Origin: Utricularia gibba
Taxonomy: Eukaryota; Streptophyta; Magnoliopsida; Lamiales; Lentibulariaceae
NCBI GenBank assembly: GCA_002189035.1
Contig: NEEC01000002.1
Coordinates: forward strand, 3,224,001-3,288,000
Length of the DNA: 64,000 nucleotides
Reading direction: 5' to 3'
Both the position numbers and the translations under genes were made by a program. A model generated the notes under the pieces. That model worked only from the letters and a program-made list of their open reading frames with translations, was not told the origin of the DNA and did no database searches. Positions 1-64,000 of this stretch are shown here, piece by piece; positions within the stretch are counted from its first letter, which is position 1, and the number at the start of each line of letters is the position of its first letter.

Positions 1-2395
1 TATGTCATCGACCCCATGTATGGTGCTGGAATCAGTTTTTGGAGTGGAATCAGATGCATCTGGTTTCTCCTCCTGTTCGTATACAGCAGCAAACTTTGTC
101 CTGGCTTCAATTGTGTCCTTAGTAATAGCTGGATCATTGGATGAAGCCATATTACTTGTCTTTCCATTGCCTTCACCCCTCTTTCGCTTCAAAATCTCCT
201 GAAGAGATTTGGGGCCTTCAAATGATAGACCAGTTCCACCAGGTTGTTCCTCATTAGTCAAACGTTTCCTCTTCCCAAATTGCAGATCAGTTTGCGCCTG
301 CTCACTTGAGTAAGCACTTTTTCCGTTTTTCAGCTCAGAAAGGCTTTTTGGGGCAGGGAAGTCAGCATTACTGTGAAGTAAAGGGGACTCTCTTCTGCCA
401 TGGAAAACTGTGTGATCCCTGAGGCCATATGTAAAGGACTCTTCGTTCCCTGATTTTATCACCCCTCTCATTCTTGTGTGGGAGGAGGAAACGCCAACAG
501 GTTCAGCACCTCCAGATAAAATTGTGTTACCTGGAGACCGTGACCTCCTTGGAAGTTCAATTCTTCCACGAAGGCGGCCACCAAAAGAATTGCCACGAAA
601 GGAAGCATGACGCACATCCCTATGTTTATCCTGGTACACCTCTCGAGTTTGAATATCATAAGGCAGTTCATGGTTAATGACAGACCTTAAGCTGTTGGGC
701 TTCTTTGGCTTTATTAACCGACGCCTGAGATCCAAATCATCAATATGACTCAAGGTTCTTGACCGATTATATGGATTATTGTCATAGTAAGGGCCTCCGG
801 ACATTCTTTCATTCAAAGCTTGGTTTCGTTCTGAAGCAAGATGATGCTGTTCATGAGGATCATAATTCATGGAATCCTGATATCGTTCATCTTCCACACC
901 AGAAATCATGTAGTAGTCACTGGAGTGGCCAATATCTAACTCATTCCTGGCTTCATATTCCCCGGACATGCCATATCTGTCATCGCCAGCATAGTAATCA
1001 GGGTCTCTTCCCTCATCATCAACAAGGACATCAAACCCTGGAGATGGTTCTCTCGAGACTTCCTCTAAGTCCTTACCGTTCATGCCTTCAGTTTCACCCA
1101 TATGATGCAACTGTTGAGCACGATCAGGCCTTCCAACAGGGTTTCCATTGGAGATGGGGCGGCCAGGCCGATGCCCATTGGACTCATTTATATCAGCGGC
1201 TGAAAACGCATTTCTAAAAGGAGCAGGCACATCTTTGGTTAGTTTTTCTTGCGAGGCAGCGGTAATAGGTTTAGCAGCAGAAGCAGATAGAACCTTCTTA
1301 TCTAAAACCCTTTTTTGCATTCCGCTGGAACCTACTTTAACAACTGCATTCTCAGCAGCAAGAGCCGTTACTGGCACTGGCAAGACCTTGCTACCTGAGG
1401 AAATTGGCGCATGGAGAAACGGACACCAGTCACCTTTCATGCAATGCCCTTTCTTGAAAAACACACAAGGCACTGTTGCGGAATTTGGTACAAGGGGGAT
1501 GGCTGTGGTCACAGGACGTGGTGTGGAAGAAGAGGATCCAGTAGATGCGGCTACCTGATTTCCACGCAGCCCATCAAGAGGCTGAAGAAACATGATTTGA
1601 AAACAAATGAGTCGGCAAATTATCAACATAAGAGGAAAAAGAAAGCACTCATGCTTATTACACCAAAAACGTTTTGCGATAACTTATTTGGAAACGTTTT
1701 TTGTTTTTGGCTACACGTTGAAAAGACCATGCGGTATTGTGCAGGTTCTTAAGATTATAAAAATAATTTTAAAATCCCAAAGAAACAACAAAGTATTCAA
1801 ATCCTCCCAATATCAAATGCCTTACCGGATGCCTGAAAGCACACTTTGGGTTTAAGCATTTGCTCGTCTGCCAATACCAGCAGTCCCTGGGATTTAATCG
1901 TGCAACCTCACTGTGCCGGTAATCGCACTCATTTCCCTAAAAGAAATCAGGAAAAAAAATGTCCTAAGAAATGCCAACAGGAAATAAAAACCAAACTTCT
2001 ACACAAAAAACTCCGCAGTCTCGACTGGATTCGTAAATAATCGTTGAATTGATGATGCAAAAGCTATTCGGGCGATAGACAGGCCTAAGTAGAAATTTAG
2101 GTCATTGAAACGCATCTCCAGAGGCAAAATTCAGTAACCACGATCTCTAAATAAGAATACGAACAGATAAAACCCAAATCTATCCGAATCAAATCGCAAC
2201 AATCAACTCCAGTCGCACCAAAATTTGACGTCAAAAATCGAAACCAGCTGCATCCAGAATTAACAGAAGACGAAGCCGAAAAAGTACCTTTTTGCAGGTT
2301 AAAGGAGAAGCAAGAAAGTAAACGCAGTCAGTATTCCTCTTGATGGCTTCTTCTTCGGCAGATAGAGGCTGAGATTGGGACGTAGAGCTCGTCAT
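1..2395 (-). CDS. CCCH zinc-finger protein, C3H17-like (partial, 3' end outside window)
   Basis: Three minus-strand exons are visible: 2395-2288, 1936-1826 and 1581 to beyond base 1. The splice sites are GT-AG and all junctions are phase 0. The protein starts MTSSTSQSQP and carries three CCCH fingers: C24-x9-C34-x5-C40-x3-H44, C55-x7-C63-x4-C68-x3-H72 and C112-x7-C120-x5-C126-x3-H130. Exon 3 stays open for 527 codons to the window edge. It encodes a low-complexity tail rich in Asp, Arg, Ser and Tyr, with patches such as RLRGRIELPRRSRSP and a Lys/Arg run LKRKRG. The finger spacing and the NTDCVYFLASPLTCKK start match the plant C3H17/C3H34 family, proteins thought to bind RNA or DNA in the nucleus. 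The family name is recognition; the nuclear role is family knowledge. The stop codon is not in the window. The gene is divergent from the AAA ATPase gene, with about 1 kb between the two ATGs. Confidence 0.9.
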
Positions 2396-3403
2396 TTTTT
2401 TCCCAATACTACAAAACCTCAAAGAAATCTGGCTAGATCTAGAATCGGACGCGACAGCAGCAGTCCTCTCCTCCGCCGCGTCGAAGACGAATTGACGCCG
2501 CCGCCCCAAATCCGGAGAGAGAAAAGAAAGAGAGCGTACGAGAGGAGGCCGGAGGACGCGGTACGATTGGAGTGGATGGATCCATGGATCTCCCTCCCGT
2601 CTTCTATTTTTCTCCCTTTGGTTATAATTTTTAATTTATATTTTTAGGAAATAATGTAACATCATATATATATATATATAAGAAAACAGGCTTCCACTTT
2701 GCTCCAATGTGTCTCGATCTTAGTGGATGAATGTCCACGTTGTGGGTCCAGATCGAGTTATTAAGATATCCTCTTTGGTCCCTAATGTTGTTCTTCATGT
2801 AAAATAATTTCAATATATATTATTCAGATAATTCATACAAAATTACAATAGATTTTTAAATAAAATTATTTAAATCCAAGAAAGCTGCAAAAATTGTGAT
2901 GTAATAAATCAGTTGACAAACAAATCATGGAGCTTGCTTCTTTCTATCCTGTCCCTTGTCTTGGATTTGGAGGGTTTTCTAGCATAAAACTCTGTTTTGA
3001 ATTCCATATATTTATCATAGTTGGATAAATTTTTAATATCCGAAAAATCACGTTATTATGATTTCCATCTAATTTTAAAGGAATTTAGTCGATTTTTATT
3101 GAATTCAATTTTTGGACATATTCATATCGCTCAAATAATCATCTTGCAAAATTTCATTCATATGTAAAGTTAAAACATTAATACTATTAATTATTTTTTT
3201 AAAAAAAAAAATCAGCCTACCCAGCGGTTTCATGAATCCCTTCAGAGCTCGTTTTGCTTTCAGTTAGTTTTTAGTTTCCAGAATTTATATATAGCCACTG
3301 TACACCGTCCGTCGCTCTTCATTTCAGTTGTCGTCGTCGTCGTCTCCGCTACGAGGGACAACCGCATCCACATTCCACACACAAGCAGCCGAGGGAACTG
3401 AAA
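2396..3403. promoter_or_regulatory. divergent intergenic region between C3H and AAA genes
   Basis: This is about 1 kb between two start codons that point away from each other, so it must hold both promoters and 5' UTRs. On the plus side a TATA-like TATATATA lies at 3286-3293, 110 bp before the ATPase ATG. On the C3H side the stretch 2396-2580 is GC-richer and reads as 5' UTR or proximal promoter. A TA microsatellite sits near 2664-2681. The middle (about 2600-3230) is AT-rich with nothing else recognisable. Confidence 0.6.
3286..3293 (+). promoter_or_regulatory. TATA box candidate for AAA ATPase gene
   Basis: TATATATA lies 110 bp before the start codon and just upstream of a pyrimidine-rich leader. 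Position and context fit a plant core promoter; no transcript data are available here. Confidence 0.45.
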
Positions 3404-6400
3404 ATGGTGTCGACGAGGCGAAGTGCATCTCCGTCGTCGAATAATAGTAAGCGATCGTCCTCGCCTTCTGCCGAAGATGTCAAGAAAACTTCTTCTCCAA
3501 AGCGTCCTAAGGTATTCTGTTCTTCTTGGATCTCCGTTCCTTCCTTTTCAACAAACAAATAAATTCTTGGATTTCTTTTCTTTGTAGATTTCAGATACTA
3601 ATGCGGATGTTGAACGCTTTCTCGTTGTATTTGTTCTTGATGAAAACACACACAAAAACTAAAATTCTGTGCAGGGTGAGAGCGCCAACGCCAATGTCAA
3701 CAGTGATAACCTGAAGCCTTCGGACCCTGTTCTGGCAAAGAATACAATGAAAATCAGTTCGACTGACTTACCAGATCTTCCAGATACTTCTACCGCGCCG
3801 GAAACAGAGGCCGCGACTCCTTCCTCCGTGCCATCCATTTTTGTTTCGAACCCAGTGATCGGCGAAGGTTCAGTTGATAGTTGTCAATTATGCAGAAATC
3901 TGTTAATATAGCTTTTATAGGTTTATTTCTTGCGCGAAAACGATTGCAAATTGGCATAATTTGAAAATTCAGGGGATAAGCCGAGGGGCTCATTCTCTTC
4001 ATCGAAGCATCTGAAAGGTTATGAAACGAAATCCCCTTGGTGTAGGCTCCTGTCGGTGTCACCGCAGGTGGTTTTTATTTTTCTATGTATTCGAGCAAGC
4101 AGACCTCCGTATTGTAATTTTTAAATTGGTTGGAGTTTTATTTAAGCCAAGTAGTTGTAAGAAACACTGTGCTCTTGCAGAGGGAAAGTGTTTCTGTGTT
4201 TGCGATCAATTTTTTGGTGGGATCATGCAAACAGGCTAACCTCTCTATTAGAGATCAGACTATTAGTGGATACTTGTGTTGCCTAACACTCTCGCAGGTA
4301 GTTCTTCTTTTGTTGTGCTATTTCCGTGTGATTATACTGAAGGAAGCACCTGGAGGTGCTTGATCAGTCATTCACGCAACATTCTTGTGATTACAATTTT
4401 GTGATCCAACGAATTGCAAGAAAGGGATACTAACCTCAAAAAAAAAAAAAAAATAGTGCTTTCATTTTTTTCATTGTTGGAGTTTTAGATAGCTTACTTA
4501 TTGTATTGCACTATTCATGCTATATGTTTTGGTATTTTTTGTGTGCAAACAATAAGCATGACGATAAGGCTGTTGCGGTTCTTGATTATTGTGGTACCAA
4601 AGGACGTGTAAAAGTCAATGGGAAATCAATAAAGAGAGACACTGTCTGTAATCTGAAATCTGGAGATGAGCTGGTTTTTGGCATTCTTGAAAGCCATGCT
4701 TACGTATTGTTCTAACTCCTGGACTGCTCTTTTCTTTCTTTCTTTCCTTTTCAGTAGATCCTAGGTTAAATGTGATTTATATTCCTGATTTTATGCTCAG
4801 ATATTTCAACAACTGCCTTATGATGGTATAATCAAGCCAAGTAATCCAGATATTTCTACTAAAGTTGGAAAAGCTGTTCAAGTTGAGAGCCAAACAGGAG
4901 ATGCATTAGCCGTTGTTGGTGCTTCAATACCGGGGTCTCTGTGCAACATCCGGTCAGATTTATCATGTCATGGTGGTCAGAAAGCACATTCTTCAACAAA
5001 TTTAGGCAATGAAACCTCAACCAATGCTGTGGCTACTAGAAAGAACATCATTTTTGGTCAAAATGTAGAAATTTGTATGGAGGTAAGCAGTATTCACTGT
5101 TGGAAAATTTCATTGAGAATTCAACATTTACTTTAATGGATGTAGTGAATTAAGTGCATGATTACTGGCCTATGAAATATGCTTTTTCCTTCCATTTAAA
5201 ACGTGTAAAATACTATTTGTTAATAGCAGTGTGAACATTTGCTTAACTTTCCCAGTCATCTTTTAGACAGCGCCCATATTTCTTTTAATTTTATTTCGTC
5301 ATCACACCTCCATGTGAAAATATACTGCATTTTCTCATTCCTTTTAGCTTCTTCTTTTCAGCGGTATACAACCTAAAGCTTTTGTTAGATTCGAAACTAC
5401 TTATTGTGGATGACTGATATCACAATGTAGGGGGGAAGGGATTGGCATGAACCTGCCTATTCTGGATCTGGGATTTCATCTACAAAGGCTTCAGCATTTA
5501 AAGAGAAAATGCATGCAGCAATTCTAGATGGGCAGGACATACAAGTTTCATTTGACAATTTTCCTTATTACTTAAGGTTGTTTCATCCAATTTAGTAGCA
5601 CACACTAGAATGAGGCTTTGCCTCTCAATGTGGAGCTAACTCATGTAAATATTTAGCTTTTTTTCTGCATAGCTCATTATCAGAGCACATGGCACTTGCA
5701 TGATATTTGTATTAATACTTACCCTGTCTCTTAAAATGCAGTGAAAGCACGAAAGATGTGCTGATTGCTGCAACGTTAATACAACTCAAGCACAAGGAGC
5801 ATGTTAAATTTACATGGGCGCTTCCAAATCTAAATCCAAGAATCTTGCTTTCTGGTCCAGAAGGTATTTAATCTTCCATTTGTTTTTTGGAACATGGGTT
5901 TTTCCGTCATGAAAGCCATTAGAACGTGTTCATTATTTTTCAGGGTCTGAAATTTATCAAGAGATGTTGGCAAAAGCTCTTGCTCACTTTTTCCAGGCTA
6001 AGTTGCTCATCTTTGACAGACACTCCTTTGTTGTAGTAAGTTTGGTCCCCGTTAACTGCTAGTATTGTAGCTGATTTTTACTGTTGAGTCTCAAAATTTC
6101 CATTCACTGCATGTCCAGCTTGTCAACTTCGCTTGATGACTGAGATAACTTTCATTGATACATTGTTGTTGCCCATTTATATCATTGAACTTTAGAAAAT
6201 GGAAGGTTTTTTAATGGTGGAAGTTGAATCTCCCGGTAATTGCTTAAGAAAAATACATGATTATCACACTTCACATAGATTTGATTTTGTTGGTTACTCT
6301 GGTTCAACAGAACCCTGCAAAGGATTCTGAGCTCATAGAGATAATCAATCCTGAAAAAGTTTCAGAGGCTAGAAAACAGGTTCTTGATTGCACAGATGTT

Positions 6401-9400
6401 GCTAAGGATGTTGGGATTCATTTAGGGATAGACTCACATACTAATATAGAAATTGTAAACACGCCTTCTACAATGGGCGGTGCTAAAAGCCTTTCATTCA
6501 GAGCTGGTATTGCTTCCTGTCCTCCTGCGTTTACAGGATGACTTCAGATGAGTATATCTTCGACCATTAACCAAAAAGAAGTTCATTGGAAATTACAGGT
6601 GATCGAGTCAAGTTTGTTGGGGCAAATTCTGGTGCTTTCGGTGATAGTTCTTCCAGGTAATGGTGATGCATACTCATCTTGGTTTGTTATAAATTAGATA
6701 TGACTTAAACTAATCTTGATATTCCTGACCATTTTTAAGGGATTTTGTGCAATTCGAACCATTTCAAATGTTGCTTTATTCTACTTGTCTGCGCAAGTAT
6801 TGTTCACCTGTTAACTATCAAAAAAATAAAATCCTAAAGTGGTTTAATTTTTTGTGGCATATTTGTAAATGCTTTTTGATCTCAAGTCATGTTTGGTTAA
6901 CCTTAAACCCCTTAATCAGATAATTATTTTGTTTATTTCTTGTTATTTCTTTTGTAATCCTTTATTCATTTTGAAGACCTATTTGAGATTGAGATCAGAA
7001 GTTTTTTTTAGGTTCTTTGCTATATTCCACCTCTCCCACAAATTTCATTGCAAAAATATTTACTTCTTCATTGAACATTCCTTTTATTTTTCTTGTTCCT
7101 CCGAGTTCATGTGGTAGAGAATTTGATGCTGCCTCAAGGTAGTTTCTTATGCTTTCCTGGGTTTAGTAATAGTAGTAGATGAATCATATAGCTCGATCTA
7201 GTTTTATTGTTTAGTTATATTTACTGGCGTTATGGTCTCTAATAGAGAGATTGATAATAAATGAGTAAATTGGCTAGCATAAGTCTTGCTTATCATCTGC
7301 TGCACAAGTTTTCTGTACATTAGACCTCGACCTACCTTGGATACTGGGCTTCTTCATTATTTAAGCAGAAAAGGGATTCCATGATTACTTTTATGTTTTG
7401 TATTTTCGCTTAGAGTGTATATGCATGTGTACTCCTAAGGTCATTACTTGACACTTCTGTGTTTAGGGGGCCTACTCCTGGAATGCGAGGGAAGGTGGTT
7501 TTACCTTTTGAAGATAACCTGGCATCCAAAATTGGTGTAAGATTTGACAATTCAGTGCGAGATGGTGTTGACTTGGGGGTCTCTGTGACAGAGGTTTTGG
7601 GTTCTTCTGCAATGGTAACACATACTTTCACCATGTTTTGATGTCGTAATTTTTTCTCTTACTTCTAATTTTAACAATTTTTTCATGTTTCAGCCTCTGA
7701 GCTTCGTGTTGATACTTCAAGTGAGGAGGATTTGGACAAATTGTTGATTAACACTATGTTTCAGGTGAGAAACCTATCATAAAACTCATGGCCATAACTT
7801 GCCTTGTATAGCTTGCACGTCACTTGGGTTGTAATGTGTTTCTCTCTGCATCTCTAGGTTGTGTTTCGCATTAGCCAAGATTCCCCTTTCATTTTATTCA
7901 TGAAAGATGCAGAAAAGTTCATGGCTGGAAATTTTGAAATGCATGCAATATTTAAGGCCAAGTTGGAGAACCTTCCTAGTAATGTTGTGATTATTTGTTC
8001 ACAAACTAAGAGTGACATTCCTCAAGAAAAGGTAAAAAAATATTGATCGCATTTACATTTACACTCAATTACTTGTATATTTTGCAAGCATACTTCTTGT
8101 ATTGAATGTGTTCAAGTTTTGATATTGAACATCATGCTCTAGTCAATGTAAAATGTGTCGTAATTTAACTTATTTGTTTTGCAATATTTATCTAGATGCT
8201 TATGGTGAGTACGTGTATCTTTTGGAATTATTGGTGATCATTATCCCAGTTCATTTGCTTTATCTGCCTCGCTTTTATGTCGTCTAGCCATTGTGTTGTT
8301 GTGTTTAAAGTTTGACAGATAATATTACATGGGTTTTTAATTTCCTTAGTTATCATTTCGTTTTCTTGCAGCCTGATTCAGGTATGCTTTTCACAAATGG
8401 TGGCACTAATCAAGCTACCTTGATTAACATGGCTTTCCCTGTAAGTTTTTAGTTATAAATTTCTTCTATTGTAATGGTAATTCTTTTTTAGCATCTTTGA
8501 GATTTTAATCTGTTTGGATCTCTTGTCTGGCATGAAGGTTAAATTTTAACTTTATGAACATTCTCAAGAAACCTTGCCCCATATGAAAGTACACCGTCTA
8601 ACACAACCTAGGAACTGGGGATAGTTCTCGTCTTAATGTTTTTTTTTTTTAATGTACCACAAGGGTTTTTCTAGGATTGTCCATGTGTAAACTGTTCTCC
8701 TATTTCATGTTGCCATTTTACCATATCCAGAACTGGTTGTTGTTTACGCATGCAATTTTACAAAAGGAGGTATTATCTAACATTGGACTCGCAGCTCATA
8801 AAGTTGTCTAATTGCATGCGTAATTTGCAAATGCATGCTATTTTTATGAACTCAGGTTAAGTTCGGGTGCTTCAAAGATAGATCTAAAGATGTTACCAAG
8901 GCAACTACGTATCTGTCCAAACTTTTTCCCAATCAAGTGATGATTAACATCCCACAGGTTCTTTCAGAACTTCCTGCATTTATACCTTCAATTAAGTTTT
9001 CCTGATGTGTATTTATTCCGCAGGATGAAGCAATCTTGACCAGATGGAAGCAGCAGTTGAACCGTGATGCTGAAACATTAAGAGTTAAGATGAACCTGAA
9101 TCATTTGCGATTGGTGAGGAATTTTTTTTTCCCCTGCATATGACACACTGTTGATTTTCTCCAATTTTGGTCATAATTTCTTAATTTTTTGTCATGGCAT
9201 GTGACTCTGTGAATGCTGTCAAAAAATAGTGCCATGCAAAAAGACAAAAGTGTCTACATTCAGGACTTGTTAATCACTCTTATGAGATGTTGTTTTGTAT
9301 TTCTAAGTTGCCAAGAATTTGTAAATCAGTTAGAAGATTAATTTTCTTATTGTACCTTTCACTTGAACTTAAGATTTGCATGATGTATCCGCAATCCCAG

Positions 9401-12400
9401 GTTCTACATCGCAATGGGCTGGAGTGTGATGGTCTTGAAAGCTTGAAAATCAAGGATCAGACACTTACAAATGAGAGTAAGCTCATTATCTTGGTTTCTG
9501 TATATGTTGTCATTTCCCCGTACTGAAAGCTTGCTGCTGCGTCTTCACTTACTTTAGTACAGTAATAGTTGCTTCTAGTGCGGGTAGTGGCATGCCTATT
9601 CTAATTAATAAAGAAGATATTGGAAATTATCTTCTGGTTTAATGTAAGACTTCATTGGTGTTGCAAGGGAAGTCAGGTTTTTAAATCATGGTGCATCCGC
9701 CAAATGAGAACAAACTATGTGAACAAAGTTTATTTGGAATTTTGAAAATATTTTGTAGGTGCGGAGAAGGTAGTTGGATGGGCTGTCAGCCATCAAATAC
9801 TGGAAAACTCTGAAGCTGATACCACTGCAAGGCTTGCTTTGTCTACATATAGGTAATTTTAGTTTATTTGGGCTTGTTTTGTTTTCTATGGTAGAAATTA
9901 TTACTTGATAATTTGATCAGTTTTCCCAATATCAGCATTCAACATGGTATTGGAATGCTAGATGCAATTCTGAATGACACTAAGAGTTTAAAGAAGTCCA
10001 TGCAGGTACTGTTTATTGTTTTAAGACAAGACTGAGTTTGATTAAATATTTTTGTAGTTGATTTGTAATACATGCTTATCTATTAACCTGCACAGGATGT
10101 TATTACTGAAAATGGATTTGAGAAGAGGCTTTTAGCTGATGTAATTCCTCCAGATGATATTGGGGTGACATTTGATGACATAGGAGCACTAGAAAATGTT
10201 AAAGATACTCTAAAAGAATTGGTTATGCTTCCCTTACAGAGGCCAGAACTTTTTTGTAAGGGACAGTTGACTAAGGTTAGTTCTCTTTTCCGCTAACGCA
10301 CATTAGAAAATTGCAAAGCATTCAGTTAAGCTTGTAGAGCACCTTCTTCTTTGTCAAGCGAATAGGCATTGAAAACATTCCTTGCTTTTTCTTTTTCCTT
10401 TTTAGTATGTTTCTGCTTAGTCAGGTTACTGTACATGAACCTTCAGCTCTATGACGCACCCTTATTCTTCTTGGAAGTTCTTGGTACTAGGGGCATAAGA
10501 TCTGGCGTTAAGCATTCCTGACCTAGTGCTGTAGATCTATTCAACAATTATTTCCATTGCTGCTGCTTTTGCTCATTAGTCTTGCATGTTACTGGGAAGC
10601 ACCGTATTTCTTTATCTCGCCTTGTGGGTTTTGTTTGGTTAGCCTAGATGACATGGATTAGACTGAGAATTATCAGCTGCAAAACTTCATCGCCCTGTTA
10701 TTGTCTCTTCTTATTTGGTATGGCATATTCTGTCAGTGTCTCTCTTTACTGTGCTTCATCAATTTCCTGTCTGCTACAATCTCTACCAATTAAATTAGCT
10801 TTTATCCAAATTTGTGTTTCTCTGAGTCTCATCAGCACTGCCTGTAGCATAAGCATCTGTTGTATTTGTTTCTCGCAGTCATGCAAGGGTATACTTTTGT
10901 TTGGCCCCCTGGAACTGGAAAGACCATGCTTGCGAAGGCAGTTGCCACTGAGGCTGGTGCAAATTTCATCAACATTTCATTGTCCAGCATTAGTTCAAAG
11001 GTATCTTGGTTGATGTTGGGATTGAATTTGGAAGTTTTACATAATGGCTTAACTGAGCTTGTATAACAACATATGTCTCTTTTTCACAAGTGGTTTGGTG
11101 AGGGAGAGAAATTTGTCAAGGCTGTCTTTTCGCTAGCCAGCAAGATTGCCCCAACCGTTATATTTGTTGATGAGGTAGGATTGACATTTTTTTAGGGACA
11201 GTCTCATGCAATCTTGCACTTCTGTTTCATAAATTCCATTTTTGGCGTGGTTTTCTACCTTTTTTGTGAAGGCTGATAGTATTCTTGGGACGAGGGAGAA
11301 CCCTGGGGAACATGAGGCATCGCGTAAAATTAAAAATGAGTTCATGATCAATTGGGATGGGCTTCGAACAAAAGATACTGAGCGCATTTTGGTGCTTGCT
11401 GCAACAAACAGGCCTTTTGACCTAGATGAGGCAGTAATCAGACGTCTACCACGCAGGTAAAATCAAGATGGAAAATGTGTTGATGGTCTTCTCATTTTAC
11501 TAATTCGCAAGGTACACCTTTTTTTCAAGGCGTAAAAAATATCTTACTCTCTGAACAGTTACCAGATAGCATGTACAAAGGTGTTGGGATTGAAGTATCC
11601 ACAATGTTTCTTTCCCTGTTTCGAGAAGATGATGATGTGTTGTAATAGCTCTCTTTCAATGTTCAGATTAATGGTCAACTTGCCAGACGCTGTTAACAGA
11701 GCTAAGATCCTCAAGGTGGTACTTGCAAAGGAGGACCTTTCCCCTGATTTAGATCTGGATTCTGTGGCGAATATGACTGAAGGCTACTCTGGAAGTGATC
11801 TCAAGGTTGTATTCAAATAATGCTGTTTATTGGTTTGCGAGCCTTTGGGAAATCCTTTATATTTTCCTTTGCTCCTTCAGAATTTGTGCGTGGCAGCTGC
11901 ACATCGCCCTATTAGAGAGATACTGGAAAAAGAGAAAAAGGTACGTGCCCATGGCGTTGCCCTACTTAGTCATTAACAAGTGCGAATATAAGAAGTTCTT
12001 GGCTTGCATGTCTTATTGCTTTTTATTCCAACATCTTAATCCATCAACCCAACTGAAGTTCTAATTTGTTGGCGCCTTGCTCGTATGGAATGCTTACAGA
12101 GTTTTCATTTTCCATCTGGATATGTTGTCGACAGGAGCGAGATGCTGCTCTTTCTGAAGGCAGACCTCCACCTCCTGTCAGTGGTGTTGATGATATTAGA
12201 CCACTGAACATTGAGGATTTCAAGTTTGCTCGTGAGACAGTGAGTTCACACGGGTTTCTTCTATTGTGTTTGCAATTTTCGAGTTCTCTTATGCACTGCG
12301 TTGTTTATCAGGTGTCTGCAAGTGTATCATCAGAGGCAGTAAACATGGGACAGCTTCTTCAGTGGAACGAACAGTATGGTGAAGGTGGGACCCGCCAGAT

Positions 12401-12425
12401 CAGATCTCTCAGCTACATCATGTGA
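3404..12425 (+). CDS. FHA-domain AAA-type ATPase (28 exons, two apparent 1-bp frameshifts)
   Basis: Predicted to be an AAA ATPase of the Arabidopsis At1g02890/At4g02480 type, a family linked to meiotic-clade ATPases; its substrate is not known to me. Start [12 protein letters not shown] at 3404 (exon 1 3404-3511). Exons 2-4 begin at 3674, 3973 and 4181; the last exon ends in TGA at 12423-12425. An N-terminal Ser-rich basic region is followed by an FHA-like segment in exons 4-6 ([18 protein letters not shown]), a long middle region, then the AAA module: DDIGALENV, Walker A GPPGTGKT (exon 22), Walker B VIFVDEADS, sensor region [17 protein letters not shown], and the C-terminus ending RSLSYIM. 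All introns fit GT-AG. Two exons break frame by one base: exon 12 (7467-7614) at a five-G run, and exon 22 (10879-11000) at a five-C run inside Walker A. In each, neighbouring exon phases require one more base. Either the assembly has dropped bases or the allele is non-functional. Confidence 0.88.
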
Positions 12426-13239
12426 ACATGTGCGAGGCTGCAGCACTGTACATTGAAAAGTATAGGTTTCCATCGTAAGCTCTCTCTTTTGTTTCTGGGA
12501 AATTCAATAGGTCATAGAATAGCCTGGGAAATCATGTCAATAATAGCCGCTGCTCTTTCCTCTGTTCTTACTCGTTGCGAAACATAGAAAAACAAGGAAC
12601 CCTGAGTCGTTGTTCTGTTCTGTCCAAGCTTGAATTTGGTGGATTTAACTCAAAAAGATGGGCTGTTTTGAAACAGCTTCCACAAAGCCGGATTTTGTTG
12701 TTTTTGGTTGTTTATTGTTGGAACCGTAAGGTGCCCTGATTCAACCATTTCACATCTTCCGGTAAGTGCAGAGTGGTGTATTATTCACCTCCTTCATGTC
12801 ACTGCTGACAGAGGAGCGAGCGATCTCACAATTCCATCCATCCATCCATCCCCATGGGACAAGAAGAAGAAGACCCATGAGGTTCCTCCAAGCGTAACCA
12901 GAGGCTGGCTGCTCAACTAAGCAGACTCGCCCCTCACATGGGTGACGTAATGTGGCTCTTTGAGAAGATGGTTTCCCTCTAAAACAAACAGCAAGCATAC
13001 AAATGGATCGGGAGGCAAAAGTAGAAAGCCTCCACCACCACTAATCCCCACATCTTACTTTTTAGTTCTTTTGAAGGGAGGGGTCAAAAAAGAGTCTTTA
13101 ATACCGAAAACGTCATTTCTTTAATAATATCGGATAATACTACACATTTAGTAATAACTGATAGTCTTTGAAATAAATTAATGTATTTTGAGGGCAATAA
13201 AAAGGGCCGGTATATTGAGATTGAACCGGGTCCGTTGAA
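12426..13239. other. 3' flank of AAA gene and upstream spacer
   Basis: The first few hundred bases are probably 3' UTR of the ATPase gene. The remainder is ordinary mixed-composition spacer leading to the promoter at 13240. Open frames here are short and show no recognisable domain. A short TCCA/CCAT repeat lies near 12836-12852. Confidence 0.5.
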
Positions 13240-13276
13240 CACGTGTGTGAGTATGAGTCGCGGCCTGGTTATAAAT
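13240..13276 (+). promoter_or_regulatory. G-box plus TATA box of the 13330 gene
   Basis: A palindromic G-box CACGTG lies at 13240-13245 and a TATA-like TATAAAT at 13270-13276, about 25 bp apart and 54-90 bp before the ATG at 13330. This is a compact core promoter. The G-box suggests control by bZIP or bHLH factors (light, ABA or similar), which is inference from the motif only. Confidence 0.5.
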
Positions 13277-13329
13277 TCCCCCCCGCATGTCCATTGCCAT
13301 TGTATTTGCTTTGTGTTTGCATTGTGTCC

Positions 13330-13752
13330 ATGGGAATGGAAGAAAAGCACTCCATCTTCTCTCCTCCTCTGGACTTGAAGCTCTCCATCAGCCTTCCTCC
13401 ATCAAACTACAACTGCCCGCCCCCGCCAGACCCGGCGATGAAGAAGAAGGAAGTGACTCTGGAGGACGTGAGGCTGCAGGCGGCGGAGCAGATGCGGCTG
13501 GCGGAGGCGGAGAAGGCGTACGCGGAGCGCGTGATGGAGCTCACGAGGAGGGAAATGGAGCTCGCGCGTGAAGAGTATGCACGCGCCGCCGCGCTGTGGG
13601 AGCGGGCAAGAAGGGAGGTGGAGAAGGCTGAGCGATTGGCTGCTGCCGCTATTCTGAAGAGGAATAACCCTCAGGACTCCATGTGCCTGGACTTGGCTTG
13701 CCTCTCCTGCAGAACCAAGTTCACAATCCATCAAACCCTCAGGAAGCAATAG
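13330..13752 (+). CDS. EAR-motif coiled-coil protein resembling IDD14/15/16 C-terminus
   Basis: Intronless ORF of 140 residues starting MGMEEKHSIF; a second in-frame ATG lies two codons later. The N-terminus has LDLKLSISL (residues 14-22), an LxLxL EAR-type repression motif. Residues about 42-110 form a charged Ala/Glu/Arg helix with coiled-coil character (AEQMRLAEAEKAYAERV). The C-terminus has three cysteines, C119, C124 and C127, in MCLDLACLSC. The helix followed by a Cys cluster resembles the C-terminal tail of INDETERMINATE DOMAIN factors of the IDD14/15/16 group, but the four zinc fingers that bind DNA are absent. A role as a small repressor or partner that dimerises with IDD proteins is inference. 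The coding part is GC-rich (about 60%) compared with the flanks. An AATAAA signal lies at 13794-13799, 42 bp after the stop. Confidence 0.75.
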   Translation: MGMEEKHSIFSPPLDLKLSISLPPSNYNCPPPPDPAMKKKEVTLEDVRLQAAEQMRLAEAEKAYAERVMELTRREMELAREEYARAAALWERARREVEKAERLAAAAILKRNNPQDSMCLDLACLSCRTKFTIHQTLRKQ

Positions 13753-13793
13753 CGTAGGAGTGAAGAAGAGCAGGCAGCTTCACCGCGGGCGCC

Positions 13794-13799
13794 AATAAA
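13794..13799 (+). terminator. polyadenylation signal AATAAA
   Basis: AATAAA occurs 42 bp after the TAG of the IDD-tail-like gene, at a suitable distance for a plant near-upstream element. Confidence 0.45.
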
Positions 13800-14499
13800 A
13801 ATTACTGTTGTATGATGATATCACATTGCAGTAGCAGTTGTATCTCGCAAACCGCGCGCACGCGTGATATTGTTCCACCCCCGTTTCTGATCACTGTAAA
13901 TGATGATGAGTGGGTGGGTGTGTGCCTTTTTGTAGAAGAAAACGCAGTGAGTGAATGAGCAACAACAGGGAAGGGGGAGCCGTGATGCGACCTACGCCCG
14001 CCCTTTGTCAGACCCAACACAATGAGGAGAATGTCGACATCGATACATACCCTCGGCTCTTGCCCAAATCTTCCTTTCCTTTCCTTCACCCTGGTGTGCG
14101 AGTACGATAGCGTAGGCCAGCGTAGCCAAGGAGGACATGCCATGTAAACTAACGTGTGTTTCAGTGTTCAAAAGACGTGGTCCGGAGTGGTGAGTGGACA
14201 GCACTGGACTGCACTGCTTCTATCAGAAACCCAGACTCCGAGGCAGTCAAAAAGTATTCACCATGCAAGCAGTCAATTATGATTATGACAAACACTTTAA
14301 CCTTAACCGCTTGTCCTTTTTCTGCACTGTCTGGTTCCCCTTCAACCACTCCACCACCCAGCAGCATCTTCTTCTCAGAACTCCACCCAAAAGCCAAACG
14401 TGGGCTGTCAGAGGAGACCAATGTCTAAAACCAGAAAAACCACGAGCATGTGAAATTTGCAAACAACTTGCAAAAGAGATTATATTAGGAGATAATAAT
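13800..14499. other. intergenic spacer
   Basis: Mixed-composition DNA with short open frames on both strands. None carries a recognisable domain. GTGGGTGGGTGTG near 13912 is a minor simple repeat. Nothing else could be supported. Confidence 0.4.
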
Positions 14500-15060
14500 T
14501 TATTATTCGAGTATGATCATGTGGCATATGCTAGATGGATCTCCATACTTCAGAACTGGTACATGCTACCTAGATCATTCATCTGAAACCTCATTTCATA
14601 AACTCCTTGAACTGCTTTATGGCTGCTCTATCACATCCAATGATGAGAACATCATCTATGTAGTTAACAACAACCAAAGCGCTATTGCCATCTTATTTAT
14701 GTAAGTGAGCAGCTTAATTTCTACTCTTCTCAAAGTAGATTCAAGCTTGCAATACTAGGCTCTAAATGCCTACTTCAAATCGTGTAAGGCTTTAGAAAGT
14801 ATCATCATATGTATTTTGTTAACTTTGAAACCATGGGTTGAACATAATGAATTTTTTATTTCAGATCTCCATTTAGAAAGGTTGGTCCATTTGATGAATA
14901 TACCAATTTTCTTGAGATAAGATGGAGAATATGGTATGAATTGTATCAAACCAAGCCAGTGGTGCAAAAGTATCAAAATAGTCCATCCATTCCTCTTTGG
15001 AATACCTCTTAGCTATCAATCTTTCATTATACTTAAAAATATTTTGTTAAGTGTCATTTT
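14500..15060 (-). pseudogene. Copia retrotransposon reverse-transcriptase fragment (degenerate)
   Basis: Read on the minus strand and across frames, the segment holds pieces of a Ty1/Copia reverse transcriptase. There is a sequence like YFDTFAPLAWFDTI, then FLNGDLK, then KALHDLK/FRA (compare ALYGLKQAPRAW), and the active-site block NYIDDVLIIGCDRAAIKQF around 14610-14665. Several frame changes and stops separate these blocks, so it cannot make a protein. No LTRs, gag or integrase were recognised around it. It is a different and older insertion than the Copia remnant at 17-19.8 kb, and in the opposite orientation. Confidence 0.75.
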
Positions 15061-16992
15061 CTCATTATTTCTTATGTTGTTTTTATGTTTAATTGTGATT
15101 AGAAATATCTAATTAGGAGTCTATAATATGATATTTAGGTTTTTATCTAGTTTAGAGTAATTATCCTAAATCTTGTATTTTATCTAATAATTTTGCTAGT
15201 TTTAATTGAGTTTTTCTAGAGGTGCACAAGTGGCAGTAAATGAAAGAAAGAGGGCAGCAGATGGCAACAAAATGGATCTTTCCAAGCTGACACTTCCTTG
15301 ATTTCCGAAGACTACAAACACCTAATCATGAGCCTTGACGTGCGGAACATGGGAGTCTCTGACATGCACATCATTAGCGTACCAGTGTCAGAGCAGAACC
15401 ACGAGAATACGAAATCTCAAACAAAATAGTTCAGCTCAGCTCAATTCAGGGGAGACTAGTTTAGTTTTACTTTCAATTTAATTTAGACTTTTGTTTCTCT
15501 CTCTTAAGGATTTTCCTCTAACTTCTCTTTAAAACCTTGTTTTTGTTTCCTTTAGTTTGTATGGTCGTTCATGGCTAGAAACTTCCGTTTCTGGGTTGGG
15601 ACGCTCCCAGATCTATGTTTCGTTAGCTTATCTTCATCTTTTCTTTGAATCCGAATGGGTTTCTTATGTCTTCACGCGACTATCTTGCAGTCTTTCTGTA
15701 ACAGCCCCCTTATTCAAGATTCATGGTTAACTGATCACTACTCGCGAGTTTTGGAGAGGAGCAAGGTGGAGAGCACTAACTCATGCCCTTTTGGTAGGAG
15801 GAAGACAACGTTTTGTCTATGGCCGTACCTCAAGATCAATGGACAGGTAATGACCTCATATCTGGACTCATTGGGTCATTGGCAACACTTGGGCACATGC
15901 GCCCAATTCGGCCGTGAGGGTACGCTGGCAGGACCTCTTATTCTCACGTTCTTCCAAGGGGGAACAACATCGAGCTATTCCTGTGTCTTCTTGCAAGAGA
16001 GTGTAAGGGAGGGTAGGCAATTCTTTACTCCTATAACTGAGTACTCGAGAAGACCAGAGAAGAGTGAAGACGCAACAGACATAACTTGTATTCGATAACA
16101 TTCACCTTTTTATTTAAGTTGTCTGTTCAAAACCCCTGTTATTCCCTTACTCAAGCTTCATCATTTACGTTTCTCACATCTTTACTTCCAAAACCGTTTA
16201 CAAATCGTGATACTTGTATTCGATGTAACATCACCTTTTATTGAAAAAAAAACTCCCTGCATTCGACACCCATACTATGCTTTTGTATTTTACGAGTTTT
16301 AAAAATATTAAAATTTTTTGTGGAAATGACACGCATAATACTTCTATTTGCATTAGTTCTGATTTCAAAGACCCATGTTAGTCCAACAATGTTATTGTTT
16401 AGAGGGTCTATATAGCTATGGATCAATGAATGAGGTAGGAAGGTCCATGTCAGTAGATAAGCTCCTTTTTTTGCACACCTTGAGTAGATCTGTTGGTCTT
16501 TTAGGTCATAGATTAAGTAGGAATGATTTATAAATATTATTTTGAAATTTTTTTTGCTTAATTAGATAACACTTAGAAAGTTCCTATCAAGTTTATATAC
16601 TCACATAACATCATCTATATGTTGATTGAAAGTGATAATGATTTTTAGTGGAGAGGCACTGATAGAACATTATTCCTTGAACGAATGATAAAAAAAAATG
16701 GGCTGATCTTGGTAGAACAATTTAAAGGAAGAAAAGGCTTTAAAAAAGAAAAAAATTTATTCGCACAAGCAGCTTATTTATACTCTTGTACTAATTAATC
16801 CAACAAAAGATAAAGAGGTTGGTTTACTAGTAATGATCCGTCCAATACTCAACATACTTCAATAATTCTACGAGAATGAAGAAAGATTAGAAGTGGCTAT
16901 CTTATTTGTAGCCGATGTGGTTGACTAGTGTGATAAGAGAAATGCATATGATGTAGCATCAATAGTTTCTAACACCATGAACCATTGATCAT
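15061..16992. other. intergenic, unclassified repeat-like DNA
   Basis: No gene recognised. A 147-residue open frame at 15655-16098 has no known domain. A pair of short direct repeats, ACTTGTATTCGAT...CACCTTTT, lies at about 16084 and 16211, roughly 127 bp apart. Pyrimidine-rich stretches near 15470-15560 resemble a leader or LTR, but no partner copy is visible. Confidence 0.35.
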
Positions 16993-17300
16993 ATTGGAAA
17001 TTCTTATATGGGAGAAGAGCTAGGGATCCCACATTATTAGTTTAAATCCTCTTCAACTAATATATATAGGATACCAACCCATCATTCTTGATGGACTTGA
17101 GAATGAGCTAGGCCTTGCGTGTGTGCAATGTTCTAATTTATTATATTGGATTGGGTTTTTAAAGGGCCCCGAAACCCAAAAGACTATGCTTGTAGGGGGT
17201 GCAAGCCCATGTTTCGCCTCATTTTTGTATTGAACCTATTAGATTTAGATGTATATATTTGACTGATTTCTCAAACCGACATTGCGTTCTCGATGTGTGA
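16993..17300 (+). repeat. 5' LTR of Copia remnant
   Basis: Aligns by eye with 19481-19840 over its whole length, with many substitutions and small gaps. Its start is degraded (TTGGAAATTC instead of TGTTAGAAATT), so the left edge is good to a few bases only. Confidence 0.7.
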
Positions 17301-17369
17301 TGCCCTTAATTAGTATACAATGCTAGAAAGAAAGAATGCATAATTCTTTGAACACATCTTTCTGCTAGC

Positions 17370-18960
17370 ATAAAATCAACTAGATGGTAGTGATGAGACA
17401 CCTATCAATGAAACTGTTCAAACTAGTGAACTCTTGGAGGAATTGACTCTGAGATGAAGCAAAAAAAGATGATAGAGTCGAACTTAGTCAATGGGTTCTA
17501 TGTATATCTTACCAGTAAAGATCCTCTAACTTACCATGATACAATTACTTCCTTAGATGCTTTATTGTGTAATAGACCTACCCCCTAAGGCAAAGCAATT
17601 GAGAGCAAATGAATCTTTAAAAAAAAACTCATTGTAAATGATAAAGTAGAAAAATATAAGGCTTGACTAATAGCAAAATGTTTCACACAGAAATCGAATG
17701 TAACTAATTTGAGACATTTTCCCAAGTGGTTCACTTTTCTACCATACGAGTACTCTTTGTAATGACATATGTGCATAATTGGATAGTTCACCAAATGGAT
17801 GTCAAAATGGCATTCTTGAATGATGAATTGAAGTAAGAAATCTACATGTTTTAACATGAGGATTGTATAAAAGTTGGAGACGAACACAAAGTGTGTCGAC
17901 TGAAGAAGTCATGGTATGGCTTGAAACAAGTACCTAAATAAAGGCATGAAAAATTTGATGAAGTCATAACATCGTCAGGCTTCAAATCAAATCCAGTCGA
18001 AAAATGTGTTTATTCTAAAAATTTTTAAGATCAATGTGTGATCATAACCTTTTTATGTAGATGATATATTGAACTTTGGACCAAACCTAGACACTGTACT
18101 AGAAGCCAATAAATTCTTAACCTCAAAATTTGAGATGAAGGACATGGATGAAGTTAGCTACGTATTGGAAATCAAAATCATGAGAAATGAAAAAGAGTTT
18201 CTCTTAACTCAAAGTCATTATACCGAGAAACTTTCAGAAAAGTTTGATTTTCATGATGTAAAACCAATTAGAACTATGTATGATCTTAGTATTAACTTAA
18301 AGAAAAATAGAGTTGACCTTGCATTTTAGAGTGAATATGCTTAGATAATAGAAAGTGTGATATATCTAATAAATCATACCTGACTAGACATAACGTATGC
18401 CATTAATAGATTGAGTAGATACACACACAATCCAAATGAAAGCCATTGGATACCTGTGAAGTGGTTATTGAGATACCTCAAGGAATTGCTGACTATAACA
18501 TTCAATATCATAGAGAACCTGATGTATTGGAGGGATACAATGATACTAGTTGGGTATCAGAGATATAAGAATTAAAGGCCACAAGTGGAATAACTGTTAC
18601 ATTGAGAAGAGAAGTTGCGTGAAATCCACAAAACAAACTTTGAGAACTAGGTCAACAATGGAAGTAGAGATCATTGCATTAGATCTAGCAAAAATTGAGG
18701 TCAATTACTTGAGAAACTATGTGATGAGAATCTCACTCAAGCAACATGGATCTTTCCCAATGGTGCTGTATTGTAATTATCAAGCAGCAATTGTCACGAT
18801 CAAGAATCAATCGTATAATGGAAGAAATTACACATGCGATTGAGGCATGAAACATTGAAACAGTTGTTAAAAACTGGTGTGGTATTCGTTGAATTTGTGA
18901 GAAGATTTGTGAGCTTTCAAGGGGAATGGAACCACTAAGCAAGCGATAGTAATGGTAACC
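17370..18960 (+). pseudogene. Copia reverse transcriptase / RNase H remnant
   Basis: Frame-broken coding remnant of the C-terminal part of a Copia polyprotein. The longest open pieces are 18069-18329 (reverse transcriptase palm/thumb, with NFGPNLDTVLEANKFLTSK and YTEKLSEKFDFHDVKPI) and 18550-18843 (RNase H). The expected YVDD active-site block near 18060 is interrupted (LCR*YIELW-like reading). It cannot encode an active enzyme. Confidence 0.8.
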
Positions 18961-19480
18961 CAACCTGTGAGAAGAGAAACACTTTGATTAGGTTCATGAG
19001 TAATAACAAGTCATTGTTAGTTCTTAGAACACAACTCTAGGCAAGTGGTTGTTACTATGTAATATGTGTTCTATCTACAAATTGAGAGATGAATATTCGT
19101 TCTTAATGTCTCTATAGTTGATAAAATCAATAACACATATAAATAGAGTGTATTAAGTAGAGACACCTATATATATATGAAGGGTAGCCACTCATATAAA
19201 ATATATGTGATCTATAGAGCACTTATGAATCAACAAAAGCTACATGGGGCTTATGGTTGCACTTGAGCGTTAAAACAATCGACAATTATAAAAGTGGGCT
19301 TGATGTGATTGACTATATATCTGTATCCCAAAATAGTATTTAATTCATAAAAATACAACTTTATCGTCTACTTAGTAATACATGTGTAGTGCAATTAAGA
19401 AATTGGTTCATAATTGAAAGATATTATTTGTTAGATATTAGAATTTGCATGACTTAGTCCTCTTACAATATGTGGGGGAT

Positions 19481-19840
19481 TGTTAGAAATTATCGTATTG
19501 GAGAAGAGGTATGGATCCCATATTGCTAGTTGAAGTCTTCTTCAATTAATTTACATGAGATACCAACTCATTAGTTTTGATAAACTTGAGAATACGTTGA
19601 GCCTTGCGTGCATGTAGGATTCTAACTTATTATATCAGATTGGATTTTCGGAAGGCCTCAAAACCCAAAAGGTTACATGCATACGAGAGGTGCAAAACCA
19701 ATCCCAAAAGTCTTTCGTGTGTGTGCAAGACAAACCCACATTTTGCCTAATTTTCGTCTCAAATCCATTAGAGTTAGATATATATATATATATTCGATTG
19801 ATTTCTAAGATTGAGATTGTATTCTTGAAGAGCTTTTTAA
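19481..19840 (+). repeat. 3' LTR of Copia remnant
   Basis: Starts TGTTAGAAATT directly after the polypurine tract GTGGGGGAT. It matches the 5' LTR in order but is longer by insertions, including a TA microsatellite near 19778-19791. The right edge is uncertain. Confidence 0.7.
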
Positions 19841-20449
19841 ATCTTAAGGGATTGAGAGATCTTTTAGAACATCATATACTTGAGGTTTTGATCATTTTTT
19901 ATTCTTGATGTTAGATTTATAACATGTCATAAGGAGTTTGTATTTACACTATGAAAGTTTGCTTTGTTACTCTATTACCTTAAAATGTTGATTGTTTTGA
20001 ATGGATGTTCACATGAATTAGGCCTTGGAATCCTTCAAACGAGCAAGCACACAATGTGTTACACACGTGGCAATGAAATGAAATTGCGTGTAATTTTAAA
20101 TTTCATTTCCATTTTTGTTATTTACTCCAGCGGTCTCCTAAGTTTCCCAAAATAAACGTGTTTTTGGTAAGCGACGATATTTTTTGGTGGCATATCAGAT
20201 CGGAGGAGAGCCATCTCCGTTCTCATCTGGGGTCTGACTTAGGGTTCGGTGGCTGCTTCCCCCCACGGTACACCTCTCTTTTCTTTTCACGAATCCGCTG
20301 GATCCGATCGTCGCGCTTCCCCGCTGTTTATCAATCTCTTCATTTATTCTTTTATCACGTTATTTTTCTTGGTCTTGGCTGCGTGATCTTTGCGTTGATT
20401 TCTGTTAACATTGTGGTTCAATTTCTGATGCTTTCGGTTTGTTCTACAG
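19841..20449. other. spacer and 5' UTR/promoter of p24 gene
   Basis: From about 20176 the sequence becomes GC-richer and pyrimidine-rich, as expected for promoter and 5' UTR of the downstream p24 gene. Upstream of that it is AT-rich with no recognisable feature. Confidence 0.4.
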
Positions 20450-21481
20450 ATGAATCATCACTTTTTTGTATTATTAGTGCTTTTTCTGGGTAGTTTTGGC
20501 GTGTCGTCTGGCATTAGATTCGTGATTGACAGAGAGGAGTGCTTCTCGCATAAGGTAGAGTACGGGAACACGGTGCATCTCTCATTTGTGGTAATTAAGT
20601 CGGAGGGTTCATGGCATTACAGCGAAGAAGGCGTTGACTTGGTGGTAATTATCTGCTCTGTTTTGATTTTGCTGTTATTTTGGATGTTTGAAATCAACTT
20701 CTGTTATGTGTTGGGTTAGCACTGCGATTGTGATGGTGATGGTTTGTTTTTCGTGAGGGACAAAGTATGGGGCATTGAGATGGATTGAGCGCATCTTGTT
20801 CTCTTTTTTTAGAAAGACGCACTTTCCTGTAAAACTACTAGTGCTTACTCTTTTTCAAATGCTTATCACATTGACCACTTGCTGGATGCAACAAACATTA
20901 CAGGTGAAGGGACCAAATAATGAGCATATTCATGATTTTCGTGGGAAGATAAGTGAGAAGCATGAGTTTGTGGCGTATCATGAAGGAGTTTATCGGTTTT
21001 GTTTCACGAACAAATCCCCCTATCATGAAACCGTAGACTTTGATGTGCATGCTGGCCACTTTTTGTACCATGATGAACATGCTAAAGATGGTAATTTCGT
21101 CTCCTCCAGTTGTCATCTTCTTTCTTTCCACCGACTAATTCTGTGTCCGTGCGTCTGCAGAGCATTTCAAGCCCTTATTCGAGGATATTGGTAAACTCGA
21201 GGAAGCTTTATACAATGTTCAGTTTGAACAACACTGGCTAGAGGCCCAAACTGATCGCCAAGCCATAGGTTGGTTGAAGCACCCTTTCTTGTTCGATTTC
21301 ATGCGTTTCTGCTGCTCTGGATGTTGATCCCTGGTCCATTACTGCAGTAAATGAAAGAATGACGCGGCGAGCACTACACAAAGCGCTGTTTGAGTCAGCC
21401 GCGCTTGTTCTGGCCAGCGGGTTGCAAGTCTACATTCTGCGCCGTCTGTTTGAGAAAAAGCTCGGTGGATCCAGAGTCTGA
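20450..21481 (+). CDS. p24/TMED transmembrane cargo receptor (p24 beta2-like)
   Basis: Four exons: 20450-20644, 20904-21090, 21161-21268 and 21348-21481, all GT-AG, giving 207 residues and a TGA stop. This matches the usual length of about 208. The product is a type I membrane protein of the early secretory pathway that cycles between ER and Golgi in COPI/COPII vesicles and helps sort cargo. Visible parts are a signal peptide (residues 1-20, FFVLLVLFLGSFGVSS), a GOLD domain starting GIRFVIDREECFSHK with the second cysteine in YRFCFTNKSPYHET, a helical region LEEALYNVQFEQHWLEAQTD, one transmembrane segment near residues 176-194, and a short cytosolic tail RRLFEKKLGGSRV with coat-binding Phe/Lys residues. 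The wording of the GOLD domain is that of plant p24 beta2. The frame is intact throughout. Confidence 0.93.
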
Positions 21482-23099
21482 CTTGCTAACTTGTATCAGA
21501 TTGCTGACTTCCAAACGTTTTAGATTCTGCTCCCAAATTTGCATCTTCTCTGTTGAGCATTTTCTATAAAGTGAATGATGAAGTTTAAACGAAATACCCC
21601 TTTTGTATCAATCAGCCTGTGACAGGAATTGGCAGCAACTGGAGTCTGTAGCCACCACCGGCCAATGACACCATCTTTTTCTGCTGCTGCTTTCTATCAA
21701 GATTAAAGCTTCTTGCTGGGTGCGCAACAAGGCCCACAGAGCTTTTACTGCCAAACTAGCACACACTCATTGTCCGTTACCCAAAATATCATCTAGATGC
21801 GGTCATCTGGATTGCAATCTCTGTTCGGAATGGCCAACTTTGAACTCACATTTCCAGTCCCTTATTTGGTTGTCTTTTACTCAAGCTGTATTGAATTAGA
21901 TCCATAAGTTTATAAACTGCAAGACCTAAAACAGTGATATTTAATGGGATCAGTTGGGTTCAGTTCAGCAATGTTTTCCCAACCTCCGCCTGATTCAAAT
22001 CCTAACCCATTTGCTGCATCGTATAATTTTTTTACGACCAATTTCTGAACAATATTTTCAGCAAAAAAATGAAAAAACTCCATGGGTGTCAATGAATATT
22101 ACAATTTTGGAAGACAAGATGTCAATGAGTACAATTTTCTTTGAAGAATAAAAAATGTTATGTTATTGATGGAACTATAGATCCATTTTTCTTTTGAACT
22201 ATCTTTTGCTACTTATTACGTGTTTCATATTGGATATGATGGAATTTTGAATATATTTTTTTTCTTTTGTAACCTGTGTTGTTAATTTTACATAAATTCT
22301 TTTGAATACGACATTGTATTGAATTGTGTATACTAATTATTTCATTAGTCCAACATGTTAAATATGCTGCTCAAATTGCAATTGTGATTTAAGAATTCAA
22401 GATTTTGGTTTCATTGTTCTTAGGTGTATTTTGAAGAGCAGTCATGATTCTAATTATCATATTTTTAGTCCTTTCATTGAAGAGTTATGCTCTCAAGGTA
22501 ATGTTAATGATAATTTTTGGCTATTCTGTTAAATTTTATACTTGTGATTTTACCGAGTTCTTAGACTTGGTTGATTATGGTTAACGAGTGATGAAGAGGT
22601 GGAAGCTTTGAACTTTCTCTCAATTATGAAACAAGTATAAATAATCTTTTAGATTATGAACTCAAAGATACTACTAATTAGATATAAAAACTCAATGTAG
22701 TTTGCGAGTTGTTCACATTTTGGCTATGGTGAAACTTTCATTCATTTTTCATTTGTGTTGTATCTTTCTCATAGACATTATTGTTGTCAATGCTAAATGG
22801 TGCAGATATTTGAGTTTACTAAGATCTACTGCTGAAATTATTAATGTTTCTTAGATTGTGTAGTTTACTTGTTGATGAATTTGAGCTGAAAAAGAGGCAT
22901 CATATTCCTGTAGAGAAAGAAGCTGTTATATTTTTGAAGATTTTTAGAACTTGAATGAACAATAGAACTTTAGAATATTTTTTTCCAACAAAAAGGGCTA
23001 TTATTAACAATGCACTATATAATGTTATGAGAGCTTGTTGACACATGAAAAAAAAAATGGACTACATCCACGTATGACTATACATAAACATAGTTTTAT
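21482..23099. other. AT-rich intergenic DNA
   Basis: The first 200-300 bp are probably the p24 3' UTR. The rest is AT-rich and carries many stops in all frames. I recognise no gene, RNA or transposon ends here. Confidence 0.4.
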
Positions 23100-23189
23100 A
23101 TTAGTGTTGTGGGTAAAATCGATATCCGGTGGGAGGCTGATTTTAGGTAATAGGTGTGATCGGGAATGTCGTGCAAAGTTGTGTTTTTC

Positions 23190-23640
23190 GCGATAGGTTT
23201 AGGTGAAATGAAAATAGGCGAAGATTTTTTACGTGGAAACCGCCGGAGTACGGGAAAACTACGGAGCTGTCGGAGCTCGCCGGAAAAGATTTCCACTCGA
23301 TGAAGGTGATGAAGAAGAGAATACAAATTGAAGAGTCCTTCTGAGTCCAACCCCCTTTTCGTCATAGTTACTTCTATTTATAGAAGGGTTCAATCTGATC
23401 GAATCTTGACATCTGCAAATGTCAGTTGCTTTCTGCACCTATTATACGATTTCGCTTTTCAGATATTGACCGCCTGTTATGCCGTAATTTGGCCGCTTTT
23501 CAAACTGTGTCATATGGCCATACCTATCAGATTTCTGACAGATATCGATCTGTCAGTTGGCATTATCCCCTCAGAGTCACTTTTTGCAGCTTTTCAGAAG
23601 CCGATTAACATTGGCCGACTTTATCCCCCATCAATTAGAA
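23190..23640 (-). repeat. LTR-like fragment (minus orientation)
   Basis: A GC-richer island in AT-rich DNA. Read on the minus strand it has a TATA box (CTATAAATAG, complement of 23375-23386). The end toward the low coordinates carries GAAGATTTTTTACGTGGAAACCG at about 23218-23240. The same combination occurs inverted at 24235-24385. This looks like an LTR with its promoter; no internal retrotransposon genes accompany it, so it may be a solo LTR or fragment. Confidence 0.4.
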
Positions 23641-24079
23641 ACAAAACTTAATATTATCCATACTTAAATGGATGCATTGGAGTTATTAATGACATTCACA
23701 TAAAAGCTTATATGCTTGTGAAAGAACGAGTTTGTTATATTAATCAAAAGGATATCCCTATTTAAAACCTTTTAACTCTCTGTGATTACAAAATATACTA
23801 CACTTTCATGAGTATAAATTATGAAGTTATTACACATGATAATAGAATATTGAAGTCAATTTTCCGAAACAATCTTAGTGTATATGTCTAATTTTTTTAT
23901 TAATAAAATGTTATTAAAGAGGTTTCACTAATTTTATACATAATAAATATAAAGGTTTCATCAAATTTGTTTCTACTTTTTTTTTTATCACCATGCCTTC
24001 TATTATGAGCAATAAATCGATACAGAGGTTCTCATAAATTGGCTACACATCATGAAGGGAAGAAAAAAAATAGATAATG

Positions 24080-24460
24080 TCAATCCGTAGCTGCTAGAAA
24101 ATAGTCTTAAGTCTGTCTACCTACAAAAATTCAGAATAAAAGTCGATTATGTGTCAACAAGACTACAAGTAAGATCAATCAAATTCTATTAGACATAGAA
24201 AATACTTGACCCCCACAGAATTAGTGGCCAAGACTCCTCTATAAATAGAAAAGTGATTCAGCATTCATTACTTCTCTTGTAATGTCACCTCTCCCCTCTA
24301 TTCTTAGTGGAATCCTTTTCTTCATTGAGTTCTCACAACTAAGTGATTTTTCATCATTACGGTTTTTACGTAAAAATCTTCATATCATTTTCTCATTTTT
24401 CAAATAACCAAAATCAAAATCTAATCTAAGTAATCATAAATCAACACATTACCTCCTATC
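24080..24460 (+). repeat. LTR-like fragment (plus orientation)
   Basis: Contains CCTCTATAAATAG at about 24235-24247, a pyrimidine-rich transcribed-looking stretch, and CGGTTTTTACGTAAAAATCTTC at about 24360-24381. The last is the inverted counterpart of the motif at 23218. The arrangement resembles an LTR (U3 with TATA, then R/U5). No partner LTR or coding part was seen. Confidence 0.4.
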
Positions 24461-25404
24461 TGATTTCTAACCACAATAATAAGGTGTGACTGTAATCATC
24501 CTAAAGAATTATTCAATCATAGATATTTATAATCATTCCGTTATTGAAAGATTATTTGATGTTTTGAAAAAAAATCCTTTTATATTGTCAATGACATGCC
24601 TTAGAACATGAAGTTATATCATCAAGGTTGATTGCAACATTAACGACAATTCACAATTTTCTTCATCAAGTTAGTATAGTTGATAATGGATTTGATTTGA
24701 CTGAATACACTCACCCTAATCCATCATGGAACACAAATAATATTCAAAAATATCACAATAAATAACATGAGAGAGATTGTCTGTCATCAAATATTGCATG
24801 CTTCTCATAGTAGAAATTAATATAATGATGTATGACTATTACGTATTATGATTATTATTATTATTACATATTATTTAAATTAATTCTATTTTCATATAGA
24901 AACTAAAGATATTTTTTTCTCAAAACATCATATTACTTACAAATTATTTATATACTTTGATTAACTATTCTAGAATACCTTCAATTTTTAATCTTAACTT
25001 TTTCATTTTATAAAATATTCATTCTCTTATTTTTTACTCTTTGAAGAATAAAAACAATTTCAAAAAATAATTCAGAACAATGCTTACAATGACAGAGAGG
25101 AGTATTGGGAATACAGTGTTTTTACTATTCGCAGGAGTCGTTGTTTGAGCTCATCCTTTGCCTCCAGTTTCTGTGGTTCTGTTTGTCTCTGACTCAAGCA
25201 TGGATTCGTGAATAAGCCAAGGGATTAGCATCACAACTCAATGCAGAAGTTCAATCCTCACAAAATTGGTATTAAAACAAGCCTATGCACTCATTCATCC
25301 TTCCAGTTCTTCTATTTCAACATACTTGTACTATTTCAGTTTGCCTCTAGTTTTCTGCATCCTTGATATTTTACAACAAGGACATCTGGTTGCAGGACAC
25401 TACC
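24461..25404. other. AT-rich spacer and 3' flank of L7Ae-like gene
   Basis: Very AT-rich to about 25080. From there the composition rises as the 3' UTR of the minus-strand L7Ae-like gene begins. A short ATT trinucleotide run lies near 24850. No other feature. Confidence 0.4.
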
Positions 25405-26486
25405 TCAAGCTTCAACTGTGTTAGAAACCAATAGCTCATCAACTAGTCGATTGATGGTGTTCCCATTTGCCTGTAAATTGGAATCATAATAACCAAATTG
25501 GGTTTTTTTTTTCCAGAACCAACATGTGGTGGGTGCAATAGAGATAAATACCAACCTTTATTCCAATGGCAATTGCGGTTTTAAGCTTTATAAGCTCTCC
25601 TAACCTCAAAGAACCTTCCTGTCTATCTTTTATGAGGATAACAGCCACGCCTCTTGATGAAGCCAGAGCTGGGAGATGCTTCCCAAGCAACCGAGGATTG
25701 CAGTCTGAGGCTAACACAATTGCCTACATATACCAGAAAGGGTGTGATAGAGCTAAGGCAGTTTTAAAGATGCTCAACTTCAATGGTGGAGTCATCAACA
25801 AGAACAACAAGCATGAAAGGAGACTCATGTTTTGTTCTTAAAACAATCTCAACCACCAAATTAGACTGTGATTATCTCTAACCCCACAACGGGAAGAGGA
25901 ATGAAACATTAGACGGCAGCACATGCAAGTAAAAGAACCTGAAGACTGCTGCCGGATTGTTTCTCAGAACTGTGTTTAATGTCTCCATGGGGAGGCATCC
26001 GCTCAAGAATACGGGTCACTTCATTCACTCCAACAGCGAATTGTTGCTGATAAATTTCAATCATAGTTTGAATCCCATGCTTCGATTGTAAATCATATAA
26101 TGATAGACAGAGGAGGGGAACCTTGATCCAGAATTTATAAGGCAAACTCGAGTCCGAATCTCTTGCCGATTCAATCACCCTGATCACATAAGCATCAATC
26201 AAGTTTGCCCACGACGGGAAACTCAAAAACTAACGCGTAGAAACTTTCGGTGCTCATACCCTTTAAATACGGTAAGCAAACGGGTGAGGCTTTCTCCTTC
26301 GTAGCAACTTCGCAAGAAACCAGGTTAGAAAGTAATGAAAGGACGCAGAGATGAAGGCAAATTTTTAAAGGAAACAGAATGTTACTAGGGTTGTGGTTCA
26401 CCGGCAGTAGGTAGAGCACTCGAAACAAACCCGGTGGAGGAAGCTCCGGCGGCGGAGGATGCCTTTCTTCTCTTGTTTTTCCTCAT
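25405..26486 (-). CDS. L7Ae/L30e-fold RNA-binding protein, RPP38-like
   Basis: Six minus-strand exons: 26486-26431, 26307-26260, 26179-26122, 26046-25939, 25723-25556 and 25470-25405. Their lengths sum to 504 nt (167 residues plus stop) with every phase matching. The N-terminus MRKNKRRKASSAAGA is basic. It is followed by EGESLTRLL, IESARDSDSSLPYKFWIK, then the L7Ae core QQFAVGVNEVTRILER, ASDCNPRLLGKHLPALA, GSLRLGELIKLKTAIAIGIK. The GVNEVTR element is the L7Ae motif that contacts kink-turn RNA. The family includes the RNase P/MRP subunit Rpp38/Pop3, so a nucleolar role in tRNA or rRNA processing is likely but inferred. Exon 2 was placed by the EGESLTRLL reading and phase; it is the least certain boundary. 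No defects were seen. Confidence 0.82.
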
Positions 26487-27547
26487 GGCGCCTCCAATTT
26501 GATTGCACAAAGCGCGGGCCGGAGGCTTTTAAGGCCATGGGGAGCAACCAAGAGATGTGAAAAGCCCATAAACTAGCTTTCTTATGTAGCTACATTTCCA
26601 AATTCCAACCCATCACCCAATCAGGTTTCCAAAATTTCAATATTTTTTAATTATTTTATAACTCAATTTAATACATGGTTAAATATAGTTATACACACCT
26701 TTTAAGAATATCCAAAAATAAAAATGATATAAACATATTATCATAAAATATAATTATAAAAACATATTTAAAATTTCAATACCTTTCTTATGATATGTCT
26801 TGAATATTCAATTGGGATTCTTTTCCATAAAAAACCTCTAACTGACGAATCTATCATGACTTGATCAGTACACAATAATCCATCATAAAAATATATTATA
26901 ATGAACAAGTCTACTGTTCAATATTTTGTAATGGAAAAATGTGAATTGTGTTTTTAAATGATTGACTTTATATTTATTTAGAAGTGAATCAAAGATAAAT
27001 TAAATTAGAAATAAATATACAGTTTTTCAATCATGTGATTTAATTTATCTTAACAAATTTTAAATTAAACTATTGATTTAATTTAAAAAAATTTAGCAAA
27101 CATAAATGTGGAATAAAATATACTTTAAAACTACTATTAAACCTACCAAACAGTGACTATGATTATTTTATATTTCAAAATGTTTTTACCTTTTATACAA
27201 ATTTATTGACACATAAATTTTATTTATATTTTTCAATTATGCCATGCAAAACTATTAAGTTTTAGAATAAGAAATATAAGTGGCATGTTATTGTATTTTT
27301 CAAAACGTGACAGGTTAGATGTGCATGAAAGCATAATTTAACGTAAAGGGTAAAATTAATATTGTATATCTCAAAATTAGAAATTATTTTAAAAAATAAT
27401 AGATGAAAATAAATTTTATTTATGTTGTGCAAAACTGTTAATTTCTAAAATAAGAAATAGAAGTAGCTCGTTAAATGAACATAAAAGAAAGCAAAAGCAA
27501 AAGCAAAAAATCAAATAATAACGGAGCAGTTGAAATAACGTGACATG
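26487..27547. other. AT-rich intergenic DNA with a degenerate direct repeat
   Basis: Promoter side of the L7Ae-like gene up to about 26580, then more than 75% AT DNA. Two related stretches, about 27211-27293 and 27405-27477, share AAATTTTATTTAT, TGCAAAACT and AATAAGAAATA in order. They look like a worn direct duplication. No gene. Confidence 0.4.
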
Positions 27548-29376
27548 TCAACCGGCAGCAGTGAAAAGTTGGACGATCCTGGCGGCGACATCCTCCATCT
27601 GGTCCCTGGAGTGAAGGGGAGACGGATACACGAGGATGCAGTCGAGTTGGCCGTCACGAACGGTGTCGAAAATAGCTATGGAAGGGCCGATCCCATGCGC
27701 CGATGCACACCCCATGTAGTCCTCCACCCCCCGAGCTCCTAACCTCACCGGAGTTGTCGATCACCGGGTCCTCAAACACCGACACCAGAGAGCTTCGGAG
27801 CGAAGAAGACGGGGTCAGGCCGGGATTGTCGATGGCTTTGGCCATCAGGAAATTGAGGTCCCCCATGTCCGTGATGTGTTTGTTGCCCGTCTTGGATCGT
27901 GAAAACTCGGAGAAGCAACTGCTCGCCAACTCCCAAACTCCCTCGTTTCCCTTGACGCTGTGGGTGTTGAGGATGGCGGAATGGTAGAACCCTGTTGCAT
28001 TGCAATCCACAACAACAACAACATAAGTCCCGCCCCTCAGAAGCAATTCCTAACATAACTCTCAGTGATTCCGATTGGTTACCAAAGTGATGGGACGAGA
28101 GGGGAGGGTGGAGGATGGATCTGCAGTCGGTGAGAGTGACGACTCCATACTTCCTTTTTCCCCATTTTGTTGAGCTTGAACTCGAGTGTACAGCAAGCAT
28201 GGCTGCAGCAGACAGGGCTCCACACAATTTAATTCCTCTGGATTTACACCCCTGCCCACAAAACAATACCGATTCCTCATTAAGTTCAGCATCATCATCA
28301 TCATGGACCACCACCAAATCACATTTGCAGCTGCGCATCCCTATTATTTTTGTAAAAGCCAGAGAGGAGTGAGGCGCCCAGTTCTAAAACCGAACTCTTA
28401 CTTTTTTACCTACTAGTGAAAGTATGGTCTCAATCGCCATCGATGCCTGCCTTTTATGGCAAGCGGGTGACAGAGTGGGGACTCAAACGGTTAAAGAATA
28501 ATTAACTTCTCCAGCTACATGGTCGTCATGTCATAAACGGCCTTGGCTGTGAAGTCAAATTTATGCAGTCACCCCCACACATAAACGGCGTGAGTTACTT
28601 ACTGCGAGAATCTGGGAGGTGATGTGTTGGTTGATCAGCAGCCTCACCACCTCTGACCTTCTTGAACACTTGGGGTTCAGGAATTCCATGTTGGTGAGCC
28701 GCAACGAGCTCAGGGAGTACCCCAGCAGATCTCTTCCATGGGCCCATATCTTCTTCTTCGTCAACCCCACCGGGATTAGGCTCTCCAGGGCCGCGTCACC
28801 CTCGCTGGGGTTTCTTTCAGTTTCCTCCTTGTCCGCCGTCGACTGCAACCGGAGAAGCTCGAGAAGGAGAGATACGGCAGTTGTCCGGTCGCAGATGGAG
28901 GTATGAAAACGGAGAACGGCCACCGTTTTCGTGTCGGACACAGGGTAGACAGACACGTACACGACGTCGACGCCGCTGCATGGGAACGTGTCCGGATCGG
29001 ACCAGTTCTCCCCACTGTTCATCTCGTGTTCGAGGATTTTGTGAACTGGGGAGATTCCATCAGCATTGTTTCGTCGGAGGATTGCCGACGTCTCCGCCGC
29101 CTCGTGGAAGGTGACCCGGCTCCCCAACGGCGCGGCGGCGTTTCGGAGGAAGTTGAAGGTTTTGCCCCCAGCGTCGTAGTGGAGTTTGCACGTCAACAGA
29201 GGGTGCGATCGCTGGAGAGCATTCAGCGTTTTCTCGAAGTCGTCGGATGGTTTACTTCGGAGCTGAAGAGCAAGGACGGTGACGCCGGTGCCGGAAGTGA
29301 CTGCGCGGCACCAGTTTTGCTCGGTGTTTCCGAGGGGACGCGCATGCTGAAGACAGCTCTGATCGGCGACGGCCAT
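27548..29376 (-). CDS. acyltransferase/condensation-fold protein, plant-specific, apparent 1-bp insertion
   Basis: Three minus-strand exons: 29376-28603 (258 codons), 28251-28083 and 27991-27548. The start is MAVADQSCLQHARPLGNTE. The fold family is the CoA-dependent acyltransferase/condensation superfamily, related to BAHD enzymes. The best active-site candidate is FHTSICDRTTAVSLLLELL, a His-x4-Asp rather than the classic HxxxD. Further conserved blocks are CKSRGIKLCGALSAAAML, VVTLTDCRSIL, GFYHSAILNTHSV and VEDYMGCASAHGIGPSIAIF. No BAHD DFGWG motif is seen, so substrate and activity are unknown. In exon 3 a six-C run (plus strand 27727-27732) shifts the frame. Exon 3 is one base too long for its phases, and the true-looking C-terminus (ending HSRDQMEDVAARIVQLFTAAG) lies in the next frame. 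Most likely a sequence error, otherwise a recent truncation. Confidence 0.78.
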
Positions 29377-29440
29377 TTGGAAAAGCAAAAGACGCAGAGG
29401 AGGACAGTTGTTGTGTGGAGGCGGAGGCTGGCTCCCCTGA

Positions 29441-29450
29441 CTTTATATAG
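29441..29450 (-). promoter_or_regulatory. TATA box of acyltransferase-like gene
   Basis: Read on the minus strand this is CTATATAAAG, about 65-75 bp upstream of the ATG at 29376. Sequence and distance fit a strong plant TATA box with a short leader. Confidence 0.6.
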
Positions 29451-32400
29451 ACGCAATTGCCACCCTAGTAGCTCTTTTCATTTTCTTAAACCACCCATAG
29501 ACACTGTCTTTTCTTTTTACTAAAATAAATTATTTCAATAAATACTTTTTAATCAATCTGATAAAAGGAAACTGAAATGATACATAAATTAAGATCTGAT
29601 ATAACAGTGAAATACCATAAAGATAATCCAATAAACAAAGAGCGTAAATATCAAATTAATGAAGAAATATTTTTTAATTTTTTTAAGAAAAATAGGGATG
29701 CACATATGCCAAATTTGATTCACCCAGTGTAAGAGTAGTTGATTGAAAAGAAATAAGAATACATAAAAACAAAAAAAATCAGTCTTGATAATTTGAAAGA
29801 GTAAAGTTTGACAGTGATATATTAAATTACAATCAGTATAAATAATCTAATCATCAAGTTTTAAAATTATCATATATACTTCAACTTACATTTTTTGTAA
29901 ACAATTTGTCCCCAACTTATGAAATTACATATTTAACTTCTAATATTCGAGTTTTTATTGAATGGTTTTGACAATTGTTTTGTTCTTTTTTTTTATAAAT
30001 TTAATTTCTTATTTTTAATTTATCATTTAGGAGTATTCGTTGTATACTTAATGTTTCATATTTGGTTCATTTTTTAAAAATTTTAAAAATTATTTGAGTT
30101 TTCGTTAAACGATTTTGATAACTTGAGGTGTCTTTTTTATAATTTTGAAATTTGGTGATTAAACTCTTTATACTAACTAAAACTTAAAATGTTATTTTTA
30201 CAATTTTTTTCTAATTTGATATTTAAAGTTATCAACTACGTTTAAAATTCAAGTGGTTAATTATGAAAGTAGAAACTTTTTAAAAAAAATAGGAATCACG
30301 GAATAAGATGCAACCTAATTTATAAATTTAAAGAATCAATCCAAGTTCACCACTTGCTAGTTTTACTTGAGATTATGAAATGATGATAACAATTCAAGAC
30401 TAAGCAAGTATTGGATTTCTTAATTTATTCTTCCAATATTATAATTAAAACATTAAAACAAGGGGTGAGTGACATAACGCTGAATCTCTGCATCACACCT
30501 TTAAAACAACAGGTTTTGGTTGAAGTTGTATTGTAAAACCAGCGTGGCGTTGGACGTTGGTCTGCTCATAATAATAATTCCAAAGCCAGCAATTAGTTTT
30601 ATTCTCCCCAAGTTACTGCCTTGTCGATGGAAGGGGGGCACCCGCCCGATTCTCAAATAAGTGAGGGAGGACGCCTTCAAAACGACCGCGTTTGGGGAGG
30701 CGTCGCACGTGCCTCCTCAAGCATCGACCCAGATGAGAAGCTCACCGGAAAAACCAGGAACGTCACCTCCCCAATCGGAAACCTCAAATAAACTCTGATA
30801 CGTCACGCATGTAACCCGAGTTTAATTGATTTGAATATCTTTAAACTAAATTAGTCAATTTAAAAATGCAATAAAAAGTACCTATTTGATATTTGGATTT
30901 AAAATTATTTTGGTATGCAATATAAAAAACGCATATCACATCGCATACATGTAAACTATTGAACACATCTTTAAATCCAAGTAGCCCTGGAAATAGATAT
31001 TGAAGTGTCCAAAGTAGAAGGTCAGAGAAGAAAGAAGATGAATACATATGTGGATTGAATAGATATCATAATTTAACTGGATTGAATATAATATTTTTTT
31101 TTGAAAAAAAATATTGAAGTGAGACAATGGCACTTATGTCAAAGCCAACCGATTCTTTTGAATGAGAGAGAGATGTAGTGCATAAGGGCTAGGCATGAGG
31201 TATGGCGGCGCCGGCGGAGGGCGAGGGATTGGATCATAGGGTAAAAATAATTTTAAATCTTTCATAAAAAATCAAATTTTAAGAGATTTAAAATCTTGAT
31301 CCTACCGACTTGTCCTAACTACTGTAAAAAAAACTTCTGGATCTTCAGCATCTCGCAATGTTTTTTTTCTCCATTCTTCGACATAGCTGCAAAGCGAAGA
31401 AAAAAACTTTCAAATTTCACCCAAGTTGCGTTAGTTTCATTCCACGAGATGGTGCAATATTTGGGCTAAGGATCAATTTTTTATATATACAATATTCAAT
31501 TTTGTCACACACTTAAATGAGTATGTCCATTTTTATAATATATGCTTGAATTGTGTCCCCCATTCCGTGAGTGTTATCCCACTGGATCTGGGAGTCTGGA
31601 GCCGGTTTATGGAACCTGCCCACCTGACACGGAACGCCACCGCCGTCCATGTGGTTGGTTATTTAAACATGTTGGTGATAGATGATGCGGAAGCGCGTCG
31701 CCATAAATGCATTGAACCAGCCACCGGAATAACTGCGCAGCATAATATTCGATTCCATTCCCTTGAAGAATTAGCATTTGGGTGGGAACTGGAACTGGGA
31801 CTGGGAGGGCGCTCTCCCTAGTCCCTACAGACTTGGTTTGCTCTTTTGTGCAAGTGCTAGAAATGGAAGGAACACATACAAATGGAAAATTATGGAGAAT
31901 TTCTTGTAGCAAACTATTATATGCATTGCTTATATCTTGAAGTAATATCTTTCTTTCATTCAAGTGTCTACAAATTATGATAAATTTGACACGATAGTTT
32001 TAGTAAATATATCAATATTCAAAGTTTTAATAATCGGAGTTGTGGGTCTTTTGTTTAGATGGTTTGGTACTAAGAGTTTAAGATTCAATAGTGTAGTGTT
32101 GGGGAGTGCTGATGAGTATCCCTTCTTTATGGGTGTAATCTAGCATCGTCAAATCTTGAAGAAGGTTTTAAAAATCCCAAATATTCCAAAAACATAAAAG
32201 AAGGAAAACATATTTCTATGTTCAATTTCTGAAATGACTAAAATGACCCTATTTACATCCAATTTTTAGTAACAATGTTAGTCTAGTGTTAGGTAAAATT
32301 GATCTTGATAAGTTTTTCTAATCGATTAAACTTGATGGTTAAATTGATATTTTAATATCAAAGTATATAGTATAAACAAAAGATATGGAACTATAAGTAC

Positions 32401-32512
32401 TGAGCCTTGCACTCGATGTTGACCATCTAAACAAAAGCCATGGAACTTGGCTATTTGCACTTTATTCTGATCCTTAATATTCTCCCAACCATTTACATTC
32501 GATAGGGTGTGT
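29451..32512. other. gene-poor AT-rich region with two GC-richer islands
   Basis: Mostly AT-rich, stop-dense DNA. An island at 30480-30800 is GC-richer and holds several ACGT cores (GCACGTGC near 30706, ACGTCACC near 30760, TACGTCACGC near 30801) but no coding signal. A second at about 31550-31830 has a 91-residue open frame with no recognisable domain. Neither has a supported gene. Confidence 0.4.
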
Positions 32513-32514
32513 TT

Positions 32515-32732
32515 GTTTGTTTGATATAAAGTGGCTATAAATGGGTTAATAAAAGATAAATTTATTTGATATCTTATTAAATATTTAATTAGTTTTTAAA
32601 TCAAAATCTATATAGAATCTTTCATAAACCTAATTTGTGTATATTTTTTAAATCCATTAATTATATGGGTTTTTAGAATATCCATCCATACCCAAATTCT
32701 CTAAACCGATTTACATCCAATCAAACGCATCC
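32515..32732. repeat. possible small inverted-terminal element (MITE-like)
   Basis: The left end GGGTGTGTTTG and the inverted right end GGATGCGTTTG match at 9 of 11 bases. They are flanked by TA on both sides and enclose 218 bp of AT-rich DNA. The TIRs are short and imperfect, so this is only a candidate; the superfamily is not decided. Confidence 0.35.
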
Positions 32733-32989
32733 TAAGCTTACCCCCACACTCAGTTGCTATTTGCACTCTGTTTCATTATTATATTCGATATCAGTATTGA
32801 AACTCTCTTTGACACTCGGAAATTAACATTCATTAGTACACTTTCCCATACTCGGTTATCAAGCTTAACATTTAATTAGATATATTGCATTGGATACATT
32901 TTATAACAAGGCCTTTTAATTAAATAATAGCTTTAGTTGACTGTTATTATATCCAAAAACTAGATGCTACATGATTGTTTGGATTTTGT

Positions 32990-33545
32990 TATATGATATT
33001 TGAATATACACATTAATTAAAAAAAAGGGATATATTAGGTGATTTGTATGATGATGCATTTGTTGGCATCGGGTGTGATAGTGATGATTATGATATTTAT
33101 GAAATTTTTGATACACAATTTCTAATTGATCCTCATGATGGGAATTCATTTACTTTAAGATATATGATATAGATTTATAAAGAGTAATAAAACAATACTC
33201 ACTCTGATGTGCCTAGGTAATGAGGATAGATAGGTAATTTTCTTGAGAAATGTTTTCGTTAAACTATGGTGGATGGGAAGAAAGTTTATGTAGAAAGTAA
33301 TAAATGATTTAAAAATAAATATCAAAAAATTATTGAAGGAGATACATACGAATTTAAGGATAAAAATATCCACTCATACTATTAGAAAATGGAACGATTA
33401 TACCAAAAAGTTGATATATAATAGGAGGGAACTTTCTGATTTTGAACGGTTGAAGAAGTATTGTGTAATTACTACTCTCTTTAATAAAAATGCGAAAATT
33501 GAATATCTAATGGGAAATTGTGGTAATTTGAAGGTACAATAGAGA
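32990..33545 (+). other. possible transposase-derived fragment, unclassified
   Basis: Open pieces include DDAFVGIGCDSDDYDIYEIFD (about 33040-33110, + strand) and a 69-residue frame at 33333-33542 with IRKWNDYTKKLIYNRRELSDFERLKKYC split by no stop. The acidic stretch followed by a basic helical stretch with a DFERLKKYC-like ending faintly resembles the N-terminal part of plant MULE transposases. The likeness is weak and no DDE catalytic region follows. Confidence 0.25.
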
Positions 33546-34404
33546 TATGAAATATATGTTTTGTTTTAAGATATATTTGCATTGAATATATGAGAAATTC
33601 AATATCAATTTATGTGATAGGTGTGTACATATACTCTTGATTTTATAAGTTTCATTTTAATGATCGTATTCACCACCCTTTACACTATAATTAAATTATT
33701 TTGTAGATGATTTTAAATTACTTTGCAAGATGTCTGTGAATTTATTGCAAAGATAAATATTTCACATATGTCACCTAATGTTAGAATATAGCATTCTGTT
33801 AGAAAACACGAATGATATTAACGAACAAATGATGCAGGTAGTTAAAGTGTCAATTTTGTTTTTGTAGAGTTGAGAGACATATTCGAAGTTATTCGTGCCT
33901 AAAAAATAATGTGTATTTTTTTTATATAATTAGTAGGATTAAAATTATATTTCAGATATAAAATAATTAATGTTTGATAAAAAAATGAGAGAATATTAAA
34001 CCTTTGTACATAAGATTAAAAAAATGATTTGAATCTCGAACTTATTTAAATCAATATAGTAAATACGATATAATTTATAATTTTTACTTTAAACCCTATT
34101 AACCTCATCAATTAAACACAATGTATATGATTATTTATAGGTTCTCTATCATAAATCAACGTGTTTAGAAGAACGTCTACGAAACACTAGTTTTTTTTAA
34201 TCCATGGGTTTAGCCCCTAAACTAACGTAACAAACGGTGGCTTAGATTCATTTACTTGATTTACCCTAGAATACAAATTAACCTGTAAAATAAAAAGAAA
34301 ACAAATGGATTTTCTATTTTTGTTTCCATGGGCCGGGTTATCAGTGGAAGTATCATTTTGGGCTTAGCCCAAAATTAAATAAGGCTGCTGGCCACATTCA
34401 AGGG
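33546..34404. other. AT-rich upstream spacer of kinesin gene
   Basis: AT-rich DNA without recognisable genes. The last 100 bp become richer in GC near the kinesin promoter. Confidence 0.4.
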
Positions 34405-34442
34405 TATAAATAAGTTTGCCACATCAACCAACGCGACAACGG
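34405..34442 (+). promoter_or_regulatory. kinesin-5 core promoter: TATA box and MSA-like AACGG
   Basis: TATAAATA at 34405-34412 lies about 256 bp before the kinesin ATG. Just downstream, CAACGGTCT contains AACGG (34438-34442), the core of the plant mitosis-specific activator element bound by three-repeat MYB factors. That would fit G2/M expression of a spindle kinesin. The motif is short, so it could be chance. Confidence 0.4.
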
Positions 34443-34667
34443 TCTCTGAATCTGAATTATAAAAATAATAAAGAAATGAAAATTGGAGATGCGTAGCGGC
34501 ACCTCAAAATTCAAAAAATTCCGGACCACCGCTACCTTTTTTTCGTTCATTTCAAATTTCTCCTTCTCGACAGCACGCGCTGGGTATCTGTGACTGCCGG
34601 AGAAAATTTTCACGGTGGCGCGGTGACAAATCAGCACACGCCGACGCGGAGAGACTCGTATTTTAAG

Positions 34668-37600
34668 ATGTCGAGTCGTCAAGAGAAGGAGAAGGGCGTG
34701 AATGTACAGGTTCTCCTCCGATGCAGGTAAGACTTGTTTACTAATGTGGATGCGGTTGCTGCATTCTTGAGGCTGATCTAGAGCTGTTTCCTTGGCGGAT
34801 CTAGGCCCTTCAGTGACGACGAATTGCGGAACAATGCTCCTCAAGTGGTCACTTGTAATGAGTTCCAGAGGGAGGTTTCCGTCTCGCAGAATATTGCTGG
34901 GAAGCACTTTGATAGGGTTTTTACATTCGACAAGGTGATTTGATTCCTCTTCTTTTTAATGTCTCACCCGAAATTTCATTTGCAATTTGGTTGCTGATGC
35001 TTTAGTTTTCCAGCATTTCTGGTGCATAGCTGATAGTGTTTTTTTGAGATGACATGAAGCTCTAGTCTGTTGCAAAACCTCGTTATTGTGCGTTCCTTTT
35101 TGTCTAAGGATTTATAACCTTGCCTTCTGGTTTTAGGTATTTGGGCCTAATGCCCAGCAGAAGGATCTTTATGATCAAGCAGTTGTTCCCATAGTAAATG
35201 AAGTTCTCGAAGGTTTCAATTGCACAATTTTCGCATATGGACAAACAGGAACGGGAAAGACGTATACAATGGAGGGGGAATGCAAGAGAGCAAAGGTACC
35301 GATTATGTTTCTTATGCTACTTCCCTCTTTGATTTTCTTTAAACCCTGAACTAAATCATCTGTGTCATCTTCGCTCATATCTTTAAGAGTGGGCCCAATG
35401 GAGAATTGCCTCCAGAAGCGGGAGTGATACCAAGGGCAGTGCAGCAAATATTTGATACTTTAGAGGGGCAAAACGCTGAATACAGCGTGAAAGTCACTTT
35501 CTTGGAGTTATACAACGAGGAAATTACTGACCTTCTGGTTCCTGAAGATATATCCAAAGTTTCTTTAGAGGATAAGCAGAAGAAGTTGTTGCCACTCATG
35601 GAAGACGGTAAGGGTGGTGTCCTTGTCAGGGGGCTGGAAGAAGAAATTGTTTCAAGCGCTAGTGAGATTTTCACTTTGCTTGAAAGGGGATCCTCTAAAC
35701 GTCGAACTGCAGAGACGTTACTCAATAAACAGTCAAGGTACAGATGTTGATTTATTGTTTGTTGTTTGTCATATCCTAGTTAAAAACTCTCTTTTTTTTT
35801 CTTGTTTGCAGTCGATCACACTCGTTGTTTTCAATAACAATACATATAAAGGAAGCAACACCTGAAGGTGAAGAGCTCATCAAGTGTGGAAAGTTGAATT
35901 TAGTTGATCTGGCTGGATCGGAGAACATCTCACGGTCTGGGGCTCGAGAGGTATGATTCCCTTGTTTGAGTATGTCTGTCGATAGTTATAACCGTCAGTT
36001 TTCATAAGGCCTACTATTTAATTTCCTTTCCAATATTTATCTCATCAATGCATCTAGGGTAGAGCAAGGGAAGCTGGAGAAATTAACAAAAGTTTGCTTA
36101 CATTAGGACGAGTAATAAATGCTCTTGTGGAGCATTTGGGACATGTGCCCTACAGGTTCCAATTTTATGCTTTCATTTGCCCCCTTAGTTGGAATACCTA
36201 CAGCTAGTTTATCATGCTGTCCAAAATCCTTTGCAGGGATAGCAAGCTCACACGCTTGCTTCGTGATTCATTGGGTGGAAGGACAAAGACATGCATCATC
36301 GCTACAGTTTCACCAGCTGTTCACTGCCTTGAGGAGACCTTGAGCACATTAGACTATGCTCACAGAGCTAAGAACATAAAGAATAAACCTGAGGTATGCC
36401 ACTTGTTTTAGCAAAATTGGATACTTTTCAGACCATTGGTACTCTGGAACTTGGCCTTGGTTGATATATGTGCGTTGTAGCAGCGGCTATTCATCATCTG
36501 GGGAAACTTTTCCAGATCAATAGTGTTTCTCTTCCTTGTCTATTTAGGTAAATCAAAAGATGATGAAATCAACCCTCATAAAGGATCTCTACGGTGAAAT
36601 AGAGCGGCTCAAAGCAGGTGGATTGTTTTTTTCCTTTTCATGGACATATTGACGGTTCCTTGAATTTTTTCCATATTTTTTTGATTCGGCTTTATTGGAT
36701 CTCCGTATATAGAGGTCTACGCTGCACGGGAGAAGAATGGTGTCTACATTCCGAAAGAGAGATACTATCAGGAAGAAAGTGAAAGAAAGGTGCAGCATGC
36801 CGTATTACTTTGTATATAATAATGTTAAGTTGCAGCTCATGATAAATGGATTAAAAATTGGTCACCAATGCTGGAGGCCTTGTTTACTCCTTTTTTTGAG
36901 GTGTGAAGAATATTAGGTCCATGAATTTTGACTATTTCTCTCTGGAACGTATTGTAGGCAATGGCTGACCAGATTGAACAAATGGGACTATCTTTAGAAA
37001 ATCATCAGAAGGTTGGTCTTTTCGAAGATATGAACTATGGAACCTTCAAAAGTAATTACATGAATTGAAGTTGTGAATATAATACAGCAAATAGAGGAAC
37101 TACAAGCAAAGTATGAGGACAAGGCCAAGCAATGTGCTAATTTAACCAATGAACTTGATGCAGCACGTGTAAGTCACTTCCTTTTCTTCTTACTGGAATA
37201 AATATCCAACAGTTGTCTCATTCTGAGGTCATTGCAGAAAGATGTGCTTCTTACTAGTAAATTGCTGGCTGGAACTGAGGAGGAGCTAAAACTTTCTCAG
37301 TATTCCCTGAAAGAACGGGACTTCATTATATCTGAACAGAGAAAAGCTGGTAAATGATCAAATTTTGTTTCTTGTGATTTCCTCACTTTCTGATGAATGT
37401 GTGTATATCAGAAAATGCGCTGGCTCATCAGGCATGTGTTTTACGATGTGATCTGGAAAAGTCTCAAAGAGATAATGCATCCCTCTTTCTTAAGATTTGT
37501 AAGTTGTTCGTTGATGTGCTGCTTTCTGTAGATTTGAATGTGGAAAGCCATGCCTTATTTGTTTGTGTTCTTTCATCCAGCTCGAGAGGAAAAAATGAGT

Positions 37601-39873
37601 GCTGATAACAGGCAGACTGTAAATAGTTTTCAAGCTGATCTTGCACAGCAACTCGGCAATCTTTGTGAATCATTGGTGGTGTCAGCCTCTGTGCAAGATG
37701 AACACCTGAAGCATGTTGAGGATTTGTGTGAATCTTTCCTTCAAGTACATGATAAGGTTTTTCACAATTTGACTACTTATCATTTTTTTTTCTTTTTTAG
37801 ATGTTTTTAAAGCTTTCGTTAACACCTTAGTTTGATTATAAGATTGCCCATTGGGTTGCTGCCTAAAAAATGTGTTTTTGTAGGCTTTTATAGAATTGAG
37901 GAAGAAGATAAGTTGTTCTAGGACGCTATATTCTTCTCATTTTGAGGCAGTGCAAAATGTTGTTTGCCTGCACAAAGCAAGCGCAAATGCTGCATTGGAG
38001 GAACTGTCGAACTTAGCCTCCTCTAATTTACAATCTATTCAAGAAGTAAAATTTCTTTTTCTATACACCTTTGTTTCATATTCTTTTATATCTGTGAAAG
38101 CTCATTATGTGTACCTCTACAGTTTTTAGAAGCTGATGCTGTCAAATCAAAGTCAGTTTTTGATGAACTTCAGGAAGTTCTCTCAAGTCATCAACAGGAA
38201 ATGGCTCTCTTAAAAAAAGAGCTTCGGAAGGTTTGCTTCTTTTTTTAGCCTCTTAAGTATTTCTTGAGCCATGTGATTACTTGGTCATTTGATAATTCTG
38301 CAGAGGCTTGACTCGAGTTTGGAGCACCTGGCTGACACCTCTGAATTCATCCATAAATTCGTTGGCATGCTTTCTGAAGAAACAAAAGGTCTTGAAGATC
38401 ATGCTAATCGAATTGATGAAATACAGGCAAAGCGCATTTCTGATTTTCGGAAGACTTATGAGGTATGTGACTTTAAGTGGATTGGAAAAGGACGTGCATC
38501 TTTCTTCTTACCCGTTGGATTTGATATCTGCAGGATCAGTCAAGATCAGAAACCGAGAAGCTCATTGCAAGTATGACATGCCTTGTCTCAGAGTGCATGC
38601 GACGTCAGAAAGAGATGGTTCAGATTTCTGTCTTTGTATTCTCGTATTTGTCACGTTATCTGGTTTTCTGTTTCACCTGAAATTCAGCTGAACAGGTGGA
38701 TGCAAGTCTGAATGATATTAAGGATGGTACAGTTGAGAATAAGAAGTTTTTGGATGGGCATTCTATTAGACTTGGTGGAATTACAACAGATTTAAAAAGG
38801 AAATGGCAGGATTGCTTTGTGCAGGCTGAGAATAGCTTTAAAGATAACGCTGAGTTCTCTAAACATTGTCGTATGGATTGCTAATACAGAAATGGTTAGG
38901 ATATGCGTAAATCAGCATTTGACTGCAGTCTTCATTGTCTCTTATTTTTATGTTACACTACATATTTCAGTGTTAGCAGTGCTGATACTGCTTTAGAGGG
39001 CTGGCAAGGTATGCAAGAGTCCTTGATAGATATGGGCACCAAACATGCTTCCACAATTGCCTCTGATGTTAGGTTCGTACTGTTTCCTGGAAGTGGTTTT
39101 AAATGACAGTAATCTTCATTTCCCTATCTCTCTTCAAATCCAGAATATAATGGCTTTTTGCTTCTCACCTTTTGTGCAGGATTGTATGTGAGATGAACGA
39201 ACAGCACAACTCTGAGGTCGAGTCCACCCGACTGCTTGCTGAGAATGACATCAAAGACAGTAGTGAAGCCATTGTTCGGTGTCTTGATGGTCTCTATTTT
39301 CTTGACATGAGTTCTCTTTGTATTTTAAACATCATTGAGAGTTTCCGTTTCAGTTTGTGGATCTAATTTTCTTCGATTTGTGTTGTTACTGCAGGCTTGT
39401 CCGGAGAAGGGAAGCAATGCATCACCCAGATCATGGCCACTTCTAAAACTCATTCGGAAACACTTACGAGTCTACAGAGCAAGCATTCTCAGCAGTCCAC
39501 TTCTATACACCAACATGCTACCAGTACCTTCAATACCAGATACATGGCAAGTTCCTTTTTGCTTATAAAATTAGAGTTCAAGCCACAGACTAGAACTTTT
39601 CGCCGTGCGCTCCCTCATCATTCATTCCTTTGATATCTTTAAGCACCTACAACAATTTCCATGTCTTGTTAGGATTACGAGCCTACAGGCGCAACACCTA
39701 CAAAGTGTGAGCCTGACATTCCGAGCAAAAGCACGATCGAGTCTTTACGAGCAATGCCGATGGAGGCCCTTCAAGAAGAATTCAGAGAAAAAAATTCATT
39801 CCAAACTTTTCAGGCCAAAGAACTCAAGAATCAACCACAGGTGCCTCGTGCTCCGCTTTCACAGATCAACTAA
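34668..39873 (+). CDS. kinesin-5 (BimC/KRP125-type) motor, 23 exons, one apparent 1-bp frameshift
   Basis: Plus-end-directed bipolar kinesin that crosslinks and slides antiparallel microtubules in spindle and phragmoplast (family knowledge). Start [20 protein letters not shown] at 34668. The motor domain has P-loop GQTGTGKT, switch I NKQSSRSHS, switch II DLAGSE and [12 protein letters not shown]. The neck ends at [12 protein letters not shown] long coiled-coil stalk follows, then a C-terminal BimC-like tail around [14 protein letters not shown]. It ends PRAPLSQIN with TAA at 39871-39873. Introns fit GT-AG except the last, which is GC-AG (39547-39672). In exon 19 (38696-38894) the reading HCRMDC runs into TAA at 38882-38884. 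One extra base after 38877 restores LLIQK and the phase to exon 20 (acceptor before TGTTAGCAGTGC). Either an assembly error or a truncating mutation removing about the last 200 residues. Confidence 0.92.
39547..39672 (+). other. GC-AG intron of kinesin-5
   Basis: The donor reads ATG|GCAAGT and the acceptor TTAG|GAT. Joining at these points gives RYM-DYEPTG, the conserved tail wording, in phase 0. No GT donor nearby keeps the frame. GCAAGT is the usual consensus of minor GC-AG introns. Confidence 0.75.
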
Positions 39874-40199
39874 CAGCTGCAGGTACATTGCTCTTTGTAT
39901 CTGCTGCATCAACAAGTTGACTAATGCCTTATGCTGGTTGTCTGTAGTCCATTCTAAATGAGTCCCTTCTTGGGGTTTTCAATTGTTGTAAGCTTCTACT
40001 TGGAGTATTAAGTCTTAAACGGAATCGAAATTGTTGGGTTCCAACGCCATATTTGAACCTTGCTGATTAGTTTAACGCATACTCATTAAAGGATTATATT
40101 CACTATGGACTTTAAGTCCATGTTCTAAACTATTTTTTTTTTTATTTCTACTTCTCAAAAAAATCAGAAGTACAAATAAATCAGAACAATATATAATTT

Positions 40200-41070
40200 T
40201 ATTGAGTAAACTGGTGAAATAACTAATGTCAGTAAATATTATTGGCAAAGTAATTAAGTTTTTGAAATATCTTTGCAAAATAGCTAGAGTAAATTGGGGA
40301 AATAATTAATGTCAGTAAATATTATTGTCAAAGTAACTAAATTTTTGAAACGTATTTACAAAATAGCTAATATATATACACAATTGTATGTATATATTTA
40401 TATATTTGATAGATATATTTCATTACCATTGATTTTGTTTTCATAATAATATCTAAAAATTATTAAAATATGATATTAGAATGATAACTATGTCAAATAA
40501 TAACTATGTTAAATACTTAATTAGAATTCACAAAGAATATAATTTTATAAGGTTTATTTATAAGTAAGTATATATTGAAGTGTTAAATATATGATATTTG
40601 ATGTTTTATGTAAGAAATATTAAATATCTTATTTAGAGCAAGTATAACAATATTTTTTAAATTATGTTTGAAAAAAAAAATTTAATGTGATTTTAATAAA
40701 ATTGAAAAGATAAAATAATAAACAACATTTGGAAGTATTTTTAAAATAAGTATTGTAAATTAATCAATTATTTAAGATAATATTTATTGTGTATTTTTCG
40801 AATTAATCTTAATTTTTTGGTAAATTTCTAATTTTGTTATACAAATTTATTATTTTTCATTTTAATTCATTTAAAGCTTATAAATGATATTTATAATTAA
40901 GTATTTCGAAAATTAATATAAAATCAAGATATTTAGAATGTTAGTTATATTGAAAATGTTTTTGTAAAAATTAGTTACTTTGACAATTTGAAACCAAAAT
41001 CAGTTATTTTGCAAATCTCGTTCTTATGACACAGTTACTTTGCAAATTTAGCCTAATTTTACTTATTACT
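40200..41070. repeat. nested array of short repeats in inverted arrangement
   Basis: A two-copy tandem of about 82 bp (about 40206-40286 and 40288-40370) shares TCAGTAAATATTATTG, CAAAGTAA and CAAAATAGCTA. The segment 40935-41070 holds the same kind of unit in inverted orientation (TTAGTTACTTTGACAATTTG, CAGTTATTTTGCAAAT, CAGTTACTTTGCAAATTTAGC). Together they could be long sub-repeated terminal inverted repeats of a second element inserted in the Harbinger element, but ends and target duplication were not fixed. Confidence 0.45.
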
Positions 41071-41108
41071 TTTTACTTTTAACTAATACTTCTTTCAAAA
41101 TATGTTAA

Positions 41109-41354
41109 ATGTATGTTCTACATAACTTTTTGTCAAATAAATTCTACTTTTTAAAAAAAGTAGAAGTAACCTTAATTGTAGAACAATAATTCATTCTACT
41201 TCTTTTTTTTCTTTGAAATCTCATTTTACTACTGCCTTTTTTTTTTGAGAAATGAGAAATAACATTTGAGCTACTTCTTATTCTCCTTCTTTTTAATTAA
41301 TTCTCATTCTAGAAAAAAATGGAATGTATTATAAAAAGTTATACAGAACAAACC
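41109..41354. mobile_element. nested Tourist/Harbinger-like MITE
   Basis: The left end reads ATGTATGTTCTACATAAC and the right end GTTATACAGAACAAACC. The inverted right end GGTTTGTTCTGTATAAC pairs imperfectly with the left, and both continue into CTTTTT. TAA lies immediately outside each side (41106-41108 and 41355-41357). About 246 bp with no coding. TIR wording resembles the host element, so it may be its non-autonomous derivative. Confidence 0.55.
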
Positions 41355-41639
41355 TAAGTATAAAAGTTACTTTGAGTTACTTCTTACTTCTTATTCTTAC
41401 TTCTCATTATGAATTTACAAATTTATCCTTCATTATAAAAATATATTCAATATTTTATTTCATTGCCATGAATTCTATTCCTTCGACATTGCTTTAGGGT
41501 TTGGAGATTTCACACCCAATTGTGAAATCAATTTCAAGAATTGATCAACACGTTTTTTAGGAGTAACATTTGCTGGAAGTTCTTTGTAATTCCTACGGTA
41601 ATGCCTTTTTTTGTTACTCCAATTTTGTTTCCAAAATTG

Positions 41640-41950
41640 AATACTTGCTTGTTAACCAATGTGGAGAGAAATATGTGAGTTGTGGATGATATTTTCTTTT
41701 TAATTGCAATTAATGTTGTGGTTAAATTGCTGCTACTTTTGTTGCATTTAATGGTTAAGTTTGGACTAGAATTTTGTTGTATCAGTTTTGTTTCATTTTT
41801 TCCGATAGTAATCGCAGTCTGAATTGGTTCCTTGCTTCTTAACCAAGGTGGAGAGAAATACGTGAGTTTTGACTGAACTTTTTGTTTAATTGCATTTAAT
41901 GTTATGAGTTTTGGTTGAATTTTTTCATTATCAGATTGGGAACGCTGCAC
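41640..41950. repeat. 187-bp period imperfect tandem duplication
   Basis: CTTGCTTGTTAACCAATGTG at about 41644 recurs as CTTGCTTCTTAACCAAGGTG at about 41831. Following words such as GAGAGAAATAYGTGAGTT and AATTGCAWTTAATGTT also repeat. The unit lies in the Harbinger element upstream of its Myb-like ORF. Confidence 0.55.
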
Positions 41951-42165
41951 TTGCTCAAAAAAAATTCTGGGTTGTAAAATATTAATACCTTATCAGATAC
42001 GTTGATGTATTAATTTTATGACTTGCTCTGTATTTAACGTTGCTGTAATTTTTTATGTTTAATGGTTTATTTTTTTCTATTACTCTATTAATATAGATAT
42101 GTTTTCAATTGATCCTAGTATATTTCTTTAATTTTTTTATTTTGTTTTGACTTTGTAACATAGTG

Positions 42166-43262
42166 ATGAACAAGAGGAAAAAAAGTAATGGAAGTAATGA
42201 AACTAACCAAAAAGGTAGTGCAAAATGGAAGTAGATTCCTGGATGAGTTTTTTTATTTCTCGAGATTTGTCTGGCTGAAGTTCGTGGTGGGAATCGACCT
42301 ACTACCTCATTCAACAAGATTGATTGGTTGAATATTCTCAATAAACTAACTAGCTAAACTGGAGATGAGTATTCAATGAAACAAATCAAGAATAAGTGGT
42401 GTGATCTTCGAGCATTATGGACTTTGTGGATTCGACTTGTGAATTGGACTAGTGTAGGTTGGGATATGACAAAAAACACAATACTTGCTAATGATGAATG
42501 ATGGGCAGAAAGGATTACGATAATTTATTCTCTAAGTTTGTTCATCCTATTTTAATGCTTTACATGATTGGTTTTAGTAGTATTTGATGCTTTGTATGAT
42601 GATTATTTGGCTTTTGTTGTTTAATTTTCTTGTTTGTAGGAGAATAAGGAAGCTAAAAAATGTCGTAATGGACCGCCACCACACAAAGAACTCATGGAAG
42701 AACTTTTCGGTGATATTATTGCAACTGGTCAAGATAGCTACACCCCAAGCTCTGGAATTCTACCAACGGGGATGGATGATGAAGTTGAATGTGTCCTGAA
42801 ACAGAGGATAATACTTTTGATTGGACTTATGAACCTGTGGTTAATGACTTTGGTACACCACCTTCAGGTCAGAGTGTTAGTCGTATATCTGGCAGCAGTT
42901 TACGAAAAGAATAACCAAAGAAACGAAAGAGTGGAAATGGAAGTAACTCAGACATTATCGCGAAGTCGATCAAGCAAATTGCTAAAGATAATGAACGTCG
43001 ATTAATGAAGGATGATCTATAGCCTGTAGAAGAGTGTGTTAAGGTTTTGGATAATACCAAGGGGATCATTGGTGGTGATGCTTTATGGTGCAAGGAAATG
43101 CACCTCTTTGCCAAGACAGTGGAACGTCGTATTTTCTTAGCTATTGACACTGATGAGAAACGCATAGCATATCTGAAGAGTCATATGAGCACTTCCCAAT
43201 CCTCAAACCACTCTCGATCTATGGATGCTGAATCAGATGCTAGTTCACCGCATAAGATTTGA
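42166..43262 (+). pseudogene. Harbinger ORF1: Myb/SANT-like protein (degenerate)
   Basis: Starts MNKRKKSNGSNE, then the Myb/SANT-like block in pieces: KQIKNKWCDLRALWTLW, VGWDMTKNTILAND. After a likely intron (to about 42641) come ENKEAKKCRNGPPPHKELME and, in another frame, VKVLDNTKGIIGGDALWCKE with the acidic C-terminus ending SPHKI. Order and wording match the accessory Myb-like protein that Harbinger transposases need for nuclear import and TIR binding (family knowledge). Several stops and frame changes break it. Confidence 0.7.
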
Positions 43263-43502
43263 TGTTATTGTAACTTAGAACTAATGTGACATGTCTACTT
43301 TGTCATGAATTTTCTGCTTTGTTGTTTTTAATTTCTTCTGACTTTATTCCACTATCTCATTACTTTATATTCCACTACCTCGTGACTATATTCTACTACA
43401 CTTTATTCCACTATCTCGTGACTTTATTCCACTATCTCGTGACTTTATTTTCGCTTTCATATCACTATAAATATTCATATTTAGTGGTTGCATTCTTCAA
43501 TC

Positions 43503-44634
43503 ATGTCTTCATTGGATAATTCTTCTCATTCTTCAGAAGTGAGTATTGATTCCAATGATGACACACATGCATTGCATCAAACATTTCAAGCCGTAGGAGC
43601 AGTAGCCACCTATCATGAGCGCTATATGGTGAAACAACCTTTCAATAATCGACCGGTTAGTGGTTGGTCTTTACTTCTTGATATGCTTAATGGTCATGAT
43701 CGTAGGGCATACAACTCTTTACGGATGAACACTCCTACTTTTCTTCAACTTTGTCGTATACTTGTGAATGATTATGGTCTAAAGAGAAGATCACAAGTTG
43801 ATGTTGAAGAAGAAGTAGCCATGTTCCTTAAAGCATTTGGACATCGAGAAACAAATCGTTCTTTGCAAGAGTTTTTCCAGTGTGGGGCTGATACTATCCA
43901 CAAGGCTTTCAACAATGTATTACAAGCCTTAATTGAATGTTCCTCGTATGAGTTCAACCTCAAGATGCATATCCTATAGTTGACCCATATATTCAATCGA
44001 ATGATAATTATTATCCTTTTTTTAAAGACTGTATTGGTGCAATTGATGGTACACATGTTAGAGCCTCAGTTCCTGCTACTGATCGTGTCGTTTTATTGGA
44101 CGTAAGGGAGAACCGACTCAAAATATTCTTGTTGTTTGCAACTTTAACATGTTTTTTGTTTTTGCACTAGCTAGAAATGAAGGCATCTGTTATGACAGTA
44201 GACTATTACGGCAATGCTTGGAGGATTATCGTTGCAATTTTCCAAAACCACCACCTAGTAAGTACTACTTAGTAGATTTGGGATTCCCAAATATCAAAGG
44301 TTACATGTCTCCATTCCGCAACCAACGGTATCATTTACCTGATTTTCAATGCGCCCGTGGTTTTAGAACTGCACAAGAGTTTTTCAATTATAGACACTCG
44401 TCACTACGCAACTATATTGAGCAAACCTTCAGAGTATGGAAAAACAGATTTCATATGGTGAATGATTTCCCTCATAACTTGTCATTCAAAAAACAAATGC
44501 AACTTGTTTTAGCTACAATGGCGATACACAATTTTTTGCATGTAGTTGATGCTGATGATGATGGTGCAACTTTGGATCAATATAATAAAAACCCCATCTT
44601 CCAAATGATGAAGAAGTTGCAAGTGAAAATCTAG
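43503..44634 (+). pseudogene. Harbinger DDE transposase (frame-broken)
   Basis: Opens MSSLDNSSHSSEVS at 43503 and runs 155 codons with RRAYNSLRMNTPTFLQLCRIL and FGHRETNRSLQEFFQ. A frameshift near 43955 leads into DCIGAIDGTHVRASVPATDR (first catalytic Asp). A second near 44090 leads into RKGEPTQNILVVCNF, then NEGICYDSRLLRQCLED (second Asp) and YYLVDLGFPNIKGYMSPFR. The final IEQTFRVWKNRF carries the candidate Glu. All three DDE residues are therefore visible but split between frames. The last piece is open from 44149 to 44634. Inactive as it stands. Confidence 0.8.
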
Positions 44635-45208
44635 TTGAGTCTTCTATGGACGAGTTGAGAAACTCAATTTATAATGATCTATGAAGAATCTATCATGGTT
44701 AAGCTAGCTCATAAAATTAAAGATGTTTATCGTGACTAATGTGTTTCGATTGTAGTTTCTATTCAAATAAAGAATTTATTTGCAATCGTTTGTTGTCCAA
44801 GTTCAATATTGATCTTCTTTCATAAATGGATAAAAATGATAGTTTATTTTTAATAGAAGGGTAAATTTGAAATTTGATATAAAAATGAGAATCCAAAATC
44901 AATACAAGAATTGAAACATCATTTATAACTTTTTGCAAAATTAATTTTAATTTCTACTTCTTTTTTTAAAAAGTAGAAATTAAAATAGAACATGCTCTAA
45001 GATTAGTTTTAATGGCATTCCAAATGCGGCTGTACAAGAAGAAAATAGAGATACCACCACTCCTAGAGAGGCCTGAAATGTTTCCATAGAAAAACGCACG
45101 CCTTTAAAATTTAGCTCCAGTATCTGTCTGTAGTGTACATTGTGTACAGCTCTTGAGTTTAATAGAACGGAGCTCGGAGCTCCTTGTGGGCTTCCCTATC
45201 CGCTCAAC

Positions 45209-48200
45209 TCAGGCGAGGCTTTGCAGTTTGGGGAGGAGGCTTCTCCATGCATCGCTCATGGTGTTGGCCAATTGCGCCTGCCCTTTTGCGAATTCGTGAA
45301 ACGCCAATCCCAAGTCCACGGTCTTCTGCTCTTGGAATCGAACCATCTCCTCGTTCATGCGTTTCACTATCGTCTTGAATCTTCTTTCAGCATCCGCTGC
45401 ATCAGCTTTCAGCTGCATGACGCAGTGAAACATCAGCATGGAGAAAAGGGTCTTGAGGGGAGTAACCCACATTACATACCTCCTCGTATTCGTGCTCGGC
45501 TTCAGCCAGTTTGTCAGATCGTGTTAATCTCAGCTTGTTTCTGCAATGTCAATCTCAGCTTGTAAGTGAAAAGGGAATTAATTAAACAAGGATTTGAGTA
45601 AATAATAAGCAGCCGTACAAGTCAATTTCCTTGAATTTGATTGCTTCAGCCAGTTCACAATGATGCCTGAATGCAGTTGCTCTGTCCTCCAGTGTATCCT
45701 GCCACAGAAACCAATTCTCAGACAAAAACTCAACCGTCTCAAACATCGAAGATCAATGTAGAATAATAACACAAAGCATCCTTCGGACTTAGAAACACTT
45801 TCAACTGCTGTCTCAGTAACTCATTACCTTCATACATTGAACTGCTCTCACATAATCTTTAAGAGGTTCTTCAAATTTCATCAGAACGTTGTGGGCCTGG
45901 AAAGAATTATGAATATGTGAACCACATTCTAAATTCTAGTATGAAAGAAAGCACAACAATTCTATCATACTTCTCCCATCAGCCTCAAAGACAGGGTCTC
46001 TGATTTGGTGCCGAGATCAGAGAATGCCTTGCCAATAGAGTTTCCCTCACACTCTCCTAATAGGTTCACCGCCTGACCAAAGTCTGATAAAGATTGTCCC
46101 AACTCTGCAACAAATGTACTTCAGCATTATACCAAACCCCACACTGGGATGCACGTACTGATGATAAGGAATTATGAAAATTTTCTTTCAGTCTATACCG
46201 CGGTGCCTCTTCACAAGATTATAGGCATGTTTCTGGGCATCAACTAGGTGAACCTCGAGATGTATCATGTAATTTTTCAGTTTCTCGTACTCTGGATTTG
46301 ATTCTTCCACTGGTTTTTCTTTTCCCAGAACCACGTCACTTACTTTGGACTGTACATCCTGTCAAACACAAGGATTACCAATGTAATGTAATACACACCT
46401 ACAGGCCTGGATAACAAGAAAACTAATAGAAGATGCATAATCTATTGCTCAATGAAAAAATAAATATGTACCCTTTTTACACCTTAAAAGCAAAATAAAC
46501 AAAACCTTTTCACATCTCAAGAAACAAAATAAATAATTTACCCTTATTACACTTCAAAAGCAAAATTTTGTATTGTACACTTTTCACAGTACAGTTGACA
46601 CACGCAAAAACTTTTCAGACCACGTGAGAATCCAGTTTGTGCAGAATGAATAGCAAAAGATGGTGGCACCATCACCAAATGCAGCATACATCGCAGCAAG
46701 AAAATAGTAAGCAGAACAATAACAAAAAAATAACCAGCGGGGTGAATGAGATACCTTGAACATTTGTAAAAAGGCAGCTGGCTTCTTGTTAAAAATGCCA
46801 GTATCCTGAAATCTTGCTCTTTCCATAGTCTGCAAATGAAGTAAAACACTAGATTGACATAGAAATAAAATAATTCTTCATCACGGATGACACCTTCTGC
46901 TTAAAAAATGCCAGTAATCTGCCCAGACCCTACTAAGAAACTGGATATTCATCGCAAAGTGGCATGAAGATCACAAAAACCCAATGATATACCATCCATA
47001 GCTTCCTCACAAGAAAATAGTTAGTCTAGAACCACGAAAGCTACAAATGCTGTTGCTTTATTGGAAAGATGCGAAATCTTGGCAACAGGCACTGCCCAAA
47101 TTTTGAGTACATACATGAATCCCTTAATTTCATCTTTCTTTTCAAGAAATTATTAATTTTTCAGTTCAAAAGAAGCCAAAACAACTCCAGATCCACTTTT
47201 CTGTGCAAGTAATTACACGATGTTCAATCACATAAAACTACCTGCTCATCAGCTTGCAGAAACATTCTCAAGTCTTCACTCTGATTGAGTTCATTATGTG
47301 ATGCAACCCGGTTGACAAAAACATCCAGTGCTTGACATCTCATTTCAATGAACTCGGCAGTAAACCTAAATTTTTCTGAGTAGGATGAAATCTTCATAAG
47401 AATCTCGGGAGCATGTTTGACAAAAATGCGAAAAAACCTAAATTTTAATGTAATTGCTTCAATGCAGGACAAGTCGTTTTGAGCAACAACAGCACTTTAT
47501 GAAATGGGTAATGTTAAATATTAACTATCACAAGCATTTTGTTGAGCAATGTGGCACATTCATCAAAAAGTGAGAGAATACGAAGTTAGCCCTCAAAATC
47601 TTCAAGGAACAATAGAGGAGTTTCAAGGTCAATATATATATTAATGAACATCATCTTCAAATCTGTGATTCATAAGTTACATATACGTAGGCTAAGAGAA
47701 ATAGTATAATAAGAACTATAACAGAAACTAACGCTACACGCTGTCACAAAAATACTGCATAAAAATGCTCGGTTTGAAATGAATGTCTTCTTCCATGATG
47801 ACAGCGAAAGCCATAATGTAAATTTTAGCTAACACTTAAACTGCTGAAGAGAAAACAAAACAGATCATCAGGCTGATTACCTACAGTGCTTTTCTCCGGA
47901 AGTGGTGGGATGAAAATACCCTTGTATTTCTCATGAAGTCGTTCCCTTAACCAAAGAAAATCACTGTATCTTCTGATGACAATTTTCTCAGGGGCATCAT
48001 ACTCTGGAAAGTTTGTCTGCATATTAGCGGATGGACTTTAGTATTTGTCAAAAAAACCTTAGATTACATCTGAAATCAGGAAAGGCGACGAAACTACTAA
48101 GATGGGATTCCCCAATAAGCCGCAGTAAAGACATAATCCCCAAAATGAGAAGCAGAAATCAATGAGACAAGAAGAAAACCATTGATCTGTAAATGTAGTC

Positions 48201-48547
48201 TGGGTCCTGTTAATCACGGAAACTCACGATGATTTACCACGCGCCAAGCAAATCATCGATCCGGAACTAAACAAATTAAACCACTACGTTGATATGCAAG
48301 CTCCTTAATCATGAATTCAGCATGCAGTACGAAATATAACCCCGCTCCGCATGCGCAGCATAGAAAAAGTTTTAGATGCCAATAAGAATCCTACCTCAGT
48401 GATAACTTTGTAGGAAATATACGCCTGAACTCCAGTGCCCATTTTAGCAGGATCCAACACAGAGACCCTCAAGTAGGGAGCTTGCGAGGAGGGGGATCTA
48501 GGGCTGGGCGTCGTCGCACCCAACCCACTTCTCTGCGGCGAATTCAT
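45209..48547 (-). CDS. SNX1: sorting nexin 1 (PX + BAR), retromer-associated
   Basis: Ten minus-strand exons, beginning 48547-48395, 48016-47881 and 47375-47242, with the last 45472-45209 region ending in TGA. The start MNSPQRSGLGATTPSPRSPS is followed by a PX domain with the phosphoinositide-binding core RRYSDFLWLRERLHEKY and PPLPEKS. Next is VEKFRFTAEFIEMRCQALD, then a long BAR-type coiled coil (ERARFQDTGIFNKKPAAFL, YMIHLEVHLVDAQKHAYNL, LRLMGEAHNVLMKFEEPLK, AFRHHCELAEAIKFKEI). The end is AWRSLLPKLQSLA. About 400 residues, as in other plant SNX1 proteins. It binds PI3P on endosomes and acts in vacuolar receptor and PIN2 auxin-carrier recycling (family knowledge). All phases match and no break was found. 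Confidence 0.93.
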
Positions 48548-51546
48548 CTCAGGATTAAGAATAAATCCAAGGTTAATCAGATTCCACTACTTCCGGTTGA
48601 AGGCAGAAAACTGCTCATGTCCTTGGGAATTCTTCTCCGGCGATGATGAAATGGCATTTATTCACATTAATGGTGCGGCCCATTCAACTCACAGGCCCAG
48701 TATCGCGATTGGGTTTGCATCACACATTCCATGGTTATTCCATACCCAAAAGTGAAAAATGGTAAAGTTGCATCAAACATCCCAACTGTTTTACTTAATG
48801 GTAAAAATAGTTCCCAATATTTGATGTAAAAAACACGCTTAGTTTCTAAGATTTTCTATATAATTAGACTTCAAAAATTTATCACGATTGACATTTTTAG
48901 TCCCCTAACTTACATAATAGATATATTTGATCCTTGCTATTCAAAACCCAAACACCCCTAATCTCCAATGTTTGTATATTTAGTATAATTAGTCCCCAAA
49001 TAATATTGGAATTGTAAGCCCCTACTATTTTGATTTTTTTACAACATTAGTCTTTAGCATATATATTCATTTTTTTCAAAATCCTTAATTTTTTGTATTC
49101 CCATCATCGCGTTGTGCCTCCACCCATCGCCTGTTCATGCCCCCAAACACTTGCGATGCTGGTGGCTGCTGCGGCAACTAGCACTACGGCGTGCAGCGCC
49201 CCCACGGGCATTGGGCTGTTGTGTCGACTCACAGCCATGCAAGCTGGGGCAAGCATGATGACATATGGGCTCAAATTCGTTTCAATATGTGAATTGTCAT
49301 TTTTTATATAATTATTATGTATTATTACATGTTCATTTAGAATTAAGTCATCCAAATTGGAATTATATTAATAAGTATTTGATTTTATTGAAAAAATCCA
49401 ATTATTGTTTGTTATATATATATATTTGTATTATTTTTCATATACTTTCACCTAAATGTGACACAAAATAGTTATGGATTATTGTAGAAGTCTTACAATA
49501 AGACAAAACAATGATATTTCATGACTTGCACATGATTAGAGCCATATGGGTAGAAGATTAATACTGTTTAGATTCATGACTTACAACATGTCAAAATTTG
49601 TAATAATGATTAGACATTAATTACATGAATGGAAAAGTTGTCTAACAAGCAAGATATAAGAAATGATGTAAAGAAAACAAAGGAAGTTAATGTATATATG
49701 AGTGAATTATAGCAAACTTGAAATACTTTGGATGAGTTTTTTTTTTCTCACTTTTTTGCACTTAAACTTTAGGTTCTTACTCTTCACAAAAGAAAGGAAG
49801 AACACTTCACTTTTCGCAATTTCAGCTTTTTGTTTTCATGACTATTTGTGGAACGATAATACATATTTTTGAGTGTTTAAGAATAGAAAAATAATTAATA
49901 TTTCGCTATAAAACTTGAATTTTATTGTGTATTTCTGTGTTTTTGTTATTAACAGTATTATTTACATTTTTTATTCCTAATTGAGACTAAATCTAAATCT
50001 TAGTTCTCATCATTTTCTTGAACAATACAACATATATCAGTAATGTAAATCCCAATGGAACGAAAAGTATACAGTGAAAGTAGCATAAAAAAGATTAAAG
50101 AAAAAAATAAAAGCATCAAATTCCAAAAAGATCAAAAAGTAGATTTTGAGAATAATGAGGAGTGAAAAACATATCTCTATCACTTTGAACACACAAAACA
50201 TACATTTGGGAAGCAGATCTAATAGAAAATCATAGTAAAACCATGGAGAACAAAGAAGATGAAGTGGAGTACCAAACTTACAGCTAAATTTTCCATTGTT
50301 TATCAGGAGCATTACTCCTATTCGGAAGTAGTTTTAGCTTTTTGAGATAACTATTTATGATTTCTGTTTATATTTATGTTTCTTTTCTTGTTGTTGCATG
50401 TGACTTGAACACATTTTGGTTGCTATGTTATGAACGTATTTCATTTTACTTAAGCATAAATGACTAAATATACGTAATGCCTTGAGGTAGAAGTAAGTGT
50501 GCATATGCATTGTTTATTAGACTACATTAACTTGGTAAATTTATTATCAAATCATGATAGATTCAAAAGGAGTAAGTAATGATATTTGTCATAAACAGAC
50601 CTAATTAGAGATATGCCAAATATTATGAAAATAAAGGGTTTAGATAGATTTGAATTCTTCATTTATTAGGTGAATGATTATTAGGTTGGCTATGTTAAGT
50701 GTAACAATGATCATGTCACTCCTAAAATTTTTAAGGCATGATTATCTTATTCTAATTAGTGGTTGAATTTGTTTGTTATTTCTTTACTGCCTTTTATCGG
50801 AGACTTGCGTTAATCTTAATTTAGACTAAATCTTTCAATCATGACAAAAACAACAGCATCAATTTCACATAACAAGTACATAGCTTATAGTGTTCAACTC
50901 TAATCTACTATGTTCATATTTTTTATATTATTAATTATGAATTAGTCTATAAATTTATTTGATACGTGAATTTACAATTTTAACAACATTGCAAAATTTT
51001 CAATTATCAAAATAGCGTTGTTGCCGAGGAGCGACAAGAGCAAAGCGAAAATAGATAAAGAAGTAAATAGAATCTCTTTTCCATGAAGTGATTCCTTTAA
51101 TCAAAGTCAAATGCTTGTATTGTATTTTATATTTCAATATTTCAAATTCTTTTTACAAACCTATGACAATTTATAGAAGTTCAATACAAAACGTTTTTCA
51201 CAAAACTCAACTCTTTAAAATTGACACTTATACTATGTTTTAATTGTGTTATATATTTTTTTAATTAAAATTTGTTGAGTAAACGACACATAACACAATA
51301 TTAGAAAAATTATGTGTTGAGACTAAATGTGAAAAGCTAAAAATATTTTTGAAACTTTTCATGTGGGGGTTCAAAGTCAATGTAAATTGGGTTTAGAATC
51401 AAAAAGTCTGACAGTTTTAAGACCCAACAACAAATATAAAAATTTTATTTAGATTTATTGTATTGTATCTAATTTTATTACTATTATTATTATAAGTCTC
51501 ATAATTTAGTATTCGTTTTAATCGTATGTTATAAATAAGTTTGATA
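48548..51546. other. SNX1 promoter side and AT-rich intergenic DNA
   Basis: 48548-48720 is likely SNX1 5' UTR and promoter. The rest is AT-rich. A small GC-richer patch at 49095-49260 has overlapping open frames on both strands (72 and 83 residues) without known domains. Nothing else recognised. Confidence 0.4.
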
Positions 51547-52150
51547 ATAATGAATAGACCTGGGCATGGGTACGGGTCAACCCAAGTTACAGTGAGTCAA
51601 CCTGTATGGAATGGATACGAGTTATTTGTATTCGTAAAAAACAAGTATGAGTTGAGTCGATGATTTTCGACTCGACGAGTTACTTAGATAACTCGTGAAA
51701 AAATAAATGATTTATAATCCAAATTATTCATTTTTTAATTTAGTTTTTATATTTTTTTCATTTAATATTTATAATTTAATATGAAATAACTTCAATTATA
51801 TTATATACTATTAATCCCAAATATTATAAAATAGAAAAAAATTATTACATTTTTTGATATCGAATATTCAAGAATTAAATAAATCATATATAAATTAAAA
51901 TATTACTACATAATGAAAAAAGTAATTAAAAATAGAATAATTATATAAAAAAAAGATAAAACATGAATTGAAGAGTTCATACTCAGATCAACTTGACGAA
52001 TCGATAGTTAACGAGTCAACTCGGATACGATACGAGTTGGGGTCAAAACCTGACAACCCGTTGACTCGTGAACCCATAATAATACCACGACTCATCGAGT
52101 CAGACTTGTTACTCGACAAGTCATGACCCGTGCCCAAGTCTAATAATGAA
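51547..52150. mobile_element. hAT-type non-autonomous element (MITE) with perfect 8-bp TSD
   Basis: The element spans 51555-52142 (588 bp). The left end TAGACCTGGGCA and inverted right end TAGACTTGGGCA match at 11 of 12 bases. ATAATGAA occurs immediately outside both ends (51547-51554 and 52143-52150), a perfect 8-bp target duplication, the hallmark of hAT elements. Both subterminal regions are rich in ACTCG/CGAGT and GGGTCA/TGACCC words, likely transposase sites. The middle is over 80% AT and non-coding, so the element depends on a transposase made elsewhere. Confidence 0.85.
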
Positions 52151-53524
52151 GGTGCCAATATGATTTGAATTAATTTTTTTTTAAAAAATCATGTTTATAT
52201 TAATAATTTTATAAAAATATTAAATGATTAATTGAAAATTAATTTACATACTATTAATATTACATAATGATATTTAGATATTAGTTTTTGTTATTTTATA
52301 TTAATATTAATTATTTTTATTTAGATTATTATAATTTATAACAACGATAATAAAATATAATTTATACTTTTTTTCTTTCTCTATTGCTATTAGATAATAT
52401 TTGTGTTTTTGAAGAATACTTATATTCATGCTTCTAATAAATTCATAATTAATTTCAATTCTTGAAAATAGTTATGAGTATCAAGATAAAATTGACAAAA
52501 ATATAAATCAAATGAAAAAAACAACTAAAGAATTTGATTGTCTTGTTTAAATCTATATGTCTTTATCTTTTTTTTTTTTGAAAAATTTAATAAACTTTTT
52601 TATATTGTTCCTTTTGAATATATTTTTTCCTAAGTATATAATAATATATTCATTTTCAAATAAAAATAGTTTTCTAATAAGATATATTTTGATAACAATC
52701 CTAGTTTTTTAATTTGAATAACTTAAAATTTGTTTTTGGTGTCTAATGTAATTTATCATTTTTTTTCTTATTCTATAAGTATAGCATTATATCATATATG
52801 TTTTATTGCAATGATCATCATCACTTGAGAGTCCTTTGAAGTAAAAGTAATTGAAACTTGGAGAATCATATCAACTATAAAAAAATACATATGCAAATTA
52901 GGGAGATATTGCAATGGAGATTTTTTATAAGTGTGCAATAGAAATGCATGTGGCAAATAATTTAAATAATCATTTCAAAAGGTTAGGAGAGAATATCACA
53001 AGTTTCTTCAACTCTCTATAAGTAAAAAAACAAATGGGAACATCTCAAACCGATTTGGGATGCTTGATACAAGTTGGGAAAATAAATTGGATTAGGCACT
53101 AAAAACATGCCTAAAGAACTAACAAAAAATTATTTGAAGGTGACTCGATTTCTTTATTAATCCTTTTTTCCTTTTTTTTTGAGTTTTAGTGATCTTTTGG
53201 TTGATCATAATGTAAAGAAAACACAATTAGGATGGAAATCTTGGTATGTTTGTGATTCAAAACCTAAATCATGATAATGGTATTAGCAATATACATGATT
53301 TTTTAATATTTATAAAATACCTTAATTTTGAAATAATTTACAAATTATATTTCAATTATATTTTATATTTTTAATAAAAATATTAATATTATTTCATAAT
53401 TAAAATTTATCATTTAATTTTATTTCAAAATATGCTCCAATTTCAAAACCACAAACTCATTTTTTATATGTTTTAATTTTTAAATCAAAACATATTCCAA
53501 ATCAGGTCACATCACCCAAACCTT
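52151..53524. other. AT-rich intergenic DNA
   Basis: Extremely AT-rich, with many homopolymer A/T runs. No gene or element ends recognised. Confidence 0.4.
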
Positions 53525-54275
53525 TAAGATCATGTTTGTTAGGTGGGTATAAATTATTAGGGTTTAGATTATTATAGTTTAATTAATCACATGAATGATG
53601 GTTTATTCAAAATAATGTGTTTGATGAATATGTTACAATTATTTAGGATTAGCAACTTTATATATTTGTTAAAGATGTTTAAAAATGGATATTTGTAAAC
53701 AAATATTACAAATAGACACTCCAATCGTACTATTACGGTGCCCAAGTATAGAAGACTTAATGTGTTTAGACCCCACAAAGTTGGGTTTGCGGTGTATGAA
53801 ACCTATTAACCCACTCTTTATGGGAGCCAAAGGAATGACACAATATGCTTCACAAAGTGTTAATAAGTAATGAATAACTTAAATAAGTTTTCACCCAATC
53901 AATCGACCAAAATATGAACAAGATATAAAGATATAAAATGAAAAATCAATACAAATAACTGGAATGAAAACAAGAACAAAAACTTACATGAAAACATAAT
54001 TTTTATTGAAATTTCAAAATTAAACCCACTTATCTTGAATTTACACCAATGATTTACAATCAATCTAGTAAACAATGAAGAAGATGATAACGATTTAAGA
54101 TTTTATTTGATATTGGAGAAGAGTAATAATATCTTTCGAATGTTAGTTTATGAATGATTTAATAAAACCCATCTAAATTATTATAGATAGATTTGTAATG
54201 AGATAATATAATACTATGATTTAACTTTTACACATGGATTTAAAGTCTTAAACATACCTAACAAACATGACCTAA
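53525..54275. mobile_element. 745-bp Harbinger/Tourist-like MITE, copy 1
   Basis: The element is 53528-54272. Its left end GATCATGTTTGTTAGGT pairs with the inverted right end GGTCATGTTTGTTAGGT (16 of 17). TAA flanks both sides (53525-53527 and 54273-54275). The inside is non-coding apart from a 61-residue chance frame. An inverted, more diverged copy lies at about 59260-59990, which confirms it as a repeat family. Confidence 0.8.
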
Positions 54276-54476
54276 ATTATATTAAATATGGGTAGGATTT
54301 ATTTAACCATTAGTTAATTTAAGTCTTTTTTAAAAAAATTACGTCAGACTATTTGATGATTAAATAACCCATCTTCCAAAACAAAAGAGAAATCTAAATT
54401 GGGGTGATCACACTATTTTCAAGAGACCGGCCATCCCTCCTATTTCTCAAATGAGTCTAAATTAAAGTTCCCGTAC

Positions 54477-55054
54477 ATGAGGCAGCGTCAGGATATCAAT
54501 AAGCTAAAGTGCCTCATCGGCCATCTGGCCTCAAACAAATTAACCTCATCATTCTCTGCACTTCAAACAGAATCAATCTTGGAAGAAGAAGAGCAACAAG
54601 AAACAATCAGGTTAAGGCTTAGACCTGTGCTTGCTTTCAACGAGATTAGGAATGTGGGGGACGGAAGCGTCGACAAGATCAGTTAGAGCTAATACATATT
54701 TAACAGCCATCATACTTGGCTATCAAACAAGGATTAACATCATCTCAGTGTCTCCGCTACCCTTATTGCATTCTTTGGGAAGAAGGTTTTTTTTTTTTTC
54801 AGTCAAAAGCCTTTGAAAACGACGACGACGACGCCGGAGATGTGGGATATGAAGCTTGTGGAAAATCAGCTAGAGCTAATACATGTTGTAAGCCATCATC
54901 TTTGGCTGTCAAACAAGATACTTCATCATCTCAAACTAACATACCCACATACCGGCTAAAAATCGAAACACGAAACGGAAAGGATGAGTTGGAGGAGGAG
55001 ATTCCACGAAGGCCGTCTCTGGAGAACGGCGGATGCAACAGAGAAATACTGTGA
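54477..55054 (+). other. hypothetical coding-like region with an internal duplication
   Basis: Composition is coding-like and there are overlapping open frames: 54477-54686 (MRQRQDINKLKCLIGHLASN, with EEEEQQETIRLRLRP) and 54716-55054 (ending NGGCNREIL). A unit of about 75 bp occurs twice, at about 54674-54750 and 54863-54938. In its best frame it reads SVRANT... and SARANT..., followed by similar words. No family recognised. It may be an unannotated small gene, or a decayed gene fragment whose repeat units are now in different frames. It is cut off from a known promoter. Confidence 0.35.
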
Positions 55055-55478
55055 AATGAGAGCTAGGGCAAAGGTATTAATTTGTACGCCCAATTTGCAT
55101 GGGCCGGGCTACGGAAAAGAGGTGTAAAAGCCCAATGGAAACAAATCGGGTGGCGTGATCGGACCGAATCAACCCGAACCGGATACAAACCCTCTCGTCT
55201 TTTATAATTTATTATTATTAAATCACCTATTTTCAAATATAGTAAGTAGACTTAATCTGAAAAAGGAAAGAAAAGAAACTGCTTCTTCAGCGTAAACATA
55301 TCACAAAATGAACCAACCCATAAGATTGGAATCAGGTACCAAGCCAGATTCTGGATGTTGCGTTGGACGAGGCTTCTTGGTGTTTGGACAAGAGGTGGTG
55401 GACTGAATGAATTTTCTGTAAACCTTTTCATGGATGATGAAGAGCGGGCAAGCACGGCGGCGGCGGCGTCGTTGATTC
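55055..55478. other. 3' flank of JINGUBANG-like gene
   Basis: Contains the probable 3' UTR of the minus-strand WD40 gene and a short AT-rich stretch. A short palindromic GGGCCGGGC-type patch occurs near 55102. No gene. Confidence 0.4.
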
Positions 55479-56906
55479 TCAGGACTCGCTTCCGTGAATC
55501 TTCTTCTGCACCCACGACGGCGAGAGCACAGGGCTTATCTTGACCTCCGAGGGGTTCCCCAGCCCCACCGAACAATCATTTTCATCGCCTTCGTTGTCCC
55601 TCACCCTGACTCTCCAAACCTTGAGCGTCTGATCCACACTCGCACTGTACACCAACAGACTCCTCACCATATCCACCACCCCTGCCGTCGTCTCCATCGC
55701 CGCCGCCAGACACTTCACCGGCCCGTGGTGCCCGTCGATCACTACGAGGCAGGCATGAAACGCGTTCCCGTCATCCCGCTTCCATATCCGAATCGTCGAA
55801 TCCTCGGATCCGCTCAGAATCATCTCCTCGACTGTGACCAAACAGAGGACCGAAAAATGGTGCCCTTGTAAGAACCCTGCGTGATTGTATCGCCCTGAAT
55901 TCTTCTCCTTCTCCCAGAAATTGATCAGCCCGTCTGAGGATCCGGAGTAGAGAAAGTGAGAGGAATTGCTGCAGCTGAGAGCGAGGGCATTGACAGGGGA
56001 AGGCTGGAATTTCAAGGTCATTGTGAGAATATGAGGGAACTCACGCATCACCCTCCTCCAGATTTTGACAGTTCCATCTGAGGAGCAGGTGAAAACGCAT
56101 CCATCGAACTGGTTCAGGACGATGGCGTTGACATTCCCATCGTGAGCGACGAAGGAGTCGACGCAGGCTTTCTCCATCAGCTTCCACACTTTGACGGAGT
56201 GATCCCACGACCCTGTGTACAGCAATTTCTCCACGCTGTTGATGGCCAAACAGGACACCCAATCCTTGTGCTGGTTCGAATTCTTCGGATTCGAAAAGAA
56301 GGATCTTCTTTTGGGGAGAGTCATAATCTTCCTCGGCTTCAACTTCAAGTTGTTCAGTCTTTCCATGTTGGTGATATCCCACAACCGGACTCTAAAATCG
56401 CCGTGCGCGGTGGCCAGGCTCCGCCCCGTGGCCAGAATGGCACGAATTTGCCCTGAGGGAGTCTTGAAACTGCCTGATTCCGTACAAGTAGGCTGCCCCC
56501 AGGCTTGAACTTTGCAGCTACTCGACCCGGTGAAGATGTAGTCTTTATTCACCGCCAGACATGAGATACTGGTGTCGCTCCAGTGGAGTGAGGCTAGGCA
56601 GTGGTATGGAAGCGGGCGTGGCCGCGACGGCGACGTGTTCCCCGGCGCCGGAGACCTCGTCCAAGGCGGGAAACCAGAGGCGGATGAGACGCAGGACGTC
56701 CTGGCGGAAGAGAGCTGCGATTCGGGTTCCCTGTTGATCTCGAAGGAGAATCTCCTGCCTGGTGCGAAGTTCATGCCTCTGCCGTCGCCGTCCATCTGGG
56801 CTCGTTTCTCAGAGGAACTTGAGATCCATGAGCAGGGAAGCTGCCAATTAAGTGAGTTCCACTTCGGGCGACCGAACTGTTGAGAAATTGAATGAATATG
56901 AGGCAT
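55479..56906 (-). CDS. JINGUBANG-like WD40 repeat protein
   Basis: Intronless ORF of 475 residues starting MPHIHSISQQFGRPK. A second in-frame Met at residue 38 (MDGDGRGMNF) could be the real start. A Ser/Pro-rich N-terminus (residues about 50-105) precedes seven WD-type blades: GSSSCKVQAW, HGDFRVRLWDI, GSWDHSVKVWKL, SSDGTVKIWRR, GSSDGLINFWEK, GSEDSTIRIWKR and SVDQTLKVWRV, with LASLHWSDTSISCLAV before the first. Wording and lack of introns match plant JINGUBANG proteins; Arabidopsis JGB is a negative regulator of pollen germination that interacts with TCP4 (family knowledge). The propeller is a scaffold, so partners cannot be read from sequence. The coding strand is about 50% GC, higher than the flanks. 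No break was seen. Confidence 0.9.
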   Translation of the reverse strand: MPHIHSISQQFGRPKWNSLNWQLPCSWISSSSEKRAQMDGDGRGMNFAPGRRFSFEINREPESQLSSARTSCVSSASGFPPWTRSPAPGNTSPSRPRPLPYHCLASLHWSDTSISCLAVNKDYIFTGSSSCKVQAWGQPTCTESGSFKTPSGQIRAILATGRSLATAHGDFRVRLWDITNMERLNNLKLKPRKIMTLPKRRSFFSNPKNSNQHKDWVSCLAINSVEKLLYTGSWDHSVKVWKLMEKACVDSFVAHDGNVNAIVLNQFDGCVFTCSSDGTVKIWRRVMREFPHILTMTLKFQPSPVNALALSCSNSSHFLYSGSSDGLINFWEKEKNSGRYNHAGFLQGHHFSVLCLVTVEEMILSGSEDSTIRIWKRDDGNAFHACLVVIDGHHGPVKCLAAAMETTAGVVDMVRSLLVYSASVDQTLKVWRVRVRDNEGDENDCSVGLGNPSEVKISPVLSPSWVQKKIHGSES

Positions 56907-59196
56907 CTACACCTAGAAGCATACCCCAAAGAAACGCTGCCCATTCCTACGCCTACATTTACCTCCTCTTCCCTCCTCATCCAAAGTAAAAAAAAAATAG
57001 TAAAAACAAGGAACCTACTTTCTGTGCATTTGAATTGGGTGTGTGCCCTGCGGTGCCAATGTGATGCCATCGATGGATCTACGGCTTTAAGGCGATGGGA
57101 AAAGTCGCTTTCTTTTTGTAGTACTTAGTATGTCATAAGAAGGAAATATTGAATGAGGGAAGATAATTTAAAAACTGGACACTATTCAGTACAATTTTTA
57201 AAAAAACCTGGAATAATAGAGAAGAGAAGAGATGAGATGAATTCAGTGTTAGTAGCAAGCAGGACGCCAACTCACTCATTTTATAATAAGAGAAATGGAA
57301 GATGCGCTCATCTGTATATCAACTCATTTTACTTGTTTTATCTCTTTGTCTGTGTGGGTTGAGAATGAAATGATTTGGCTGATGGAGGAGTTAGGGGAGG
57401 TGATTGAAAGAAATGGTCCCTCCCTAGCGCCAGCGCCAGCGCCACTACGTGCACGCAATTCATTCGGGTTGGGTTGGCTGCACTTACTTTTGCATCCGCC
57501 TGGGCGTGTTAAATACTGCGCCTGCGGAGTCTGAACTGAACCCCCTCCCCTTCTCCACCCATCTTCCTCGGAAGGGAAGGTCGTTGTCGGAACCCAACCC
57601 AACCCAACCCGGTCCTCTTCCAACTGGACTGATTCAAGGAAAGTATTTCTCGGGTACAGGATACTCCTAGTTTCTTTCTAGACATACGTGAAAGCTACTT
57701 GTAATCTAATTAAAATCATGATTCATTGGATTCAAATTAGATGTAATTCAATATAAAAGAGGAGTTGTAATTCAAACAATAGTATGCGTTCACGTCCAAC
57801 CATGCATTTATTTATTTACTAAGCATGGAATTAATCTGATATGTGTACAAATGGGGGCCGGGGCATGATGATGGCGTCTAGAGCATTATCAGAGTAGAGC
57901 AATATGAGAAGGAAGGAATGAATGAATGAATGAATGGCATTAGAAGAGGGCTACACTGAATTATCTATCCATTTTGAATTTGAACAATGAGAATGTCTTC
58001 CCTCGAGACACACCCGTTTGGTTGTCCCTAATATCCCTCCCTATCTTTCCAACTACATCAAAAAAAAAAAAAAAAAAAACAAGCATAGCTTTGGTTGGGA
58101 GTTACATTTTGAACTATCTATCTAAACTAGAATTCGACAGTATTTTTTAAAATTCACTTGAGAGATGAATTTAAACATACCCGTGGTAGTTCTAGTTTTG
58201 ATTTCTCAATTTGCTGAAGATTTAGAATTGTCTCTCAACGTATTTGAGGGAATTTTTAACAAGTATACATATTTTTTTAAAAATAAAACATTCTTATTAA
58301 ACACATGTAGTATTAAGGATATATTAGTAATTTAAATGTACAAATATCCAATATTCATCTAATTTAAATTCTAATCCACTAACCAAACAAACCATTACTA
58401 AAAAATCCACGAAAACTAAAGTAATGCAAACTCATCTCACAAACTAAATGAGTTATTTTAAATAATAGCCATCCTAATAATGTGAAATTTTAAATTTTTC
58501 ACTTTTTATAATTTGTTTGAATAATAACTATCTTTTAATAATAAATAAAAATTCAGTTAAAATAAATAAGAAATAAGTATATTAATAAATTTATTAAAAT
58601 TATATTTATCGTTTTTTAATAAATAAAAAATATTAATAATATAATATTTTATATATATATTCATTTTTAGATAACTTTTTAATAAAAAAGTATCATAATA
58701 TAGAAAAAAAACAGGTCATTTTGAAAAAAAAATTATTTAAAAATATATTTTTTAAAAAGGATTTTAATAAATCAATTTATTTTTAATTTTTTTTATGATT
58801 TCTTATATATAGATATATTTTTTTTCTTATACATATATTTTTAATTTTTTTCTTATATATATATATTTAAATCGATCAATTGATTATTATCTTCATCTTT
58901 GGTTGTTCCATTTCCACCCCTTTTGCATTTATCACGTGTCCAAATGTAAGTTACCTAGAATGAGGCCAATTAGTGCTTGGAACTATGGTTGATGCTTGTA
59001 GTATACACATTTATTTTTGTGGCAATTTCATGAAGATGTAGGTAAACAATGCTATATTCTCATTTTATTATAAGATAACTTAAAGAGATGACAATATACT
59101 ATGGAGTCATGGATGTATGTAGTCGTTTTTTAGAAATATTATATAAAACGGATGATGTGCTTAATTGTATAGAAATGTTTTGATGTAAGCAAACTT
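56907..59196. other. promoter side of WD40 gene and AT-rich intergenic DNA
   Basis: 56907-57650 has mixed composition with promoter-like C/T tracts and a repeated CCAACCCAACCC patch near 57593-57610. Further right it is AT-rich. Simple repeats: GAAT units at 57916-57936 and a 20-base A run at 58060-58079. No gene recognised. Confidence 0.4.
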
Positions 59197-59373
59197 CACT
59201 TGAGGAAGTTCATGAACATTGAGAGATTTATGAGTCTCTAAAAAATCAATATATTGAGATCACATTTATTGGGTGGGTTTAAGACTTTAATCACATTAGT
59301 AAAAGCTGATGTGTATGTTTGTTATAAAAGATTTGCTAAACATACAATGGTTGTTCATGAACTTCCTCAAGTG
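59197..59373. repeat. perfect 21-bp inverted repeat, 135-bp spacer
   Basis: CACTTGAGGAAGTTCATGAAC at 59197-59217 is exactly inverted at 59353-59373. The right arm lies in the left part of MITE copy 2. It could fold into a long hairpin in RNA, or mark the ends of a tiny foldback insertion. Confidence 0.65.
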
Positions 59374-59990
59374 ATAAACTAATATTTTAAAGACAATATT
59401 GACCTTCTTCTAACAGCAAATCAAACATATAATTTTTATCATCTACTTCATTGTTTACTGGGTTAATTGTATATCTCTAATGTAAATTTAAGATAATTGT
59501 GTCTATATTATGAAATTTCGATGAAAACCTATGCTTTAATTTAATTTCTTCGTTGTTTTCATTTAAGTTGTTCATTCTTGTTTTTATTTAGGTTATTCAT
59601 TATTGATTTTTCATTTTGTATCTTTCCATCTTGGTCGATTGATTGCGCGAAAATTGATTTGGATTCTTCATTGCTCATTAAGCATAATTGTTCCAATACA
59701 CTGTGCCACTACTTTGGCCCTATGAAGAGTGGGTTAATGTGTTTTAGACATCACGAAGTCGGGATTGCAGTGTCTGAACACGCATAGTCTATATTTGGAG
59801 TCCATTTATACTCTTAATGTAACCATTGCAATAGCACGATTGCAATGTTTAAATGATTAAATATAATAAAGATATATTAAATAATTTATAATATTTGACT
59901 ACAAATAACCATATTTTTAACATTTTTAACATTTTTAACAAACATATAAAATTATTAATCACAAATAAGGAAGAACTAATATATATATAT
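59260..59990. mobile_element. 745-bp Harbinger/Tourist-like MITE, copy 2 (inverted, eroded ends)
   Basis: Aligned with the reverse complement of 53528-54272 it shares, in order, GTTTAAGACTTTAA, CTTCATTGTTTACTG, TTGATTTTTCATTTT, GGTCGATTGATTG, CTTTGGC, GAAGAGTGGGTTAAT and AACAAACATATAAA. Substitutions and gaps are frequent and the outer TIRs are not clear, so it is an older or damaged copy. Confidence 0.7.
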
Positions 59991-61318
59991 ATATTATCTT
60001 ATTAGTAGTTCATTTTCAGCATTAGGATTGAAATAGGAGGAAAATAAAAGAAAAGAAGAAGAAAAAAATGATAGAATAAAAAAACAACAAGCATGCAATA
60101 ATAGTTAATTAGAAAATGCCATGTGTTTTAACAATGTAAAGATATATATTTTATTGTTAAGACTTATAAATAAACTTTGCTGAGATGATGAATAGAAGAA
60201 ATATAAAGGGAAAGCATTATGAAGAAAAAAACATGAGGAAAAAAAGGAAAATCTGTTGATAGTAAAACTGCAAGTTGATCTATTAGTTATGAAATAATGA
60301 CTATGTAAACGGTGAAGATGCGCAACGCCAACAACTAGAAATTCTATGAAGGTTGTCGAAAGCCGAGAAATGGGAGTACCCTTGTGACCTAGTGATGATT
60401 TTTATTAGATACTAATTAGTGTAATCTTTTAATTTTTGCAGCTTGAATATGCTAATCCCTTTCAATGTTGTCAGTATGCTCCATTTATTTCAATTTACTA
60501 AATACTAACTGGAGTATTTTAAAATGTTACGTTTGTGGTGATCGTTGTGTGGAAGCTGGAGCCCACTTGCGGCAGTCAACAAGAAATGCGGTGGCAAGAT
60601 GGATGGGGCCAACGCCTTCTTCGATAGGTGGACATGCCTCAATTAGCTCTTTTGGGTTTGCGTAATACAAACTCACTTTTGCAGAGGTATCCAACAGGCA
60701 ACCAACCTACTGCCTTGCTCTTCGTGCACTTTTATTTGCTCCACTAGAAATGTTCAGCTCTGCAGGGTATTATGACGTAGACATGACCAAGTGGCGTTTG
60801 CCAAGAGGCATGATGCCACCAAACTTCGAATTCAAACGCTTGAAAACGGTAACCGTCGGGAGATGGACGGCTTATTTGCCTGCACTTCCCACCAGGCACA
60901 GGGGCCCCTGTTCGCTCTTTCGTCTTAGATGGACTGTTTGCACAAGTCGTTGCCCTCTCTGGTTGTGCGACGCAGATTGGAACCAATGTGCATGGCATGG
61001 ATATTGTTTCCACATTACTGTTGACTGTTAACTCTAATTCATTAAACAGTGCATGAAAAAACAAAGGCTAATTAGAATGCACGCAGAGTTTGAAACAAAT
61101 TGATGAATCATATTACAGAGACTTGAAAAAAACACATCCATCCAAAACGGAATCAAGAATTACAGCTCTTACTGATGATCGAAACTGGGAAATGCTAATG
61201 CTTCTGTAGTAAGCTAACAACGTAATACTGTTTCGAGGTATTTCATGCTTGCCTGTTCACGTTCAGACTGGAAACTGGTCTCGTTCTTCATTTTGTAGAT
61301 CAAACAAAAGTTAGCACT
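59991..61318. other. intergenic; unrecognised GC-richer island
   Basis: AT-rich to about 60520. An island at about 60530-61030 is near 50% GC and has open frames on both strands (for example 60744-61064 minus, 106 residues; 60750-61031 plus, 93 residues). No domain or splice model is convincing. It may be a lost gene fragment or non-coding transcript. 61030-61318 should include the 3' UTR of the RER1 gene. Confidence 0.35.
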
Positions 61319-62046
61319 TCAGTCTGCTCGCGGACTGCTAGCAGCAGGTCTTTTCCCTTTGTAAGTCTAATTAAGAGGAAAAAGTGGAACTTTTGATGAT
61401 GGGAGGGAATGAAAACATTGCATGAGGGTTGTCAGTTAAAATACCTGCTTCCCGAGGTTAAATGGGATATATTTGTACTTGATCATGTGCATTATTTGGC
61501 GCTTCATAGTGAGAACAAAGAGCACGAACCAGTAGAACAATAAGATAGGCCAAAACACGGGCACATCAAACATGGAAAAGAATGTCATCACAAATCCTAT
61601 GCAGAACGCCTTTGTGATGGCATACCTATGAGGACAAAAGGAAGAAGAAGGCACAATCAGAAAGCCAAAAGATTGAAAAAGATGAATAGAGAACATATGT
61701 ACCAAAATTTGAATTCAGGAAGGCGGCGGATGAATGGCTTGAACTCATCAGAATCCTTTGTAGGCAGCATAGGGCCATCGGATGGTTCTATTTCCGGGTC
61801 AACAAGAGGTGACAAAAATCCTATAAGCAGGTTTAGAATATAGATCCCCAGTCCGTAGGTAATTATGTAAAACCCTTGGATGTAATAAACCCTCAGAGCA
61901 TAGACCAAAACCAACACGAAAGTCCCAATCCATCTATATAGCGCATGCGGGGTCGATTTATCTAGATAATACTGGAAAACCTTAGAAACTTCCTGCCTCC
62001 TTTGATGCAGAACTGCTGCAGGGCCATCACCTCCAGCCCCCTCCAT
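61319..62046 (-). CDS. RER1: RER1 ER-retrieval receptor
   Basis: Three coding exons on the minus strand: 62046-61703, 61625-61445 and 61366-61319, all GT-AG and phase-consistent, giving 190 residues (usual about 190-215). The start [20 protein letters not shown] is preceded in frame by MLFSTKFI, which looks like leader. RER1 is a four-pass Golgi membrane protein that returns ER membrane proteins in COPI vesicles (family knowledge). Hydrophobic segments are near residues 44-60 ([20 protein letters not shown]), 62-80 ([20 protein letters not shown]), 121-138 and 142-160. Between them is the conserved acidic loop [20 protein letters not shown]. The end [16 protein letters not shown] precedes a short basic tail. 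A 5' UTR intron is likely, with donor near 62487 (TTCAG|GTATTC) and acceptor near 62090 (GAAGCAG|ATTT). Confidence 0.93.
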
Positions 62047-64000
62047 TATGAATTTGGTAGAGAACAGCAATAAACTTATAATAAATCTGCTTCCACAGTC
62101 AAGACAGACAGCAAGTAAACAGCAATTTCATCAATCAAATTGTAAACCAGCGCAGTGCACATGAAGTAAAAACGGCAAAAAGCGGTTGTAATGAAACACA
62201 GAAATGACGAAGAAACACGAAGCCCTAGGAAATCAATCTTCACCACTAAAGTCACAACGAATAAATCTGCATATAAGCACCCCTAATTACCCAGAATACC
62301 ACAGTTCTACATACACACGCATACAGAGGAAAGAAAAAATGGTAAAAAGAAAAAAAAAATTAACGAGGACAAAACTAGATCCAGAAATAGCAATTCCTCC
62401 ACATGAATCAAATCTGACCAGCGTACATATCAACGAAACCAAATTCTGATTAAGCAACAAGCTTGAAGATGATCGCAAGAAGAATACCTGAAGAGATCGA
62501 TTCACCCTTGGTTGACGAGAAACAGAGTTGAGAGGGGAACGCTGCTCAATAGAGGAGTTGTGAGGTGAAATATCAAGATGACCGACGAGAACACGTCAGC
62601 CCAGGAAAGGACACCCTTCATCTCCAAACGACGTCGTACCAAAGGGTCAAATCGTCATTTCCTTTCCAACTCCAAATACATTTCGAAAACTAAACTAGTA
62701 TTTCGGAAACTTTCTCTTTTTTTCTATTTTTAAAATACCAAAAGTAATTTTGTTACTCAACAATGTCGATTTCTATTTCTATTTATTCTTAATCACATGT
62801 AATAAACAGTAAAATAAAAAAGTAATTGGAATTCAATTTCTCTTTTTACTTCAATTTCTTGAATAAAATCTCAAAAAAATTCTAACAACAAAATAATTCA
62901 CTCTCATATTCATTCTCTCCTATCTTCTTGAATAGTTTAAAGGATAGAGGGAATTCTGGGAGAATTAGATGAGCGAGGATAAAAATGATTTCACCAACCT
63001 TTTTCATTCATCAAGATACAATGACGTTAATAGATTTGAATACAGCATGCTTGTTTTGTTTATTAATTCATTAAAGTTATTCTATTTAATTTTGAATATG
63101 CTAATCGTTAGTTATTCTATAGTAAAATCAGAATTTCAAATTTTGTGATTAACTTCAGAAATTATTGAATTTCTTTAATATTTATTTTAAATATCAAATA
63201 AGAGATTAATTAGAAAAATTATACTATTTATTTTTATTTATTTTAAAAATAAATTTATATCATAATATTAAATTATATAATAAGTTAATGTATTAAAATT
63301 TACAATATATCTTCTATTTTATTAAAATTTTATACTATATTTTTATTATCCTACAAAAAATTTTACAATCTCAAATTGATTCTATTTAAATAATATTAAA
63401 ACTGATTTTTTTCTATATAATCTGAAATACAACTCCAAATTACAGAACATGCCCAACTTCATCAACGAGTGCAAGAAAGAAGATGGAGCAAAATTCTATA
63501 ATGCCTTGGATAAAGTATCAATTTTTGCATGAATAAATTCTTAGATCTTTCTGATTATATGTATGTCAAATTTTTTTGATTTTGGTTATCTCTTGCATGA
63601 ATTATGAAAAGTTTTTGATGAATAATCTTCTTTTCTTTCTTCTTTATAAGAGTTGAAATTTAGAATATCCATATATATTTCATTCTTATCTTAAATAAAT
63701 ATATTAAAGTTAACTATAATGAATTTAGAAACCAAAAGGGTGCTCATGAATGTGATTTTCTCTCAAGTTATCAATCTTGAAAGATATCGAATGACTTTTG
63801 GCATTAGGATAAATTGGAATTTTTTTTTACTTATTATAGTTTTAGAAGTTTATTATTTACTAACATTTAACTTCTGAATTTAAATAAAAAATCATAATTA
63901 AATTCTTTTATCATATGCGTTCAAAAAATCTTTATTCTATTGTATAATATTTTTACTTTTTTTATTATTTTAACTCGTTTGAATTTTTGATTATTTATAA
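62047..64000. other. RER1 5' UTR/promoter and AT-rich spacer
   Basis: 62047-62600 includes the probable 5' UTR intron, first exon and promoter of RER1. From about 62700 to the end the DNA is very AT-rich with no recognisable gene or element. Confidence 0.45.

Follow-up and report, generated by a model that had tools for sequence, protein, structure and literature searches.

The four single-base frame breaks that interrupt three genes in this stretch of plant DNA are very probably errors left in the consensus of a long-read assembly and not changes in the plant's own DNA: short homopolymers, G/C runs especially, would mostly have been miscounted, and the three genes would be ordinary ones, in all likelihood undamaged in the plant itself. 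The window, by which we mean the whole stretch of 64,000 nucleotides that was analysed (C451:3224001-3288000), is taken from an assembly whose 516 contigs add up to 100.1 Mb, the largest seen reaching 8.5 Mb, and its genes are intron-rich. We located the breaks by reading the sequence and with a home-made spliced aligner that tolerates introns and frameshifts, and surveyed the assembly by way of gene families and overlapping contigs. Three genes of the window are broken: an AAA-ATPase (two breaks), an acyltransferase-like gene (one) and a kinesin-5 (one). A preliminary description had reported four single-base frameshifts between positions 7575 and 38884 in genes with intact splice sites; all four were recovered by spliced alignment, which, beyond the shifts themselves, detected no in-frame stop, no broken splice site and no larger deletion in any of the three genes.

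The AAA-ATPase gene (3404..12422, + strand) was aligned as 28 exons and 1146 codons, with 27 introns and two shifts. Its product matches the Pfam families AAA (4.6e-38), DUF7751 and AAA_lid_3, and we take it to be of the plant FHA/AAA type, the FHA part being assigned from plant homologues. Break 1 (7573..7579, + strand), placed by alignment and paralogue comparison, lacks one base where TT meets GGGGG: the paralogues on contigs C2, C255 and C375 read GA(C/T) TTT GGG GG(T/G), the window GAC TTG GGG G. Since TTT precedes GGGGG or GGGGGG in all three paralogues where only TT precedes GGGGG in the window, the aligned letters suggest that the lost base was more likely a T beside an unchanged G run than a G. 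Break 2 (10905..10909, + strand), found by spliced alignment, is a CCCCC in the P-loop GPPGTGKT that is one base short. The paralogue on C2 carries the same P-loop CCCCC with the same break, as seen in its alignment and, independently, by pattern search.

The acyltransferase-like gene (27551..29376, − strand; three exons, 461 codons) was recovered by spliced alignment with two introns and one shift, and has a Pfam match to PapA_C (3.2e-05) that lies below the curated cut-off. Break 3 (27727..27732, − strand) is a run of six G that is one base too long, as judged by alignment with an intact paralogue that reads CGA GGC GTC GAG at this place. Against this paralogue the dN/dS of the gene is ~0.11, and likewise 3′ of the break. 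The kinesin-5 gene (34668..39870, + strand; 23 exons, 1008 codons) was aligned with 22 introns and one shift and matches the Pfam family Kinesin (4.9e-116); its closest paralogue, on C1, is only 51% identical, too distant for a useful dN/dS. Its last intron (39547-39672) has a GC donor in place of GT. Break 4 (38876..38884, + strand) is one base short in ATGGATTGC, where the shift creates a TAA at 38882-38884.

The four breaks differ in how closely they are tied to homopolymers. Three of them had been described as length changes in G/C runs, which is clear for breaks 2 and 3; break 1 sits at the boundary of a T and a G run and has likely lost a T, and break 4 lies outside any G/C run, with only a TT at the site and no homopolymer there beyond two or three bases. 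Long-read errors are enriched in homopolymer runs, not confined to them, and the position of break 4 lowers our certainty for this break only. The other genes of the window that had been called clean are so: p24, SNX1 (with the Arabidopsis protein as the query) and RER1 are intact on re-alignment, the WD40 gene reads through 475 amino acids in a single open frame, and L7Ae is clean over its core, the part downstream of the first exons that could be modelled with confidence. The window also holds open frames at 43485-44634 that resemble what we take to be a PIF/Harbinger-type transposase, and fragments at 18048-18843 reminiscent of the reverse transcriptase and RNase H part of a Ty1/copia-type element.

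Elsewhere in the assembly, conserved genes unrelated to these three have breaks of the same kind, often enough to account for those in the window, and overlapping contigs disagree in the same manner. Contigs C376 and C413, compared over 22 kb, differ by six mismatches and 16 indels, each of the latter a single base in a homopolymer. Twelve of the 16 fall in G/C runs of 3-7, even though there are twice as many A/T as G/C runs of at least three bases (odds ratio for the G/C bias 6.6, Fisher p = 4e-4). Short contigs could be of poorer quality than long ones, although losses occur in both of these contigs, six of the 16 in the long contig C413. Because C413 carries an extra 4.65 kb (C413 ~5393090-5397743) that is absent from C376, the two sequences may represent two haplotypes, with some of the run differences being allelic. 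The flanks of this insert overlap by five bases, as a recent transposon insertion with target-site duplication would leave.

Furthermore, contig C506 overlaps the window from position 49901 onward, is near identical to it over 55.4-68.2 kb, and is a single C shorter than the window at each of two places, 55598 and 62037. Of these positions, the latter serves as a control site at the start of RER1 (62037..62041, − strand): it is an intact G5 in the window and a G4 with a broken frame in C506, so that breaks of this type occur also in the region of the window itself. Over window positions 49901-55344, C506 and C451 are ~1% apart (49 mismatches and many indels), with almost no differences after 55.34 kb; so abrupt a change could mark the border between two haplotypes, or the assembly may be a mosaic here.

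Among other conserved genes, we surveyed the cytosolic-type HSP70 and the HSP90 genes of the assembly, leaving out HSP110-like genes (N-terminal matches only) and flagging a break wherever adjacent matches abut or overlap in different frames. Three of the seven HSP70 copies and two of the five HSP90 copies are frame-broken, with six one-base breaks in ~20 kb, five of them in G/C runs. In five of the breaks a single base was lost: two of these hit C4 runs and the others a C5, a G4 and a T5, the run lengths being those needed for an intact frame. In the sixth, a run observed as G5 has changed its length. One of the broken genes lies on C451 itself, 55 kb beyond the window. The HSP70 sequences on the long contig C304 and on the 31 kb contig C241 are identical around the same G5-run frame break, which would mean that one systematic error arose twice or that a true mutation lies in a stretch that was duplicated.

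The AAA-ATPase family adds a second sample: its members on C255 and C375 are unbroken over ~1130 codons each, and the copy on C2 has three breaks in 3.0 kb, all in G/C runs. Taken together, there are ~9 breaks in ~36 kb of coding sequence outside the window. This rate predicts ~3 breaks in the window's ~12 kb, where four are observed, and the number found in the window therefore calls for no special explanation. Long-read homopolymer error, which the preliminary description had proposed as the cause and which it had suggested checking by how often G/C runs across the assembly carry indels, thus gains support from three sides: near-identical contigs differ mainly by G/C-biased one-base homopolymer indels, and breaks of the same class occur at a similar rate in HSP70 and HSP90 and in the constrained AAA paralogue on C2. 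That each of the four breaks is individually an error is what we infer from this pattern; at a single site, a real mutation may be involved.

The strongest case for real damage can be made for the AAA-ATPase, as a decaying duplicate in which one or both breaks are recent mutations, the breaks in the other two genes being assembly errors. Since its split from the C2 copy (dS ~0.39 between the two), the window copy has accumulated 146 nonsynonymous and 59 synonymous changes, close to the ~2.8:1 expected under neutrality (dN/dS ~0.9 on its own lineage), with a peak of 62:17 between its two breaks and 110 unique amino-acid changes as compared to 14 in its sister. In such a gene real damage would be no surprise, and this, along with the location of break 4 away from any long homopolymer, speaks against a technical origin of the breaks. 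The C2 lineage, by contrast, has 29 nonsynonymous and 68 synonymous changes (ratio ~0.15), a pattern that points to strong constraint, with which three real frameshifts in that copy are hard to square; one of the three is the P-loop break that it has in common with the window copy. The window copy itself has acquired no stop codon among its 205 lineage-specific changes, where ~7 would be expected under neutrality (P ~7e-4), its 27 introns retain intact splice sites, and its AAA domain is still constrained (22:17, branch ratio ~0.2 to 0.5). Moreover, the error rate of the assembly would by itself put about one false break in this gene. We therefore regard decay of this duplicate as improbable, if worth keeping in mind; a fast-evolving duplicate that has kept its frame is the description that suits the gene best. 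The description of the broken genes as otherwise conserved accordingly suits the acyltransferase and only half suits the AAA-ATPase, whose frame is kept and whose protein evolves fast. Similarly, a dN/dS near 1, named beforehand as a sign against assembly error, was found in part, in the AAA copy and not in the acyltransferase. It does not rescue a general decay, because three breaks are found in the sister with the low ratio and the window copy is free of stops.

That all three genes are pseudogenes which lost function independently would account for a frame break in each, and is nevertheless very unlikely: the acyltransferase has a low dN/dS against its intact paralogue, also 3′ of its break, and the same breaks recur in HSP70 and HSP90. 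A true pseudogene of the acyltransferase family, at C304:1474900-1476700, looks quite unlike the window genes and offers a contrast to their single breaks: parts of it are missing, its frame shifts four times and it contains an in-frame stop. Equally hard to credit is that the run-length changes are real, which would mean that short G/C runs slip unusually often in this plant lineage and that the outcome is tolerated even where a copy of an essential gene is hit. The differences in G/C-run length between near-identical contigs could in principle be allelic, but real slippage favours A/T runs, which are longer and commoner, several essential chaperone copies would have to be broken, and the pattern is that of a known error mode of long-read consensus. 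Finally, the P-loop break could be a conserved recoding site, a programmed frameshift common to two paralogues, given that the same C5 is found at the same place in two copies as diverged as these. We know of no such recoding in this AAA-ATPase family, and six-base G/C runs are those most often one base short in this assembly. We rejected this reading, the least probable of all, because the other two copies encode the P-loop with neither the run nor a shift and because the domain downstream of the break in the C2 copy is strongly constrained.

Consensus error at short homopolymers thus being the preferred reading of the four breaks, the finding amounts to a warning about what is very probably an artefact, not to a discovery. 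At ~0.25-0.33 breaks per kb of coding sequence, roughly one in three ordinary genes of this assembly would be falsely broken, and any tally of pseudogenes, lost genes or split genes based on it would be inflated. In the window, automatic gene models would be truncated or split at the four breaks.

As for the origin of the assembly, its contig sizes fit a PacBio plant assembly made with HGAP, and the paralogue dS values fit repeated genome duplication. A PacBio-only HGAP/Quiver assembly of Utricularia gibba has been published with 581 contigs and an N50 of 3.4 Mb (PMC5793159); our count of 516 contigs is close to this, not an exact match. In long-read-only assemblies, residual homopolymer-length errors fragment genes and are removed by short-read polishing, according to two reports on such errors (PMC8812927, PMC12007338). 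The cases described there resemble ours in that one-base indels in short homopolymers fragment the frames of genes that are otherwise intact. They differ from ours in concerning bacterial or small genomes, whereas the breaks that we describe are found in a ~100 Mb plant assembly and show a strong bias to G/C runs of 3-7.
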